Below, piece by piece: positions 1 to 64,000 of a stretch of 64,000 nucleotides of DNA. A program made the translations under genes and the position numbers. Below the pieces are notes generated by a model. That model was given only the letters and a program-made list of their open reading frames with translations. It had not been told where the DNA came from and ran no database searches. This stretch comes from Alphaproteobacteria bacterium (GTDB taxonomy: Bacteria > Pseudomonadota > Alphaproteobacteria > Sphingomonadales > Sphingomonadaceae). Positions within the stretch are counted from its first letter, which is position 1. The number at the start of each line of letters is the position of its first letter. Location of the stretch: positions 62,001-126,000 of the forward strand of contig JAGWWF010000006.1 of assembly GCA_018970445.1 (NCBI GenBank), in the 5' to 3' direction.

Positions 1-49
1 CCTTGCCGGTCATGAGCGAAAATCTGCCGCGTTCCAGCGTCACGGCAGG

Positions 50-2086
50 TCAGAAATCGACGGTGAGATAGGCCTGGGTCACCCGGCCGGGCAGCATCGT
101 GTAGGCATTGGCACCCCGCAGATCAAAGCCCTGCTGGCTGGTCAGGTTGCTGGTCTGGATGCGCAGCATGGCATCGTTGCCGGCCAGCTTGAACCGGTAT
201 CGGCCGCCCACATCAATGAGGGTGCGGGTGGGCACGAACACCAGATTGTTGACCGTCGCCACTTCCGGCGAGCGATAGGAGAGGCGCATGTCCAGCGACA
301 GGCCGGGGGCAAAGACGGGGCGCCAATCGGCGGAAAATTCAATGCGTTCGTTGATGGCGCCCACTGGCAGGCGGCCAACCAGGCCGCGGGTGACGGCATC
401 GCCGGTCACCTGCGGGCGCAACAGCACGGCACCGGCCACGATCGACAGCTCGTCGGTGAGCGGCCCGGCCAGGGAGGCTTCGACGCCGCGGTTGATCACT
501 TCGCCCAGCACGTCGAAGCGGCCGGCGGTATCAAGGTTGAAATAGGGTTTGGACACTTCGAACAGGCCGGCAACCATGCGCATGCCGCCGCCCATGTTGA
601 GCCGTACCCCGGCATCGATCTGGCGGGTGCGGATCGCGGGCAGCGCCTCGTTGCGGTTGGCCGCAAAATTGGGGGCAACGCCGGATTCCTCCAGCCCGGT
701 CACCGCGCCGCCATAGAACGTGATGGCATCGCTCAGTTGAACAGCGGCCGTGAGGTTGTACAGCCAGGGTGTGGCATCAGTGGCGGTGATGGCGCCGGGA
801 AAGCCGATGCGCTTGGCATAATCGCTCTTCTGCACGCCCACCGAAAGCTCGCCCACCCCGGTCCAGCGGCCCTCATAGGCGATGCCGCCGGTCCATTGCC
901 GCACATTGTCGTCCTGCTGCGGGCCAAAGCTGAAATCGGGCCTGGGCACATCGGGGGCACGGCCAAGGATGTTGACCACGCCCAGATCGATCGACCGGCT
1001 GCCATCAAAGCGGCGATAGCCCTGGCGACCGCGCAGTGTGGCGTGGATCTGGTGGCGGCGCGGCCCGTCTTCGATGCGGCGGGTCAGTCGCACTTCGCCG
1101 CTGGTCGAGGCGTTGTAGAGCGTGGGATCGCCGGTGATGCGTTCGGTGCCCGTGCCATCGGGGGAGGTGAGGCGCACGACATTGGCGAACTGGTCGCGCA
1201 CTACCCGCTGGGAACGGAACAGGCCGGCGCGCAACAGCCAGCCATCGCTGATCGTCCAATCGCTGATCAGGCCGGCGTTCACCTCGGTATCGCCGCCGCG
1301 CGACCACCAGGGGCCGAAGAATTGCCGGCGCGGCAGGCGCGGTGGCAGGAAATTGCCCTGCGGCACCGTGATCGGGCCATGATCGTCGATCAGCGTCTCG
1401 CGCACGTTGATGAACGGCAGCAGGCCGAACCGCGCCGAAGGGGTCCATTCGGCAATGAAGGCCCCTTCGAAGCTGTGGTCGCGGGTCGCGTTGAAGCCAT
1501 TTTCCAGCACCATGCCGGCCCCCACCCCAACGCTCAGGGTGGAGGAGACCGGCAGGCTGGCATCAAATTCGGCGGTGGGTGTGTGCCATGTGTTGTAACC
1601 CACCAGCACGCTGGCCGCCGCCTCCCGCCCCGGCCGGCGCAGGCCCAGATCGACAATGCCGGTGGGTGCCGGGAACGGGCTGCCCAGCGCCGACGGGCCG
1701 ACCCGGATCGCGGTTGCCCGCACCAGCCGGCTGGACGGGACGACGATGGGATCGAAATACAGGCCATCGATGCGGACATTGCCCGCCACCACCGGCGAGA
1801 AGCCGCGCACCCGTTCGCGGCTGTACAGGCCCGACACCTCGCGGCCGATGCTGGTGCCAAAGGCATCGCCGGCCTGGCGCACGGCATTTTCGGCGGCGCG
1901 GCTGCCTGTGGCGGCGATCGTGCCTGCCGTGGCGTTTTCCGGGGCAGCGGTGGCCGCATCCGGGGCCGTGGCGGCGGCAGGCGGGGCAGGGGTGGCGGCA
2001 GTCTGGGCTCGCGTGACAGCCGTTGGGCACAGCGCCATGGCCAGCCCCAGGGTGAGCGCCCGGCGCGAGAAATCCCCTCCTGTCAT
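50..2086 (-). CDS. TonB-dependent receptor-like outer membrane protein (paralog 1 of 3)
   Basis: 678-residue outer-membrane beta-barrel, probably a TonB-dependent uptake receptor; the ligand is unknown. The N-terminus (SRRALTLGLAMALCP, cut near TRAQT) is a Sec signal peptide. A plug-like region near residues 60-160 carries NAVRQAGDAFGTSIGRE, VRGFSPVVAGNVRIDGLYFD and SALGSPFPAPTGIVDL, shared almost word for word with the next two genes. The chain ends YLTVDF, the C-terminal aromatic expected for BAM-assembled barrels. I start at ATG 2086; a TTG two codons upstream is possible, and neither has a clear Shine-Dalgarno. No obvious TonB box was seen. It is last in the tandem array and has its own operator-like site 48 nt upstream (2134-2146). 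This looks like the sphingomonad subgroup with a RIxGLYFD motif; siderophore or sugar-derivative uptake are both possible. Confidence 0.8.
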   Translation of the reverse strand: MTGGDFSRRALTLGLAMALCPTAVTRAQTAATPAPPAAATAPDAATAAPENATAGTIAATGSRAAENAVRQAGDAFGTSIGREVSGLYSRERVRGFSPVVAGNVRIDGLYFDPIVVPSSRLVRATAIRVGPSALGSPFPAPTGIVDLGLRRPGREAAASVLVGYNTWHTPTAEFDASLPVSSTLSVGVGAGMVLENGFNATRDHSFEGAFIAEWTPSARFGLLPFINVRETLIDDHGPITVPQGNFLPPRLPRRQFFGPWWSRGGDTEVNAGLISDWTISDGWLLRAGLFRSQRVVRDQFANVVRLTSPDGTGTERITGDPTLYNASTSGEVRLTRRIEDGPRRHQIHATLRGRQGYRRFDGSRSIDLGVVNILGRAPDVPRPDFSFGPQQDDNVRQWTGGIAYEGRWTGVGELSVGVQKSDYAKRIGFPGAITATDATPWLYNLTAAVQLSDAITFYGGAVTGLEESGVAPNFAANRNEALPAIRTRQIDAGVRLNMGGGMRMVAGLFEVSKPYFNLDTAGRFDVLGEVINRGVEASLAGPLTDELSIVAGAVLLRPQVTGDAVTRGLVGRLPVGAINERIEFSADWRPVFAPGLSLDMRLSYRSPEVATVNNLVFVPTRTLIDVGGRYRFKLAGNDAMLRIQTSNLTSQQGFDLRGANAYTMLPGRVTQAYLTVDF

Positions 2087-2133
2087 GCCCAATCAATGGC
2101 CAGCACGGCCGCCCAAGTCCAGCGCAAAAATCG

Positions 2134-2146
2134 TATACAATATGCA
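2134..2146. promoter_or_regulatory. Operator-like motif TATACAATATGCA (copy A)
   Basis: The 13-mer TATACAATATGCA, preceded by G to give a GTATAC palindrome, lies in the 88-bp gap upstream of receptor paralog 1. The identical 13-mer recurs at 33465-33477 and a 2-mismatch version at 29132-29144, each in the upstream region of another gene. AT-rich 13-mers are rare by chance in this very GC-rich sequence, so a shared regulator is likely. Family assignment is inference: the GTATAC core is reminiscent of GntR/FCD-type sites such as UxuR/ExuR. Confidence 0.5.
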
Positions 2147-2174
2147 ATAATCATGCTGACCCCAGCCGCCGGCA

Positions 2175-4154
2175 TCAGAAATCGACCGTGAGATACAATT
2201 GCGCCACCCGGCCATCGTTCATGCCATAGACGCCGGCCCCTTCCAGATAGACACCGTTGACGCCACCGGCATTGAAGATCTGGGCGCGCAACACCGCATC
2301 CCTGCCGGCCAGACGAAAGCCATAGCGGGCGCCCACGTCGATGAAGGTCTGCGGCGGGATGTGCACGGCGTTGTTGACCGTGGCCACCGTGCTGCTGTTG
2401 GCGAACAGGCCCAGATCGAACGACAGGCCGGGCGCGAACGGTGGCCGCCAATCCAGCGACAGGTTGATGCGGCGGCGGATCGCGCCCACCGGCAGCGGCC
2501 CGGCCACGCCCAGCGCCACCGCTTCGCCTGAAACGCGCGGCCAGCTGAGCACGGCGCCGCCCACCAGCGCGAGGGACGGGGTGACAGGGCCGGCGATGCT
2601 GAACTCCACGCCGCGGCTGGCCAGCGTGCCCAGCGGGCCGAAGCGGCCGGTGGCATCAAGGTTGAAATAGGGCTTGGTCAGCTGGAAGGCGCCGGCCACC
2701 AGCGTGAGGTCGCCCAGCTTCTGGCGCACGCCGGCATCCAGCTGCCGGGTGATGATCGCCGGCAGCGCTTCGTTGCGATTGGTGGCGATATCGGGGGCCA
2801 CGCCGCTTTCCTCCAGCCCGGTCACCCAGCCGCCATAAAGCTCGGTGCCGCTGCCCAGCCGGATGGCAGCATTGATGTTGCCCAGCCACGGGGCGGCATC
2901 GATGGCCTGGGTGGCGCCGGGCAGGCCGATGCGCTTGGCATAATCGCTTTTCTGCAGGCCCACCGAAAGCGCGCCCACGCCCTGCCAGGTGCCTTCATAG
3001 CCGATGGCGCCGGTGAACTGGCGCACCCGGTCTTCCTGTTGCGGGCCGAAGGCGAAATCCGGCAGCGGCGCCGTGCTGGGGCGGCCGATATCGGTGGGCC
3101 CCAGATCAAGCTGCACGCTGCCATCAAAGCGGCGGAACGCCTTGCGGCCGCGCAGCGCGAGGTGGAAGCGGTGGCTGCGCGGGCCATCGGCGAGCGTGCG
3201 GGTGAGCCGCAGCTCGCCGCTGTTGGACACGAAGAACAGGCGCGGATCGGCCACGATGCGCTGGCGCGCGCGGCCATCGGGCTGCACATCCTCCATCAGA
3301 TTGGAAAAGGCGGTTGGCAGCACCACCGAGGACCGGAACAGCCCGGCCTTCAGCGCCCAGCCGCTGGCGATGGCCCAATCGGCCAACAGCCCGGCGTTCA
3401 CCTCGCTGTCGCGCTGGCGCACCCAGCGCGGGCCCACGAACACGCGGCGCGGCGGATCGGGCGGCAGCACATCGCCGGCCGGCACGAACAGCGGCGGCAC
3501 ATCATCGCGCGGTGTGACGGTGAAGCTGAGGAAGGGCACCAGCCGCAGGCCATCGCTCACCTGCCAGCGGGCGATGGCGGCAGCTTCATATTTGTTGTCG
3601 TGGGCGGCGGTGATGAAGCGTTCGCGGCGGATCATGCCGCCCAGGCCCAGGCTGAATCGTTCGGACAGCGGCAGCGCCACGTCCAGTTCGGCAATGTGGC
3701 TGCCGAAATTGTCCACGCTGACCAGCGCGGAGGCGGCGCGTTCGCTGCCGGGCACGCGCAGGGACAGATCGACGATGCCGGTGGGCGCCGGAAACGGGCT
3801 GCCCAGCGCCGATGGGCCGATGCGGATGCTGGTGGCACCGCTGATCCGGTCCGACGGGAAGATCACCGGATCGAAATACAGGCCCTCGATGCGCACATTG
3901 CCGGCCACCACGGGAGAAAAGCCGCGGATGTCATCGGCGCTGTAGAGCCCGATTTCTTCCCGCCCGATTACCGTGCCAAAGGCGTCGCTGGCCCCGCGCA
4001 CGGCATTTTCGCCGGCGCGGGCACCGGCCGCCGGGATGGCGACGGGCGCCGGCAGGCCGGGCGGCGGGGCGCTGGTTTCGGCGGGTTGTGCCGCCTGTGC
4101 CACGGCCGCCGGCAGGCCAAGCACAACGGCGCACCAGAAGCGCTGCAAGGGCAT
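2175..4154 (-). CDS. TonB-dependent receptor-like outer membrane protein (paralog 2 of 3)
   Basis: 659-residue outer-membrane receptor homologous along its length to its two neighbours. The start MPLQRFWCAVVLGLPAAVAQA (ATG 4154) gives a clean signal peptide and is preceded by AGGA at about 10 nt; an upstream ATG at 4175 would add seven residues (MNSGTST). The conserved plug signature reads NAVRGASDAFGTVIGRE, then IRGFSPVVAGNVRIEGLYFD and SALGSPFPAPTGIVDL. The C-terminus is YLTVDF. It lies 88 nt before paralog 1 (counted to its ATG) and 95 nt after paralog 3 (from the stop to ATG 4154). The gap is long enough for a promoter, but I recognise none. The substrate is unknown. Confidence 0.8.
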   Translation of the reverse strand: MPLQRFWCAVVLGLPAAVAQAAQPAETSAPPPGLPAPVAIPAAGARAGENAVRGASDAFGTVIGREEIGLYSADDIRGFSPVVAGNVRIEGLYFDPVIFPSDRISGATSIRIGPSALGSPFPAPTGIVDLSLRVPGSERAASALVSVDNFGSHIAELDVALPLSERFSLGLGGMIRRERFITAAHDNKYEAAAIARWQVSDGLRLVPFLSFTVTPRDDVPPLFVPAGDVLPPDPPRRVFVGPRWVRQRDSEVNAGLLADWAIASGWALKAGLFRSSVVLPTAFSNLMEDVQPDGRARQRIVADPRLFFVSNSGELRLTRTLADGPRSHRFHLALRGRKAFRRFDGSVQLDLGPTDIGRPSTAPLPDFAFGPQQEDRVRQFTGAIGYEGTWQGVGALSVGLQKSDYAKRIGLPGATQAIDAAPWLGNINAAIRLGSGTELYGGWVTGLEESGVAPDIATNRNEALPAIITRQLDAGVRQKLGDLTLVAGAFQLTKPYFNLDATGRFGPLGTLASRGVEFSIAGPVTPSLALVGGAVLSWPRVSGEAVALGVAGPLPVGAIRRRINLSLDWRPPFAPGLSFDLGLFANSSTVATVNNAVHIPPQTFIDVGARYGFRLAGRDAVLRAQIFNAGGVNGVYLEGAGVYGMNDGRVAQLYLTVDF

Positions 4155-4249
4155 GGTGGACGTTCCTGAATTCATGGCACGTGCAATGCCGCTGCCCTAT
4201 CCGGGCGGTGTTGCAATTGCGCGAACAAGCCGGCGGCGGCGCTAGATGG

Positions 4250-6193
4250 TCACAGATCGACTGTCAAATAACCAATGGCTGCGCGGCCCCACACCGGGCG
4301 GAACGCGCCCGCGCCAAACAGTTCATAGCCCTGTTGGTCGAGCAGATTTTCCACCTGGATGCGCAAGGTGGCGGCGCTGCCCGCCAGCTTGAAGCGGTAA
4401 CGGCCGCCGATATCGACAAAGGTCAGCGCCGGGATCGCCACCCGGTTGGACACGGTCGCGGTCTGGCTGCTGGTGTGGGACAGGCCGGCATCGAACGAGA
4501 CGCCGGGCAGCCAGGGTGGCCGCCAATCGCCGCTGATCGTATAGGTCTGGCTGATCGCGCCAACGGGCCGGCGGCCGACGCCGGGCACATTGGCGGCCAC
4601 CTGCGGATCCAGCAGCACCGCGCCGGCCACCAGGCTGAGCCGCCGTGTGACCGGCCCGCTGAACGAGGCTTCGAGGCCGCGATTGCGCACCGTGCCCAAT
4701 TGCCGGAAGCGGTTGGCGGCATCGAGATTGAAATAGGGTTTGGCCACCTCGAACAGGCCGACCACCAGCCGCAGATCGCCAGCCAGCGCCCAGCGCAGCC
4801 CGGCATCCCACTGGCGGGTGCGGATGGCCGGCAGCGCCTCGTTGCGGTTGGCCGCCTGTTCGGGCGCAACGCCCGATTCCTCCAGCCCGGTGACATGGCC
4901 GCCATAGGCCGCCAGACGGGGCGTCAGGGTGATGGCGACATTGGCGTTGAACAGCAGGGGCCGGGTGGCGGTGGCCACCGGGGCCACGCCCGGCAGGCCG
5001 ATGCGCTTGCGGTAATCGGTTTGCTGCACGCCCAGCGAGATTTCGCCCACCCCGTCCCAGCGGCCTTCATAGCCGGCGGCCAGCGTCCATTGCCGGAAGC
5101 GGTCGCGTTCCTGTTCGGTGAAGCGGGCAACGGGCTGGGGCGCGGTGATTGGCGTGGTGAGGGTGGTGGGGCCGAAATCCACCGTTGCGGCCCCGCCAAA
5201 GCGTCGCCGGGCATCGCGGCCGCGCACGGCGAGGTGCAGCTGGTGGGTTTTCCGGCCGTCGATCCAGCTGCGGGTCAGCCGCACCTCACCGCTGGTGGAG
5301 GCAAACAGCAGCGGCGGATCGATGATCACCTGCGAACGGGCGCTGCCATCGGGCCGCACCTGGTCAAGCAGGTTGGTGAAATCCTCGAAATAGGCGATCG
5401 ACGATCGGAACAGCCCGGCCTTCAGCCCCCAGCCCGGTGTCAGATCGGCGCTCAGCACGCCGCCGGCGTTCAATTCGGTTTCGCGGGTGCGCTGCCAGCG
5501 CGGGCCGTTCCAGAAATCGCGCGGCAGGCGGGGCGGCAGCGCCTCGCCGGCGGGCACAGTGATGGTCGCGGCATCGTGGAACGGAGTATAGGCTAGGCTG
5601 ATGAACGGCACGAATTCCACGCCCGGTGCCGGCCTGATCCGGGCGATCAGCGCGGCTTCGTAATAATAGTCGCGGGTGCCATCGCCCATATGCTCGTGGT
5701 TGATCTGGCCGCCCAGCCCCAGGCTGAACCCGTCGCTGATCGGCAGGGCGATATCGGCCTCGATCATGCGGCTGCCCCAGGTGTCGACACTGGCCAGCAC
5801 ACTGGCGCCCGCCTTGTCGCCGGGCACGCGCAGGCCAAGATCGACAATGCCGGTAGGGCTGGGAAAGAGCGATCCGAACACGGTGGGGCCGACGCGGATG
5901 ACCGTGGACCCACTGATGCGATCGGATGGAAAGAACACCGGATCGAAATAGAGGCCGGCAATGCGGACATTGCCGGCGACGCGCGGCGAAAATCCGCGCA
6001 CATTGCCATCATCGTAGATGCCGATGTCTTCGCGGCCGATCACCGTGCCAAAGGCATCGCCGGCCTGCCGCACGGCATTTTCGCCGGCCCGGTTGCCCGC
6101 AGCGGTCAGCGCAACCGGCGGCGCCGGCTGGGCCTGGGCGGCGGCCGCCATCACAGCGGCGGCCAGCGTGATCAGGGTTCGCGTCTGCATCAT
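4250..6193 (-). CDS. TonB-dependent receptor-like outer membrane protein (paralog 3 of 3)
   Basis: 647-residue member of the same tandem family. The frame is open to 6283, but MMQTRTLITLAAAVMAAAAQAQ at ATG 6193 is a typical signal peptide and the upstream residues (rich in Cys, Pro and Arg) are not, so I start there. The signature is present with small changes: NAVRQAGDAFGTVIGRE, VRGFSPRVAGNVRIAGLYFD, and VFGSLFPSPTGIVDL where the others have ALGSPFPAPTGIVDL. Unlike its paralogs it ends YLTVDL, with Leu instead of the C-terminal Phe that usually guides barrel assembly. It follows the S-adenosylhomocysteinase stop by 86 nt on the same strand; a functional link is not implied. Confidence 0.8.
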   Translation of the reverse strand: MMQTRTLITLAAAVMAAAAQAQPAPPVALTAAGNRAGENAVRQAGDAFGTVIGREDIGIYDDGNVRGFSPRVAGNVRIAGLYFDPVFFPSDRISGSTVIRVGPTVFGSLFPSPTGIVDLGLRVPGDKAGASVLASVDTWGSRMIEADIALPISDGFSLGLGGQINHEHMGDGTRDYYYEAALIARIRPAPGVEFVPFISLAYTPFHDAATITVPAGEALPPRLPRDFWNGPRWQRTRETELNAGGVLSADLTPGWGLKAGLFRSSIAYFEDFTNLLDQVRPDGSARSQVIIDPPLLFASTSGEVRLTRSWIDGRKTHQLHLAVRGRDARRRFGGAATVDFGPTTLTTPITAPQPVARFTEQERDRFRQWTLAAGYEGRWDGVGEISLGVQQTDYRKRIGLPGVAPVATATRPLLFNANVAITLTPRLAAYGGHVTGLEESGVAPEQAANRNEALPAIRTRQWDAGLRWALAGDLRLVVGLFEVAKPYFNLDAANRFRQLGTVRNRGLEASFSGPVTRRLSLVAGAVLLDPQVAANVPGVGRRPVGAISQTYTISGDWRPPWLPGVSFDAGLSHTSSQTATVSNRVAIPALTFVDIGGRYRFKLAGSAATLRIQVENLLDQQGYELFGAGAFRPVWGRAAIGYLTVDL

Positions 6194-6279
6194 CCATCGG
6201 CCCCCGTTCGGAACCGCCCCTTGCGGGCAACGCCGGCAAAGGTCAATCGGGAAGGGTCGGCAGGCAGGATGGGCGGCGA

Positions 6280-7680
6280 TCAATAACGATAATGATCCGG
6301 CTTGAACGGGCCGGCCTCGCCCACGCCGATATAGCTGGCCTGTTTGGGGCTCAGCGTCGTCAGCTTCACGCCCAGCTTGTCCAGATGCAGGCGCGCAACC
6401 TTTTCATCCAGATGCTTGGGCAGCACATGCACGGCGTTGCTGTACTGGGCGCCCTTCGTCCACAGTTCGATCTGGGCCAGCACCTGGTTGGTGAAGCTGG
6501 CCGACATCACGAAGCTGGGGTGGCCGGTGGCGCAGCCCAGATTGACCAGCCGGCCCTTGGCCAGCACGATGATCTGGTTGCCATCGGGGAATTCCACGAT
6601 GTCGGTGCCCGGCTTCACCTCGGTCCACTTGTAGTTGGACAGGGCGGCAATCTGGATCTCGCTGTCGAAATGGCCGATGTTGCACACGATGGCGTTGGGG
6701 CGCATCGCCTTCATGTGTTCGGCGGTGATCACGTCCATGTTGCCGGTGGCGGTGACGAAAATGTCGGCGCGCGTCACCGCGTCTTCCATGGTGACCACTT
6801 CAAAGCCTTCCATCGCGGCCTGCAGCGCGCAGATGGGATCGATTTCCGTCACCATCACGCGCGCGCCGCCATTGCGCAGCGAATGCGCGCTGCCCTTGCC
6901 GACATCGCCGAAGCCGGCGACGCAGGCAACCTTGCCGGCCAGCATCACGTCGGTGGCGCGGCGGATGGCATCGACCAGCGACTCCTTGCAGCCATAGAGA
7001 TTGTCGAACTTGGATTTGGTCACGCTGTCGTTGACGTTGATCGCCGGGAACGGCAGCCGGCCCTGCCGGGCCAGATCATACAGGCGATGCACGCCCGTGG
7101 TGGTTTCCTCCGAAACGCCCTTCAGATTGCGCACCGTCTGCGTCAGATAGCCGGGGCGGGCGGCCACGAATGCCTTCAGCGCGCGCTGGAATTCCACCTC
7201 TTCGGCGTTTTCCGGTTCGCCCAGCGTTTCGCCGGCTTCCAGCCGCGCGCCCCACAGCGCGAACATGGTGGCATCGCCGCCATCATCCAGGATGATGTTG
7301 GCGGTGTCATCACCCCAGTCAAAGATGCGGCCGACATAATCCCAGTAATCGGCCAGGCTCTCGCCCTTGATGGCATAGGTGGGGATGCCGGCGGCGACCA
7401 TGGCGGCGGCGGCGTGATCCTGGGTGGAAAAGATGTTGCAGGTGGCCCAGCGCAGTTCGGCCCCCAGCGCCACCAGCGTTTCCATCAGCACCGCGGTCTG
7501 GATCGTCATGTGCAGGCTGCCGGTGATGCGCGCGCCCTTCAGCGGCTGGGCCGCGCCGAATTCGGCGCGCAGCGCCATCAGGCCGGGCATTTCGGTTTCG
7601 GCAATGGCGATTTCGCGGCGGCCGAACGCGGCCAGGCTGAGATCGGCGATGGCATAATCGCGGGTGGCAAGATCGGCCAT
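6280..7680 (-). CDS. ahcY: S-adenosylhomocysteinase
   Basis: Hydrolyses S-adenosylhomocysteine to adenosine and homocysteine with NAD+ as bound cofactor; cytoplasmic, part of the activated methyl cycle. The 466 residues match the usual bacterial length. The N-terminal substrate domain includes [16 protein letters not shown], the NAD-binding Rossmann segment reads [17 protein letters not shown], and the C-terminus ends in [10 protein letters not shown], the family signature with the conserved Lys and Tyr. The start at ATG 7680 (MADLATRDY) is set by an AGGA 8 nt upstream; the frame extends to 7815 but that part is not protein-like. Upstream lies a perfect inverted repeat (7758-7773), a candidate operator. 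Confidence 0.97.
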
Positions 7681-7757
7681 GATCGGTTCCTGTGGACAAA
7701 GTGGCGGATGGGGGCGGACTGGCGGCTCCCTAGGCCGCGCGGCGCTGGCCGGCAAGC

Positions 7758-7773
7758 ATAAAGCTTGCTTTAT
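7758..7773. promoter_or_regulatory. Inverted repeat, candidate SahR-type operator upstream of ahcY
   Basis: ATAAAGC-TT-GCTTTAT is a perfect palindrome with 7-bp arms and a 2-nt centre, in an AT-rich island in the 191-bp region between ahcY (start 7680) and the divergent peptidase (start 7872). Homocysteine/SAH-responsive ArsR-family regulators (SahR) are known to control ahcY in proteobacteria through AT-rich palindromes of this kind. That this is such a site is inference from position and shape; no regulator gene lies nearby. Confidence 0.45.
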
Positions 7774-7871
7774 ATGGTGTCGCAGGCCGGGCGCGGTCAC
7801 GAAAGCCGCTGGCAAAGCCGGGCGCGGCTTGCCAATGTGTGCGCCAAAGCCATGTGGGGGAGTGTCTGGCC

Positions 7872-9965
7872 ATGCGCCGTTTCGTTGCGAGTATCCTGCT
7901 GATGTCTGCTGCTGCTGCTGTTGCTGCCCCGATTGCCTATCCGGCCACCCAGGCCGGCACCGCGGTGGAAGCCCGGCACGGCCTGTCCGTGCCCGATCCC
8001 TATCGCTGGCTGGAAGCCGATGTGCGCAGCGAACCGCAGGTGGCGAATTGGGTGGAGGCGCAGAACCAGGTGACGATGGCCTATCTGGCCGGCCTGCCGC
8101 AGCGCGAGGCGATCCGCCAGCGGCTGACCACGCTTTACAATTATGAACGCTTTGGCCTGCCGCGCGTGAAGGGCGGTGTGCAGTTCTTCACCCGCAATTC
8201 GGGGTTGCAGAACCAGTCGGTGCTCTATGTGCAGGCGCCGGGGCAGGAACCGCGCGTGCTGATCGATCCCAACCCCTGGGCGAAGGATGGTGCCACCGCG
8301 CTGGCCGAATGGCAGCCGTCGGCCGATGGCAAATTGCTGGTCTATGCCGTGCAGGATGGCGGGACGGACTGGCGCACCCTGAAACTGCGCGATGTGCCGA
8401 CCGGCACCGATCTGCCCGATGTGATCGAATGGGTGAAATCCAGCGCGATTGCCTGGAAAAAGGATGGTTCGGGATTTTATTACAGCCGCTTTCCCGAACA
8501 GGCCGGGCCGAAATATCTGGGCGTCAGCCTGAACCAGAAGCTGTATTTCCATCGGCTGGGCACGCCGCAATCGGCCGACCAGCTGATCTTTGAAACGCCG
8601 GACCATCCCCGGCGCGGCCATTTCGGCCAGGTGACGGACGATGGCCGCTGGCTGATCATCATCACATCGGAAGGCACCGATTCGCGGTTCGAGGTGCGCA
8701 TTGCCGATATCCAGAAGGGCGAGACGCCGCGCGCGCTGGTGACGGGGCTGGATCATGACTGGTCGCTGGCCGGCAGCCAGGGCGACACGCTGTATTTCCG
8801 CACCGATCGCGATGCGCCGCGCGGGCGGATCGTGGCGATGAACGCCATCACCGGCGCGGTTCGCGAAGTGGTGGGCGAAGGCGCCGCCACCCTGACCGGT
8901 GCCAGCCTGGTGGGCAACCGGCTGGTGGCCGAAACGCTGGAAGACGCCAAATCGGTGGTGCGCCTGTATGAACGCGATGGCCGGCCGGTGGGCGTGGTGC
9001 CCTTGCCCGGCATCGGCACGGCCGGCGGCTTTGAAGCGTCTGACGACGGCACGACCTTCTTTGCCTTTTCCAGCTTTGCGACGCCCGGTTCGATCTGGCG
9101 CTATGACGCGGCCACCAACCGGGCCGAGGTGGTGCGCCAGGCCAAGGTGGCGTTCAACCCGGATGATTATGCGGTCAGCCAGATCTTCTATCCATCGAAG
9201 GATGGCACCCGCGTGCCGATGTTCGTGGCGCACCGCAAGGATCTTGACCTTGCGAAGCCGCACCCGGCGCTGCTCTATGCCTATGGCGGTTTCGACATCA
9301 GCCAGACGCCCGGCTTCAGCGTGTCGCGGCTGGTGTGGATGGAAATGGGCGGTGTGTTCGCGCTGGCCAACATCCGTGGTGGCGGCGAATATGGCAAGGC
9401 CTGGCACGATGGCGGCCGCCTGCTGAACAAGCAGAATGTGTTCGATGATTTCATCGCGGCCGGCGAGGCGCTGATTGCCCGGGGCCTCACCAGCAAGGGC
9501 CAGCTGGCCATCCAGGGCGGGTCCAACGGTGGCCTGCTGGTGGGGGCGGTGACCAACCAGCGCCCCGATCTGTTCGCCGCCGCGCTGCCGGCGGTGGGCG
9601 TGATGGACATGCTGCGCTATGCCAACTGGACGGCCGGGCGATACTGGGTGGATGATTATGGCGATGTCAGCCAGCCGGCGATGTTCCGCTACAATCTGGC
9701 CTACAGCCCCTATCACAACGTGAAGGGCGGCAAGGATTACCCCGCGATCCTGGTGACGACCGCGGACACCGATGATCGCGTGGTGCCGGGCCACAGCTTC
9801 AAATATGCCGCCGCGCTGCAGGCCGCCAATATTGGTGACAAGCCGCACCTGATCCGCATCGAGACCCGCGCCGGCCATGGCAGCGGCAAGCCGACCGACA
9901 AGATCATTGCCGAGGCGGCGGATCTGTGGGCCTTTGCGGGTTACTGGACGGGGCTAACGAAATAG
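7872..9965 (+). CDS. Prolyl oligopeptidase family serine peptidase (S9A), exported
   Basis: Cleaves short peptides after proline (S9A family); predicted periplasmic because [19 protein letters not shown] is a signal peptide. At 697 residues it has the family layout of an N-terminal seven-bladed propeller followed by an alpha/beta-hydrolase domain. The nucleophile is Ser551 in [12 protein letters not shown], the acid lies in [13 protein letters not shown] and the histidine in [12 protein letters not shown] 7872 is chosen over an in-frame ATG at 7839 because it begins exactly at the signal peptide. The 3' end overlaps the convergent DUF454 gene by 62 nt. Confidence 0.93.
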
Positions 9966-10371
9966 GCGGTCTTGGCCCGCCGGGCCGGGTGAGGATGAAC
10001 AAGGCGGTGGCCGGCAGGATCACCGCCTGGATGATGATCACCCGTTCCGGCGCGCCGGCCAGCCAGCTGGCGGCAAACACCCCGGCCATGGAGGCGACGG
10101 CCAGCAGCTTGGCGCGCGGGGCAATGGCACCATGCGCCTGCCAGTTGGTGATCAGCGGGCCAAAGCTGCGATGGGCCAGCAGCCAGGCGTGCAGGCGCGG
10201 CGAGCCGTTGGCAAACGCCCAGGCCGCCAGCAGCACGAACGGCGTGGTGGGCAGCAGCGGCAGCACGATGCCGATGATGCCAAGCACCAGGCTGGTGCAG
10301 CCCAGCAGGATCCAGAGCGGCCGGAACATGATCCAGCCATAGCAGGCGCGCGGGGCGGCGCCAGTGGTCAT
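9904..10371 (-). CDS. DUF454 (YbaN-like) inner membrane protein
   Basis: 155-residue membrane protein with the DUF454 pattern: LLGCTSLVLGIIGIVLPLLP, TTPFVLLAAWAFANGSPRLH, FGPLITNWQAHGAI and a final hydrophobic stretch ending FILTRP. The function of the family is unknown. The normal family end is near TRP; here about 27 Pro-rich residues follow, so the gene runs 62 nt into the 3' end of the convergent peptidase gene. Its ATG overlaps the glycosyltransferase stop by 4 nt (ATGA), so it is the last gene of the HlyD / glycosyltransferase operon. Confidence 0.8.
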   Translation of the reverse strand: MTTGAAPRACYGWIMFRPLWILLGCTSLVLGIIGIVLPLLPTTPFVLLAAWAFANGSPRLHAWLLAHRSFGPLITNWQAHGAIAPRAKLLAVASMAGVFAASWLAGAPERVIIIQAVILPATALFILTRPGGPRPPISLAPSSNPQRPTDPPPRQ

Positions 10372-12485
10372 CCGGTGCGGCGCAGCCCTGGCGGCGCGAC
10401 CTGCCGCTGCACCAGCGCGGCCGGCGGCATGACATGGGTTTGTTTCGCCAGCCGATCATCGCGCAGCGGCGCGCGCGGGGCCGCGCTGCCGGCCGGGCTG
10501 CGCGGCAATCGCATGTCGGCGGTGATGATGCGGGTGAGCATGGCGCGGGTGGCCTGCCACAGCGGCACCTGGAGGCTGGCGCTGTTCATGCCGTTGGTGA
10601 ACAGCGACACGATCAGCCGGTCGCGCGTCGGGCTGTCTTCGCCGGCAAAGGCGATGCCGATGCGCCCGCCGTGGCAGCGCGCAACGATGCCATCGATGCT
10701 GCCGATGCCGCGCAGCCGCACCCGCACCGGTTCGCCCTTCACCAGCCCGTCGCCGGCCAGCGCGATGCCCGATACCGATATGTCCAGCCCGCGCGCCAGC
10801 GTAGCATGGCGGGCATCGCGCCGCCAGATCGCCACCGGCTCATCCAGCGCAAATCGCTCTTCGGCCCGCAGCGCCGGCCGGCCCAGGCACAGCATGGCGG
10901 CCAGGAACAGCACAACGATGTTGACCAGCCCCCAGAAGGCCACCATCGGCACCAGCGCGCCCTGCGCGACGATGCGGGTTTCGGGCACGGCATTGATCAC
11001 CAGCCCGGCCAGCGTGGCCAGCATCAGGCCGGTGGCGGCCAGGAAGATGCCGCGCTGATAGCCGCCACCCACCGCATCGCTGCCCTTGGGTGTCACCTTG
11101 AAGGCGTGGCCGTGCGGCTTGAACAGCGTCTTGATGATGACGGGCAGCAGGCGAAAGCTCTGGAACGTGCCCAGCACCTGCGCCGCAATCGGGAAATAGC
11201 GACCGCCGCCCAGCAGCACGATGCCGCCCACCTGCGCCACCACCATCGGCACCAGGAAGAAGATGGCGCTTTCCGCTGTCACGCCCACCAGCGGCGGGAT
11301 GTCGAGGAACAGGAAGATCAGCGGCGAGATGATGGAGGTGAGCATCATCAGCGCCTGCGACAGCCAGGCGGTGGGCAGGAAGAAGATGCGGTGGCGCAGG
11401 GCATGGCCGGGGCCGAGCGGGCCGGAGCGCAGGAACAATATCTGCATCGCCCCCTGCGCCCAGCGTGCGCGCTGCACGAAGAAGGCATCCAGGCTTTCGG
11501 GCGCCAGGCCAAAGGCCAGCGGTTCGTTCAGATAGCGGGTGACATAGCCCTTTTGCAGCAGGGCGAGCGAGAGCAGCATGTCTTCGGTGATCGATCCGGC
11601 CGGCAGGCCGCCGCCGATGGCATCCAGCGCGGCTCTCCGGGTGATGCTGTTGGAACCGCAGCAGAAGGCGGCATCCCAGCCATCGCGGCCGGGCATGATG
11701 GCTTCGAAGAAGAAGCGCTGATCGTCGGGCAGCGCCTCGCGCAGCGCCAGATTCTGTTGCAGCGGATCATGGTTGTAGAAACTGTGCGGCACCTGGACGA
11801 TGCCGATGCCGGGATCGTCGAAAAAGCCCATGGTGCGTTTCAGGAAGCCGCGCTGCGGCACGAAATCGGCATCGAACACCCCCACGAACGGCGCATCGGT
11901 GACGGTGAGGGCATGGTTGATGTTGCCGGCCTTGGCATGAAGATTGTCGGGCCGGGTGATATAGCCCGCCCCCTTGGCGGCACACAGATCGCGCAGCCAG
12001 GCCCGGCGGCCATCATCGGCCACCCACACGTTCAGATTGGGCCAGTCCAGCGCCAGCGCGCCCAGGATGGTCTTTTCCAGCACCTCGATCGGTTCGTTGT
12101 AGGTGGCGATGATCAGATCCACCGCCGGCCATTCATGGCGGGGCCGGGTGGCCAGCCGGGCTTCACCGGCATCGGCTTCGGCACTGCGGCTGGTGCGGCG
12201 GATCAGGCCGGCAAACAGGATGGCGGCATCGAACAGGCCGAACAATTCCACCGCCAGACAGAACAGCGCAAAGCCCAGCCCGGCCCAGCCCGCGCCCCAG
12301 GGGATGGTGGTGGTGAAGCGCCAGTGGAGATAGCTGCCCACCACCAGCGCCACCGCCGCCCCGATGGCGGCGCGGGTGGCCAGCCGTTCCAGCCCGGCCA
12401 GCGGCGCCAGCAGCAGCCCAGCAATGCACAGCAGCAGCGGCGCTGCCACCAGCAGCGCCGGCGCGGTATCAAGCGCCGGCAGCAT
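10368..12485 (-). CDS. BcsA-like processive glycosyltransferase family 2 with PilZ domain
   Basis: 705-residue inner-membrane polysaccharide synthase resembling cellulose synthase catalytic subunit. Two N-terminal membrane segments are followed by the GT2 domain: VADDG (155-159), FDADF (204-208), QVPHSFYN (231-238, a BcsA hallmark), TED (300-302) and QRARW (338-342). More membrane segments follow to about residue 535. A C-terminal PilZ domain has both c-di-GMP motifs, RAEER (540-544) and DISVSG (568-573). The start ATG shares one base with the stop of the HlyD gene (TGATG), which cuts off about 118 spurious upstream residues. No bcsB, bcsZ or bcsC is adjacent, so the product may not be cellulose; activation by c-di-GMP is predicted from the motifs. 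Confidence 0.88.
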   Translation of the reverse strand: MLPALDTAPALLVAAPLLLCIAGLLLAPLAGLERLATRAAIGAAVALVVGSYLHWRFTTTIPWGAGWAGLGFALFCLAVELFGLFDAAILFAGLIRRTSRSAEADAGEARLATRPRHEWPAVDLIIATYNEPIEVLEKTILGALALDWPNLNVWVADDGRRAWLRDLCAAKGAGYITRPDNLHAKAGNINHALTVTDAPFVGVFDADFVPQRGFLKRTMGFFDDPGIGIVQVPHSFYNHDPLQQNLALREALPDDQRFFFEAIMPGRDGWDAAFCCGSNSITRRAALDAIGGGLPAGSITEDMLLSLALLQKGYVTRYLNEPLAFGLAPESLDAFFVQRARWAQGAMQILFLRSGPLGPGHALRHRIFFLPTAWLSQALMMLTSIISPLIFLFLDIPPLVGVTAESAIFFLVPMVVAQVGGIVLLGGGRYFPIAAQVLGTFQSFRLLPVIIKTLFKPHGHAFKVTPKGSDAVGGGYQRGIFLAATGLMLATLAGLVINAVPETRIVAQGALVPMVAFWGLVNIVVLFLAAMLCLGRPALRAEERFALDEPVAIWRRDARHATLARGLDISVSGIALAGDGLVKGEPVRVRLRGIGSIDGIVARCHGGRIGIAFAGEDSPTRDRLIVSLFTNGMNSASLQVPLWQATRAMLTRIITADMRLPRSPAGSAAPRAPLRDDRLAKQTHVMPPAALVQRQVAPPGLRRTG

Positions 12486-13675
12486 CACGGCCAGCGCGGA
12501 AAGCGCACTTCCGCCAGCCGGCCGACATCGCAGCGCCGCGCCAGCGTGGCCGGCGGCGGCAGGCCGATCTGCACGGTCAGCGACCGGGCTTCCTTGTCGG
12601 GGTTGGCGGCCAGCATGGCACCATCGCGCCGGGCGGCGGCCCCCAGGATGGAGGCAACCGTCCCGTCCAGCCAGACATCGCTGCCGATCAGGCGCACCCG
12701 GGCCCGGCTGCCGGGCAGGATCGCCTCCATCCGCCGTTCCGGCAACGCCACCTCGACATAACGGTGGTTGCAATCGGCCAGTTCGATCAGGCTGGCACCG
12801 GGGGCAACGGTGGTGCCTTTCGGGGCCGGCTGGCTCCACACCACGGTGCCGGCCGGCAGCACGGCATCAAAGGCGCTGGCGCGGGCCAGCCGCTGTTCCT
12901 CGGCATTGATCTGCAACGCCAGTTCGGCCAGCCGGGCATCGGCATCGGCCACCACGCTTTCCAGTTCCTGCCGGCGCAGCAGCAGCCGGTCGCGCTGCTG
13001 ATCGCCATAGGGCGCATCCATCGCCGCCCCGGCCAGATACAGGCCATGGCCGGCGGCGCGGGTTTCGATGGCCAGCGCCATGGCCTGATCCTTCAGCCCG
13101 GCGCAGCGGCGGGCGCTTGCCAGCGCCTGGGCGCGCAGCCGGTCGCGCTGGGTGAAGGTGGCAAAACGCTGTTCGGCCAGATTTTCGATGCGGTCGCGCT
13201 GCAACACGGCTTCGGCGGCTTCGGCCTCGCAGGCGGCCAGCGCCTCGTTCGCCGCGCGCGTTGTCGCTGCCAGCCGGGCGCTGGCCGCCACGCCAAAGCG
13301 GGCGGAACGGCTGGCGGCGCGGGCGCCGGCGGCGGTCAGCTCGGCGATCTGGCGCAGTGCCAGCGCGCGGGCGCTGATCAGCGCGGCCTGGCTGCCCTTC
13401 AGCCCGGCCAGCGGCCCGGTGTCCAGCACCCGCGCCGCCACCAGCCGGGCGGTGCGGGTGGCAGCGATGGCGCTGCCCGGCGGCGGCAGATCGCTGGCCA
13501 CGATGCCGGCAATGGGGGCGGCCATGCGGATGATCGGCGCGTTCACAAAGGCTTCGCCGCCCACTTCGCTGGTGACATAGGGGGCAAAGGCCCACAGGCC
13601 CAGCGCCGCCATGCTGGTGGCCACCGCCACGCGCACCTGGTTGGATCGGATCAATTGTTCAAAACGCCCGGCCAT
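12485..13675 (-). CDS. HlyD-family membrane-fusion (periplasmic adaptor) protein
   Basis: 396 residues with one N-terminal membrane anchor (VRVAVATSMAALGLWAFAPYV), a short biotinyl-lipoyl-like strand block (IIRMAAPIAGIVAS), a long alanine/arginine-rich helical hairpin (about residues 75-250) and a second beta block with SQPAPKGTTVAPGASLIELADC. This is the architecture of periplasmic adaptor proteins. The start at ATG 13675 has a strong AAGGAAGGGG Shine-Dalgarno; an in-frame upstream start at 13699 is less likely. It is first in an operon with the BcsA-like synthase, an arrangement that recalls alginate Alg44/Alg8, and probably helps export the polymer. Confidence 0.82.
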   Translation of the reverse strand: MAGRFEQLIRSNQVRVAVATSMAALGLWAFAPYVTSEVGGEAFVNAPIIRMAAPIAGIVASDLPPPGSAIAATRTARLVAARVLDTGPLAGLKGSQAALISARALALRQIAELTAAGARAASRSARFGVAASARLAATTRAANEALAACEAEAAEAVLQRDRIENLAEQRFATFTQRDRLRAQALASARRCAGLKDQAMALAIETRAAGHGLYLAGAAMDAPYGDQQRDRLLLRRQELESVVADADARLAELALQINAEEQRLARASAFDAVLPAGTVVWSQPAPKGTTVAPGASLIELADCNHRYVEVALPERRMEAILPGSRARVRLIGSDVWLDGTVASILGAAARRDGAMLAANPDKEARSLTVQIGLPPPATLARRCDVGRLAEVRFPRWP

Positions 13676-13723
13676 TGCTGCCCCTTCCTTGCAGGGCAAG
13701 AAACGGCGGCGGTTCCGGTGGGT

Positions 13724-14485
13724 TTATGCGGCCAGCGCGGTGGCGATTTCGGCGGCCAGGGCGGCATCGCCGGCGGCGATCACCTGGCCGGCGCTGGCCA
13801 TGGTGAGCGGCTGGCCCTGCCAATCGGTCATCACGCCGCCGGCGCCCCGGATCACCGGCACCAGGGCGGCCCAATCATGGATCTTCAGGCCGGATTCCAC
13901 CACCGCATCCAGATGCCCGGCGGCGACCAGGCCATAATTGTGGCAATCCCCGCCATACAGCGTGTCGCGGGCGGCCATGCGCACCTGTTCGAACGCGGCC
14001 AGATCGGCCGGCACAAAGGCCTGCGGGCTGGTGGTGCCGATGCGGGCCTGGGCCAGCGGCAGACCGTGGCGGGCATGGCAACGCTGGCCGTTGAACAGCG
14101 TGGGCTGATCCGGCCCGGCAACCCAGCGATCCTTGATGATGCACTGATCGATCACGCCCAGCACCGGCTGCCCATCCTGCATCAGGCCGATCAGGGTGCC
14201 GAACAGCGGCCGGCCGGTGACAAAGGCACGGGTGCCATCGATGGGATCCAGCACCCACACCCGCGCCGCATCGGGGCGATCATCGCCATATTCCTCGCCG
14301 ATCACGCCGTCATCGGGGCGATATTGGGCCAGCAGCCGGCGGATGGCGGCTTCGGCTTCCTTGTCGGCGGCGGTGACAGGGGAGAAATCCTCCTTGGTTT
14401 CCACCAGGAACGGCCGGCGGAACCAGGGCCGGATCGCGGCGCCGGCGGCATCGGCGAGCCGTTGGGCCAGTTCAAGATCGGTCAA
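13724..14485 (-). CDS. hisN: Inositol monophosphatase family protein, probable histidinol-phosphatase
   Basis: 253-residue Mg-dependent phosphomonoesterase of the IMPase fold. Metal ligands are visible in GEEYGDD (Glu in the first motif), WVLDPIDGTRAF (the DPxDGT motif) and HDWAALVPVIRGAGG (C-terminal WD-type motif). The sequence pattern and length fit the HisN histidinol-phosphate phosphatases of alphaproteobacteria better than SuhB, but substrate cannot be settled by eye. The ATG overlaps the stop of the CoA-transferase gene by 4 nt, so the two are co-transcribed. Confidence 0.82.
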   Translation of the reverse strand: MTDLELAQRLADAAGAAIRPWFRRPFLVETKEDFSPVTAADKEAEAAIRRLLAQYRPDDGVIGEEYGDDRPDAARVWVLDPIDGTRAFVTGRPLFGTLIGLMQDGQPVLGVIDQCIIKDRWVAGPDQPTLFNGQRCHARHGLPLAQARIGTTSPQAFVPADLAAFEQVRMAARDTLYGGDCHNYGLVAAGHLDAVVESGLKIHDWAALVPVIRGAGGVMTDWQGQPLTMASAGQVIAAGDAALAAEIATALAA

Positions 14486-15633
14486 AGGCCCAGTTCCTTC
14501 AGGATCGCCGCCCGGTCACCATCCAGCGCCGGGGCGGGCGGGCGGCTGGCGCTGTCGGGGTGGGCGGACAATTTCACCGGGTTGCCGGCCGCGATCAGCG
14601 GCGTGCCATCGGGCAGGGCGGTTTCCACCACCATGTGGCGGGCGCGCACCTGGGGATTGGCCAGCGCCTGGCCGATATTGTTCAGCGGCCCGCACGGCAC
14701 CCCGGCTGCATCCAGCGCCGCCAGCCAGTGGGCGGCGGGGCCGGTGGCCAGCACCCCCTCGATCACCCCGGCCAGCGCCTCGGCGTTGCTGGTGCGGGCA
14801 TCGTTGCCGGCAAAGCGCGGATCATCGGGCGGCAGCCCCAGCGCACCGCACAGGGCGGCGAACAACTGATCATTGCCGGCCGCGATCACGATCGGCGCAT
14901 CGGCGCAGTGATAGGCGGCAAAGGGCGTGATGCTGGGGTGGCGCGCGCCCAGCGGGCCGGGCGACACCCCCGTGGCGGCATAACGCGCGATGGCATTTTC
15001 CAGGATGGCGATCTGGCCATCCAGCATGGCGACATCGACAAACTGGCCCAGGCCGGTCTTGCCGCGATCATGCAGGGCGGCCATGATGCCGATCACGGTG
15101 AACAGGCCGGCGGTGATGTCGCCCACGCTGGTGCCCACCCGCGTCGGCGGCCCGCCGGGGTGGCCTGTCACGCTCATGATGCCGCCCATCGCCTGCACCA
15201 CCATGTCGTATGCGGCCTTTTGCGCATCCGGTCCGGTCTGGCCGAAACCACTGGTGGCGGCGTGGATCAGGCGCGGAAAACGCGCGTGCAGCGCATCCCA
15301 GCCATAACCCAGCCGTGCCATCACGCCGGGGCGATAATTGTCCACCAGCACATCGGCGCGGGCCAGCAGCGATTCGAACACCGCCTGGTCGGCCGCGGCT
15401 TTCAGATCCAGCGCGATCGATTGCTTGCCGCGGTTGATGCTGGCGAAATAGGCGCTGTGGCCATTGATGAACGGGCCATAGGCACGGGCATCATCGCCGC
15501 CATCGGGCCGTTCCACCTTGATCACCCGCGCGCCCAGATCGGCCAGCACCATGGTGGCATAGGGGCCGGCCAGCACCCGCGACAGATCGATGACAAGAAG
15601 ATCGGAAAGCGGGCCGGGCATGGCCAAATCCAT
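14482..15633 (-). CDS. CaiB/BaiF-type class III CoA-transferase
   Basis: 383-residue family III CoA-transferase, which moves CoA between carboxylic acids; the acid is unknown. The N-terminus DLSRVLAGPYATMVLADLGA and VIKVERPDGGDDAR are family signatures, and the catalytic aspartate is expected in AYDMVVQAMGGIMSVTG. Starts at GTG 15657, ATG 15633 and ATG 15621 are all in frame; none has a good Shine-Dalgarno and I chose ATG 15633. It is divergent from the M28 peptidase and coupled to the HisN-like gene downstream. Confidence 0.88.
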   Translation of the reverse strand: MDLAMPGPLSDLLVIDLSRVLAGPYATMVLADLGARVIKVERPDGGDDARAYGPFINGHSAYFASINRGKQSIALDLKAAADQAVFESLLARADVLVDNYRPGVMARLGYGWDALHARFPRLIHAATSGFGQTGPDAQKAAYDMVVQAMGGIMSVTGHPGGPPTRVGTSVGDITAGLFTVIGIMAALHDRGKTGLGQFVDVAMLDGQIAILENAIARYAATGVSPGPLGARHPSITPFAAYHCADAPIVIAAGNDQLFAALCGALGLPPDDPRFAGNDARTSNAEALAGVIEGVLATGPAAHWLAALDAAGVPCGPLNNIGQALANPQVRARHMVVETALPDGTPLIAAGNPVKLSAHPDSASRPPAPALDGDRAAILKELGL

Positions 15634-15707
15634 AGCGTTGTTTTGCCGGCCCGTCACCGGCTACACTGGGCCGGTTACACCGGGATCGTTCAATCGGGGA
15701 AACTGCC

Positions 15708-17915
15708 ATGAAATCACTGATGCTCGCCGCGCTGCTACTTGGCACCGCCGCCACTGCCCAGCCGGCCGATCGGGAAGCCGCGTTCGATGCCCAGGTTTCC
15801 AGCGCCGAACAAATGGCCTGGCTGAAGGGGTTGAGCAGCGGCCCCAACCATCTGGGCAGCCCGCACAACCAGGCCAATGCCGCCACGATCGAGAAGTTGT
15901 TCCGCGACTGGGGCTGGCAGGTGAAGCGCGCCGATTACCAGGTGCTCTATCCCACGCCGATCAGCACCGCGCTGGAACTGGTGGGGCCGGTGACGAAGAC
16001 GCTGGGCGGGCAGGAGCCGGGCATCCCGCAGGATGCCACGTCGAACAATCTTGCTGGCGCGTTGCCGCCCTATGTCGCCTATCAGGGTGATGGCGAAGTC
16101 ACGGCGCCGGTGGCCTATGTGAATTATGGCCTGCCGGGCGATTACGAGGCGCTGGCCCGGCGCGGCATTTCGGTGAAGGGCAAGATCGTCATCGCCCGTT
16201 ATGGCGGCGGCTGGCGGGGCCTCAAGCCCAAGCTGGCGCAGGAACAGGGTGCCATCGGCTGCCTGATCTATTCCGATCCGCAGCAGGATGGCTATGGCAC
16301 GGCCGACAGCTATCCCAATGGTGGCGGGCGGCCGCCGGCCGGGGTTCAGCGCGGCAGCGTGGTGGACATGACGACCTATCCCGGCGATCCGCTCACCCCC
16401 GGCGTGGCGGCAACCAGGGATGCCAAGCGGCTGACGCGCGAAACCGCGCCCACCGTGCTGAAAATCCCCACCCTGCCGATCAGCTATGCCGATGCGACCG
16501 AGATCTTGTCGCGGCTGACGGGCGCGCCGGTGCCGGCCGATTGGCGCGGGGCCTTGCCGTTCCATTATCGCTTTGGCGGCAGCGATGATGTGCGGGTGCA
16601 TCTGAAGGTGCAGTCCGAATGGTCGCTGAAAACCATTTCCAACGTGATCGCCACCCTGCCCGGTTCGTCGAAGAAGGATGAATGGGTGGTGCGCGGCAAC
16701 CATTATGATGGCTGGGTGTTTGGCGCATCCGATCCGCTGTCGGGGGAAGTGGCGCTGTTGAGCGAAGCCAAGGCGCTGGGCGCGCTGTGGAAATCCGGCT
16801 GGCGGCCCAAGCGCAGCATCGTCTATGCCAGCTGGGATGGCGAGGAGCCGGGCCTATTGGGCTCCACCGAATGGGTGGAGCAGAATGTGGCCGAGCTGCG
16901 CCAGAAGGCGGTGGTCTACATCAACAGCGATTCCAACGGCCGCGGTTTCCTGGGCGTTGATGGCAGCGGGCAGTTCACCAGCCTGATCAGCCAGGTGGCG
17001 GCCGACGTGAAGGACCCGGCCACCGGCGCCAGCGTGGCGGAACGCTGGCGGGCCGGGGTGCGGGCCAAGGCCTTTGATGGCCTGCGCGGCAACCAGGCGG
17101 CGCTGGCTGCCGCCGAACTGGGCGGTGATCAGCCGATGGACGCGCTGGGTTCGGGCAGCGACTATACCGCCTTCATCCACCATGCCGGCGTGTCGTCGAT
17201 CAACATCGGCTTTGGCGGCGAAGGCGAAAGCGCCGGCAGCTACCACAGCATCTATGACAGCTATGATCATTTCGTGCGCTGGGACGATCCGGGCCTGGCC
17301 TATGGCGCGGCGCTGTCCAAGGTGGCGGGCCGGCTGGTGCTGCGGCTGGCCGATGCCGATGTGCTGCCTGTGCGCTTTGGCCCGGTGGCCGGCGCGGCGC
17401 GGGCCTATTTCAACGAGATCAAGGCCCTGATCGACACGCGTCGCCGCGAGGACGAGCGCCGCGCCGGGCTGAGCGCCGACATCTACCGGCTGGGCAGCGA
17501 TCCGCGCGATCCGCTGGGCCCGCCGCTGCCGAAAACGCCGACACCGGCGCTCGATCTGGCGGCGCTGGATGCCGCCATCACCCGGCTGGACGGCGCCGCC
17601 AGGGCCTTTGATGCCGCCATGGCCGCCAAGGCGGCCAGCCTCACGCCCGCGCAGGCCGCCGCGCTGAACGGGCAAATCCAGGGCATCGAGCAGACGCTGC
17701 TCAGCCCCGCCGGCCTGCCGTTCCGGCCGTGGTTCCGCAACATCCTCTACGCCCCGGGCCGCTTCACCGGCTATGGTTCGAAAACCCTGCCCGGCGTGCG
17801 CGAGGCGGTGGAGGAACGGCGCTTTGACGATGCGGTGCGGGAGGCCGGCATCGCTGCGAGGGCGCTGACCGACTATGCCGCCCGGCTCGATGCAGCAACG
17901 GCGGTGCTGAAATGA
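15708..17915 (+). CDS. M28 metallopeptidase, glutamate carboxypeptidase II-like
   Basis: 735-residue exported di-zinc peptidase resembling glutamate carboxypeptidase II/transferrin-receptor-like proteins. A signal peptide (MKSLMLAALLLGTAATA) is followed by an M28 N-part, a PA-type inserted domain (about 120-280), the catalytic core and a helical dimerisation-like C-terminus. Zinc-site motifs are GNHYDGW (His), ASDPLSG (Asp), WDGEEPGLLGS (Glu pair), YINSDSN (Asp) and YHSIYDSYDHF (His). A GGGGAAAC Shine-Dalgarno precedes the ATG. The alpha/beta hydrolase and GST that follow overlap by 4 nt each, forming a three-gene operon, perhaps for uptake and use of C-terminally modified peptides or amino-acid conjugates. 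Confidence 0.92.
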   Translation: MKSLMLAALLLGTAATAQPADREAAFDAQVSSAEQMAWLKGLSSGPNHLGSPHNQANAATIEKLFRDWGWQVKRADYQVLYPTPISTALELVGPVTKTLGGQEPGIPQDATSNNLAGALPPYVAYQGDGEVTAPVAYVNYGLPGDYEALARRGISVKGKIVIARYGGGWRGLKPKLAQEQGAIGCLIYSDPQQDGYGTADSYPNGGGRPPAGVQRGSVVDMTTYPGDPLTPGVAATRDAKRLTRETAPTVLKIPTLPISYADATEILSRLTGAPVPADWRGALPFHYRFGGSDDVRVHLKVQSEWSLKTISNVIATLPGSSKKDEWVVRGNHYDGWVFGASDPLSGEVALLSEAKALGALWKSGWRPKRSIVYASWDGEEPGLLGSTEWVEQNVAELRQKAVVYINSDSNGRGFLGVDGSGQFTSLISQVAADVKDPATGASVAERWRAGVRAKAFDGLRGNQAALAAAELGGDQPMDALGSGSDYTAFIHHAGVSSINIGFGGEGESAGSYHSIYDSYDHFVRWDDPGLAYGAALSKVAGRLVLRLADADVLPVRFGPVAGAARAYFNEIKALIDTRRREDERRAGLSADIYRLGSDPRDPLGPPLPKTPTPALDLAALDAAITRLDGAARAFDAAMAAKAASLTPAQAAALNGQIQGIEQTLLSPAGLPFRPWFRNILYAPGRFTGYGSKTLPGVREAVEERRFDDAVREAGIAARALTDYAARLDAATAVLK

Positions 17916-18793
17916 AGCGGCTGCTGCTGATCGCCGTGCTGCTGGCCAGCCCGGCGCTGGCCCAGCGGATGCGCCCGGCCGATGTTGATGCGCTGCCAGC
18001 GTCGAAACCGGTGCTGGTCGAAGCCTATGGCAAGGATGCAGCGCAGGTGGGCGAGTTGCGCCTGCCGGCAGGCCCCGGCCCGCACCCGGTGGTGATTGTC
18101 ATCCACGGCGGCTGCTGGTGGAAGGGCTTTGCGACGCGGGCCAACACCGCCGCGCTGGCCAGCCGGCTGACCGAGCGGGGATTTGCCACCTGGAACATCG
18201 AATATCGCCAGCAGGGTGATGCCGGCGGCGGCTGGCCGGGCACGTTTCAGGACTGGGCGGCGGCGACCGACCATCTGCGCGACCTTGCCAAGCGCCATCC
18301 GCTTGATCTGGCGCGGGTGGCGGTGACGGGCCACAGCGCCGGGGCGCACGCGGCGCTGTGGGTGGCCGCGCGGCACAGATTGCCGAAGGACAGCGCGATC
18401 GCCAGCCCTGATCCGCTGAAGATCGGTGCGGTGGTGGGCATCGACGGCCCGCCTGATCCGGGCAGCGAACTGGCGCTGTTCGAGGAGGGGTGCGGCGTGC
18501 CGGCGGTGACCGGCATGTTCGGCGGCAAGCCGGATCAGCAGCAGCAGCGTTATGCCCAGGGCAGCCCGCAGGCGCTGCTGCCGCTGGGGGTGAAATCCGG
18601 GGTGATTTCCGCCAGCCTGTTCCTGTCCCCCACCGCCGCCACCCGCTGGGTGACGCAGGCCAGGCTGGGCAAGGATCGGGCATCGGCCCTGATCCTCGCT
18701 GGCACCGGCCATTTCGAGGTGATTGCCCCCGGCAGCCCGGTGTGGAGCCAGGTGGAGCCGTTCCTGGTGGAGCAGTTGACGGTGCGGCCGTGA
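17912..18793 (+). CDS. Exported alpha/beta hydrolase (BD-FAE/prolyl-oligopeptidase type)
   Basis: 293-residue alpha/beta hydrolase with a short signal peptide (MKRLLLIAVLLASPALA). The oxyanion motif is VIHGGCWWKGF, the nucleophile elbow GHSAGAHAALW and the histidine lies in GTGHFEVIAP near the end. Substrate is unknown; carboxylesters or acylated amines are likely. Its ATG overlaps the M28 stop by 4 nt (ATGA), implying translational coupling. Confidence 0.85.
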   Translation: MKRLLLIAVLLASPALAQRMRPADVDALPASKPVLVEAYGKDAAQVGELRLPAGPGPHPVVIVIHGGCWWKGFATRANTAALASRLTERGFATWNIEYRQQGDAGGGWPGTFQDWAAATDHLRDLAKRHPLDLARVAVTGHSAGAHAALWVAARHRLPKDSAIASPDPLKIGAVVGIDGPPDPGSELALFEEGCGVPAVTGMFGGKPDQQQQRYAQGSPQALLPLGVKSGVISASLFLSPTAATRWVTQARLGKDRASALILAGTGHFEVIAPGSPVWSQVEPFLVEQLTVRP

Positions 18794-19380
18794 AGCTGCT
18801 CGCCTCGCTCACCTCGCCCTATGGCCGCAAGCTGCGGGTGCTGGCCCTTGAACTGGGCATCGACCTGCCGCTGGAGGATACCGCGCCCATGGCCGATCCG
18901 GCGGCGCTGCTGGCCGCCAATCCGCTGGGCAAGGTGCCGGCGCTGGTGCTGGACGATGGCAGTGGGGGCGGCAGCGCCATCATCGATTCGCCGGTGATCG
19001 CCGCCTATCTGATCGGCCTGGTGCCGGCACAGACGTTGCTCCCCGTTGCCGGCCCCGCCCACTGGCAGGCGCGCAGCACCGAGGCGCTGGCCGATGGTGT
19101 GCTGGATGCCGCGATCATCCTGCGCTTCAACATGGCGCAGGGCATCACTGCCGGCCCGTGGGTGGACCGGCAATATCGCGCCATCGAACGCGCGCTGGCC
19201 GTGATGAACGGCCGGGTGGGCGGCAGCGATTTCGGCGATATCTGCATGACGGTCGCCTGCGATTATCTGACGTTCCGCTTCCCCGAACTGAACTGGCAGG
19301 TCCACAACCCGGCGCTGGTGGAACTGGTTGGCCGACTGCTGGCGACGTCGGCGTTTCAGGCGACACAGCCGCTGCGTTGA
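18790..19380 (+). CDS. Glutathione S-transferase family protein
   Basis: 196-residue cytosolic GST-like protein. An N-terminal thioredoxin fold starts KLLASLTSPYGRKLRVLALE and carries NPLGKVPAL (cis-Pro loop) and AIIDSPVIAAYL (gamma-glutamyl-binding region); an all-helical C-domain follows. The start is GTG 18790, overlapping the hydrolase stop (GTGA); the longer open frame upstream is shadow sequence. The stop abuts the stop of the convergent vapC-like gene with no gap. Confidence 0.88.
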   Translation: MKLLASLTSPYGRKLRVLALELGIDLPLEDTAPMADPAALLAANPLGKVPALVLDDGSGGGSAIIDSPVIAAYLIGLVPAQTLLPVAGPAHWQARSTEALADGVLDAAIILRFNMAQGITAGPWVDRQYRAIERALAVMNGRVGGSDFGDICMTVACDYLTFRFPELNWQVHNPALVELVGRLLATSAFQATQPLR

Positions 19381-19800
19381 TCAGATCAGGTCATCGGCCA
19401 GCGGAAGTCCCAACAGGGCGGCGGCTTTGGCCATGCCGCCATCAAAGGTGGCAATCTGAAAATCGGCGCGGTGAGCAATCGCCAGATGCAGCGCGTCACC
19501 ACCGCGCAATACCAGCGGGAGTTGGGCGGCCCAGCTTGCCGCCCGGTCATAATCCCGGGCCTGGACATCAATCACCCGCCATGGCCCGTTGCCCAGATCA
19601 TCAAGGGCCTGCGACAAGCGGTTGCGCCGCAATTGCCCGCCACGAACCTTGGCAGCCAGCGCTCCGGCAGCTTCGGTTCGCGTCCACAGGCTGATCCACA
19701 GCTGTCCGGGCTGTTGTCGCCTGAGACTGGCCGTCACCGCCAGCGACTGTGCTTCGCCGGTCAGCACGGCGACCACAACCGACGTGTCGAGATAAATCAA
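19381..19800 (-). CDS. vapC: PIN-domain ribonuclease toxin (VapC-like)
   Basis: 139-residue PIN domain, the ribonuclease fold of VapC toxins. Acidic metal-binding residues are the Asp in IYLDTSVVVAVL, Glu in RTEAAGAL, Asp in GGDALHLAIA and Asp in ATFDGGMAKA. The likely start is TTG 19800, overlapping the antitoxin TGA by 4 nt (TTGA), which couples it to the antitoxin; a longer frame to 19908 would run back through the antitoxin gene. A TTG start may keep toxin output low. Confidence 0.85.
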   Translation of the reverse strand: MIYLDTSVVVAVLTGEAQSLAVTASLRRQQPGQLWISLWTRTEAAGALAAKVRGGQLRRNRLSQALDDLGNGPWRVIDVQARDYDRAASWAAQLPLVLRGGDALHLAIAHRADFQIATFDGGMAKAAALLGLPLADDLI

Positions 19801-20054
19801 TAGGGCTGTTCCCGGCGCCACTTTTCCACAAAGCCGATGCCATCGCCGGGATCGTCGCCCGACTGATCGGCCAGATCGCTGCGCAGCCGCTCCCGCAAGG
19901 CGTCCCAATCGAACGGCCGCGCATCAGGCGGCGTGATTTGTCGAAGCTCAACGACCGGCTTGCCACGCCGGGCAATGCGCACGATCTCGCCCCGTTCGGC
20001 CCGTTCAATCAGCTCCGAAAAGCGGGGCTTGGCCATTGCGATGTTGATATCCAT
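19797..20054 (-). CDS. vapB: Phd/YefM-type antitoxin
   Basis: 85-residue antitoxin of the Phd/YefM class: MDINIAMAKPRFSELIERA, then GEIVRIARRGKPVVELR, the compact DNA-binding dimer fold, followed by an acidic tail (DWDALRERLRSDLADQSG) that would wrap the PIN toxin. ATG 20054 is chosen because the homologous region begins there; the frame is open further upstream. It normally represses its own operon. Confidence 0.85.
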   Translation of the reverse strand: MDINIAMAKPRFSELIERAERGEIVRIARRGKPVVELRQITPPDARPFDWDALRERLRSDLADQSGDDPGDGIGFVEKWRREQPY

Positions 20055-20091
20055 GCCCAAATCATAGTCCAACTTGGTCCAGGTTGCAACG

Positions 20092-20499
20092 TCACCCATC
20101 CCGCCCACGCGGCAGCCGCACCGCGCCATCGGGCACGGCCACCCACGGATGGCGCCGTTCCTCGAACACGCTGCGCAGCGGCGGCGGCGTGTCTGGATCG
20201 GCGAACAGGCCGGCGGGAATCGCGATCAGGCCGGGGTTGAGTGCGGCGGTGTAGCAGATGGTGCTGCCGCAACTGGGGCAGAAGCGGTTGACGAGGCTGC
20301 GGCCCTTGTCGCTGACATGGACGAATGCCCGCGTCTCGCCGCTGATCGTCACATCGGCGTCTGGCAGCCACACCGCCATGCCGAACGGCGATCCGCTGCG
20401 CCGCTGGCAATCGGCGCAGTGGCACATGTTGACCATCGCCGGCTCGCGGGCCAACTGCACCGTCACCGCTCCGCAAAGACATTGACCCTCGCGGTTCAT
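20092..20499 (-). CDS. GFA family zinc protein (glutathione-dependent formaldehyde-activating-like)
   Basis: 135-residue GFA/CENP-V fold protein. Zinc cysteines are visible as GQCLCGAV, CHCADCQRRSGS and FCPSCGSTICY. Some members bind glutathione or help remove aldehyde adducts. The start MNREGQCL (ATG 20499) is preceded by GGAGGAG and overlaps the upstream membrane-protein stop by 4 nt. Operon context with an aldehyde dehydrogenase supports a role around aldehyde stress, but that is inference. Confidence 0.88.
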   Translation of the reverse strand: MNREGQCLCGAVTVQLAREPAMVNMCHCADCQRRSGSPFGMAVWLPDADVTISGETRAFVHVSDKGRSLVNRFCPSCGSTICYTAALNPGLIAIPAGLFADPDTPPPLRSVFEERRHPWVAVPDGAVRLPRGRDG

Positions 20500-20852
20500 G
20501 CGCTCCAACTCCTCCAGGTCGCCAGTGCCAGCGGCAGCAGCCCGACCAGATCGGCAATCGCGATGCTCCTGAGCGCTGGTGGCCGCCCCGCCCCCTGCCA
20601 CAGGATCAGGAACGACAGCATCGACACCGCCACCACCACGCTTGCAGCGCGGCGCACACCGGGATCGACGGCGGCCCACACGCACAGGATCACCACGCAC
20701 AGGAACAGCGCGGCGCGGTGGTGGAGCAGCAGGAACGCGCCATCACCAGGCGCCACGCCATAAAGACGGCTGATCAGCGCCGGGTTGAACAGGGCCAGCG
20801 CCGGCAGCGCATGGATCAGCGCCAGCGCCGCCCATGCCAGCCGCTCGATCAT
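20496..20852 (-). CDS. Small integral membrane protein of unknown function
   Basis: 118 residues with about four hydrophobic segments (LAWAALALIHALPALALF, LLLHHRAALFLCVVILCVWA, ASVVVAVSMLSFLILW, AIADLVGLLPLALATW). I recognise no family. It overlaps the aldehyde dehydrogenase stop upstream and the GFA start downstream by 4 nt each, so it is the middle gene of a tightly coupled three-gene operon. Confidence 0.8.
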   Translation of the reverse strand: MIERLAWAALALIHALPALALFNPALISRLYGVAPGDGAFLLLHHRAALFLCVVILCVWAAVDPGVRRAASVVVAVSMLSFLILWQGAGRPPALRSIAIADLVGLLPLALATWRSWSA

Positions 20853-22309
20853 TTCTTCAATTCACGCGCCAGCGCCTTGGCGGTTTTTTCGCCATAGGGC
20901 GGCTTGAACCCGGCCAGGCCGGCCAGATCAAGCTTGGGCTGGGTATAGATGGCCTTGGGGTGGCTGAACGTCTTGAAGCCATCGGCGCCGTGATAATTGC
21001 CCATGCCGGCCGGGCCGATGCCGCCGAACGGCAGATCCTCGGCCGAAACATGGAAGATCACGTCGTTCACCGTCACGCCGCCCGAAATGGTGCGATCCAG
21101 CACGCGGCGCTGTTCCACATCGTCCTGGCCGAACCAGTACAGGCCCAGCGGCCGGTCACGGCGGTTGATCTCGTCGATCGCGCCATCGACCGCCTTGTAG
21201 GTGCGCACCGGCAGCAGCGGCCCGAAGATTTCCTCCTGCATCACCGTCATCTCGTCGGTGGCGCCGCGGATGATGTGCAGCGGCATCTTGTTGGTGTTCT
21301 GCCTGGCGAAATCCTCATTGGCCGGGTTCACCACCACCACATCGGCGCCCTTTGCGCGGGCGTCGGCGACATGGGCCTCCAGCCGCTCGCGGTGCCGCGC
21401 GCCCAGCACGCTGGTGTAATCCGGGTTGGCCAGCATGGTGGGATAAAGCCGCGCGGTGGCGGCCTTCAGCCCTTCGACGATCTCGCCCTCCTTCTCTTCG
21501 GGCACGAGCAGATAATCGGGGGCCAGGCAGATCTGGCCGGCGTTCATCAGCTTGCCCATCGCCACCCGTTCGGTGGCCTGGGCGACATCGGCGCTGCGGC
21601 TGATGATGGTGGGGGATTTGCCGCCCAGTTCCAGGGTGAGCGGCACCAGATTCTTCGCCGCAGCCGCCATCACGTGGCGCGCCACGCTGGTGGCCCCGGT
21701 GAAGATGATGTGATCGAAGGGCAGTTCGGTGAAGGCGCGGCCCACTTCCGGCCCGCCGGTGATGACGGCGATTTCGGATGGATCGAAGGCGGCTTCGAGG
21801 ATCTCCTTCATCAGCGCGCTGGTGACGGGCGTATATTCCGATGGCTTGATCATCGCGCGGTTGCCTGCAGCCAGCACGCCGGCCAGCGGCGCCCAGGTGA
21901 GGTTCACCGGGAAGTTCCACGGGCTGATGATGCCCACCACGCCCTTGGGCTGCCATTCCACCCGTGCCCTGGCCCCCAGCAGCGCCAGCGGGAAATCGAG
22001 ACGGCGCTTTTCCGGTTTCATCCACTGATCCAGATGCTTCAGCGCGTGCTTGACCGGCTTCACGCTCGACATGATGTCGGTCACCAGGCTCATTTCGGTG
22101 GAGCGGTGGCCGAAATCCTCGGAGAGTGCCGCCACCAGCCGATCCTTGTGGGTGAGCACCACATCAAGCGCGCGGCGCAGCCGGTCGCGCCGTGTGGCGG
22201 CAGTGACCGGCAGTTCGGCGGTGAAGCTGGCCCGCTGCGCATCGAGCACGGCGCTCATGGCGCTGGCATCGCGGGCATCCCATTGCTGTGTGATGGCGCT
22301 GGTGGCCAT
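20849..22309 (-). CDS. Aldehyde dehydrogenase, coniferyl-aldehyde dehydrogenase type
   Basis: 486-residue NAD(P)+-dependent aldehyde dehydrogenase. Family motifs: GIISPWNFPVNL (cofactor), LELGGKSPTI (general base Glu) and NAGQICLAPDY (catalytic Cys). The short N-terminus and the AGQICLAPDY pattern are typical of coniferyl aldehyde dehydrogenases (CalB), which oxidise lignin-derived aldehydes to acids. The start MATSAITQQ (ATG 22309) has GGGGAGA 8 nt upstream; two upstream ATGs are in frame. Fatty aldehydes are an alternative substrate. Confidence 0.9.
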   Translation of the reverse strand: MATSAITQQWDARDASAMSAVLDAQRASFTAELPVTAATRRDRLRRALDVVLTHKDRLVAALSEDFGHRSTEMSLVTDIMSSVKPVKHALKHLDQWMKPEKRRLDFPLALLGARARVEWQPKGVVGIISPWNFPVNLTWAPLAGVLAAGNRAMIKPSEYTPVTSALMKEILEAAFDPSEIAVITGGPEVGRAFTELPFDHIIFTGATSVARHVMAAAAKNLVPLTLELGGKSPTIISRSADVAQATERVAMGKLMNAGQICLAPDYLLVPEEKEGEIVEGLKAATARLYPTMLANPDYTSVLGARHRERLEAHVADARAKGADVVVVNPANEDFARQNTNKMPLHIIRGATDEMTVMQEEIFGPLLPVRTYKAVDGAIDEINRRDRPLGLYWFGQDDVEQRRVLDRTISGGVTVNDVIFHVSAEDLPFGGIGPAGMGNYHGADGFKTFSHPKAIYTQPKLDLAGLAGFKPPYGEKTAKALARELKK

Positions 22310-22408
22310 GATCCGTCTCCCCATCAAATTGTGCGGCCAGACTAGGCCGGGAACGCGCGCCCGCCAAGCCGGCCACTTGTGCCAGCCCGTCGCAGCGGCA
22401 TTGGCGGA

Positions 22409-22825
22409 TCAGAAATAGCGGGTGGGATTGTCCGGTTCCGGCAGCGGATCGGGGCCGAAGCGGTTCGCCCCTTGCGTGCCGATGCGGCTCATCCACCAGA
22501 ACTGAACGGCCACCCCGGCATAGGGCAGCAGGGTGACAAGGAACCACCAGCCCGACAGATTCTGATCGTGCAGCCGCCGGATGCTGACCGCCAGCTGCGG
22601 CAGGCCGGTAAGGATCAGGGCCGTCCACAGCCCCACGCCGTCCAGCGGATCGATCAGCGGATCATTGCCGAACAACCACGCGTCCACCACCATGCCGATG
22701 CCGGCCAGCGCCATGGTCAACGCGATCATCCACCAATATTCGGCGCGGGCGGCCCGGCCCTGAAAATCCAGGCTGCGGCGCAGCGCCTGGATGATCCAGC
22801 CCGGTGGCGTGGTGGGCAGCAGCAT
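22409..22825 (-). CDS. DUF805 membrane protein
   Basis: 138-residue membrane protein with the DUF805 pattern: FQGRAARAEYWW near the N-terminus, several membrane segments and VSIRRLHDQNLSGWW in the loop before the last one. Function unknown. Its ATG shares one base with the comM stop (TGATG), so the two are co-transcribed. Confidence 0.9.
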   Translation of the reverse strand: MLLPTTPPGWIIQALRRSLDFQGRAARAEYWWMIALTMALAGIGMVVDAWLFGNDPLIDPLDGVGLWTALILTGLPQLAVSIRRLHDQNLSGWWFLVTLLPYAGVAVQFWWMSRIGTQGANRFGPDPLPEPDNPTRYF

Positions 22826-24333
22826 CAGTTCACCGGCGGTCGGCGGCGGTAGGACAGGGCCTCGGCGACATGGGCGCGGGCCACGCCGTCGCTGCCGGCC
22901 AGATCGGCGATGGTGCGCGCCACGCGCAGCACGCGGGCATAGCCGCGCGCCGACAGCCGCAAGCTGTCGGCCGCCTGGGTGAGCAGGCGCTGGCCATCGG
23001 CATCAGGTGTGCTGTGCTGGCGCAGCGGCTCGCCATCGGCTTCGGCATTGCTGCGGATGGCGGTGCCGGCATAGCGCGCGGTCTGGCGAGCCCGCGCGGC
23101 GGCCACGCGCGCCGCCACCTGCGTGCTTGATTCGGCCGGTGGCGGCAGGCTGAGATCGGCGGCCGACAGCGCCGGCACCTCGATGTGCAGATCGATGCGA
23201 TCAAGCAGCGGGCCGGAAAGCTTGCTCTGATAATCGGCAGCGCAGCGCGGCGCGCGGGCGCAGGCCAGACCGGGATCGCCAAGATGGCCGCAGCGGCAGG
23301 GGTTCATCGCCGCGATCAGCTGCACCCGCGCCGGATAGGTGACATGGGCGGCGGCGCGCGCCACCTGCACCTGGCCGGTTTCCAGCGGCTGGCGCAGGCT
23401 GTCGAGCACCGTGCGCTGATATTCGGGCAGTTCATCGAGGAACAGCACACCCAGATGGGCAAGGGACACTTCGCCCGGCCGGGCGCGGGTGCCGCCGCCC
23501 ACCAGCGCCGCCATCGAGGCGCTATGGTGTGGGCTGCGGAATGGCCGGCTGCGCTTCAGCTTGCCGCCTTCCAGTTCGCCGGCGATGGAGGCGACCATCG
23601 AGACTTCCAGCGCTTCGGCCGGGGTGAGATCGGGCAATATGCCGGCCAGCGCGGCGGCGAGCAGCGACTTGCCGGAACCGGGCGGCCCGCTCATCAACAG
23701 ATTGTGGCCGCCGGCCGCGGCAATCTCGATGCAGCGCTTGGGCGTTTCCTGGCCCTTGATGTCGGCCAGATCGGGGCCGGGGCGACGGATTTCGGCCTGC
23801 GCCTGCAACGGCGCGGCCAGGATCAACGAACCTTTCAGGTGATTGATCAGCGACAACAGATCGGGGGCCGCCAGCAGCTGCACCTCGCCGGCCCAGGCGG
23901 CTTCGGGGCCCTGCGCCGCCGGGCAGATCAGGCCCTGTTCCTGTGCGCCGGCGTGCAGCGCGGCGAGCAGCACGCCGGGAATGGGCAGGATAGCGCCATC
24001 CAGCCCCAGTTCGCCCACCGCGACAAATTCGGCCAGCGCATCGGCCGGTACCACGCCCATGGCGGCCAGCAGGCCCAGCGCGATCGGCAGATCATAATGG
24101 CTGCCTTCCTTGGGCAGATCGGCCGGCGAGAGATTGACGATCACCCGGCGCGGCGGCAGCGACAGGCCGATGGCGTGCAGGGCAGCGGCCACGCGCTCGC
24201 GGCTTTCCTTCACCGCCTTGTCGGGCAGGCCCACGGTGATGAACCCGGCCGGGCCGGCGGAAATCTGCACCTGCACATCGACCGTGCGGGCATCCAGACC
24301 CAGAAACGCCACCGTGCCGACATGGGCCACCAT
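22825..24333 (-). CDS. comM: YifB/ComM family Mg chelatase-like AAA+ ATPase
   Basis: 502 residues. An N-terminal Lon-protease-like S5 fold (VAHVGTVAFLGLDARTVDVQVQ) is followed by an AAA+ domain with Walker A GPPGSGKSLLA, RPFRSPHHS, Walker B GVLFLDELPEY and the Mg-chelatase C-terminal domain with AMNPCRCGHLGD. ComM is a helicase that promotes branch migration during natural transformation. The start ATG 24333 is selected by GGAGAGC upstream; ATGs at 24351 and 24348 are weaker. Confidence 0.94.
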   Translation of the reverse strand: MVAHVGTVAFLGLDARTVDVQVQISAGPAGFITVGLPDKAVKESRERVAAALHAIGLSLPPRRVIVNLSPADLPKEGSHYDLPIALGLLAAMGVVPADALAEFVAVGELGLDGAILPIPGVLLAALHAGAQEQGLICPAAQGPEAAWAGEVQLLAAPDLLSLINHLKGSLILAAPLQAQAEIRRPGPDLADIKGQETPKRCIEIAAAGGHNLLMSGPPGSGKSLLAAALAGILPDLTPAEALEVSMVASIAGELEGGKLKRSRPFRSPHHSASMAALVGGGTRARPGEVSLAHLGVLFLDELPEYQRTVLDSLRQPLETGQVQVARAAAHVTYPARVQLIAAMNPCRCGHLGDPGLACARAPRCAADYQSKLSGPLLDRIDLHIEVPALSAADLSLPPPAESSTQVAARVAAARARQTARYAGTAIRSNAEADGEPLRQHSTPDADGQRLLTQAADSLRLSARGYARVLRVARTIADLAGSDGVARAHVAEALSYRRRPPVN

Positions 24334-24455
24334 CGCTGTGCTCTCCATCATCGCACGCCCGTTTGTGACCCTGTTGCCACGCTTAGGAAAAAGCGCGGGC
24401 GGGCGCAATTGCCGCCTTACACTTGCCACAGGCGGGCCGTAACGGAACAGGCATC

Positions 24456-24758
24456 ATGAGTCGTCCCGGTTTCCTTGGCGCGCTGGTCCGTTCGGAACCT
24501 GTGCGGGTGTTCCAGATCATCCTGGGCATCCTGCTGTTTCCCGTGGCCCTCATCATCGGGCTGGTGTCGCCGGCGCCGATCGGCATTGTGGTGGCCGGCG
24601 CCGGCGCGGCGCTGATCTTCCGCAATTCGCGCTGGGCGCGGCGGCGCTATATCTTGTACAGCCGCCGCCATCCGCGCGTGGCGCGGGCGGTGGACATCGG
24701 CCTGCGGCGCGGCCGGCGGCGGCGCCGGCGCGGCCCCAGCGCGGCCCCGGCCGATTGA
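24456..24758 (+). CDS. Small membrane protein, possibly PGPGW-type
   Basis: 100 residues with two hydrophobic segments (VFQIILGILLFPVALIIGLV and APIGIVVAGAGAALIF) and a very basic C-terminus (RRGRRRRRRG). The short loop between the helices, then a helix followed by RNSRWARRRYILYSRRHPR, resembles the PGPGW putative transmembrane family, though the PGPGW motif itself is absent. The start at ATG 24456 follows GGAACAGG. Role unknown; it precedes secA on the same strand by 114 nt. Confidence 0.65.
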   Translation: MSRPGFLGALVRSEPVRVFQIILGILLFPVALIIGLVSPAPIGIVVAGAGAALIFRNSRWARRRYILYSRRHPRVARAVDIGLRRGRRRRRRGPSAAPAD

Positions 24759-24789
24759 ACCGGATGCGTCCGATTCATTGACGAACCGG

Positions 24790-24833
24790 GCGACTGACCC
24801 TACATCCCCGCCGTTGCCACGGGCGTCAGTCGC
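24790..24833 (+). promoter_or_regulatory. Inverted repeat in the secA leader
   Basis: GCGACTGAC (24790-24798) and GTCAGTCGC (24825-24833) are perfect 9-bp arms enclosing 26 nt, 39 nt upstream of the secA start. In RNA this would be a stem-loop in the 5' leader; as DNA it could be an operator. It has no T-run and so is not a classical terminator for the upstream small gene. Confidence 0.4.
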
Positions 24834-24872
24834 GGCTGTGCTGGCGCGTGCGTTTTTCAGGTCAGGATTTCC

Positions 24873-27602
<2,730 letters not shown>

Positions 27603-27617
27603 CAGCGCGCCCCGGCC

Positions 27618-27905
27618 TTACAGCTTGCCGGTCAACCGGCGGATTTCCTCGCGGGCGATCGCCTCGACGATTTCGGGCATGTTGGCATCCAGCCAGGCCT
27701 TGATCTGCGGGGCCAGCAGCGACCGGATCAGTTCATCCAGCGTCATCGTCGCGGCTTCGGGCGTGATGGCCACGCTGTCCAGCGCCACGGCCGGTTCCGG
27801 GGCGGTCGGCGCGGCGCGTGGCAGCGGCGACTGCTCGTCCGGCCCGGTCACACGGGCGCGGATGGAAGCCAAAATGGCATCGATGGTGGCCGGCGGCTCG
27901 CTCAT
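27618..27905 (-). CDS. DUF2497 / PopZ-like protein
   Basis: 95 residues. An N-terminal helix (IDAILASIRARVTG), a Pro/Ala-rich acidic linker, and the C-terminal PopZ-type helices MTLDELIRSLLAPQIKAWLDA then EIVEAIAREEIRRL. PopZ in Caulobacter is the polar organising hub that anchors the chromosome origin; the short form here has the conserved oligomerisation end with a very short linker. Convergent with secA, 15 nt between stops. Confidence 0.85.
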   Translation of the reverse strand: MSEPPATIDAILASIRARVTGPDEQSPLPRAAPTAPEPAVALDSVAITPEAATMTLDELIRSLLAPQIKAWLDANMPEIVEAIAREEIRRLTGKL

Positions 27906-27944
27906 GACCGCATGATTAAGCCAATGTGACGCTTTGTGCCAGCT

Positions 27945-28586
27945 TTAGAAGGCAAAGGCCGGTGGCGCGGCAAAGCCGGGCAGATCGGGGGCCGACACAT
28001 CCAGGAAGGGCAGCGCCGCCGGTGCGCCATCGGCGCGCAGCGGCCCGGCAAAGGCCCGGCCCACGCCGGCGGCGCGCAGCACGGCCGCCACCCGGCCGCC
28101 GGGGGCCAGCTGTGCGGCAATGGCCGGCGGCACCGCGCTGATCGCGCCTTCGAACAGGATCACATCATAAGGCGCGTTGGCGGCCCAGCCTTCGGCCAGC
28201 GGCCCCTGCACGCTGGCCACGCCGGCGGCTTCGGCCATGGCGATCAGTGCGGCGTCGCTTTCCAGCGCCGTGACCTGGCCGCCCATCCGGGCGATCAGCG
28301 CCGCGCTCAACCCCGATGCGCTGCCCACCACCAGCACGCGATCCCCGGCCTGCACGGCGGCATGTTGCAACAGCAGGCCCAGCACCAGCGGCGGCAGCAG
28401 CCGGCGGCCCGGCGCCACCAGCTGCGCGGCATCGGCATAGGCCAGCGGTGCCAGCGCGGCGGGCAGGAAGCGTTCGCGCGGCAGTTCGGCAAAGGCCGCC
28501 AGCACGGCGCCATCGGTGATGCCCACGGTCTTCAGCTGGCTGTCCACCATGGTCTGGCGGGGGGAAAGCGGCGCGGTCCTGATCAT
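27945..28586 (-). CDS. Protein-L-isoaspartate O-methyltransferase family protein
   Basis: 213-residue SAM-dependent methyltransferase of the PIMT fold. The N-terminal RQTMVDSQLKTVGITDGAVL and LPRERFLPAALAPLAYADAA are family features; the SAM motif is DRVLVVGSASGLSAALIARM, followed by VTALESD. The canonical G-x-G-x-G reads GSASG, slightly degenerate, as in the alphaproteobacterial Pcm-like group. ATG 28586 is chosen; the frame is open upstream through the tRNA region but that is shadow. Confidence 0.85.
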   Translation of the reverse strand: MIRTAPLSPRQTMVDSQLKTVGITDGAVLAAFAELPRERFLPAALAPLAYADAAQLVAPGRRLLPPLVLGLLLQHAAVQAGDRVLVVGSASGLSAALIARMGGQVTALESDAALIAMAEAAGVASVQGPLAEGWAANAPYDVILFEGAISAVPPAIAAQLAPGGRVAAVLRAAGVGRAFAGPLRADGAPAALPFLDVSAPDLPGFAAPPAFAF

Positions 28587-28706
28587 GGCCGCTTCTTTGC
28601 CCTGCGGCGGCTTGTCGCGCAATGCCGATGTTGCGCTGCGGCACCGTGCCTGTTGGCCATTGCTCCGCAGCGGCGGCCCTGCTAGTGCCACCCTCCCACG
28701 CCTCGA

Positions 28707-28780
28707 GGCCCGATGGCGGAGTGGTGACGCAGCGGACTGCAAATCCGTGCACGCCGGTTCGATTCCGGCTCGGGCCTCCA
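28707..28780 (+). tRNA. tRNA-Cys (GCA)
   Basis: A 74-nt cloverleaf folds by eye. The acceptor is GGCCCGA pairing with TCGGGCC, the anticodon stem CGGA/TCCG holds loop CTGCAAA with anticodon GCA, and the T-arm is GCCGG-TTCGATT-CCGGC. Discriminator U73 (T in DNA), an identity element of tRNA-Cys, precedes an encoded CCA. It is followed directly by three 89-bp repeats that copy its 3' end. Confidence 0.95.
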
Positions 28781-28869
28781 AACTCCGGCCATGCGCAGCG
28801 AACCGGCGGTCCATTGTGGCCGGATCGCCAGGTCGATCCTGGCCGGTTCGATTCCGGCTCGGGCTTCCA
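28781..28869 (+). repeat. 89-bp direct repeat, unit 1, ending in a tRNA-Cys 3' end copy
   Basis: The unit begins AACTCCGGCCATGCGCAGCG directly after the tRNA CCA. Its last 26 nt match the T-arm and 3' acceptor of the tRNA (GGTTCGATTCCGGCTCGGGC then TTCCA, where the tRNA has CTCCA). A GGATCG-CCAGGT-CGATCC hairpin lies in the middle. No 5' acceptor or anticodon arm is present, so it is not a tRNA. Confidence 0.9.
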
Positions 28870-28958
28870 AACTCCGGCCGTGCGCAGCGAACCGGCGATC
28901 CATTGTGGCCGGATCGCCAGGCCGATCCGGGCGGGTTCGATTCCGGCTTGGGCCTCCA
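28870..28958 (+). repeat. 89-bp direct repeat, unit 2
   Basis: Same length and order as unit 1, with scattered substitutions (for example GCCGTGCGCAGCG for GCCATGCGCAGCG, and GGCCGATCCGGG in the hairpin region). It ends GGTTCGATTCCGGCTTGGGC then CTCCA, again the tRNA-Cys 3' end with encoded CCA. Confidence 0.9.
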
Positions 28959-29043
28959 TACTCCGGCCATGCGCAGCGAACCGGCGGTCCATTGTGGCCG
29001 GATCGCCAGGTCGATCCTGGCCGGTTCGATTCCGGTTCGGGCC
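28959..29043 (+). repeat. 89-bp direct repeat, unit 3 (truncated end)
   Basis: Nearly identical to unit 1 in the middle, but begins TACTCC and ends GGTTCGATTCCGGTTCGGGC followed by CGCG instead of CTCCA, so the last few bases are lost. This marks the right edge of the array; the next 126 bp up to the carboxylesterase hold only the operator-like site at 29132. Confidence 0.88.
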
Positions 29044-29131
29044 GCGATTCTCCCACGCAAGAACTTTGCGCCGATCTTTCCTGGTTGGCCGCAACGCACG
29101 CGCTTGCAAAATGCGCGCAACAGACATAGCG

Positions 29132-29147
29132 TATACAGTATACAGTT
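29132..29147 (+). promoter_or_regulatory. Operator-like motif TATACAGTATACAGTT (copy B)
   Basis: TATACAGTATACAGTT, preceded by G, lies 22 nt before the carboxylesterase ATG. It matches copy C (33465-33480, TATACAATATGCAGTT) at 14 of 16 positions and contains two GTATAC cores in direct repeat. A site this close to the start codon suits a repressor. Confidence 0.5.
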
Positions 29148-29169
29148 TCATCGGAATGTGGGGACGGGC

Positions 29170-30795
29170 ATGATCGATCGCAGGGAAATGCTGGCCGGGG
29201 CGGCGCTGGCCAGCGCCGTGGCCGCCAGCGGCGCATGCGCGCAGACGTTCGGCGTTGGTACCGCCCCGGCCATTGATCCGGCCACGCTGGTGGAAACGCA
29301 GCAGGGCCGGGTGCGCGGCTATCGCGATGGCGATGTGCGCATTTTCAAGGGGATACCCTATGCCGCCGATACTGGTGGTGCGGCCCGCTTCCTGCCGCCG
29401 GGGCCACCGCCGAAATGGGCCGGCACCCGCAGTTCGATGAACTGGGGCCCGACCTGCCCGCAGCAGGCCCGCACCGGCTGGACCAATGACGAGGAGGCCT
29501 GGCTGTTCCACTGGGACGATGGTTTCACCGGGGAAGATTGCCTGCGGCTCAACATCTGGGGCCGCACCGATGCTGCCAAGGCACCCGTGATGGTCTGGAT
29601 TCACGGCGGCGGTTACACGGCGGGATCGTCGCAGGAACTGGCCGGTTATGATGGCACCCGCATGGCGGCCAATCACGGCGTGATCTTCGTGTCGGTCAAT
29701 CACCGGCTGGGGCCGCTGGGCTATATGGATCTGTCCGAAATCGGCGGCAGCGCCTATGCCCAGTCCGGCAATGCCGGCGTGCTTGATCTGGTCGCCGCAT
29801 TGCAATGGGTGCAGGCCAATATCGCGGCTTTTGGCGGCGATCCTGGCAATGTCACCATCTTCGGCCAATCGGGCGGCGGATCGAAGGTTTCCACGCTGAT
29901 GGGCATGCCGGCGGCCAAGGGCCTGTTCCACAAGGCGATGATCCATTCCGGTGCCTCGCTGCTGGGCAATGATTCGGATCGTGCCCGCGCCTTCACCCGC
30001 GATGTGCTGGCCGAACTGGGTGTGGGCCGCGAATTGTTCCGCCTGCAGGCCATTCCCACTGCCGCCCTGATCGAAGCCGGGCAGAAGGTGGCGCGCCGGC
30101 TGTCGGCCGGGCAACCCACCAACCTCACCATCGGCGGGCCGCGCCGGCGGGCGCCGGGCTGGTCGCCGGTGGTGGATGGCGTCACCATCCCCGAAGTGCC
30201 GTTTCTGGATCGCGCCCCGGCGGTTTCGGCGAATGTGCCGTTGGTGGTGGGCAGCGTGCGCGACGAATCGGGCGGGGCCCTGCCGCAATTCGACGAGGCG
30301 GAGCTGCTGAAACGCATGGGCAACATCCCGGCCGGATCGCGGGCCGACGCGCTGGCCGCCTTCCGCGCCGCCTTTCCCGGCCTGCCGCCCGGCCATCTGT
30401 CGCGGGTGATGGCGGCGATGACCGGCCGCAACAATTCGGTGCATTTTGCCACTCTGAAAACCGCGCAGGGCACCCCGGCCTGGACCTGGTACATGACCTT
30501 TGCCAGCCCGGCGCTGGAAGGGCGCTGGGGCAGTTTCCACTGCATCGATATTCCCTTTGCCACCGACACTGTGGCGCGTTGGGCCACCGCCACCGGCAAC
30601 ACGCCGGGGGCACAGGCACTGGGCCGCGCGATGAGCAGCGCCTGGGCCGCCTTTGCCCGCAGCGGCAATCCATCGATCAAGGGCCTGGCCTGGGCCGCGC
30701 ACGATGATCGCGTGCCCACCATGGTGTATGACAATGTTTCCAGGGTTATGCTGGATCCGGCCGGCGCTGCGCGCCGGGCGGTGATGACGGCGTGA
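29170..30795 (+). CDS. Type B carboxylesterase, exported
   Basis: 541-residue carboxylesterase/lipase family hydrolase. The signal sequence has a Tat-like MIDRREMLAGAALASAVAAS. Motifs: GRVRGYRDGDVRIFKGIPYA (family N-terminus), EDCLRLNIW (signature 2), VWIHGGGYTAGSS (oxyanion), FGQSGGGSKV (nucleophile Ser), and GSFHCIDIPF (catalytic His region). ATG 29170 has a purine-rich GGGGACGGG upstream; the frame is open far upstream across the tRNA array but that is shadow. It may release acyl or methyl groups from plant-type esters; substrate unknown. Confidence 0.9.
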   Translation: MIDRREMLAGAALASAVAASGACAQTFGVGTAPAIDPATLVETQQGRVRGYRDGDVRIFKGIPYAADTGGAARFLPPGPPPKWAGTRSSMNWGPTCPQQARTGWTNDEEAWLFHWDDGFTGEDCLRLNIWGRTDAAKAPVMVWIHGGGYTAGSSQELAGYDGTRMAANHGVIFVSVNHRLGPLGYMDLSEIGGSAYAQSGNAGVLDLVAALQWVQANIAAFGGDPGNVTIFGQSGGGSKVSTLMGMPAAKGLFHKAMIHSGASLLGNDSDRARAFTRDVLAELGVGRELFRLQAIPTAALIEAGQKVARRLSAGQPTNLTIGGPRRRAPGWSPVVDGVTIPEVPFLDRAPAVSANVPLVVGSVRDESGGALPQFDEAELLKRMGNIPAGSRADALAAFRAAFPGLPPGHLSRVMAAMTGRNNSVHFATLKTAQGTPAWTWYMTFASPALEGRWGSFHCIDIPFATDTVARWATATGNTPGAQALGRAMSSAWAAFARSGNPSIKGLAWAAHDDRVPTMVYDNVSRVMLDPAGAARRAVMTA

Positions 30796-30832
30796 TCGGG
30801 GCCTCCTTGCCCGATTGTGCCTGAACCCAGCC

Positions 30833-30861
30833 GCCGGCCCGGTTCCCCAGACCGGGCCGGC
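30833..30861. terminator. Rho-independent terminator candidate
   Basis: GCCGGCCCGGT-TCCCCAG-ACCGGGCCGGC, 11-bp perfect stem, followed by ACTTTCTC. It lies between the convergent carboxylesterase and BtuB-like receptor genes, so it may serve the carboxylesterase side mainly; the T-run is weak. Confidence 0.6.
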
Positions 30862-30881
30862 ACTTTCTCACCGGCCCGACA

Positions 30882-32720
30882 TCAGAAGCGGCCGCTGGCG
30901 ACCAAGCGCAGGCGCAGCGGCGGGTTGGGGAAGCCGGCGGCCTCCTGCCAGTCGCCATCGGCCAGATTGTCGGCCAGCAGCCGCAGCGCCAGCCGATCAT
31001 TGGCCTGCCAGCGCGCATCGGCAGCCAGCGCGACATAGGGGCTGAGCCGCAGGCGACCGGTGGGCAGCGATTCATCGTCGCGCGCGCCGACATGGCCGGC
31101 GTTCAGCCCCAGCGCCACGGCCTGTGCGGCCTGCCAGTGCAGCGCGGCGTTGGCGCGCCAGCGCGGCCGCAGCAGCAGGCCGGGGCCGCCGGCCAAATCG
31201 CGCGGCCAGACATGCTGGGCCGCCAGATCAAGCCTGACCGGCCCCCAGCTCTGCCCCAGACTGGCGCTCAGCCCATCGACTGCGACCCGGCCGCGATTGA
31301 CCAGCGCCGGGGCGGGATCGAACACGAAATCAATGAGATCGCGATAGCGGCTGGCGAACGCGCCAAGCCGGATGCGGGTGCCGCCCTGTTGCCAGCTGAT
31401 CGCTGCATCGGCGCGGCGGCCCGATTCGGGGCGCAGGCCGGGGTTGCCGACCAGCGGGTTGGCCAGCGCATAGAAGCTGGCGGCCTTGAAGCTGCTGCCG
31501 GCCGATGCGTCGGCGGCCCAGCCGCCACCGAGGAAGACACGCCCGGCCAGCCGGCCCGACAGGCGGGCGGGCAGGCTGCCGATGCGATCCAGCCGCAGCG
31601 CGGCGCTGGCGCTGTGGCCCGGCCCGTCGTGGCCGATCTCGGCAAAGCCCGACACGGCATTGCGGCTGAGCCGATAGCTGGTGGGAAGCGCGAAAAAACC
31701 GAAATCCAGCAAGCCCTTGGCGCTGCCGCGTTCGGCACTTCCCTCGATCCCGGCGGCCAGCCTGGTGGGGCCGGCCACCCAGATCAGGCTGGCCTGGCCC
31801 AGAAAGCGGTCATATCGGGTGGCATCGCGGGTGGCCGGCAGGCCGCCGGGGTTGCTGGCGCTGCCGGCCACGCCGGGGCTGGCCAGGCCATCGTCGCGGC
31901 CCAGCCAGCTGGCATTCAGATCAAGGCGCAGGCCGGCGGCCAGTGGCTGGCGGGTGCGCACGGCGGCCAGGATCTCGCGCGCCCGGCGGGTGTCCGGCGT
32001 GCGCCGCACGGCTGCCAGGGCGCCACCGCTGGCATCCGGAAAGCCTTGCGAATCAATGTCCTGCGCGCGCAGCAGCAGGCGATCGGCACCATCGTCGCGG
32101 GCGATGCGCACGGTGGCGGTGCGGGCGATGAAGCGGGCCAGTGGGGTGGGGCTGCCGTCATCTTCCACCTGGCCGGACAGGCTGAGGCCCCAGCCGCCGC
32201 CGATCGGGCCGGACAGGCCGGCGGCCAGGCCGTGGCCGCGGTGGCGACCATCCGGGCTGATCAGGCCATCGGCCTGATATTGCGCGGAAAAATCGGCTGT
32301 CGGTGGGGCCGGTTCGATGCTGATCACCCCGGCCAGCGCACCCGATCCATGCACGGCCGACAGGCTGGCGGGCAGCAGGCTGATCCGGCCGATGCCGAAA
32401 CTGCTGATTTCGTTGAGATTCACCGCGCCACCCCGGCTGCTGGTGGCGTTGTTCAGCGGCACGCCATCGAACAGCACCAGGGTGAAATTGGCATCGCCGC
32501 CATCCAGCGTGGCGCCGGCAAAGCCGCTGCGGCCGCCGGCCTGCGGCAGGAACAGCGCCGGTTGCCGGGCCAGCGCGTTCGCCAGCGTGCCGGCGGCGGC
32601 GAGTGCATCATCGGTGACGATCGTGGCCGGTGCGGTGGCCGCCAGCCGCGACGCGGTGACCATGATCGGCGGCGCGGTGGCCGCATTCAGGGCGGCGGTG
32701 GCGGCAATCAGGCCCAGCAT
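30882..32720 (-). CDS. BtuB-like TonB-dependent receptor
   Basis: 612-residue outer-membrane receptor with the BtuB architecture. A signal peptide (MLGLIAATAALNAATA), a TonB-box-like start PPIMVTASR, then the plug with TLANALARQPALFL, LVLFDGVPLNN and GSGALAGVISIE, then a 22-strand-type barrel ending RLVASGRF. Cobalamin is the typical ligand, but other micronutrients are possible. ATG 32720 shares one base with the DedA-like stop (TGATG); a GTG at 32744 is also in frame. Confidence 0.85.
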   Translation of the reverse strand: MLGLIAATAALNAATAPPIMVTASRLAATAPATIVTDDALAAAGTLANALARQPALFLPQAGGRSGFAGATLDGGDANFTLVLFDGVPLNNATSSRGGAVNLNEISSFGIGRISLLPASLSAVHGSGALAGVISIEPAPPTADFSAQYQADGLISPDGRHRGHGLAAGLSGPIGGGWGLSLSGQVEDDGSPTPLARFIARTATVRIARDDGADRLLLRAQDIDSQGFPDASGGALAAVRRTPDTRRAREILAAVRTRQPLAAGLRLDLNASWLGRDDGLASPGVAGSASNPGGLPATRDATRYDRFLGQASLIWVAGPTRLAAGIEGSAERGSAKGLLDFGFFALPTSYRLSRNAVSGFAEIGHDGPGHSASAALRLDRIGSLPARLSGRLAGRVFLGGGWAADASAGSSFKAASFYALANPLVGNPGLRPESGRRADAAISWQQGGTRIRLGAFASRYRDLIDFVFDPAPALVNRGRVAVDGLSASLGQSWGPVRLDLAAQHVWPRDLAGGPGLLLRPRWRANAALHWQAAQAVALGLNAGHVGARDDESLPTGRLRLSPYVALAADARWQANDRLALRLLADNLADGDWQEAAGFPNPPLRLRLVASGRF

Positions 32721-33379
32721 CAGCCGCGCCGCCGCAACGGCCACAGCGCATGGGCCAGCGCCGGCAGCAGCAGCGCCGCCAGCAGCGCCGGCAGCGCCTG
32801 CCCGGCCCCGGCCGCCGCGCCCGCCCCGGCCCAGACCAGCGCCAGCGCTGCATTGGCCGGCGCCGTGTGCAGCAGCACCCGGCCCAGCGGCAGGCCGGCG
32901 GCCCCGGCCAGCAGCATCACCGCTTCGGCCACCACCGGCACCGGCCGGCTGGCCAGCAGCAGCACTGGGCCGATGCGCTCGGCCTGGTTGGCCAGACCGG
33001 CGGCCTGCCGGGCCCCCAGCAGCCGCGCCGCCAGCGCCCGGCCCGGCCAGCGCCCCAGCGTGTGCCCGGCGATGCAGCCGGCCATCAGCCCGGTGAAGAT
33101 GGCGGCGCTGCCCGCAGCCAGGCCCAGCCCGCTGCCGGCGGCCACCGCAACGATGGATGATGGCACCGGCAACAGCGGATCAAGCGCCAGCAGTGCCACC
33201 ACCAGCCCGGCCAGCAGCACTGGCCGCGCCGCCAGCGCATCGGCCGTGGCGGCGGCAGCGGAAGCCAGGGCATCGCCGGCCAGCGCCCAGGGCAGCAGGA
33301 TCAGCGCCAGCAGCCCGGCCAGCAGCAGCGCCCAGCGCAGGCCGGCGGCCGGTGCGGCCCTGATTGCGTCTTGCTCCAC
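32720..33379 (-). CDS. VTT/DedA family membrane protein
   Basis: 219 residues, mostly hydrophobic, of the SNARE-associated/VTT (DedA, TVP38) type. The core has LDPLLPVPSSIVAVAAGSGLG, then GLMAGCIAGHTLGRWPGR and SRPVPVVAEAVMLLAGAAG, the paired re-entrant loops with conserved Pro and Arg. These proteins handle lipid flipping or membrane homeostasis. The start is GTG 33379 with GGGGGA upstream. It is the first gene of a pair with the BtuB-like receptor. Confidence 0.8.
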   Translation of the reverse strand: MEQDAIRAAPAAGLRWALLLAGLLALILLPWALAGDALASAAAATADALAARPVLLAGLVVALLALDPLLPVPSSIVAVAAGSGLGLAAGSAAIFTGLMAGCIAGHTLGRWPGRALAARLLGARQAAGLANQAERIGPVLLLASRPVPVVAEAVMLLAGAAGLPLGRVLLHTAPANAALALVWAGAGAAAGAGQALPALLAALLLPALAHALWPLRRRG

Positions 33380-33464
33380 TGCGGTCCCCCTGCCTGTCTG
33401 CCCTGCGGCACGTGGTCCGCCGCCGTCAAGCTGGCGGCTTGGGGCTTGGGGCGGCGGGATACTA

Positions 33465-33480
33465 TATACAATATGCAGTT
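33465..33480 (+). promoter_or_regulatory. Operator-like motif TATACAATATGCAGTT (copy C)
   Basis: Lies in the 155-bp divergent region between the DedA-like GTG (33379) and the cytochrome-dehydrogenase ATG (33535). Its first 13 bases are identical to copy A (2134-2146) and 14 of 16 match copy B. It could govern both directions. Nothing else of note is visible in this gap. Confidence 0.5.
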
Positions 33481-33534
33481 GCCAAGCGTCGGCCGCTGCG
33501 GCACGTCGCTCCACTGGGCAGCATGAGGGCAGGG

Positions 33535-36132
33535 ATGAAGCGCACCACATACCATCGGCTGTTGCTGGCCGCGCCGTTGCTGCTGGCCGCCGCCGATCTG
33601 GCGGTGCCGATGCGCAGCGAGGTGGGCCGGCCCTGGCCGTTCTTCAGCGCCGATGAACCGGCCGAACCGCCGGTGCTCGCCCCGGCGGCGGCGGTCAAGA
33701 GCTTTGCCATGGCGCCCGGCTATGCCGTGGAGCTGGTCGCGGCCGAACCGCTGGTGCAGGATCCGATCCTGATCGAACATGATGGCGATGGCCGGCTGTG
33801 GGTGATGGAATTGCCGGGCTGGGCGCACAATCTGGCGATGGAAAACAGCCTGGAGCCGGTGAACCGCCTGGTGGTGCTGGACGATACGAACGGCGACGGC
33901 ATTTACGATAAGCGCACGGTGTTTGCCGACAGGCTGGTGCTGCCGCGCGCCTTCAAGGTGCTGATCGGCGGCTGCGTGCTGATCGGGGAGCCGCCCACGC
34001 TGTGGAAGGCATGCGATACCGATGGCGACAGCCGGGCCGACAGCAAGGTGAAGCTGGCCGACGGCTTTGCCCGTCTGGGCGTGCTGGAACATGGCGCCAA
34101 CGGCCTGTATTGGGGCATGGACAATCTGCTGGTCGTGTCCGAGCATGAATGGAACCTGGCTTATCGGTCCACTGGGCCGGGGCAGGGCCAGTTCGTCACG
34201 GTGCCCGGCCTGCGCCGCGGGCAATGGGGCGTCACCCAGGATGATTCGGGGCGCATCTATCGCAACGTCAACACCGATCCGCTGTTCGTGGACAATATCA
34301 GCCCCGATTATTTCGCCCGCAATCCTGATCTGGTGCGCACGCGCGGCCTGTATGAAAATCTGGTCGATCAGGAAAAGACCAACATCTGGCCGGCGCATCC
34401 CACCTTCGGCCTCAATCGCGGTTATCGCCGCGAGGTGTTTCGCGGCGATGGCACCGCCAGCTATTATGGCGGCGTTTCATCGCCGCTGATCTATCGCGGC
34501 AACCGGCTGCCGGCCGATGTGCGGGGCATGGCCTTTGTCGCCGATGGTGCGACCAACATCGTGCATCTGCTGCGGCTGGCCGATGATGGCCAGGGCCGGC
34601 TGCGCGCCGAGGATTATTATCCCCGCGGCGAATTCCTCGCCTCCACCGATGTGCGTTTCCGCCCCACCGCGCTGGCGCTGGCCCCCGATGGCAGCATCAC
34701 CATTGCCGACATGTATCGCGGCGTGTCGCAGGATGGCCCGCTGCAGACCGATTATCTGCGCGATTACATCACCAAACGCGGGCTGGCGCGCGGGGTGGGC
34801 CATGGCCGCATCTATCGCGTGGTGCATGTGGGCAGCGATGGCGCCCGCGCGCCCCGGCCGCAGATGAGCAAGGACAGCGTGGCAGCGCTGGTGGGCCATC
34901 TTTCACACCCCGATGGCTGGTGGCGGGATACCGCGCAGCAGCATCTGGTGCAGCGCGCCGATGCGGCCGCGGTGCCGCTGCTGGTGAAGCTGGCCCGGAA
35001 CGCCAAGGCCGATTGGCGCAGCCGCCTGCACGCGCTGTGGACGCTGAACGGCATGGGCGCGATGCGCCCCGATCTGGCCGGCCTGGCTCTGCGCGATGCC
35101 CGGCCGGAACTCCGCGCCGCCGGGCTGCGGCTGGCCGAACCCTGGCTGGCCAAAAGCGATGCGAAATTGACGAAGGCGGCGCTGGCGCTGGCCGGCGATG
35201 CCAATTGGCAGGTGCGGGTGCAGGCCGCCGCCAGCCTGGGGGCGTTGCCGGAAGCGGCGCGCACCCAGCCGATGATCGCGCTGCTGGCCGTGCACGGCGA
35301 TGATCCGGTGCTGGTCGATGCGGCGCTGTCGGGCCTGAAGGGCGGCGAACTGCCGGTGCTGATGGCGCTGGCCAGCGCGCCGGCCGCGCCGAAGGAAGCC
35401 GTGGCCATGCTGGCCGGCGCGCTGGCCAAGCGCCGCGATGCCGCCACCGGGCAGCAGCTGGTGGCGCTGGCCGGCCGTGATGATGTGGCACCGGCGATCC
35501 GCACCGCCGTGCTGGACGGGCTGGCGCTGGGCTTTGCCGGCGGCGTGCAGGGCGGCGGCAATGCCGTGGCCGGTGGCCGCGCCGGCGGCAACATCCCCGG
35601 TGTGGCCCGCGCCCGTGGCGGGGTGGAACGCTTTGCGCTGGCGGCGGAACCGGCGGCGATCAGCCGGCTGGCGGCGGCCGGCGACGCGCCGGCGCAGAAA
35701 TTGCTGGCGCTGGTCACCTGGCCGGGCCGGCCGGCACCGCCGGCGCTGCCGCCGCGCACCGCCAGTGAAGAGGCCTTGTTCAAACAGGGCCAGGCGATTT
35801 ATGTCGAACAATGTGCAGGCTGCCACCAGACCGAAGGCCAGGGCCAGGCCACGGTGGCGCCGCCGCTGGCCGGATCGAAACGGGTGGCGGCCAGCGGCGA
35901 TGTGCCGGTGCGCATCCTGACCAACGGGCTGGAGGGCAAGATCGGCCTGATGCCGCCGCTGGGCGGCGCGATGAGCGATGCCGAAGTGGCCGCCGTGCTC
36001 ACCTATGTGCGCCAGTCGTTCGGCAATCGCGCCGCGCCGCTGCCGCCGGCGGCGGTGAAGGAATGGCGGCTGGCCTTTGCCCACCGCACCACGCCATGGT
36101 CGGAAAAAGACATCGACGCGCCGCAGCGGTGA
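33535..36132 (+). CDS. Membrane-bound dehydrogenase-like propeller / HEAT / cytochrome c protein
   Basis: 865-residue exported multidomain protein. A signal segment (YHRLLLAAPLLLAAADLAV) is followed by a sugar-dehydrogenase-like six-bladed propeller (about 45-440: APGYAVELVAAEPLVQDP, DTNGDGIYDKRTVFAD, TALALAPDGSITIADMY). A HEAT-repeat helical region (about 450-730) and a C-terminal cytochrome c domain with CAGCH and axial LMPPLGG complete it. This is the PVC-type heme-binding dehydrogenase layout, best known from Planctomycetes. It probably oxidises a sugar or alcohol and passes electrons to its own heme. ATG 33535 follows GAGGGCAGGG; ATG 33523 is in frame. The substrate is unknown. Confidence 0.85.
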   Translation: MKRTTYHRLLLAAPLLLAAADLAVPMRSEVGRPWPFFSADEPAEPPVLAPAAAVKSFAMAPGYAVELVAAEPLVQDPILIEHDGDGRLWVMELPGWAHNLAMENSLEPVNRLVVLDDTNGDGIYDKRTVFADRLVLPRAFKVLIGGCVLIGEPPTLWKACDTDGDSRADSKVKLADGFARLGVLEHGANGLYWGMDNLLVVSEHEWNLAYRSTGPGQGQFVTVPGLRRGQWGVTQDDSGRIYRNVNTDPLFVDNISPDYFARNPDLVRTRGLYENLVDQEKTNIWPAHPTFGLNRGYRREVFRGDGTASYYGGVSSPLIYRGNRLPADVRGMAFVADGATNIVHLLRLADDGQGRLRAEDYYPRGEFLASTDVRFRPTALALAPDGSITIADMYRGVSQDGPLQTDYLRDYITKRGLARGVGHGRIYRVVHVGSDGARAPRPQMSKDSVAALVGHLSHPDGWWRDTAQQHLVQRADAAAVPLLVKLARNAKADWRSRLHALWTLNGMGAMRPDLAGLALRDARPELRAAGLRLAEPWLAKSDAKLTKAALALAGDANWQVRVQAAASLGALPEAARTQPMIALLAVHGDDPVLVDAALSGLKGGELPVLMALASAPAAPKEAVAMLAGALAKRRDAATGQQLVALAGRDDVAPAIRTAVLDGLALGFAGGVQGGGNAVAGGRAGGNIPGVARARGGVERFALAAEPAAISRLAAAGDAPAQKLLALVTWPGRPAPPALPPRTASEEALFKQGQAIYVEQCAGCHQTEGQGQATVAPPLAGSKRVAASGDVPVRILTNGLEGKIGLMPPLGGAMSDAEVAAVLTYVRQSFGNRAAPLPPAAVKEWRLAFAHRTTPWSEKDIDAPQR

Positions 36133-36136
36133 TGCC

Positions 36137-36799
36137 GTGATTGCGGTTGACGGCCTGGTGCGCCGGCGCGGCGGCCGCACCGTGGTGGACGGCGTGTCGT
36201 TCACGGTGGCCGCCGGCGAGATGGTGGGCCTGATCGGCCACAATGGCGCGGGCAAGACCAGCCTGATCGATTGCATCGCCGGGCTGGCGCGGCCCGATGC
36301 CGGGCAGGTGCGCGTGGCCGGCCAGGTGCCGGGCGGTGCGGCGGCGCGCGCCGCCACCGGCGTGCTGGTGCAGCAGCCGGGCCTGCCGGCGCGGTTGACC
36401 GTGGCCGAAACACTGGCGCTGTTTGCCGCGCTGCACGGCACCGCGGTGGATGGCGCGCTGGCCACAGCGCTGGGGCTGGATGGGCTGGCCGGCACCCGCG
36501 TCGATCGCCTGTCGGGTGGGCAGCGGCAGCGGCTGGCGCTGGCGCTGGCGGTGCAGCACGCCCCGCCGGTGCTGGTGCTGGATGAACCGGGCACGGCGCT
36601 GGATGCCGTGATGCGTCGCGATCTGGCCGCCCTGCTGGCGGCGCGGCGGGCGGCGGGCGCGGCGATCCTGCTGGCCACCCACGATCTGGCCGAAGCCGCC
36701 GCCGATTGCGACCGGCTGCTGCTGCTGGCCGGCGGGCGGCTGGTGGCGCAGGGGCGGCCCGCTGATCTGGCCGCCGATCTGATCGGCATGGGCGCATGA
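36137..36799 (+). CDS. ABC transporter ATP-binding protein
   Basis: 220-residue ABC ATPase with Walker A GHNGAGKTS, Q-loop VQQPGLPARL, signature LSGGQRQRLALAL, Walker B VLVLDEPGTALD and H-loop ATHDL. The start is GTG 36137, 4 nt after the previous stop. Coupled to the ABC-2 permease by a 4-nt overlap; the pair forms a two-component exporter of unknown substrate. Confidence 0.9.
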   Translation: MIAVDGLVRRRGGRTVVDGVSFTVAAGEMVGLIGHNGAGKTSLIDCIAGLARPDAGQVRVAGQVPGGAAARAATGVLVQQPGLPARLTVAETLALFAALHGTAVDGALATALGLDGLAGTRVDRLSGGQRQRLALALAVQHAPPVLVLDEPGTALDAVMRRDLAALLAARRAAGAAILLATHDLAEAAADCDRLLLLAGGRLVAQGRPADLAADLIGMGA

Positions 36800-38262
36800 T
36801 GCGGCACCTGATCCGGGCCAATCTGCTGGCCACGCTGCGCAACCCGCTGGCGCTGATCTATGGCTGGCTGTTTCCGTTGATCTTTCTGGCCGGGTTCTGG
36901 GCGATCTATGCCCGCGATCCGCTGCCGCTGGCGCTGCACGCCGGGCAGTTTTTCACCATCACCATCTTGGGCAGCGCCGCCTTTGGCCTGCCCACCCAGA
37001 TGGTGGCCGAACGCGAAGCCGGGTTGTGGCGGCTCTATGCCCTCACGCCGGCATCGCGCTGGCGCTTTGTGGTGGCGCTGGTGCTGGCGCGGGCGCTGCT
37101 GCTGGCCGGCGCGCTGTTGTTGCAGCATGGCGCGGCGCGGCTGCTGGGGATGCCGCCGCTGCCGCATCCGGTATCCACCGTGCTGGCGCTGATCACCGCA
37201 TCGCTGTGTTTCCTGTGCCTGGGCGGCCTGATCGGCACGCTGGTGGCGAATGTGCCGGCGGTGCAGGCGCTGGGCCAGTGCATCTTTCTGCCGATGCTGA
37301 TCATTGGCGGGGTGGCGGTGCCGCTGGCCAGCCTGCCCGATTGGGCGCTGCCGGTGTCGAACCTGTTGCCCGGCCGCCATGCCGTGGTGGCGATCCAGAC
37401 CGCGGTGACCGGCACCGGCACGCGCGCCGCCGGGTTTGAACTGGCGCTGCTGGCCGGGCATGGCGCGCTGGCGCTGCTGGCGGCCGTGCTGTTGTTCCGC
37501 TGGGAACCGGGGCAGCGGCTGCGGCCGGGCTGGTGGCTGGCCGCCATCGCGGCGGCGTGGCTGGCCCTGGCCGGGCTGGCGCACAGCCGGGCGCGGCCGG
37601 TGCCGGCCCCGCCCGATACGGCCGCCGCCGGGGTGGTGGCGGATTATGTGCGGGCGGCAGGGGTGGCGGTGCCGCCGGCGGCGGCCCCGGCACCGCCCGC
37701 CGCCATGGCGCCGCCGCGTGTGGTGACGGCGCCGATGCCGCCCGCCATCACGGCACCGGTTGCGCCCGCGCCCGTGGCCCTGCCGGCCCCCGATCTGGAT
37801 GCGATTGCCTTTGAACGGCTGCCGCCCGATGCCGGGCTGGTGGCGCCGATCGCGGCCGAACCGCCCGATGCGGCGCTGGCCAGCGCGCTGGCGCGGATCG
37901 AACGGCAGGTGGCCGGCTGGCCGCCGGCTGGCGAGGGCGATGCGGTGCAGCAGGTGCGCAGCCTGCTGCTGATCGCCGCCGTGCCCGATCTGTTGCAGAT
38001 GGACCCGCTGGAACGCCACCTGCCATTGCTGGTGCAGGCGCTGCTGGAACAGCGTTTCGGGGCCGCCCTGCCGTCGTTGCTGGCGCAAATCGCGCTGCAC
38101 CCCGATGCCGGCAGCCTGGCGGCGCGCAGCCAGTTGCCGGCGTTGGGCCTGCCGGCGCACACCGGGGCGCAAGGCCCGCTGCGCGGGCGGGTGATGCTCT
38201 ATGCCTTCAAGCTGCTGGGCCGGGTGACGGGCCGGCGCATGGGCGATCCGCCGCCGCCCTGA
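36796..38262 (+). CDS. ABC-2 type permease with extra extracytoplasmic C-terminal domain
   Basis: 488 residues. The first ~240 form an ABC-2 permease with six membrane segments (such as ALIYGWLFPLIFLAGFWAIY and FLPMLIIGGVAVPLA). A seventh segment (WWLAAIAAAWLALAGLAH, about 240-258) precedes an Ala/Pro-rich linker to about residue 330 and a helical domain of ~155 residues that I do not recognise. If the six-helix core has both ends in the cytoplasm, the seventh helix puts the extra domain in the periplasm. ABC-2 permeases usually end after helix six. Confidence 0.8.
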   Translation: MMRHLIRANLLATLRNPLALIYGWLFPLIFLAGFWAIYARDPLPLALHAGQFFTITILGSAAFGLPTQMVAEREAGLWRLYALTPASRWRFVVALVLARALLLAGALLLQHGAARLLGMPPLPHPVSTVLALITASLCFLCLGGLIGTLVANVPAVQALGQCIFLPMLIIGGVAVPLASLPDWALPVSNLLPGRHAVVAIQTAVTGTGTRAAGFELALLAGHGALALLAAVLLFRWEPGQRLRPGWWLAAIAAAWLALAGLAHSRARPVPAPPDTAAAGVVADYVRAAGVAVPPAAAPAPPAAMAPPRVVTAPMPPAITAPVAPAPVALPAPDLDAIAFERLPPDAGLVAPIAAEPPDAALASALARIERQVAGWPPAGEGDAVQQVRSLLLIAAVPDLLQMDPLERHLPLLVQALLEQRFGAALPSLLAQIALHPDAGSLAARSQLPALGLPAHTGAQGPLRGRVMLYAFKLLGRVTGRRMGDPPPP

Positions 38263-38268
38263 AGCGGT

Positions 38269-39273
38269 TCAGCGGCGCACGTCGTGCTGGCCGGCCAGGA
38301 AGGCATCGATGTCGCGCTGGCCGAACAGGCTGGCATCGCCGGGCAGATAATGTTTCAGCCCGGCCAGCGCCAGCCCGGTGCGGGCGGCGTGGGCCAGATC
38401 AGCCTGGGCCAGATCACCCTGCAACAGCCCGTGCAGCACGCCCGCGGCAAAGGCGTCGCCGGCACCGATGCGATCGACAATGCTGGCCAGCGTGATGGCA
38501 TCGGCCACGCCATGGCCGTCGCGCGCATCGATCCGGGCCGACAGGGCGTGGCTGTCGGCCGCGTGGACGGTGCGCGCCGTGGCCGCGACCAGGCGCAGGC
38601 GCGGGAAGGCGGCAAAGGCGGCCTGCGCGGCGGCCGGCTGGCGATCATCCCCGGCAAAATCGCGGCCCAGGATCAGGCCGATATCCTGATGATTGCCGAA
38701 CAATATGTCGGCATGGGCGACCAGGCGGGACAGGATGGCGGGCGGGTCGCTGGCCCAGGCCTGCCACAGATGGCTGCGATAATTGCCGTCGAACGACACC
38801 GCGATGCCCAGGGCGGTGGCGGCCTGTGCGGCGGCCAGCGCCAGATCGGCCGATTGCGGCCCCAGCGCCGGGGTGATGCCCGACAGGTGCAGCCGGGTGG
38901 CGCCGGCCAGCAGGCGCGGCCAGTCAAAGGCGCTGGCCGGGGCCAGGGCAAAGCTGCTGCCGGCGCGATCATAGATGATTTCGGCGGCGCGCAGGCCGGC
39001 CCCCGGCGACAGGAAATACAGGCCCATGCGCCCCGGCAGGGTGATCACCGCGCTTTCAACGCCGCTGGCGCGCAGGGCGGCCACGGCGCCCGCCCCCAGC
39101 GCATTGTCGGGCACGGCGCTGATCATGCGGGTGGCGTGGCCCAGCCGGGCCAGGCCGATGGCGACATTGGCTTCGGCCCCGCCGACATGCACATCCAGCG
39201 ACGGCTGTTGCAGCAGCAGGCCGCGCCCCGGCGCCGAAAGCCGGATCAGCAATTCCCCGAAACACACGATCAT
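38269..39273 (-). CDS. kdgK: PfkB-family sugar kinase, probable 2-dehydro-3-deoxygluconokinase
   Basis: 334-residue ribokinase-family kinase. The N-terminus reads MIVCFGELLIRLSAPG, then HVGGAEANVAIGLARLG (substrate-binding) and near the end DRIGAGDAFAAGVLHG (catalytic Asp in GAGD). The pattern and neighbours fit KDG kinase, which makes 2-keto-3-deoxy-6-phosphogluconate. The start is ATG 39273, for which GGGGGG lies 7 nt upstream; the ATG at 39279 would place the same sequence only 1 nt away. Divergent from two LacI genes. Confidence 0.82.
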   Translation of the reverse strand: MIVCFGELLIRLSAPGRGLLLQQPSLDVHVGGAEANVAIGLARLGHATRMISAVPDNALGAGAVAALRASGVESAVITLPGRMGLYFLSPGAGLRAAEIIYDRAGSSFALAPASAFDWPRLLAGATRLHLSGITPALGPQSADLALAAAQAATALGIAVSFDGNYRSHLWQAWASDPPAILSRLVAHADILFGNHQDIGLILGRDFAGDDRQPAAAQAAFAAFPRLRLVAATARTVHAADSHALSARIDARDGHGVADAITLASIVDRIGAGDAFAAGVLHGLLQGDLAQADLAHAARTGLALAGLKHYLPGDASLFGQRDIDAFLAGQHDVRR

Positions 39274-39423
39274 GCCCATTCCCCCCGGCGCAGTTGCGGC
39301 CATCTTGCAGTGCGGCGCGCGCCATGGCCATAGTGGCGGGATCGCAACAGGGCAATTTGCAGGAGATGGGATTGGAGCGTGAAGCCGCCCGCGCGGCGCG
39401 GATGGGCCGGTGGAGCCGCCGCC

Positions 39424-40446
39424 ATGGCTGATGCCGATCGCATCGGGCTGGTGCGGCTGCGCGATGTGGCGCGGGCGCTGGGCGTTTCGGTGTCCACCGT
39501 GTCGCGCGCCCTGTCGCAGCCGCATCTGGTGTCGCAGGAAACGCTGGAACGGGTGAACGCCATGGCGACGCGCATGCGCTATCGCCCCAATCTGGCGGCG
39601 CGCGATCTGCGCACCCGCAGCACGCGATCGCTGCTGGTGGCGGTGCCCAGTTTCAGCCCGCTGTTCCTGGAAATCTTTCGCGGGGCCGAGCTGGAGGCGG
39701 CGGCGCATGGCTATGGCGTGCTGATGGCCCACACCGGCAGCGACGCCACGCGCGAGCACATGTTTCTGGATCAGGTGCTCAGCCAGCGCGCCGATGGCCT
39801 GGTGCTGGTGACGACGATGGACCCGGCCCGGCTGGCCGATCGCCGCAAGAGCTTCCCGGCGATGGTGACGGCGCTGGACAGCGGCGGCGTCGCCGGCGTG
39901 CCCTGCCGGCAGATCGACAATGCCGCCGGTGCGGCTGCCGCCGTGGCGCATCTGGTGGCGCTGGGCCACCGCCGCATCGCCCATATCGGCGGCCCGCCCG
40001 AACAGTCGCTGGCCCGCGCCCGCGCGCGCGGCTTTGCCGATGCGGTGGCGGCGGCCGGGCTGGTGGCGGCGCATTGCCCGTGCCTTGCCGGCGAATTCAG
40101 CCTGGCCAGCGGCGAGGCGCTGATGACCCGGCTGCTCACCCGCTATCCGCGGCCCACGGCGGTGTTTGCCGCCAACGACGAGATGGCGGTGGGCGCCATG
40201 CAGGCGATCAAGCGCGACGGCCTGCGCATCGGGCAGGATATTTCGGTGATCGGCTTTGATGATCTGCGCATCGGGCTGCTTTATGATCCGCCGCTCACCA
40301 CCATGGGGTTCGACAAAGTGCAGCTGGGCCGGCTGGCGATTGCCGCGCTGATCGCCGGGTTGAACGGGCGTGCGGCCGTGGCCGATGCCAGCCTGCCCGT
40401 CACGCTGGAGGTGCGCGCCACCACCGGCCCGCCGGCAGGGGAATGA
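39424..40446 (+). CDS. LacI-family transcriptional regulator 1
   Basis: 340 residues. The HTH is VRLRDVARALGVSVSTVSRAL with hinge YRPNLAARDLR; the periplasmic-binding-like effector domain follows (LLVAVPSFSPLFLEIFRGAE, RRIAHIGGPPEQS, FAANDEMAVGAM, ISVIGFDDLRIG). ATG 39424 has GGTGGAG 7 nt upstream. It is paralogous to the next gene and may control the kdgK-like gene and the operators found further right. Effector unknown, probably a sugar or sugar acid. Confidence 0.9.
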   Translation: MADADRIGLVRLRDVARALGVSVSTVSRALSQPHLVSQETLERVNAMATRMRYRPNLAARDLRTRSTRSLLVAVPSFSPLFLEIFRGAELEAAAHGYGVLMAHTGSDATREHMFLDQVLSQRADGLVLVTTMDPARLADRRKSFPAMVTALDSGGVAGVPCRQIDNAAGAAAAVAHLVALGHRRIAHIGGPPEQSLARARARGFADAVAAAGLVAAHCPCLAGEFSLASGEALMTRLLTRYPRPTAVFAANDEMAVGAMQAIKRDGLRIGQDISVIGFDDLRIGLLYDPPLTTMGFDKVQLGRLAIAALIAGLNGRAAVADASLPVTLEVRATTGPPAGE

Positions 40447-40450
40447 GGCG

Positions 40451-41479
40451 ATGATGCGCAAGCCGACAGCGACGATCCATGATGTGGCGCGGGTGGCCGG
40501 CCTGTCGATCGCCACCGTGTCACGCGCCTTCAACAATCCCGAACTGCTCAGCGCCGAGGCGCGCAGCGCCATCGATTCGGCGGTGGCGGTGCTGAATTAC
40601 CGCCCGCATGTCGCCGCCCGCCGGCTGCGCGGCAGCCGCACCAACCTGATCCTGGTGGTGGTGCCCAGCCTCAACCCCTATTTCCTTGACATATTTGCCG
40701 GGGCCGAAGCGGCGGCGCGGGCGGCCGGCTATGGCGTGCTGGTGGGCCACAGCGAACGCGATCCGGCGCGCGAACGGGATTTTGTCGAACAGGTCGCCGC
40801 CGGCCGCGCCGATGGCCTGATCCTGGTGACAACCGTGGGCGGCCATGATGCCGATGAACTGCGCCGGATGCCGCCCACCGTGATCGCGCTGGACGTGAGC
40901 GAGGACAGCGACCTGCCCAAGGTGCAGATCGATCATGTGCGCGCCGCCGAAATGATCACCCATTATCTGATCGATCAGGGCCATGCCCGCATCGCCCATA
41001 TATTGGGCGCGGCCGGTTCCAGCCTGACGGTGCATCGCCGCGATGGCTTTGTGCGCGCCCTGGCCCAGCGCGGTGTCGCCTTTGATCCGGCGCTGTGCCT
41101 GCCCGGTGATTTCACTGCCGAGGGCGGGGCGGCCGCGGCGGCTGCAATCGTCGCCATGGCCGAGCCGCCAACCGCGGTTTTTGCCGCCAATGATCAGACC
41201 GCGATCGGCGCGATGAGCCAGTTCCGCAGCCAGGGCTGGCGGGTGCCCGACGATATTTCGGTGGTGGGTTTCGATGATGGCCGGCTGGCGGCGATCGCCA
41301 CGCCGGCGCTGTCCACCGTGCACGTGCCCACCTGGCAGATCGGCTTTCGCGCCATTGAACAATTGCTGCTTTTGCTGGCATCCCAGCCGATTGAGCGCGA
41401 CATCACGCTGGAGGCCGAAGTGGTGGTGCGCCGATCGGCCGGGCCACCGCGCCGGCATCCGCCCGGCCAGCCGGCCTGA
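40451..41479 (+). CDS. LacI-family transcriptional regulator 2
   Basis: 342 residues. HTH ATIHDVARVAGLSIATVSRAF, hinge YRPHVAARRLR, then the effector domain (LILVVVPSLNPYFLDIFAGA, ARIAHILGAAGSS, FAANDQTAIGAM, ISVVGFDDGRLA). It starts 4 nt after regulator 1; ATG 40451 or 40454. The two regulators share long stretches (VPSxxPxFLxIF, RADGLxLVTT) and arose by tandem duplication. Confidence 0.9.
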   Translation: MMRKPTATIHDVARVAGLSIATVSRAFNNPELLSAEARSAIDSAVAVLNYRPHVAARRLRGSRTNLILVVVPSLNPYFLDIFAGAEAAARAAGYGVLVGHSERDPARERDFVEQVAAGRADGLILVTTVGGHDADELRRMPPTVIALDVSEDSDLPKVQIDHVRAAEMITHYLIDQGHARIAHILGAAGSSLTVHRRDGFVRALAQRGVAFDPALCLPGDFTAEGGAAAAAAIVAMAEPPTAVFAANDQTAIGAMSQFRSQGWRVPDDISVVGFDDGRLAAIATPALSTVHVPTWQIGFRAIEQLLLLLASQPIERDITLEAEVVVRRSAGPPRRHPPGQPA

Positions 41480-41537
41480 CCGGATTTCCTGGCCGCATCG
41501 CGCCCGTGCGCCATTGACAGGCCGGCGGCAAACGGTG

Positions 41538-41551
41538 AACAATCGTTTTCA
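41538..41551. promoter_or_regulatory. LacI-type operator candidate before the lactonase operon
   Basis: AACAATCGTTTTCA matches 8 of 10 fixed positions of the LacI consensus TGNAANCGNTTNCA (only the first TG is missing). It lies in the 126-bp gap after LacI regulator 2 and 54 nt before the SMP-30 lactonase start. Confidence 0.5.
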
Positions 41552-41605
41552 ACAAATGCGGCCGCATGCGGATGTGGCTGGCAGGGGGATAAGGGAAGAG
41601 TGGCG

Positions 41606-42649
41606 ATGAAACGCAAGATCGGTCTTGCCCTGGCGTCGGGGCTGGCATTGGCGGTTGCGGCCTGTTCGCCCGCTGGCGACAACACGCCGGCGCCGCCGGC
41701 CGCAAGCGCGGCCGCCACCGGCGTGGAGCGGCTGGATCCGGCGCTGGATGCGCTGATCGCGCCCGATGCGGTGCCGGTGAAGATCGCCGATGGCTTCCGC
41801 TTTGTCGAAGGCCCGCTGTGGGTGGACGGCCGGCTGCGCTTTTCCGATCTGATGGACAACAAGCTGTATGAACTGGCCGAGGGCACGGAACCCAAGCTGA
41901 TCATGGACAAGTCGGGCGGGCTGGATCAGATGGCGCCCGACAGTTTCCAGGGATCCAACGGCCAGATCGTCGATGCCGATGGCGGCGTGCTGATGATGCA
42001 GCATGGCGCCCGCCGCATCGTGAAACTGGATGCCGCGCTGAAGCTGACGCCCTATCTGGACAAGGTTGATGGCAAGCGGCTGAACAGCCCCAACGACATG
42101 GCCTTTGCCCCCGATGGCGCGCTGTGGTTCACCGATCCGCCCTATGGCCTGGTGGGCCAGGACAAGGACCCGGCCAAGGAAATGCCCTACAACGCCGTCT
42201 ATCGCCACGCCGGTGGCAAGACGGTGGCGGTGATCACCGATCTGCCCCGCCCCAACGGCATCGGCTTTTCGCCCGACGGCAAGAAGCTCTATATCTCCAA
42301 TTGCGAGCCGGAGATGTTCGTGAACGTCTATGACGTCAACGCCGATGGCACGGTGGCCAACGGCCGGCGCTTCATTTCCTATCCCGGCCCCAATCCCATC
42401 GATGTGCCCGATGGCCTGAAGGTGGACAGCGCCGGCAATGTGTGGACATCGGGCCCCGGCGGCATCCGCATCATCAGCCCGGATGGCAAGGTGCTGGGCC
42501 AGATCAAGACGCCGGATCGCGCCCAGTCAAACCTGGTGTGGGGCGGGCCCGATCTGAAGACCGCCTATATCATGAGCGCCGGGGCGGTGTACAAATTGCC
42601 CACGCTGGTCGCCGGCCAGACCCCGCTCTATCCCAGGGCCGCGAAATGA
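41606..42649 (+). CDS. SMP-30/gluconolactonase family lipoprotein
   Basis: 347-residue six-bladed propeller lactonase. The N-terminus MKRKIGLALASGLALAVAAC is a lipoprotein signal with lipobox VAAC. Core motifs: FVEGPLWVDGRLRFSD, LNSPNDMAFAPDGALWFTDP (metal site), RPNGIGFSPDGKKLYISN and VPDGLKVDSAGNVW. It would hydrolyse sugar lactones produced by PQQ dehydrogenases. ATG 41606 is favoured over GTG 41600 because of the AAGGGAAGAG upstream. First gene of an operon running to about 46031. Confidence 0.9.
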   Translation: MKRKIGLALASGLALAVAACSPAGDNTPAPPAASAAATGVERLDPALDALIAPDAVPVKIADGFRFVEGPLWVDGRLRFSDLMDNKLYELAEGTEPKLIMDKSGGLDQMAPDSFQGSNGQIVDADGGVLMMQHGARRIVKLDAALKLTPYLDKVDGKRLNSPNDMAFAPDGALWFTDPPYGLVGQDKDPAKEMPYNAVYRHAGGKTVAVITDLPRPNGIGFSPDGKKLYISNCEPEMFVNVYDVNADGTVANGRRFISYPGPNPIDVPDGLKVDSAGNVWTSGPGGIRIISPDGKVLGQIKTPDRAQSNLVWGGPDLKTAYIMSAGAVYKLPTLVAGQTPLYPRAAK

Positions 42650-43065
42650 GCGGGGACGGCATCGGCCGGCGCGAGGCGCTGGCGGCCATGGCCGGTGCAG
42701 CGGCAGCGGCAGCGGCCACGCCGGCCGCTGCGGCCAAGGCCAAGTCCAGGCCCATCCTGCTCTATTGCGATCTCAAGGTCGATCCGGCGCGCGAGGCGGA
42801 AATGCTGGAGCATTTCCACACCCGCTTCAAGCCGGCCGGGGCCAAGTTCAAGGGCTTCATCGATCTCAAGATGCTGAAACTGCGCACGCTGATCCAGGGC
42901 GATGCGCTGCCGCCGGGCGTGAATTACCGGTTCCAGCTGACCTATGAGAGCGAGGAACTGCGCCAGATCTGGATCAAGTCGGACGTGCATCAGGCGGTGT
43001 GGCCGGGGATCGAGAACACGCTGATCGACAAGAATTTCCACGTCTCCCTGTTTGACGTGGCGTGA
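42646..43065 (+). CDS. Tat-exported Dabb/ABM-fold protein of unknown function
   Basis: 139 residues. GRREALAAMAGAAAAAAA is a Tat-like signal. The mature part starts RPILLYCDLKVDPAREAEML and ends HVSLFDVA, with one alpha-beta pattern like dimeric alpha/beta-barrel (antibiotic monooxygenase-like) proteins, but no catalytic residues that I recognise. Its ATG overlaps the lactonase stop by 4 nt. Confidence 0.75.
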   Translation: MSGDGIGRREALAAMAGAAAAAAATPAAAAKAKSRPILLYCDLKVDPAREAEMLEHFHTRFKPAGAKFKGFIDLKMLKLRTLIQGDALPPGVNYRFQLTYESEELRQIWIKSDVHQAVWPGIENTLIDKNFHVSLFDVA

Positions 43066-44051
43066 TGGGCCGGCTGGGCCTGGTGGCCGTGCTGGCCGGC
43101 CTGCTGCCGGCGCTGGCGCAGGCGCAGGTGCTGCCGCCGGTGGGCGCGGCCGAACGCCCGGTGCCGCGCGAAAGCGAATCCAACGCCGTCACCGGCATCG
43201 TGCCCGAACGCTTCATCGGCGATGCCGCGCTGTCGCCGCCGCGCATCATCGGCAATGCCATGCTGGTGCGCACCATCCTGGGCAAGGGCGATCCGGCCCA
43301 GCCGGGCTGGCCGGGCGCGCTGCTGGTGCACAAGAGCGAGATTGTCGCTGCCAGCCTGGAGGCCGGCGAGGCAACCAGCCCGATGCAGCGGCCCGAACAG
43401 CTGATCGGCTATGTGAAGGCCGGTGAAGGCACGCTGGATGATGGCGGGCAACGCTGGCCGCTGCGCCCCGGCCATGCCTTTCTGATTCCCGCCGGCCTGG
43501 CCCATCGCATCAGCGCCGGGGCCAATGGCGCGTTGCAGATGACCATCCTGTCTGGCCCACCGCAGGCCGGGGCCACCCCCAGCCCGGTGATCCTGGTGCG
43601 CGATACGGCGAAGCTGCTGTATGTTGAGCAGGGCGCGCACTGGGTGAATCTGTCGAAGGCGCCGTTTCGCGACGTGGGCGAACGCTTCCTGCTGGTGACG
43701 ATGGCACCGATGACGATTGCCGGCGCCCACGCCCATGTGCCCGGCACCGAAGAAGCCTGGGTGAAGCTGACCCCGGCGCCGGCGCTGTTGCAGGTGGGCA
43801 GCGAGATCCGCGAATGGAAACAGGATCAGGGCTTTGTGGTGCCGCCCAACGGCCGCACCGTGCATGCCGCCATCAACCATTCCAGCCAGCGCCAGACCTG
43901 GTTCTATTTTTCCACCATGCCGCGCCCGGCCGGCCCGCCGCGGGTGGCCGCGCCGGTGGATCCGGCCTTTGCGCAGGCGGTGCAGGCCGCCACCATCGCG
44001 CCCGAACCGCTGATCGCGCCGCCCGCGCCGCGCCGCCCGGCCCGGCCATGA
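43065..44051 (+). CDS. Exported double-cupin protein
   Basis: 328 residues with a signal peptide (GLVAVLAGLLPALAQAQ) and two cupin domains. The first has LIGYVKAGEGTLDDGGQ and LIPAGLAHRIS; the second has AGAHAHVPGTEEAWVKL with His, His and Glu metal ligands, and VPPNGRTVHAAIN. ATG 43065 shares one base with the preceding stop; GTG 43062 is also possible. The second cupin resembles the conserved cupin of the four-cupin protein at 51028-52656. Could be a sugar-acid isomerase or epimerase. Confidence 0.8.
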   Translation: MGRLGLVAVLAGLLPALAQAQVLPPVGAAERPVPRESESNAVTGIVPERFIGDAALSPPRIIGNAMLVRTILGKGDPAQPGWPGALLVHKSEIVAASLEAGEATSPMQRPEQLIGYVKAGEGTLDDGGQRWPLRPGHAFLIPAGLAHRISAGANGALQMTILSGPPQAGATPSPVILVRDTAKLLYVEQGAHWVNLSKAPFRDVGERFLLVTMAPMTIAGAHAHVPGTEEAWVKLTPAPALLQVGSEIREWKQDQGFVVPPNGRTVHAAINHSSQRQTWFYFSTMPRPAGPPRVAAPVDPAFAQAVQAATIAPEPLIAPPAPRRPARP

Positions 44052-44118
44052 TCGGCCGCGACAGCCTGTGTTCATCGGCGTGCGCGCACAGCACCGGCAG
44101 CATTGCCGGAGATTGCCC

Positions 44119-44397
44119 ATGCGCCTGATCCTTCCCATCCTGCTGGCGGCCGTTGCCGTGGCCGCGCAAGGGCAGAGCGTGGCCACGCCCGAAGCGATTG
44201 CGGCGCTGCCCGATCGGCCGGGCAAGGCCGGCGTGGTGCAGGCGTGCAGCGGCTGCCACCAGCCCGATATCGTGCTGGGCCTGAAACGCGATGCGCCGGC
44301 CTGGCGCGAACTGGTGGACCAGATGATCGCGCGCGGCGCGCCGGTTGACGAAGCCAGATACGAGGAAATCATCGCCTATCTGGCGCAGGCCAGCTGA
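44119..44397 (+). CDS. Small periplasmic cytochrome c
   Basis: 92 residues. Signal peptide LILPILLAAVAVAAQGQ, then QACSGCHQPD with a single CxxCH heme site. The axial ligand might be Met in DQMIARGAP. The start ATG 44119 has CCGGAG 9 nt upstream. Probably the electron acceptor of a periplasmic quinoprotein in this locus. Confidence 0.85.
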   Translation: MRLILPILLAAVAVAAQGQSVATPEAIAALPDRPGKAGVVQACSGCHQPDIVLGLKRDAPAWRELVDQMIARGAPVDEARYEEIIAYLAQAS

Positions 44398-44436
44398 CCG
44401 CGAAGCAGCGGCAGCCGGAACAGGAGGGGGGACGGC

Positions 44437-45525
44437 ATGACGGACATCGACAGGCGCAAATTCTTTGCCGCAGGCGCGGCGGCCGGCGCGGCGGCCAGTG
44501 CCGGCATAGCCCTGCCGGCGGCGGCGGCCACCGGCCCGGCGGCGCGTGCCCCCGGCCATGGCGGCCCCGGCCTGGCCGATTTGTGGGGGCAGGATTTCCT
44601 GTATCAATGGAGCCCGCCGGCCGATTACAAGCGCAACCTGACCGCGGGGCCGCGCACCATCCGGCTGAGCAGCCAGTCCACCCCGCGCCTCACGGGCGCG
44701 GAGGGCACCGATTATGGCGCGCTGTTCAAGGGCATGCGCGATGGCGGCTGGAGCGCCTGTGAAGCCGCGTCGGCCGCCTGGCTGGAACGCAAGCGGCCCG
44801 ACAGCGAGGTGCGCGAGATCAAGGCGCAGCTGGTGGCCAACGACATTCATTTCTATGGCATCCATTGTGCCGGCAACATCATCGCGCCCGATCCCGGTGC
44901 AGATCGCTGGCAGCGCCACATCATCACCGCCATCCACGCCGCCGAGGAAATGGGCTGCGAGCTGATCCTGACCCACGCCGGCAGCATGTGGCCCAACCGC
45001 AACTGGGCCCATCCGCAGAACTGGAGCCGCGAGGCCTGGATGCGCACCGTGGGCGCGCTGAAGCGCATCTGCAAGGAAACCGCCGGCAGCAAGGTGGCCA
45101 TCGCCATCGAGGCGGTGAACACCGAAAGCGTGAACAACCCCTGGGCGCACAAGCGGCTGCGCGAGGATGTGGGCGATGAACGCATCAGCGTGGGGCTGGA
45201 CATCACCAACATGGTGTTCCCCAATGTCGCCTTCCGCATGAGCGAGATGCTGGATCAGACCTTTGATCTGCTGGAAGATCAGATCGTCTATGTCCACGCC
45301 AAGGATTTTGCCTGGAACGACATGCTGCCCGGCATGAACTGGACGATGAACGGCACCGGCAACATGGATTATGAACTGTTTCTGGCCCGGTTGAGCCGGT
45401 TGAAGCGCAACCCCTACATGCTGGTGGAATTCCTGACCACCAACGACGAATACCAGCAGGCCCAGCGCAACATCCGGTCGATTGCCGGCAAGCTGGGCGT
45501 GAAGATCCACGGCACCCAGCCCTGA
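44437..45525 (+). CDS. Tat-exported TIM-barrel sugar phosphate isomerase/epimerase-like protein
   Basis: 362 residues. DRRKFFAAGAAAGAAASAG is a Tat signal. The mature part is an AP-endonuclease-2-type TIM barrel: YGIHCAGNIIAPDP, CELILTHAGSMWP, AIAIEAVNTES (metal Glu), GLDITNMVF (metal Asp), VYVHAKDFAW (His/Lys) and PYMLVEFLTTNDE (Glu). The usual name sugar phosphate isomerase/epimerase implies cytoplasm; the Tat signal puts this one in the periplasm. GGAGGGGGGACGGC precedes the ATG. Confidence 0.85.
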   Translation: MTDIDRRKFFAAGAAAGAAASAGIALPAAAATGPAARAPGHGGPGLADLWGQDFLYQWSPPADYKRNLTAGPRTIRLSSQSTPRLTGAEGTDYGALFKGMRDGGWSACEAASAAWLERKRPDSEVREIKAQLVANDIHFYGIHCAGNIIAPDPGADRWQRHIITAIHAAEEMGCELILTHAGSMWPNRNWAHPQNWSREAWMRTVGALKRICKETAGSKVAIAIEAVNTESVNNPWAHKRLREDVGDERISVGLDITNMVFPNVAFRMSEMLDQTFDLLEDQIVYVHAKDFAWNDMLPGMNWTMNGTGNMDYELFLARLSRLKRNPYMLVEFLTTNDEYQQAQRNIRSIAGKLGVKIHGTQP

Positions 45526-45536
45526 AGGAGGCACTG

Positions 45537-46031
45537 ATGCGGACATTCATCCTGGCAGCGGCGCTGGCCCTGATCCCGGTTTCGGCGCTGGCGGCGGATC
45601 TGTCCGGCACCTGGGTGCGCGATGCCGCGCTCAGCAAGCCGGCGCCCTATCCCAATTACTGGCTCACCCGCGCCGCGCCGGGCATGGGCGGCAACCAGAA
45701 CCAGATCTTCGTGATGCGCATCACCCAGACCGCCGCCGACGTGACGGTGAGCGACCCGCTGCACAATCTGCGCACCCTGGTGCTGGACGGCAAGCCGCAC
45801 GTGACCCGCACCGATACCGGCATGGCCGATCTGACCACCACCGCCGCCCTGGCCGGCGCGGGGCTGACCGTGACCAGCGTGCAGCCCTATGGCGGCATGC
45901 CGGGCAATGTGACGATGACCGCGACCGAGAACTGGGCGCTGTCGGCCGATGGCAAGCATCTGACCATCACCACGGTGCGGGTGCTGCCGGCCACCACCCA
46001 GACCCATGTCGAGGTGTTTGCCCGGCAGTGA
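45537..46031 (+). CDS. Secreted protein of unknown function
   Basis: 164 residues with signal peptide MRTFILAAALALIPVSALAA and a mature beta-rich protein (DLSGTWVRDAALSKP start, WALSADGKHLTITTVRVLP near the end), lipocalin-like in feel. I recognise no family. Last gene of the operon starting at the lactonase, 11 nt after the TIM-barrel gene. Confidence 0.75.
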   Translation: MRTFILAAALALIPVSALAADLSGTWVRDAALSKPAPYPNYWLTRAAPGMGGNQNQIFVMRITQTAADVTVSDPLHNLRTLVLDGKPHVTRTDTGMADLTTTAALAGAGLTVTSVQPYGGMPGNVTMTATENWALSADGKHLTITTVRVLPATTQTHVEVFARQ

Positions 46032-46054
46032 GGCGGTGATTGAGGCCCGGCGGT

Positions 46055-47320
46055 TCAGGCTGGCGTGTCGGCGATGGGTTCGCGCACCAGCAGCAGGTAA
46101 GACACCGCCCCGGCCAGCGCCACGGCCGCGGCGATGACAAGGGCATAGACAAAGCTGCCGGTGCGATCGACGATCACCCCGGTGATCACCGGGGCGAGCG
46201 AGCCGCCCAGATAACCGCCGAAATTCTGCAAGCTGCCCAGCGATGCCACCAGCCGGCGTGGTGCCGCCACGCTGACCAGCGCCCAGCTGCTGCCGCTGGC
46301 CAGATTGATGAAATACATCGCGCCGGAAATGCAGGCGATGGCCAGCGGCAGGCTGGGCGTATAGGCCGCCGGCACGGTGAACAGCGCCGCGCACACCAGC
46401 CCGATGCAGATCGGCAGGCGGCGGCTGTTGATCGGCTGCATCCCGCGCGCCAGCAGCCAATCGGCCAGCACGCCACTGGATAGCTGGCCGAAGGTGCCGG
46501 CCAGATAGGGAATGGTCATCACCCAGCCGGCGGTGGCCAGCGGCAGGCCGCGTTCCTTTTCCAGATAGGCCGGCAGCCAGGTGAGATAGAGCCACACCAT
46601 GTAGATGACGCCCATGAAGCCGAAGATCAGGCCCCAGGTGGTGCGCTGGCGGAACAGGCCACGCCATTCGGCCGCGGTCATCGAGCGGTCGTCGGGCGGC
46701 TGGCCATCATCAAGATAGGCGATTTCTTCCGGGGTGAGCGCCACGTTGCGGCGATCACGGTAGATCGCCACCCAGGCAATGGCGATCAATATGCCCACCA
46801 CACCCATGATGACGAACATGCCGCGCCAGCCAAAGGCGAACATCAGCCCGGTGAGCAGCGGCGGGGCCAGCGCCGGGGCGATGGTGGTGGAGGCGACGAA
46901 GATGCCGGTGGGGCGGCCGCGTTCCTTCACGGCGAACCATTCGCTGAACACCTTGGCCCCGGCCGGGAATTGCGGCGCCTCGCCCACGCCCAGCAGCAGG
47001 CGGGCGATGAAGAACTGGTTGACCGTGCGCACCAGCCCGCCGGCCAGCTGCGCCAGCGACCACAGCAGCATGCCGAACCCCAGGGTGACACGCGCGCCCA
47101 GCCGATCCAGCAGCGCCCCCATCGGCAATTGCGCGAAGGCATAGGGCAGCGAGAAGGCCGACAGCAGCAGGCCCATTTCCGACGCAGACAGCCCCATGTC
47201 GGCGCTGACCGCACTGTTGGCGATGGAAAGCGTGCTGCGATCCAGATAGTTGATCAGGCCAGACAGCACCAGCAGCACCAGCGCTGCGGTCTGGATGCGT
47301 TTCAGGCGGGCGGATTTCAC
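46055..47320 (-). CDS. MFS transporter, ACS (hexuronate/galactonate-type) family
   Basis: 421-residue, 12-helix major facilitator. The N-terminus has INYLDRSTLSIA (typical of ACS-family ExuT/GudP/DgoT carriers) and loop LDRLGARVTLGFGMLLW; helix 5 contains GWRGMFVIMGVVG. It would import sugar acids by proton symport. The start is GTG 47320, 9 nt after the RraA-like stop. Operon with the RraA-family gene upstream. Confidence 0.88.
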   Translation of the reverse strand: MKSARLKRIQTAALVLLVLSGLINYLDRSTLSIANSAVSADMGLSASEMGLLLSAFSLPYAFAQLPMGALLDRLGARVTLGFGMLLWSLAQLAGGLVRTVNQFFIARLLLGVGEAPQFPAGAKVFSEWFAVKERGRPTGIFVASTTIAPALAPPLLTGLMFAFGWRGMFVIMGVVGILIAIAWVAIYRDRRNVALTPEEIAYLDDGQPPDDRSMTAAEWRGLFRQRTTWGLIFGFMGVIYMVWLYLTWLPAYLEKERGLPLATAGWVMTIPYLAGTFGQLSSGVLADWLLARGMQPINSRRLPICIGLVCAALFTVPAAYTPSLPLAIACISGAMYFINLASGSSWALVSVAAPRRLVASLGSLQNFGGYLGGSLAPVITGVIVDRTGSFVYALVIAAAVALAGAVSYLLLVREPIADTPA

Positions 47321-47329
47321 GGGGCGCGA

Positions 47330-48001
47330 TCAGATTCGGCCGAATTCGGCCAGCAGATCTTCCACCGTCTTGCCGCGCGCCACCCATTCGCGGGTGTTGG
47401 CCTCGCGCTCGGCCTGTTCGGCGGCCAGGGTGAGGAATTCATCGGCGCGATCCAGCGGCACCACGCACACGCCGATCGTATCGGCGACGATGAAATCGCC
47501 GGGGCGCACGATCACGCCGCCGCAGGCGATGGGCACGTTGATCGACAACTCCTCCTTGCGGGCGGAAAACATGGTGTGGGTGCCGCGCGGGGTGATCGAC
47601 CGCGTCCAGATCGGCCAGTTGATGTCTTCCAGTTCATCGATGTCGCGGCCGGCGCCATCGACGATCATGCCGCGGATGCCGCGATTCTTGGCCAGGCCGC
47701 CCATCAGGCCGCCGCACACCGACACTTCGGTATCGCCGCCTGCATCCACGCAGATCACATCGCCGGGCTGGCCCATTTCCAGCGCGCGCAAGGGATCGAC
47801 CAGATCGCCGCCCGACAGCTGCACGGTGATGGCCTGGCCGGTCACCTTGGCGCGGAACGCCGGCTTGATTGCGGATGCCATCACATTCTGGCGATACATC
47901 ACGTCGGCAAAGATGCACGAGATGGAATAGGTGGGCAGCAGCGCATCGAATCGGGCCAGCAGATCGGGGCGGCGTTCGAATTCGTTGAAGACCTTGAGCA
48001 T
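47330..48001 (-). CDS. RraA-family aldolase-like protein
   Basis: 223 residues. Like HMG/CHA aldolases and RraA it has GDVICVDAGGDTEVSVCGGL, then NRGIRGMIVDGAGRDIDEL with the conserved Arg and Asp of the metal-dependent active site. Members act on 4-hydroxy-2-oxo acids or decarboxylate oxaloacetate. ATG 48001 (MLKVFNEFE) is set by GGAG 7 nt upstream; an ATG at 48064 is in frame. Divergent from dgoK with a LacI-type site between them. Confidence 0.82.
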   Translation of the reverse strand: MLKVFNEFERRPDLLARFDALLPTYSISCIFADVMYRQNVMASAIKPAFRAKVTGQAITVQLSGGDLVDPLRALEMGQPGDVICVDAGGDTEVSVCGGLMGGLAKNRGIRGMIVDGAGRDIDELEDINWPIWTRSITPRGTHTMFSARKEELSINVPIACGGVIVRPGDFIVADTIGVCVVPLDRADEFLTLAAEQAEREANTREWVARGKTVEDLLAEFGRI

Positions 48002-48063
48002 ATATTCTCCATCCAGCGGGCGGCGGCCGCAGCGGCCTGTGGGCAAATGTTCAGTGGCAGACA

Positions 48064-48077
48064 TGTAAACCTTTGCA
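48064..48077. promoter_or_regulatory. LacI-type operator candidate in the RraA/dgoK divergent region
   Basis: TGTAAACCTTTGCA matches 9 of 10 fixed positions of TGNAANCGNTTNCA (central G is C). It lies in the 135-bp gap between divergent genes, 63 nt from the RraA-like start and 60 nt from dgoK, so it could control both. Confidence 0.6.
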
Positions 48078-48136
48078 TAGACAGGTGTGGGGTGAAAAGC
48101 TGAAAAAGCCGCGCCAAGGCGGCTGGGCAGGGAGCG

Positions 48137-49060
48137 ATGATGGCAGAGCGGTTTCTTGCCCTGGATTGGGGCACCACCAATTTGCGCGCCTGGGTGGCCG
48201 ATGCGGCCGGCCGGCCGCTGGAGCGGCGCGATTTTGCCCTGGGCGTCGCCAGCCTGGCCCCTGGCGAGGCGGCGGCGCGCTTTGCCGAACAGGTGCGCCC
48301 GGCGATGCAGGCGCAGGCGCTGCCGGTGCTGATGTGCGGCATGATCGGTTCGGCGCTGGGCTGGCAGGCGGTGCCCTATGCCGATTGCCCGGCGCCCTAT
48401 GCCGCGCTGGCCGGGGCGCTGTGCCGGGTGGATGTGGCCGGCCCGCCGGTGTGGATCGTGCCCGGCCTGCGCACCAGCCGCGCCGATGGCTGCGGCCCCG
48501 ATGTGATGCGCGGCGAGGAAACCCAGATCTTTGGCTGGGCCATGGCCGATCCGGCGCGGCAGCGCGGCACCCATCTGGTGTGCCACCCCGGCACCCACGC
48601 CAAATGGGCCCGGCTGGTGGACAATCGCATCGATGCCTTCGTGACCGCGATGACCGGCGAGCTGTTCGCCCTGCTGCGCACCCACAGCGCCCTGAAGGTG
48701 GCCAGCGCGATTCCCAGCGATTCGGCCTTCGCGGCCGGGCTGGCGGCGGCCGGCGATGGCGGCGCGCTGGCGTCGCGGCTGTTCACGGCGCGATCGCGGG
48801 TGGTGGGCGGCACCATGCCGGCACAGGATGTCGAATCCTATCTGTCGGGCCTGCTGATCGGGGCCGAAGTGGCGGCCACCCCGGCCCTTTTGGGAGTGGC
48901 GGCGGGTGCCGATATTGCCGTGGTCGGCGATCCAGCGCTGTGCGCGCTCTATGGCCGGGCGCTGGCCTGGCATGGCCATGGTGCCAGCCTGTTCGATGGC
49001 GAAGCGGCCGTGCTGGCCGGGCTGGCGGCCATGTTTCGGCAGGCGCGGGCGGTGCGGTGA
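48137..49060 (+). CDS. dgoK: 2-dehydro-3-deoxygalactonokinase
   Basis: 307-residue kinase of the DgoK family: FLALDWGTTNLRAWVADAAG (phosphate loop), LPVLMCGMIGSALGWQ, GEETQIFGWA and CHPGTHAKWA are characteristic. It phosphorylates 2-keto-3-deoxygalactonate at C6 in D-galactonate catabolism. The usual partner aldolase DgoA is not adjacent. ATG 48137 or 48140 follows GGGAGCG. Confidence 0.9.
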   Translation: MMAERFLALDWGTTNLRAWVADAAGRPLERRDFALGVASLAPGEAAARFAEQVRPAMQAQALPVLMCGMIGSALGWQAVPYADCPAPYAALAGALCRVDVAGPPVWIVPGLRTSRADGCGPDVMRGEETQIFGWAMADPARQRGTHLVCHPGTHAKWARLVDNRIDAFVTAMTGELFALLRTHSALKVASAIPSDSAFAAGLAAAGDGGALASRLFTARSRVVGGTMPAQDVESYLSGLLIGAEVAATPALLGVAAGADIAVVGDPALCALYGRALAWHGHGASLFDGEAAVLAGLAAMFRQARAVR

Positions 49061-49093
49061 TCGTGGGCCGTGCCGGCAAGGCTTGCATCTTGA

Positions 49094-49107
49094 TGAAATC
49101 GATATCA
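49094..49107. promoter_or_regulatory. LacI-type operator candidate before the quinoprotein gene
   Basis: TGAAATCGATATCA matches 9 of 10 fixed consensus positions and sits in a 20-bp near-palindrome (49091-49110, TGATGAAATCGATATCATCA, 18 of 20 symmetric). It is 40 nt before the start of the PQQ dehydrogenase gene, in the 86-bp gap after dgoK. Confidence 0.6.
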
Positions 49108-49146
49108 TCACTGCAGGCCGGGCACGCGCGGCGGGCTGGAGGGCAG

Positions 49147-51012
49147 ATGATGACGGCAGTGATGGGCAATTCGGGGCGAACGCGGCCAGGCAGGCGGCTG
49201 CTGGCGCTGCTGGCCGGCGCGGCCTTGTGCTGGCCGGTCGGGCTGATGGCGGCGACAAGGGGCGATTATCCGGCCTATGGCGGCGATGCCGGCGGCACCC
49301 GCTATTCCCCGCTCACCCAGATCGGCAAGAAGAATGTCGGCAAGCTGGTGCAGGCCTGGCGGTTCGACATGCCGGCCGGCGGCCTGCAGGTGCAGCCGAT
49401 CATCATTGGCGGCGTGCTCTATGCCACCACCACTGATGGCAAGGTGGTGGCGCTGGATGGGGCGAACGGCGCGGTGAAATGGTCAACCGGCTTTCCCGGT
49501 GCCGGCGGCGGCCGCGGCCGCGGCCTGACCTGGTGGGAATCGGGCAATGATCGCCGCCTGCTGGTGCCGGGCGGGGCCTATGTCTATGCCCTCAACGCCG
49601 ATACCGGCCAGTTGATCCCCGGCTTTGGCGATGGCGGCAAGATCGATCTGCGCCTGCAACTGCGCGGCGATGATCCGGCGAAGAATCTCGTCAACCAGGG
49701 CTCCCCGGTCAGCCTCTACAAGGATGTGTTCATCACGGCGGGCGGCGTGCCGGAAACCTCGCCATCGGCGCCGGGCGATCTGCGCGGCTGGGATGTGCGC
49801 ACCGGCAAATTGCTGTGGACCTTCCACGCCATCCCGCATCCGGGCGAGCCGGGACATGAAAGCTGGCCCGCCGATGCCTGGAAAACCGCCGGCGGCGTGA
49901 ACGCCTGGCAGGGCACCATCGTCGATGCCGAAGCCGGCGTGCTCTATGCCGCGCTGGGATCGCCATCGGATGATTTCTGGGGCGGCGAACGGCTGGGCGA
50001 CAATCTCTATGGCAACAGCCTGGTGGCCATCGATGCCACCACCGGCAAGCGGCTGTGGCATTATCAGACCGTGCATCACGACATGTGGGATGCCGATTTT
50101 TCCGCCCAGCCGATCCTGATGACGGTGAAGCGCGGCGGCAAGCCGGTCAAGGCGGTGGCCGTCACCAACAAGGCGGGGTTCATCTTCCTGTTCGAACGCG
50201 CCACCGGCAAGCCCCTGTTCGACATCAGGGAAGTGCCGCAACCCGCATCGGATGTGGAGGGCGAGGTGGCATCGCCCACCCAGCCGATCCCGGTGCTGCC
50301 GGCGCCGCTGGGCCTGCACGAGATCGGGCCCGACAGCCTGACCAACCGCACGCCGCAAGCCAATGCCGCGGCGCGCGCCCGGCTGGCCACCATGAAATAT
50401 GGCCCGGTGTTCACCCCGATTGCCAAGGGCAAGGACACGATCGTGATCCCCGGCTTTTCCGGCGGGGTGGAATGGGGCGGCATGGCCGCCGATCCCAAAG
50501 GCATCTTGTATGCCAACAGCGAACGCATCGCCTGGTTCACATCGATCATCGATCAGAACCGGCCGGGGCCGGGCCGGTCGAAACATAATTTCTCCGGCTA
50601 CAACAAGTTCCGCGATCCCGATGGCTATCCGGCCACCAAACCGCCATGGGGCACGCTCAGCGCCATCGACATGAACAGCGGCCAGTATCGCTGGCAGATC
50701 CCGTTTGGCCATTATCCCGAACTGGCCGCCAAGGGCATGGCCGATACCGGCAGCGAAAGCTATGGCGGGCCGGTGGTGACGGCCAGCGGCCTGCTGTTCA
50801 TCGCCGCCACCATCTATGATCGCCAGTTCCGCGCCTTTGATGCCGCCACCGGCAAGCAGCTGTGGTCGGCCAGCCTGCCCTTTGCCGGGGTGGCCACCCC
50901 GGCCACCTATCTGGCCGGCGGGCGCCAGCATCTGGTGATCGCCACCAGCGGCGCACGCGACAGCAAGGGCCCCAAGGGCGCGGCGCTGATTGCCTTCACC
51001 CTGGGGAAATAG
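49147..51012 (+). CDS. PQQ-dependent glucose dehydrogenase-like quinoprotein
   Basis: 621-residue exported eight-bladed quinoprotein. Signal segment RRLLALLAGAALCWPVGLMA; the mature start YPAYGGDAGGTRYSPLTQI is typical. Blade motifs include VNQGSPVSLYKDVFITAGG, YQTVHHDMWDADFSAQP (active-site region of membrane GDH) and ATSGARDSKGPKGAALIAF. It lacks the five N-terminal membrane helices of E. coli Gcd, so electrons would go to a cytochrome or other partner. ATG 49147 (or 49150) follows GGAGGG. Substrate likely an aldose or polyol. Confidence 0.88.
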   Translation: MMTAVMGNSGRTRPGRRLLALLAGAALCWPVGLMAATRGDYPAYGGDAGGTRYSPLTQIGKKNVGKLVQAWRFDMPAGGLQVQPIIIGGVLYATTTDGKVVALDGANGAVKWSTGFPGAGGGRGRGLTWWESGNDRRLLVPGGAYVYALNADTGQLIPGFGDGGKIDLRLQLRGDDPAKNLVNQGSPVSLYKDVFITAGGVPETSPSAPGDLRGWDVRTGKLLWTFHAIPHPGEPGHESWPADAWKTAGGVNAWQGTIVDAEAGVLYAALGSPSDDFWGGERLGDNLYGNSLVAIDATTGKRLWHYQTVHHDMWDADFSAQPILMTVKRGGKPVKAVAVTNKAGFIFLFERATGKPLFDIREVPQPASDVEGEVASPTQPIPVLPAPLGLHEIGPDSLTNRTPQANAAARARLATMKYGPVFTPIAKGKDTIVIPGFSGGVEWGGMAADPKGILYANSERIAWFTSIIDQNRPGPGRSKHNFSGYNKFRDPDGYPATKPPWGTLSAIDMNSGQYRWQIPFGHYPELAAKGMADTGSESYGGPVVTASGLLFIAATIYDRQFRAFDAATGKQLWSASLPFAGVATPATYLAGGRQHLVIATSGARDSKGPKGAALIAFTLGK

Positions 51013-51027
51013 CGCCGGTTCCAGCGA

Positions 51028-52656
51028 TCAGGGCGCGGTGACGATGTGCAGCAGCGCCGCCGGCTTGCCTGAAACATTGATGGCGGCGGTGGCGGTGATG
51101 CCGCTGGCCGGCGCGGCCCAGGCGGTGCCGGCGCGCAAGCGGCGCAGCTGCTTGCCGATCAGCAGGGTGACATCGTCCAGCGCCACCCACAGCTCCTCAC
51201 GGCCCGGCGCGATGCTGCGCGGCCGGGCCATGGCCATCGGCGCCAGCGTGACATGGGCGCTGCCGGCCGGCCAGCCGGCCAGCGCCCGCCGATCGAGATG
51301 CCAATCGGATCGGCTGGGCGGCGCATCCTGCCAGCGGGCCGCAGCGGCCGCGGCGGCCGCGCCACCGCTGCGGGTGAGGATATAGGCAACCAGATAGCTG
51401 GCGCCGCCGGCGGTGAGACGGAAATCCTCCCCCGGTGCCAGGGTGAAGCTGCTGCCCGCCGCCACCGCCTGCACCTGCCCGCCCCGGCTGAGCTGGCCGC
51501 TGCCGGCGGTGATGACGACATGCTGCACCATATCGGCCGGTTCGCCCGCCACGCGGTGGGCGCTGGCGCCCGGTTCCAGCATGGCGTGGCTGATCGCGCT
51601 GGCCTGGCGCAGCACCGCGCCGCTGCGCTGCGGCCGCAGCGGATCATCGCCGGCCAGGGTGGTGAGCAGATCGCGCACATACAGATTGCCGTGGGCAATG
51701 CGCGGGAACGCATCGCGCCAATGGCCGATGAAGCGATCGGCATCGGGCGGGGCGAGCGGATCGATCGGCCGGTTTTCCAGCTGGGCATAATCGGGCAGCG
51801 GCTGGCGGGGCCCGCGCACCGCCGGCCCCATGTAGATCATCTGGATCGGTTCATCGTTCAGGTTGATGTTGCTGTGCGCCGCCAGCCCGCTGGGCGGGAT
51901 CTTGTAGGCCTGGCCGGGCCGCATCGGCAGCAGCTGCTTGCCCAGCATCAGCACCGATTCGCCCTTCACCGCCAGCCAGACCTCCTCGAAATTGTGGCTG
52001 TGCGGCTGCGGCATCGTGTTGGGGGCCATGGTGCACAAGGTCATCCCCGGCGGGCCGCCGTTGCAGATGTGCAGCCAATGCGCGCCCAGCCGGCGATCAT
52101 TGTTCCAGCGGCTGACGATGGTGACATCGCTGGCCGGCGCGGTGCCGGGCGGCAGCGGTTCGGCGCGCACGTAGAATTTCAGCGGGGCCGTGGCGCTGAT
52201 GCTGACATCGAAATCCGGCGTGAGCACAAAGCCGACGCCGTCGCGCAGTTCATGGGCACGGCCGTTGACGCTGAGGCGGCCGCTGCCGCCGCTGGTGTAG
52301 AAGATGGCGCGCTGCCCGGCCGGCAGCCGGCCGCTCGCCTGTGCGCCGCGGGCCAGGGTGGCTCTGCTGATCGCCGTGATGTCTTTCAGCACCGCGCCGC
52401 GCCGGCCGGGGTGCAGCGGATCGGCGCTGCCCAGCGGCGTGAGGATATCATGCACCACCAGCGCGCCGAACAGGCGGCGGGGTTTGGCCGCGCGCCAGTC
52501 GCCCAGGAACAGCCGGGCATCGGGATCGCGGGCGGGATCAACCGGGGTGGGATCCAGCGCATCCTGCCGTTCCACCGGCGGGGCGGGCTGGGCGGCGGCC
52601 GGGGGGGCGGCGATCAGGCCGGCGACAAGGGCTGTGATCAGGGCCAGATGGCGCAT
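51028..52656 (-). CDS. Exported protein with internally duplicated bicupin (four cupins)
   Basis: 542 residues with signal peptide MRHLALITALVAGLIAAPPA. The mature chain is two homologous halves: LFLGDWRAAKPRRLFGALVV pairs with RFIGHWRDAFPRIAHGNLYV, and RRGAVLKDITAISRATL with RSGAVLRQASAISHAML. Each half holds two cupin domains. The metal site is intact in half one (PQPHSHNFEEVW) but lost in half two (ARPRSIAPGREELWV). Function unknown. It follows the DUF4861-like gene by 11 nt in an operon opposed to the TonB receptor. Confidence 0.8.
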   Translation of the reverse strand: MRHLALITALVAGLIAAPPAAAQPAPPVERQDALDPTPVDPARDPDARLFLGDWRAAKPRRLFGALVVHDILTPLGSADPLHPGRRGAVLKDITAISRATLARGAQASGRLPAGQRAIFYTSGGSGRLSVNGRAHELRDGVGFVLTPDFDVSISATAPLKFYVRAEPLPPGTAPASDVTIVSRWNNDRRLGAHWLHICNGGPPGMTLCTMAPNTMPQPHSHNFEEVWLAVKGESVLMLGKQLLPMRPGQAYKIPPSGLAAHSNINLNDEPIQMIYMGPAVRGPRQPLPDYAQLENRPIDPLAPPDADRFIGHWRDAFPRIAHGNLYVRDLLTTLAGDDPLRPQRSGAVLRQASAISHAMLEPGASAHRVAGEPADMVQHVVITAGSGQLSRGGQVQAVAAGSSFTLAPGEDFRLTAGGASYLVAYILTRSGGAAAAAAAARWQDAPPSRSDWHLDRRALAGWPAGSAHVTLAPMAMARPRSIAPGREELWVALDDVTLLIGKQLRRLRAGTAWAAPASGITATAAINVSGKPAALLHIVTAP

Positions 52657-52667
52657 GGCTGTTCCCT

Positions 52668-53738
52668 TCAGGCCGGCAGGCGCTGTTCGGCCGGCAGCGA
52701 ATAGAAATCATAGGTGATGCGCCAGTCCATCGGTTTGCCGCGCGCGGCCTGGATATGGATATAGGCTTCGGGGCAGGTGGTGCGCGGCGAGGTCCAGAAC
52801 ACGAAATCCGACAGCGGGCGATCGGCCGTCACCCGCACGCCGGCGCCGGTGCGGCGGTTTTCCACCCTGATGTCGTAATCGGCCGGCGTCGGGCCAAAGC
52901 CCTTGAGCTGCATGCGCACCGGCCGTTCGATCGGACCCTTGTAGTTCAGGCGGTTGCCGGAAACCGCGATGGTGTCGCCGCGGATATTGAAGGCTTCGGC
53001 CACCCAGGGAAAGCGCACCTCCACATCCGGGCCGCTGGGCTGGCCATCAAGCACGAAGAAATTATGATCATACATCTGGGTGTCGATCGGGTTGCGCCCG
53101 GTCGATTCCAGCCGGTGGGACAACACCAGCTGGCTGCGCCCCGGCGGCAGTGCCACCGTCTTGCGATAGCGATAGCCATAGCCCGATGCCGGATCATCCA
53201 CGACGTGCAGGAAATCGATGGCATTGCGGCGCACCCGCGTGGTCCAGCGCCCGCCGTCCAGAATCTCCAGCGTGGGAAAGCCGCGAATCGGTTCGGCGGG
53301 CTTTTTCAGCACGCCCACGCCGATCTTGACGAAACTGCCGCCGATGGCGGCCGCATCAAAGCCCTGGCCGGTGACATAATCCTGCACCGGGCCGGGGATG
53401 GCATCATGTTTTTTCGGATCATAGGCCGGAAACCAGCGCCCGAAATAGCTGTGATCGCCGGCGCGCAGATCGGCCACCGCGCCCGACCAGTCAAAGCGGG
53501 TGCCGCGATAATAGCCGTTGACGGCATCGGGCAGGAACAGGATCGCCGATACCAGGCCATTGGAAATGCGGGCGGCCGGGGCCTGCGGTGCATCGGGATC
53601 GGGGCTGGGCACCGATGCGGCGCGCACCGCCTGCGGCAGCAGCAGCGCGGCCGCCATGGCCTGCAAGGCGGTGCGGCGGCCCCACAGCAGCGGTGGCGTT
53701 GCCGGGTTTGACGGTTGGTTGGTGCGGTGATCGTTCAT
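52668..53738 (-). CDS. Tat-exported DUF4861-like protein
   Basis: 356 residues. LWGRRTALQAMAAALLLPQA is a Tat-like signal. The mature chain has GLVSAILFLPDAVNGYYRGT, FDWSGAVADLRAGDHSYFG, and MYDHNFFVLDGQPSGPD, with a beta-sandwich look similar to aldose-epimerase-fold proteins. I believe this is a DUF4861-like family but cannot confirm it; function unknown. ATG 53738 has GGGGGGCAGG upstream. Divergent from the large TonB receptor. Confidence 0.65.
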   Translation of the reverse strand: MNDHRTNQPSNPATPPLLWGRRTALQAMAAALLLPQAVRAASVPSPDPDAPQAPAARISNGLVSAILFLPDAVNGYYRGTRFDWSGAVADLRAGDHSYFGRWFPAYDPKKHDAIPGPVQDYVTGQGFDAAAIGGSFVKIGVGVLKKPAEPIRGFPTLEILDGGRWTTRVRRNAIDFLHVVDDPASGYGYRYRKTVALPPGRSQLVLSHRLESTGRNPIDTQMYDHNFFVLDGQPSGPDVEVRFPWVAEAFNIRGDTIAVSGNRLNYKGPIERPVRMQLKGFGPTPADYDIRVENRRTGAGVRVTADRPLSDFVFWTSPRTTCPEAYIHIQAARGKPMDWRITYDFYSLPAEQRLPA

Positions 53739-53774
53739 CCTGCCCCCCATGCCACCGGCATTGATCGGCCGGCA

Positions 53775-53788
53775 TGATTTCGTTTTCA
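53775..53788. promoter_or_regulatory. LacI-type operator candidate, DUF4861 side
   Basis: TGATTTCGTTTTCA matches 8 of 10 fixed positions of the consensus (AA replaced by TT in the left arm). It lies 37 nt upstream of the DUF4861-like start. Confidence 0.4.
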
Positions 53789-54008
53789 TGTTTGCGGCGT
53801 GTTTGCAAGCGCCGGCTGCGGCTGTGGCCGTCGCGCAACAATGACAGACCGATGACGATTGCCGCTTTGCGACCTTGCGTTTCGGGCCAAGCATGGGCAG
53901 TATCCCCTTGCGAACAGGGGGCCTGCCGGCTCCGCGCGCACTTATTGGCGATGATTCAGCGTTGCGCACAGCGGGCCGCAGAAGCCCGGGGATCGCGGGA
54001 TCAGCAAC

Positions 54009-54022
54009 TGCAAACGATTACG
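54009..54022. promoter_or_regulatory. LacI-type operator candidate, TonB receptor side
   Basis: TGCAAACGATTACG matches 9 of 10 fixed consensus positions (last A is G), 37 nt upstream of the TonB receptor ATG. Its reverse complement (AATCGTTTGCA) matches the lactonase-operon site (AATCGTTTTCA) at 10 of 11 positions. Confidence 0.6.
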
Positions 54023-54058
54023 GCATGCAAGCCGTTGTCATCCTTGGGGGGTCTGAAC

Positions 54059-56938
54059 ATGAAGAATCCACTGATCGGGTGCCTGCTGGCCGGAGCCAGC
54101 CTGACGGCGCTGGCACCGGCGGCGCTGGCGCAGGCCGCCCAGCCGGCCGCGGCACCCGCCGCTGTCAGCCAGGCCGCCGATGAGGCGCCGGAAGAAATGG
54201 AAATGGTGGTGACCGGCTCGCGCCTGCTCAACAGCGGCACGATCAGCCCGACGCCGCTGACCACGGTTGCCACCACCGATCTGTTGCAGACGACCCCGAC
54301 CATCCTGGCCGATGCGCTGTACAAGCTGCCGGTGTTTGCCGGCCTGCCGGCGCAGCAGCGCAACCCGGGCAATTCCGGCGGCAATTCCGGCGCCAACGGG
54401 CTGAACCTGCGGTCGATCGGCGTGGATCGCACCCTGGTGCTGTTCAATGGCCAGCGTCTGCCGGTGAACAACATCGACCAGATCCCGCAGATGCTGATCA
54501 GCCGGGTGGACATCGTCACCGGCGGGGCCTCGGCGGTCTATGGTTCCGATGCCGTGGCCGGGGTGGTCAACTTCATCGTGGACAAGAAGTTCGAAGGCCT
54601 CAAGATCAACGCCCAGGCAGGCCTGTCCACCTATGGCGACAATTTCGTCCAGCGTTATGGCATCGCCGGCGGCAAGACGTTCGGCCGCCTGCACCTGATG
54701 GGCTCGGTCGAACATTTCAACGATCCCGGCATCATGTCGAAACTGGTGCGGCCGTGGGGGCGTGACGTTTTCTCGACGCAGGGTGCCGGCACGGTGGCCA
54801 ACCCGTTCCGTTCGATCATCAACACCCGCATCAGCAACACCTCGTTCGGTGGCAAGATCCTGGCCAGCAGCACCGGCCAGCCGGCCAACCCGCTGATCAA
54901 CCAGAATTTCACCACCAATGGCGTGCTGACCCCGTTCGTGAACGGCCAGACCACCGGGGCCAGCACCATCCAGAGCGGCGGTGACGGCGGCTTCCACAAA
55001 TTTGCCTCGCTCAAGACCAAGCTGGTCAACACCCAGGTGTTCGGCCGCGCCGATTACGAGCTGGCCGACAATGTGAATGTCTGGGCGCAGGCGACCTATG
55101 TGAAGACCAACAACCAGAACAATCACGAGGTCAACGAATTCCGCAACTACACGATCAGCGCGACCAACGCCTTCCTCAGCCCGGCGATCCAGCAGACGCT
55201 GGCCACCGCGGGGGTGCGCAGTTTCCTGTTTGGCAAGATGCTGGAACAGGCAACGCCGCGCCAGCCGGAAAGCTTCCTCGACACGCTCAACCTGGCGGGC
55301 GGATTCGATGGCAAGGTCAATCTGGGCGGGTCTGACTGGAACTGGGCCATCGCCGGCCAGATCAGCAAGGAAAAGCAGAACACCCGCAACAACGCCAACA
55401 TGGATGGTGCCAAGGCGGCCGCCGCGCTGGATGCCGTGGTCAACCCGGCCAATGGCCAGATTGTCTGCCGTGTCACGCTCACCAACCCCACCGCCTATCC
55501 CAATTGCGTGCCGATCAACGTGTTCGGCCCCACGTCGGAAAGCCGGGAGGCGCTGGATTATGTGCTGCTGCAAACCCAGTTCACCCGCTACACCGAACTG
55601 AAGGCGGTCAACGCCAGCTTTGCCGGTTCGCCGTTCAGCACCTGGGCCGGCCCGGTGCAGATGGCGATCAGCGGGGAAATGCGTGAAGCCTCGGTGCGGG
55701 TGAATTCGGATTTCCAGCCGACCGATCTGGTGGATTGTTCGACCCTGCCCAATTTCCCCGGCAGCACGCGGCCGTTGAACTGCAGCACCACGCAGGCGCG
55801 CTGGGTCAACAACGTCGTGTCGCGGCTGGCCCGCCAGCAGGTGTCGGTGAAGGAAGCCGCGGTCGAAGCCGACGTTCCGCTGCTGAAGGATTCGGCCATC
55901 GCCGAATCGCTCAACGTCAACGGCGCGGCGCGCTACACCGATTATTCGGCATCGGGTGTGGTCTGGACATGGAAGGCCGGGCTTGACTGGCACATCAACC
56001 GCGACATCCGCTTGCGCGCCACCCGCTCGCGCGACATTCTGGCCCCCAGCGTGACGCAGCTGTTCGGGGCGGTGGTCGTCAACCCGTCGGGCATCACCGA
56101 TCTGTTGACCGGCGTGAACGGCGTGGCCCCGGTGGAAACCCGCGCCAACCCCAATCTGGTGCCGGAAGTGGCCAACACGCTGACCGGCGGCATCGTGCTG
56201 ACGCCCAGCTTCCTGCCCAACTTCTCGCTGTCGATCGATTATTACCGCATCAAGATCGACAACGCGATTGCCAACGTCACCGGCAACAACGCCACCGTGG
56301 CCCGCCTGTGCGTGGAAAGCGCCGGCACCTCGCCGCTGTGCGCACTGTATGAACGGCCGCTGGGCCCCACCAACACGTCGCCGGCCAACTTCCCCACCCG
56401 CATCTTCGCGCAGCCGGAAAACATCGCAGCCTTCCTGTCCGAAGGCATCGATACCGAAGTGAACTACAACTTCCGGCTTGGCGAAGGCCGGGTGATCCTG
56501 CGCGGCCTGCTCACCTACACGATGCGGCAGACCACCCAGACCCTGCCCGGCACCACCGTGCTGGATGCGGCCGGGGCGGCCGGCCTGCCCAGCGTGCGCG
56601 CCACGCTGAATGCGCAATATGTGCGCGGGCCGCTGCGGGTCGACTGGCTGCAGCGCTATGTCAACAGCAGCCGGCGCGATGCCGATCCGGTGCAGGTGTG
56701 GGCCGAAGGCCCGGTGCCGGATCGCACCTACACCGATATCACCCTGTCCTATGACATCAAGGCGTTTGGCGGCACCAACCAGGTGTTCCTGAACATCCAG
56801 AACCTGTTCAACACCGGTCCGGCGGTGCACGGCAACACCGGCGGTTCGTCGTCGGTGCCCGGCCTGTTCCTGGCCAGCACCAACGGCCACGACATCATCG
56901 GCCGTTATTTCACCGTCGGCTTCCGCTCGCGGTTCTGA
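54059..56938 (+). CDS. Large TonB-dependent receptor, carbohydrate type
   Basis: 959-residue outer-membrane receptor. Signal peptide MKNPLIGCLLAGASLTALAP then a low-complexity Ala-rich stretch and TonB-box-like EMEMVVTGSRL. The plug has TPTILADALYKLPVFAG, LRSIGVDRTLVLFNGQRLP and VDIVTGGASAVYGSDAVAGV; the barrel ends YFTVGFRSRF. This is the Caulobacter/sphingomonad oligosaccharide-type receptor. It sits between LacI-type sites and the sugar enzymes and is the likely importer for this locus. Followed by a strong terminator. Confidence 0.92.
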   Translation: MKNPLIGCLLAGASLTALAPAALAQAAQPAAAPAAVSQAADEAPEEMEMVVTGSRLLNSGTISPTPLTTVATTDLLQTTPTILADALYKLPVFAGLPAQQRNPGNSGGNSGANGLNLRSIGVDRTLVLFNGQRLPVNNIDQIPQMLISRVDIVTGGASAVYGSDAVAGVVNFIVDKKFEGLKINAQAGLSTYGDNFVQRYGIAGGKTFGRLHLMGSVEHFNDPGIMSKLVRPWGRDVFSTQGAGTVANPFRSIINTRISNTSFGGKILASSTGQPANPLINQNFTTNGVLTPFVNGQTTGASTIQSGGDGGFHKFASLKTKLVNTQVFGRADYELADNVNVWAQATYVKTNNQNNHEVNEFRNYTISATNAFLSPAIQQTLATAGVRSFLFGKMLEQATPRQPESFLDTLNLAGGFDGKVNLGGSDWNWAIAGQISKEKQNTRNNANMDGAKAAAALDAVVNPANGQIVCRVTLTNPTAYPNCVPINVFGPTSESREALDYVLLQTQFTRYTELKAVNASFAGSPFSTWAGPVQMAISGEMREASVRVNSDFQPTDLVDCSTLPNFPGSTRPLNCSTTQARWVNNVVSRLARQQVSVKEAAVEADVPLLKDSAIAESLNVNGAARYTDYSASGVVWTWKAGLDWHINRDIRLRATRSRDILAPSVTQLFGAVVVNPSGITDLLTGVNGVAPVETRANPNLVPEVANTLTGGIVLTPSFLPNFSLSIDYYRIKIDNAIANVTGNNATVARLCVESAGTSPLCALYERPLGPTNTSPANFPTRIFAQPENIAAFLSEGIDTEVNYNFRLGEGRVILRGLLTYTMRQTTQTLPGTTVLDAAGAAGLPSVRATLNAQYVRGPLRVDWLQRYVNSSRRDADPVQVWAEGPVPDRTYTDITLSYDIKAFGGTNQVFLNIQNLFNTGPAVHGNTGGSSSVPGLFLASTNGHDIIGRYFTVGFRSRF

Positions 56939-56973
56939 TCGTCATGGCTGCCCGGCGGCCCTGATCCGTTCCC

Positions 56974-57007
56974 CGCCGGGCCATGCCAGCATGGCCCGGC
57001 GTTTTTT
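56974..57007 (+). terminator. Rho-independent terminator after the TonB receptor
   Basis: GCCGGGCCATGC-CA-GCATGGCCCGGC with one more C-G pair outside, 13-bp stem, 2-base spacer, followed by TTTTTT. A textbook intrinsic terminator ending the receptor transcript 25 nt before the next gene start. Confidence 0.93.
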
Positions 57008-57031
57008 CGCCATGGCAGCATGGAGGTCGTG

Positions 57032-57946
57032 ATGGACAGGCGGCTGTTTCTGGCCGGTGCGGGGGCGGCGCTGCTGGCCGGTGGCCGGGCTGCCGCGCAA
57101 GCGGCCGGCATCCCGCCCGAACTGCGGGCGCGGCTGGCGGTGAGCAGCTCCACCTGGCGCGCCCATTATGATGGCCGCTTCAGCCAGGCCGGCGCGCTGC
57201 CCCGCCTGTCACACCGCAGCCTGCCGGCGCATGTCAGGCAGCGCCACGGCCTGTCCCGCATCGAGCTGTGGGATCAGCAGTTCGGCCCGGCCGGCCACAG
57301 CTTTGCCGAATGCCGGGCCATCCGCGCTGCGGCCGATGCCGCCGGCGTGCAGATCGCCAGTGTCGAGGTGGAGGACATGCCGCCGCTGGACGCCGCCGAT
57401 GCCGATGATCGCGCCCAGGCGGTGGCCGAAGGCCGGGTGTGGCTGGAAAAGGCGCGGGTGCTGGGCTGCACGTCGATGCGATTCAACGTCAACCGCAGCC
57501 GCACAGAGGCCATCAACCGCGATGCCGCGGTGGCGGTGCTGCGCCGGCTGGCCGATCATGGCGGCAAACTGGGCGTGGTGGTGCTGCTGGAAAATCACGG
57601 CGGCGCCACCGCCACCATCGCCGCCATGGCGGATCTGGTGCGCGCGGTGAACCACCCCTTTGTGAAGGCGGAGCCGGATTGGGGCGCCTGGGCCCCGCCC
57701 GGTGACCGCTATGCGGCGATGGCGGCCGCCATGCCGCTGGCCCATATCGTGTCGGCCAAGGGCCAGTTGTTCGATCCCGACACCTATGCCCACAGCAGTT
57801 ACGATGTGGCGCGGCTGGTGCGCGAGGCCGAAGCCGGCGGCTATCGCGGGGTCTATTCCATCGAACTCTACAACAACCCCGCCCCGGCCGATACCGATCG
57901 GGCGGTGGACTGGATGATCCGCACCATCGCGGCCGAACTGCGCTGA
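57032..57946 (+). CDS. Tat-exported TIM-barrel epimerase/isomerase-like protein 2
   Basis: 304 residues. MDRRLFLAGAGAALLAGGRA is a Tat signal. The mature TIM barrel has SRIELWDQQFGPAGHSFAEC, GVVVLLENHGGATATIA (metal Glu), VKAEPDWGAWAPPGDRYA (Asp) and YRGVYSIELYNNP (Glu). Distinct from the exported TIM barrel at 44437. ATG 57032 has GGAGGT 6 nt upstream; ATG 57020 is less likely. Stop adjacent to the convergent hydrolase stop. Confidence 0.83.
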   Translation: MDRRLFLAGAGAALLAGGRAAAQAAGIPPELRARLAVSSSTWRAHYDGRFSQAGALPRLSHRSLPAHVRQRHGLSRIELWDQQFGPAGHSFAECRAIRAAADAAGVQIASVEVEDMPPLDAADADDRAQAVAEGRVWLEKARVLGCTSMRFNVNRSRTEAINRDAAVAVLRRLADHGGKLGVVVLLENHGGATATIAAMADLVRAVNHPFVKAEPDWGAWAPPGDRYAAMAAAMPLAHIVSAKGQLFDPDTYAHSSYDVARLVREAEAGGYRGVYSIELYNNPAPADTDRAVDWMIRTIAAELR

Positions 57947-58924
57947 TCAGGCCGGGCCGGCCAGCGGCGGCAGGGTCAGGAAGCTGTGCATCACGTGCAG
58001 GATGCGGTGGCGGTTGCGGCCCAGCACGGCGATATGGGCAACGCCGTCGAGAATCGCGAACTGGCGATCAGGCGATGGCAGCCGGCCAAAGAAATCCAGC
58101 AGATCGGCCTCGGTCGCATTGCCGTCGTGGATGGCGCGGGTCATCAGCACCGGCATGGTGAGTTTGGCCGGATCGACCAGCGGCATTTTCGTCGCCATGT
58201 CGAGATAGGTGCCGTTGGGGATGCGGTTGCCCAGCGCCAGTTCATAGCGCGCCAGCGCCGCCGGCACCGCCGGATCGAAGCTGGTGGGATCATCGCGGCT
58301 GAAGATGCCGACATAGGTCGCCTCGCTGGCCGGGCGGGTGGGGTTGGCGCGCAGATTGGCCACATTGGCGCGGCGGCGGGCGATTTCGGGGGCATCATTG
58401 CCGGTGTGGGTGAAGCCATCCAGGATCAGCCGGCTGATGCGGCCGGGCTGGCGCATCGCCAGCAGCCCGGCGCGCAGGGCCCCCGATGACTGGCCATAGA
58501 CCATGGGCGCGGCCACCCCGGTTTCGCGTTCGACCAGCGCAAAGGCCGCCGCCAGATCATCGGCGCCCGATGCAATGTCGGAAAAGCCGCCGGTGCGGGT
58601 GGAGCGGCCATAGGATTCATGATCCATCGTCCACACATCGAAGCCGGCCCGGGCAAACCAGTCCATCATCGAATAATCCTGGCCCGGCACCTGCAGATCA
58701 TAGCCGCCGCGCCCGGAAAAGCTGGACCCATGCACCAGGAACAGCAGCGGCTGCGGCCCCGTCGCCTGCGCCTGCCGCTTGCGATAGAGATAGAGCCGCA
58801 CATCGCCCTTGCTGGCCCAATATTCGCTGGCAATGATCCGCGGGGCGGCGGCCGCCGCCGGGGCGCTGCCCAGCAGCATGGCGGCCGTGGCGGCGGCGCC
58901 GAGGGATTCACGACGGGTCAGCAT
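57947..58924 (-). CDS. Tat-exported alpha/beta hydrolase
   Basis: 325 residues. MLTRRESLGAAATAAMLLGS is a Tat signal. Motifs: LFLVHGSSFSGRGG (oxyanion), VYGQSSGALRAGLLA (nucleophile), RAIHDGNATE (acid) and LDGVAHIAVLG (His). The substrate is unknown; a sugar ester or lactone is plausible from context. AAAGGA precedes the ATG. Last gene of the six-gene operon starting at the MFS carrier. Confidence 0.85.
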   Translation of the reverse strand: MLTRRESLGAAATAAMLLGSAPAAAAAPRIIASEYWASKGDVRLYLYRKRQAQATGPQPLLFLVHGSSFSGRGGYDLQVPGQDYSMMDWFARAGFDVWTMDHESYGRSTRTGGFSDIASGADDLAAAFALVERETGVAAPMVYGQSSGALRAGLLAMRQPGRISRLILDGFTHTGNDAPEIARRRANVANLRANPTRPASEATYVGIFSRDDPTSFDPAVPAALARYELALGNRIPNGTYLDMATKMPLVDPAKLTMPVLMTRAIHDGNATEADLLDFFGRLPSPDRQFAILDGVAHIAVLGRNRHRILHVMHSFLTLPPLAGPA

Positions 58925-58947
58925 GGCGATCCTTTCCGGCCGGCGGA

Positions 58948-60006
58948 TCAGCGGCAGTGGCGCTCGCTGCCGCCGGTGCGCTGGTTGGCAAAGGTGAAAC
59001 AGGCATCGCGCGACACGCTGATCAGCAGATTCTGGTTGCCGAAGCGATCGATGTTGACGATGCGGTCGGGCTGCGTGTCGGCCGCCGGGCTGCGGGTGGC
59101 GGCGTGCAGCTGCCAGACGCGCGCGCCGGGCACCGCCTTGTAGCGGTTCAGCACGTCGGCATCGCCGCCCTTGGTCGGGCCATTGTTCACCACCACCAGG
59201 CGCGGCGCGATGCTGGCCACCAGCGCCGGCGGATTCGAGACGCCGCTGCCGTGATTGTCGGCAAACATCAGATCAACGCTGCCCACCCGATTCACCGGGC
59301 ACACCAGCCGATATTCCAGCGCCCAGGTGGCATCGCCCAGGCTGAGGATGCGGGCCTTGCCCCAGCGCAGCAGCAGGCCCAGCGAGCGGGGGTTTTCCTC
59401 GCCGCCATTGTCGTCCATGTCGGTCGGCCCGCTGCACCCGCTGCCCGGCGCCCCGCTGCCCGGCAGGGCGCGCGGCGCGAACTGGCCATCGCTGTGCACC
59501 GCGATCAGTTCCAGCCCGTCGATCCTCAGCCGTTCCCCGGCCGCCATCACGCGCTGTTTCAGCCCCTGTTTGGCCTGCACATAGAGCGGCCAGATGGTTT
59601 CCGGCGAGATCGGGATTTTCTCCCTGGGCAGATCGGGGGTGACAAACTCGCGGTTGGGGCCATGATCGATCAGTTCGCCAACGGGCATCAACTTCACCAG
59701 ATCATTCAGGCCGCCGATATGATCGATGTGATAATGGGTGATCAGCAGATGATCGATCCGCGTCAGCCCGGCGGCGCGCGCCGCGGCCACGATGCGTTCG
59801 GCGCTGGAGGGGCTGGGTGGCACCGGCGGCCCGCCCGGCTGGGCGCGCGGCCCGCCGCGCCCGGCCGGCCAGCCGGTATCGATCAGCAGGGATCGGCCGC
59901 TGGGCGTGATGTACAGCGTGGCGGCCCCGCCATCGACATCGATGCTGATGATCTTCAGATCGACGGCCGGGGCGGCGGCGGCAAGCAGCAGGGCGGCCGC
60001 GATCAT
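58948..60006 (-). CDS. Exported metallo-beta-lactamase fold hydrolase
   Basis: 352 residues with a short signal (MIAAALLLAAAAPAV). The MBL metal motif is LLITHYHIDHIGGLND (HxHxDH), with further ligands in SLGDAT and FADNHGSG. The layout is like the ComEC/Rec2-type competence hydrolase group, but here it is stand-alone and exported. ATG overlaps the GalM stop by 4 nt. Confidence 0.85.
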   Translation of the reverse strand: MIAAALLLAAAAPAVDLKIISIDVDGGAATLYITPSGRSLLIDTGWPAGRGGPRAQPGGPPVPPSPSSAERIVAAARAAGLTRIDHLLITHYHIDHIGGLNDLVKLMPVGELIDHGPNREFVTPDLPREKIPISPETIWPLYVQAKQGLKQRVMAAGERLRIDGLELIAVHSDGQFAPRALPGSGAPGSGCSGPTDMDDNGGEENPRSLGLLLRWGKARILSLGDATWALEYRLVCPVNRVGSVDLMFADNHGSGVSNPPALVASIAPRLVVVNNGPTKGGDADVLNRYKAVPGARVWQLHAATRSPAADTQPDRIVNIDRFGNQNLLISVSRDACFTFANQRTGGSERHCR

Positions 60007-61130
60007 TTCACCACCCCAAAGGCAAAGACGGTGGTGGAGGTGAAGACCTGGCCTGGATCGAGCCGGGTGGACGGGAAGGCCGGCTGGTTGGGGCTGTCGG
60101 GCGCGTGCTGGGTTTCCAGCGCGATGCCGTCGCCCTGGCGCAGCAGGCGGTTGTCGCCGGCCAGCTGGCTGCCGTTGAAATTGTTGGCGGTGAAGACCTG
60201 CACGCCCGGTTCGGTGGTGGAGACCAGCAGGCGGCGGCCCGACGCGGGATCGATCAGCTCGGCCGCAGGGCGCAGGCTGCCGGCGGGGCCGTCGATGATG
60301 AAATTATGGTCCAGCCCGCGCGCCAGCAGCAATTGCGGATGCGGGGTGCGCAGGGCCGGGCCGATCGGGCGCAGGGTGCGAAAATCGAACGGCGTGCCGG
60401 CCACCGCGGCCAGTTCACCGGTTGGGATCATCCTGTCGGTCACCGGGGTGAACTGGCTGGCGAACAGGTGCAGGTGATGGCCATCGATGGGCCCGCTGCC
60501 ATGGCCGGCCAGATTGAAATAGCTGTGGTTGGTGACATTGATGTGGGTGGGCCTGGTGGTGGTGGCCCGCCAGTCCAGCCGCAGTTCGCCGGCATCGTTC
60601 AGGCTGTAGGTGGCCGTCACATGCACGGCGCCGGGAAAGCCATTGTCGCCATCCGGGCTGTCGAGGCTGAGTTCGACCCCGCTGGGCAGCAGGCGCGGCG
60701 TCCACAATTTCGTGCCCCAGCCGCCGCCGGTCTGGCTTTGGCCGCCGTGGATGGTGATGCCGGTTTCCGGGTTGGCCGGCAGTGCAAAGCGCTGGCCATC
60801 GATGCTGAAGCCGCCCCCGGCAATGCGGTTGGCATAACGGCCGATCAGCGTGTTGAACGAACCGCCGCGATCCCAGCCGGCAAAATCCGGCCGGGTGAGC
60901 ACGACATTGGCGAGCCGGCCCTGGCTATCGGGCACCCACAGCTGCGCCAGCGCGCCGCCGCGGGTGAGGATCACCACCTTCATGCCCTGGGCGTTGGCCA
61001 GCGTGATCGCCTCGACCACCTCCCCCCTGGCGTTGGTGCCGAACGGGGCGATGCTGGCGGTGGCGGCCAGCGCCGGGGATGCAATCAGGCTCATGATTAT
61101 GCCTTGGGCAACAAGTATAGCCTTGATCAT
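60003..61130 (-). CDS. galM: Periplasmic aldose 1-epimerase
   Basis: 375-residue galactose mutarotase. Signal segment GIIMSLIASPALAA. Motifs: NTLIGRYANRIAGGGFSIDG, GITIHGG, VTNHSYFNLAGHG (catalytic His), LARGLDHNFI and GIALETQHAPDSPN (catalytic Glu). It interconverts alpha and beta anomers of aldoses. Its position before the PQQ aldose dehydrogenase suggests it feeds the correct anomer to that enzyme. Overlaps both neighbours by 4 nt. Confidence 0.93.
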   Translation of the reverse strand: MIKAILVAQGIIMSLIASPALAATASIAPFGTNARGEVVEAITLANAQGMKVVILTRGGALAQLWVPDSQGRLANVVLTRPDFAGWDRGGSFNTLIGRYANRIAGGGFSIDGQRFALPANPETGITIHGGQSQTGGGWGTKLWTPRLLPSGVELSLDSPDGDNGFPGAVHVTATYSLNDAGELRLDWRATTTRPTHINVTNHSYFNLAGHGSGPIDGHHLHLFASQFTPVTDRMIPTGELAAVAGTPFDFRTLRPIGPALRTPHPQLLLARGLDHNFIIDGPAGSLRPAAELIDPASGRRLLVSTTEPGVQVFTANNFNGSQLAGDNRLLRQGDGIALETQHAPDSPNQPAFPSTRLDPGQVFTSTTVFAFGVVK

Positions 61131-62662
61131 GGCAGTGGCTCCAGCCGGACAACAAGGCCAGGCGTGGCGGCCGACAGCGGCTGGCCGGTGCCCTGCCCGG
61201 TGGGCTGCTGCACCAGCACGACGATATGGCCCTGCGCGTCGGTGGCCAGCGCGCGCACCCGGCCATAGGCGTTGAACAATATTTCCTGCCGGGTGATGCG
61301 GGGGCCGGCCAGCACCAGCCGGCGCAGCTGCTGGCCCGACAGCGCCGCCACGAACAGATTGCCGCGCCAGCCCGGATAGCGGTTGCCGCGATAGACCATG
61401 ATGCCCGACGGCGCGATGGTGGGGGTGTAATAGGCGACGGGGCCGATCATGCCGGGGGCCGCCCGCGCCGAAATACCCGGCTGGATGCCCATCGAAACGA
61501 CGCCCCAGCCATAATTGCCGCCGGCGCGGATCAGGTTGATTTCATCGCCGCCGCTGGGGCCATGTTCGGCCTCCCACAGATTGCCGGCAGCATCATGGGC
61601 CAGCCCCTGCGGGTTGCGATGGCCGTAACTGAGGATGGATGGCACCGCGCCGGGCCGGTTCAGGAAGGGATTGTCGGCCGGGATGCTGCCATCGCGGTTG
61701 ATGCGGTGCAGCTTGCCCAGCGGGGTTGCCAGATCCTGCGCATTGGCCATGTCGCCGCGTTCGCCGATCGAAAACAGCAGCCGGCCCTGGGCATCAAAGG
61801 CCAGCCGGCTGCCATAATGCACGCCGCTGGGCGTGTAGCGATCGGGGGGGCTGCGAAACAGCGTCTGCTGATCCACCCACTGGCCGGCTGCATTGATGCG
61901 GCCGCGCACGATGATCGTCATCGATGGATGGTTGGGGGGGCGCTCCCCCGGTTTCAGCACCGGGGGCGGCGGCAGCTGATATCCGGGTTTGAGTTCGACC
62001 AGGCTGAGATAGACCCAGCCGGTGCGGGCATAATCGGGATCGATCGCCACATCCATCAGCCCGGCATCCTGGCGTTCCCACACCGCCGGCGTGCCGCTGA
62101 TGGTGGCCATGGCGCCATCGCTGGCGATCCGGCGCAGGCGGCCGGGTCGTTCCGTCACCAGCAGGCCGCCATCGGGCAGGGCGGCGATGCCCCACGGCGT
62201 GTCCAGCCCGCGCGCCACCACCTTCAGGCGGAATTTCTGTGCCTGGGATGTGATCACCGCGCCATCAGGATCGGCGATGAAGGCCGGGCGCGGGCGGGCG
62301 CTGTCGGCTTCCAGCCGGATCCAGGCGATCAGCTGCCAGATCTGGGCATCGGGCAGCAGCTCGGCAAAGGCCGGCATTTCCGCCCCGCTGATGCCGGCCT
62401 TGATGATGCGGAACAAATCCTCGTCGCTGCGCGCCGACAAAAGCCGTGAATCGAACAGATTGGGGGCGCGGCCCACCGTGCCCGGCGTGCCGTGGCAGCC
62501 GCTGCAATTGTCGGTGAAGCGCTGGCCGGTCTGCCGCTGCAATTCGCGGCCGCCGCCAAACCCGGCCGCATTGGGCGCGGGCGGCGCACTGGGCGCGGGC
62601 GCCTGGGCCAGCAACAGCCCGGCGGCCAGCGCCAGCGCGGCAGCAAGGCCGAAGCGGCTCAT
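61127..62662 (-). CDS. PQQ-dependent aldose sugar dehydrogenase fused to cytochrome c
   Basis: 511 residues. Signal peptide MSRFGLAAALALAAGLLLAQ, then a cytochrome c domain with DNCSGCHGTPG and MPAFAELLPD (axial Met), then the soluble-GDH/YliI six-bladed propeller: LDTPWGIAALPDGGLLVTER, TPSGVHYGSRLAFD (catalytic His), SYGHRNPQGLAHD and EHGPSGGDEINLI. It would oxidise aldoses and pass electrons to its own heme. ATG 62662 overlaps the SDR stop by 4 nt. Confidence 0.92.
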   Translation of the reverse strand: MSRFGLAAALALAAGLLLAQAPAPSAPPAPNAAGFGGGRELQRQTGQRFTDNCSGCHGTPGTVGRAPNLFDSRLLSARSDEDLFRIIKAGISGAEMPAFAELLPDAQIWQLIAWIRLEADSARPRPAFIADPDGAVITSQAQKFRLKVVARGLDTPWGIAALPDGGLLVTERPGRLRRIASDGAMATISGTPAVWERQDAGLMDVAIDPDYARTGWVYLSLVELKPGYQLPPPPVLKPGERPPNHPSMTIIVRGRINAAGQWVDQQTLFRSPPDRYTPSGVHYGSRLAFDAQGRLLFSIGERGDMANAQDLATPLGKLHRINRDGSIPADNPFLNRPGAVPSILSYGHRNPQGLAHDAAGNLWEAEHGPSGGDEINLIRAGGNYGWGVVSMGIQPGISARAAPGMIGPVAYYTPTIAPSGIMVYRGNRYPGWRGNLFVAALSGQQLRRLVLAGPRITRQEILFNAYGRVRALATDAQGHIVVLVQQPTGQGTGQPLSAATPGLVVRLEPLP

Positions 62663-63414
62663 TTTGCCGTCCAGCCGCCGTCGATCAAGATGTCGGTGCC
62701 GGTGACAAAGCCGGCGAGATCGGCACACAGATAGGTGACGAGCGCGCCGATTTCCGCCGTCTGGCCCCAGCGGCCCACCGGCAGGCTGGCCAGAAAGGCG
62801 GCGTTGGCCACCGGATCATCCATCACCGCCCGGTTCATCGGCGTGCCGAACGGGCCGGGGCTGATGGCGTTGACGGTGATGCCCTCGTCGGCCAGTTCCA
62901 GCGCCAGCGATTTGGTCAGGCCCAGCAGGCTGGCCTTGGCCGCCGAATAGGCGGTGCGGCCGGGCAGCGAGATATGGGCCATGATCGAGGCCAGGTTGAT
63001 GATCCGGCCATAGCCCGAACCCATCATGCCGGGCACAAAGCCATGGCAGGCCAGAAAGGTGGAGATCAGGCTGGAATCGATCACGCTGCGAAATTCGGCC
63101 AGGCTGAAATCCACCAGCGGCTTCCGGATGTTGGTGCCGGCCGAATTGATCAAGATCTGCGGATTGGGCGACCAGGCGTTCACCGCCGCCACCAGCGCGG
63201 CCACGCTGGCCTCGTCGGTCATCTCGGCGGTGAAGGCGGTGGCCTCCACCCCGCTGGCGGCCAGCCGGGCGGCCAGTGCCTCCAGCGCCTCGGCCCGGCG
63301 GCCCACCAGCGCCAGTTTCGCGCCGGCCGCGCCCAGCGCTTCGGCCATCGCCTCGCCCAGGCCGCCGCTGGCGCCAATGATCACCGCGGTGCGGCCAGTG
63401 AGCGAAACCTGCAT
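62659..63414 (-). CDS. SDR family oxidoreductase (gluconate 5-dehydrogenase-like)
   Basis: 251-residue classical short-chain dehydrogenase. Cofactor motif IGASGGLGEAM, NAG-like NSAGTN, catalytic Ser in NLASIMAHIS and Tyr/Lys in YSAAKASLLG, ending ILIDGGWTAK. It fits gluconate 5-dehydrogenases and related sugar-acid oxidoreductases. No signal peptide: cytoplasmic, acting on the acid imported by the adjacent MFS carrier. Confidence 0.9.
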   Translation of the reverse strand: MQVSLTGRTAVIIGASGGLGEAMAEALGAAGAKLALVGRRAEALEALAARLAASGVEATAFTAEMTDEASVAALVAAVNAWSPNPQILINSAGTNIRKPLVDFSLAEFRSVIDSSLISTFLACHGFVPGMMGSGYGRIINLASIMAHISLPGRTAYSAAKASLLGLTKSLALELADEGITVNAISPGPFGTPMNRAVMDDPVANAAFLASLPVGRWGQTAEIGALVTYLCADLAGFVTGTDILIDGGWTAK

Positions 63415-63418
63415 CAGT

Positions 63419-64000
63419 TCATCCTTTCGCCGCAGCCGGCGCGGTGGCGCCAGCGCCCATCACCACCCAGCTGGCCGCGCCAACGCACGCCACCCCGGCC
63501 ATCAGCCACAGCATCGGTGTCCAGTCGTTGCCGGTGGCTTCCAGCAGCAGGCCGCCGACCACCGGGGCCAGAAAGCCGGAAAAATTGGCGAACATGTTCA
63601 TGGCAGCGCCCATGGTGGCGGTATAGCCTTGGCCCAGTTCCACGCATTGATTCCAGCTGATCGGCACCAGCATGTCGCCCATGAAGGCCGCCGCGGCCAG
63701 CAGGCCGATCGCCACCCAGGCATTGCCGGCCTGCGGCACCAGCGCCATCAGCACGGCCACCGAAACGAAACTGGTGATCGCCACCAGCCGGCGCGGCACC
63801 CACAAGGGCAGCAGCCCGGCGGTGAGCGAACCCAGCCCGCCCATCAGCAGCGGCAGCACCGACAGGCCGGCCATGCCCGCCGCGCTTTGCCCGTGCACTT
63901 CGCCCAGATAGGTCGGCAGCCAGGTGACAAAGAAATACCAGACATAGGACCAGCAGAAATACTGCAGGCACAGCAGCAGCGCCTGGGGCCGCAGCAGCAG
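63419..64000 (-). CDS. MFS transporter, truncated by the window edge
   Basis: C-terminal half of a major facilitator running off the right edge; about 193 codons are visible. The frame includes YFFVTWLPTYLGEV, GLSVLPLLMGGLGSLTAGLL, NMFANFSGFLAPVVGG and WLMAGVACVGAASWVVMG. It resembles ACS-type sugar-acid carriers. Apparently first gene seen of the operon with SDR, PQQ dehydrogenase and GalM. Confidence 0.85.
   Translation of the reverse strand: MLLRPQALLLCLQYFCWSYVWYFFVTWLPTYLGEVHGQSAAGMAGLSVLPLLMGGLGSLTAGLLPLWVPRRLVAITSFVSVAVLMALVPQAGNAWVAIGLLAAAAFMGDMLVPISWNQCVELGQGYTATMGAAMNMFANFSGFLAPVVGGLLLEATGNDWTPMLWLMAGVACVGAASWVVMGAGATAPAAAKG

What the first reader, a model, noticed from the sequence alone, without database searches (positions are those of the whole stretch)
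38269..64000. LacI-linked locus that appears to oxidise sugars mostly in the periplasm
About fourteen exported proteins cluster here: lactonase lipoprotein, two PQQ dehydrogenases, cytochrome c, aldose epimerase, two Tat-exported TIM barrels, multi-cupin proteins, a DUF4861-like protein, an MBL hydrolase and an alpha/beta hydrolase. They sit with one TonB receptor, two MFS sugar-acid carriers and cytoplasmic KDG/KDGal kinases. The set is consistent with oxidation, delactonisation and isomerisation outside the cytoplasm before import of the acid. The known parts are PQQ oxidation and lactonases; the exported TIM barrels, cupins and DUF4861 in one system are not something I can place in a described pathway.
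Basis: partly seen in the sequence, partly recalled or inferred. Interest (0 to 1): 0.72.

Follow-up and report, generated by a model that had tools for sequence, protein, structure and literature searches.

The report
Two neighbouring periplasmic sugar-oxidation gene clusters
The stretch holds two adjacent sets of genes that appear to oxidise sugars outside the bacterial cytoplasm before importing the resulting acid; one set is a rare, patchily distributed cluster built around an uncharacterised exported enzyme that may carry out a step normally done inside the cell.

Summary
The inventory is right apart from one label: 14 exported proteins, one TonB receptor, two galactonate-type MFS carriers and KDG/KDGal kinases are present; the "DUF4861-like" protein matches no Pfam or NCBIfam family at E 0.001.

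The locus is two units. Module A (38269-57946) recurs around a Tat-exported TIM barrel (TIM1) and a lipocalin-like exported partner, adjacent in 9 of 10 related loci. PQQ dehydrogenase and DgoK recur in 7 of 10, RraA-like protein, MFS and DgoA in 6, SMP-30 and tandem cupin in 5. A LacI-type palindrome recurs at its promoters in three close genomes. Module B (57947 to beyond 64000) is separable: not beside module A in G875, on another contig in G708, with its own GntR regulator.

Best reading: module A oxidises a sugar, probably galacto-configured, in the periplasm and feeds the KDGal branch. It encodes no recognised sugar-acid dehydratase, and four related MAGs have no IlvD-type one, so TIM1 or RraA may do the 3-deoxy step. 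All substrates and reactions are inferred. The own genome lacks pqqC, so PQQ would have to come from outside.

The parts
38269..39273 (-). PfkB-family KDG/KDGal-type kinase
   Evidence: PF00294; best NCBIfam matches are a KDPG aldolase/kinase fusion and KDG/KDGal kinases, all below cut-off; start
39424..40446 (+). LacI-family regulator 1
   Evidence: sequence read by eye, not scanned; homologues in G875 74% and G708 49%
40454..41479 (+). LacI-family regulator 2
   Evidence: PF00356 and Peripla_BP families
41606..42649 (+). SMP-30/gluconolactonase lipoprotein
   Evidence: PF08450, lipobox VAAC
42646..43065 (+). small Tat-exported protein of unknown family
   Evidence: no NCBIfam match (not scanned against Pfam), GRREAL signal
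43062..44051 (+). exported cupin protein
   Evidence: PF07883
44119..44397 (+). exported mono-haem cytochrome c (CSGCH)
   Evidence: NF052246 31.5 bits, below cut-off 93; CxxCH
44437..45525 (+). TIM1: Tat-exported xylose-isomerase-like TIM barrel, marker gene of module A
   Evidence: PF01261; DRRKFF signal; ten relatives at 61-93% identity; fold
45537..46031 (+). exported lipocalin/FABP-like small protein, next to TIM1 in 9 of 10 related loci (tenth contig ends inside TIM1)
   Evidence: no convincing Pfam family
46055..47320 (-). MFS1, galactonate-type acid carrier
   Evidence: PF07690; TIGR00893 287 bits, cut-off 395
47330..48001 (-). RraA-like protein
   Evidence: PF03737; PDB 3noj, 4-carboxy-4-hydroxy-2-oxoadipate aldolase, E 1.6e-24; start
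48137..49060 (+). DgoK, 2-dehydro-3-deoxygalactonokinase family
   Evidence: PF05035, 302.6 bits
49091..49110 (.). palindrome TGATGAAATCGATATCATCA, LacI-type operator candidate upstream of the PQQ dehydrogenase
49162..51012 (+). soluble PQQ dehydrogenase without the membrane domain (start uncertain)
   Evidence: PF01011; TIGR03074 matched from profile position 153 only; HHDMWDAD and NLYGNS present
51028..52656 (-). exported tandem-cupin protein
   Evidence: PF07883, PF02311
52668..53738 (-).
   Evidence: start
53774..53789 (.). second operator-like palindrome, between the preceding gene and the TonB receptor
54059..56938 (+). TonB-dependent receptor
   Evidence: PF00593, PF07715; best solved matches BtuB, residues 49-221 of the query
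57032..57946 (+). TIM2: second Tat-exported TIM barrel; end of module A
   Evidence: PF01261; 4ovx E 2.3e-19; synteny
57947..58924 (-). Tat-exported alpha/beta hydrolase; module B begins
   Evidence: PF12146, TRRESL signal
58948..60006 (-). exported MBL-fold hydrolase; lactonase role is a guess
   Evidence: PF00753
60003..61130 (-). exported aldose 1-epimerase
   Evidence: PF01263; TIGR02636 252.1 bits, cut-off 397.65
61127..62662 (-). exported cytochrome c fused to a soluble glucose/sorbosone quinoprotein dehydrogenase
   Evidence: PF07995, PF13442; PDB 7cdy E 3.9e-58
62659..63414 (-). short-chain dehydrogenase SDR1
   Evidence: PF13561
63419..64000 (-). MFS2, 3' part; module B continues outside the window (L001) with the rest of MFS2, two SDRs, FAH hydrolase, GntR regulator and IlvD-type dehydratase
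   Evidence: MFS2 TIGR00893 219.5 bits; FAH NF053535 421.9 bits, cut-off 500; IlvD NF009560 960.3 bits, over its cut-off; L001 ORFs; GntR and SDR3 read by eye

Best explanation
Two adjacent catabolic modules. Module A (38269-57946, LacI-linked): a sugar or small glycoside enters through the TonB receptor. In the periplasm the PQQ dehydrogenase oxidises it and passes electrons on, perhaps to the small cytochrome c. The SMP-30 lipoprotein opens the lactone. The exported TIM1 enzyme, with its lipocalin-like partner, acts on the carbon next to the new carbonyl, either epimerising it or expelling the group beside it; the cupins may isomerise. The acid enters through MFS1 and joins the 2-keto-3-deoxy-galactonate branch (RraA-like protein, DgoK, a KDPGal-type aldolase) to give pyruvate and glyceraldehyde-3-phosphate. 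I favour TIM1 (or else RraA) as supplier of the 3-deoxy step, because no recognised sugar-acid dehydratase belongs to the module. Module B (57947 onward, GntR-linked): mutarotase, cytochrome c-GSDH and a lactonase make an aldonate in the periplasm; MFS2 imports it; IlvD dehydratase, an SDR and the FAH hydrolase cleave it to pyruvate plus a hydroxy-acid. Shown here: gene content, export signals by heuristic, co-conservation, separability, candidate operators. Inferred: all substrates, reactions and the order of steps.
For: Co-conservation in 10 related loci (9 plus G708): lipocalin-like partner beside TIM1 in 9 of 10 (L019's contig ends inside TIM1), PQQ dehydrogenase 7 of 10 (39-92% identity), DgoK 7 of 10, RraA at 83-95% 6 of 10, MFS1 at 67% or more 6 of 10, DgoA 6 of 10 (query taken from one of them, L015), TonB receptor 5, SMP-30 5, tandem cupin 5, cupin 1 4, the unlabelled Tat protein 4, TIM2 4. 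TIM1 and the RraA orthologue fall in the same 2 of 397 family genomes. Operator palindromes upstream of the PQQ dehydrogenase and at the TonB-receptor promoter in window, G874 and G875. KDGal kinase and aldolase families point to KDGal. IlvD/Edd-family genes: in G875 (2 of 2), G876 (1 of 1), G877 (1 of 1) and G881 (2 of 2) each is DHAD or Edd, as are the 2 in G000 outside module B. Module B on a separate contig in G708.
Against: No substrate or activity is tested. TIM1 model confidence is modest (pLDDT 65) and its best fold matches are ketose 3-epimerases, which favours epimerisation over elimination. The own genome and G874 do have an IlvD-type dehydratase, the one in module B, which could serve both modules. 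G708 and G880 have four IlvD/Edd-family genes each that I did not name, nor those of G878, G879, G882. G877 lacks DHAD, so MAG gaps are likely. Enolase-superfamily genes occur in 11 of 11 genomes; only two were named (MenC in G876, DgcA in G000), and G874, G880, G708, G878 and G879 carry strong unnamed ones. UxuA- and UxaA-type dehydratases were not searched. Loci L016, L017 and G880 lack DgoK and a close RraA in the stretch held, and G878 and G880 have no DgoK anywhere, so the KDGal endpoint is not universal. kdgK was matched in 1 of 10 loci, lacI1 in 2, lacI2 in 1. pqqC is missing from 8 of 9 genomes including the own one.
Confidence: 0.55

Rival explanations
1. Module A is a periplasmic keto-glycoside pathway: the PQQ dehydrogenase makes a 3-keto-glycoside and TIM1 epimerises or cleaves it, as in levoglucosan, OGE/CGE and LacABC systems.
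For: TIM1 fold matches include 3-keto-D-glucoside 4-epimerase YcjR, C-deglycosidase DgpB-C and 2-hydroxy-3-keto-glucal hydratase AtHYD. G880 carries an exported protein beside TIM1 that reads by eye as Gfo/Idh. Distant TIM1 relatives (about 23-25% identity over part of the protein) in Rhizobium and Shinella sit beside Gfo/Idh oxidoreductases. Published analogues: PMC10628242 (sections 7, 8), PMC10066097 and PMC9007349 (passages).
Against: No GMC or DUF1080 family appeared among the Pfam matches of the module A proteins scanned (DgoK, LacI1 and the small Tat protein were not scanned against Pfam). After the first presumed metal glutamate E225 the invariant residues are V227 and N228, where AtOGE has His134 two residues after its ligand His132. 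A lactonase and KDGal enzymes are not needed for it.
Confidence: 0.25
2. Ordinary De Ley-Doudoroff galactose oxidation: PQQ dehydrogenase and SMP-30 make galactonate, a dehydratase encoded elsewhere makes KDGal, and TIM1, the cupins and the lipocalin are accessory.
For: DgoK, DgoA and galactonate-type MFS. Expression of DgoKAD allowed slow growth of P. putida on galactose (PMC6927180, passages). The own genome and G874 carry the module B IlvD dehydratase, and unnamed enolase-superfamily genes exist in every genome searched.
Against: TIM1 and its partner are the most constant pair, present also where DgoK is absent; no IlvD-type sugar-acid dehydratase in G875, G876, G877, G881.
Confidence: 0.25
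3. One single pathway across modules A and B.
For: Both modules are contiguous in the window and in G874.
Against: Nothing of module B was matched in about 16.7 kb after TIM2 in G875, and in G708 its relatives lie on another contig. It has a GntR regulator and no operator match within 2 mismatches.
Confidence: 0.1

Closest known systems
De Ley-Doudoroff galactose pathway (DgoKAD)
   Same: DgoK, DgoA-type aldolase in relatives, galactonate-type MFS, lactonase family
   Different: oxidation and lactone opening apparently exported, no DgoD matched in the cluster, exported TIM barrel plus lipocalin-like protein, cupins, RraA-like protein
Keto-glycoside elimination systems (levoglucosan LgdA/B1/B2/C; A. 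tumefaciens OGE/HYD; C-glycoside deglycosidases)
   Same: a dehydrogenase paired with xylose-isomerase-like TIM barrels that act next to a new carbonyl
   Different: here TIM1 is Tat-exported, sits with a PQQ dehydrogenase and a lipocalin-like protein, and lacks the second His of AtOGE
Caulobacter LacABC periplasmic 3-ketolactose route
   Same: periplasmic oxidation before cleavage, with sugar epimerase genes nearby (passages of PMC9007349)
   Different: no GMC or DUF1080 family matched in the proteins scanned here
Route III non-phosphorylative pathways (2,4-diketo acid hydrolase; PMC6336799, abstract)
   Same: module B has IlvD dehydratase, SDRs and an FAH hydrolase close together
   Different: first steps apparently exported (cytochrome c-GSDH fusion, mutarotase, MBL protein); substrate unknown

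Membership tests
De Ley-Doudoroff galactonate pathway | 2-dehydro-3-deoxygalactonokinase (DgoK) | tested here: met
   PF05035, 302.6 bits, window 48164-49030
De Ley-Doudoroff galactonate pathway | KDPGal aldolase beside the kinase | tested here: inconclusive
   present in 6 of 10 related loci; only 101 bases lie between dgoK and the PQQ gene in the window; two PF01081 genes elsewhere in G000
De Ley-Doudoroff galactonate pathway | galactonate dehydratase (DgoD or IlvD type) | tested here: inconclusive
   none matched in module A; IlvD/Edd genes of G875, G876, G877, G881 and of G000 outside module B are DHAD or Edd; most enolase-superfamily genes were not named
OGE/CGE beta-eliminases | xylose-isomerase-like TIM barrel with a metal site | tested here: inconclusive
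   PF01261 and fold fit; E225, D255, H287, E331 conserved, but calling them metal ligands is by analogy
OGE/CGE beta-eliminases | catalytic His two residues after the first ligand | tested here: not met
   position 227 is an invariant Val, against His132/His134 in AtOGE; read from sequence, not from aligned structures
Ketose 3-epimerases | fold and E-x-V-N ... L-D metal-site motif | tested here: inconclusive
   ranks 1 and 2 of the fold search; profile alignment to D-tagatose 3-epimerase over E-A-V-N and L-D, E 0.44, not significant
Membrane PQQ glucose/quinate dehydrogenase (TIGR03074) | N-terminal membrane domain and score over cut-off | tested here: not met
   match starts at profile position 153; 387.6 bits against 832.65
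PQQ quinoproteins | catalytic Asp and PQQ-site motifs | tested here: inconclusive
   HHDMWDAD and NLYGNS present; their meaning is recalled, not from a call
Active quinoprotein pathway | own PQQ synthesis | tested here: not met
   pqqC (TIGR02111) in 1 of 9 genomes, not in G000; it rang in 0 of 14 control genomes, so G708 is the only positive; other pqq genes not searched; import is possible (PMC12124388 abstract)
DUF4861 | match to the Pfam family | tested here: not met
   no Pfam family at E 0.001
2,4-didehydro-3-deoxy-L-rhamnonate hydrolase (module B FAH) | score above the NCBIfam equivalog cut-off | tested here: not met
   421.9 bits against 500

The most novel reading that the evidence does not exclude
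TIM1 with its lipocalin-like partner is an exported dehydratase or beta-eliminase: after PQQ oxidation it removes the C3 substituent of an aldonolactone in the periplasm, the product is opened to a 2-keto-3-deoxy acid, and that acid, not the aldonate, is what MFS1 imports. This would move the first three steps of a De Ley-Doudoroff-type pathway outside the cytoplasm and would define a new family of exported TIM-barrel enzymes with a dedicated lipocalin-like partner.
Probability: 0.2. Interest if true: 0.78.

Novelty: new variant of a known kind. Interest (0 to 1): 0.55.

Why it matters
If the reading holds, bacteria of several phyla (as far as MAG labels can be trusted) share a rare, patchily distributed gene set that does most of a sugar-acid pathway in the periplasm, with an exported TIM-barrel and lipocalin-like pair: the enzyme has no significant solved relative by sequence and the partner no convincing Pfam family. 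It gives a concrete place to look for an unassigned 3-deoxy step, and for use of scavenged PQQ in organisms without pqqC.

Tried and rejected
Quinate/shikimate reading (PQQ enzyme, dehydroshikimate-dehydratase-like TIM barrel, LigK-like RraA; a recalled idea): set aside when DgoK and DgoA proved recurrent partners. Solved-structure searches with TIM1, single and profile: nothing significant. Plasmid search with the tandem cupin: none. The 'DUF4861-like' protein was found in 1 of 196 genomes of the order sample, the own one; its Persicobacter relative (30%) has by eye no shared cluster. The Haliscomenobacter TIM2-like hit lies in a neighbourhood unlike module A, though Gfo/Idh and GMC oxidoreductase genes lie 7-10 kb away. 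Pfam on 11 lipocalin-like proteins: best E 0.038, no convincing family. A 43%-identical TIM1 relative in G879 was fetched (L045) but not analysed.

Literature: only listings were seen, and only the top rows: 6 of 6 papers; 20 of 82; 15 of 71; 4 of 4; 15 of 38; 1 of 1; 12 of 23; 0. None of the listed titles or abstract beginnings describes this cluster; the library is open-licence PMC only.

Limits of counts: the scan used one protein and reaches close relatives only. In some searches overlapping weaker hits were dropped and several loci are cut by contig ends, so misses are not proven absences. Operators: the pattern is the site itself, so its own match is by construction; the consensus was drawn from the sites, its shuffles keep single-base content only, and G874 and G875 are close relatives. 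At 3 mismatches one search also matches inside genes: one in the window, four in G875, one in G708; L014 and L020 have none; L016 and G880 were scanned only with the 20-base word (none), L017 not at all.

Full report
WHAT IS THERE. The window is C5:62001-126000 of a 3.03-Mb genome in 45 contigs; the contig runs on to 132163. The list holds except for the DUF4861 label: that protein matched no Pfam or NCBIfam family at E 0.001, and its one weak PDB match is to aldose 1-epimerase. DgoK, hidden by a spurious long ORF in my first gene list, lies at 48137-49060.

CO-CONSERVATION. TIM1 is rare: 1 of 385 genomes of the class sample at E 1e-20 and 2 of 397 of the family sample at E 1e-15, the own genome included each time. 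A scan of genome contigs with TIM1 gave 9 loci, in MAGs whose titles say Sphingomonadales (2), Caulobacterales (2), Alphaproteobacteria (1), Acidobacteriaceae or Acidobacteriia (2), Rhodanobacteraceae (1) and Cyanobacteria (1). With G708 this makes 10 related loci, the window not counted. The lipocalin-like gene is next to TIM1 in 9 of 10 (the tenth contig ends inside TIM1), PQQ dehydrogenase in the locus in 7, DgoK in 7, RraA (83-95%) and MFS1 (67% or more) in 6, DgoA in 6, TonB receptor in 5, SMP-30 in 5, tandem cupin in 5, cupin 1, the unlabelled Tat protein and TIM2 in 4 each, lacI1 in 2, kdgK and lacI2 in 1. Contig ends limit several loci. The RraA orthologue occurs in 2 of 397 family genomes, the same two as TIM1. 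L016 and G880 keep a periplasmic core (PQQ enzyme, SMP-30, tandem cupin, TIM1, partner) without DgoK or a close RraA; L017 shows TIM1-partner pairs and, by eye, an RraA-like fragment.

TWO MODULES. In G874 the order from cupin 1 to the IlvD gene is that of the window, plus a dgoA-like gene that the window lacks. In G875 nothing of module B was matched in the roughly 16.7 kb held after TIM2, and the genes read there look unrelated; its best GSDH-cytochrome relatives are weak and on other contigs. In G708 GntR, FAH, SDR3, SDR2, MFS2, SDR1, GSDH-cytochrome c and MBL relatives lie together on contig C10, whereas module A is on C14; no IlvD, aldose epimerase or alpha/beta hydrolase relative was matched in that stretch. 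So module B is separable. Upstream of it are genes I read by eye as glycolate oxidase subunits. That would fit the pyruvate-plus-glycolate route of PMC6336799 (abstract and outline seen), but was not tested.

REGULATION. The palindrome TGATGAAATCGATATCATCA lies about 50 bases upstream of the assumed PQQ dehydrogenase start; no second site within 3 mismatches exists in the window, and shuffles give none. A related palindrome lies at 53774. Both recur in the same intergenic stretches of G874 and G875, with a weaker third between RraA and dgoK; G708, L015 and L019 have weaker ones in module A intergenic stretches, L014 and L020 none; some 3-mismatch matches fall inside genes. Module B has no match within 2 mismatches in the window or L001. 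That LacI1 or LacI2 binds them is inference.

ENZYMES. TIM1 has invariant E225 and D255 and nearly invariant H287 and E331, the expected places of a metal site by analogy. Its model (mean pLDDT 65) matches ketose 3-epimerases best, with 3-keto-glucoside 4-epimerase YcjR third, C-deglycosidase DgpB-C 13th and the hydratase AtHYD 22nd, at TM-scores of about 0.5-0.57 by query. It lacks the second histidine of AtOGE. The partner's model (pLDDT 78) is a lipocalin/FABP-like barrel, six matches at E 0.001 or better. The RraA-like protein is nearest 4-carboxy-4-hydroxy-2-oxoadipate aldolase among solved structures. The PQQ enzyme lacks the membrane domain of its best NCBIfam model.

THE MISSING STEP. 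Module A ends in KDGal enzymes but no sugar-acid dehydratase was matched in it. All IlvD/Edd-family genes of G875 (2), G876 (1), G877 (1) and G881 (2) are DHAD or Edd, as are the 2 of G000 outside module B. Against this: G000 and G874 have the IlvD-type gene of module B; G877 lacks DHAD, so MAG gaps are likely; G708 and G880 have four unnamed members each; and enolase-superfamily genes occur in 11 of 11 genomes, only two of which I named, MenC and DgcA. So the 3-deoxy step may be done by TIM1 in the periplasm, by RraA in the cytosol, by the module B enzyme, or by an enzyme not looked for. I give the TIM1 version probability 0.2.

COFACTOR. pqqC was found in 1 of 9 genomes, G708, and not in the 99.99% complete own genome; the model rang in 0 of 14 control genomes. 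The quinoproteins would then depend on outside PQQ, which many Gram-negative bacteria obtain from the environment (PMC12124388, abstract and passages). The best solved matches of the locus's TonB receptor are BtuB, over residues 49-221.

PAPERS SEEN. PMC10628242: abstract, outline, sections 7 and 8. PMC9007349, PMC10066097, PMC6927180: passages. PMC6336799: abstract and outline. PMC12124388: start of abstract in a listing, and two passages. General De Ley-Doudoroff and quinoprotein biochemistry beyond these, and UxuA as a TIM-barrel dehydratase, are recalled.

Noticed in passing
window 49061-49161, compared with L012 5723-6301 and L013 14739-15314: The dgoA-like aldolase that lies between dgoK and the PQQ gene in two close relatives is missing at this place in the window; two PF01081 genes exist elsewhere in the genome.
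   Followed up: partly
whole genome G000: No pqqC although several quinoprotein genes are encoded; only 1 of 9 module-A genomes searched has pqqC.
   Followed up: partly
L041 6180-10235 and 16284-17252: In G708 module B sits beside three genes that read by eye as glycolate oxidase subunits GlcD/E/F, and a ThuA-like gene lies within it.
   Followed up: no
L006, L007, L017 and L018: TIM1 and its lipocalin-like partner occur as two pairs in one locus in three genomes (G708, L017, L018); in L017 a third TIM1 starts at the contig end.
   Followed up: no
L016 9350-9946 and L018 9481-9930: A small single cupin resembling KdgF by eye lies directly upstream of TIM1 in an Acidobacteriaceae-labelled and a Rhodanobacteraceae-labelled locus.
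   Followed up: no
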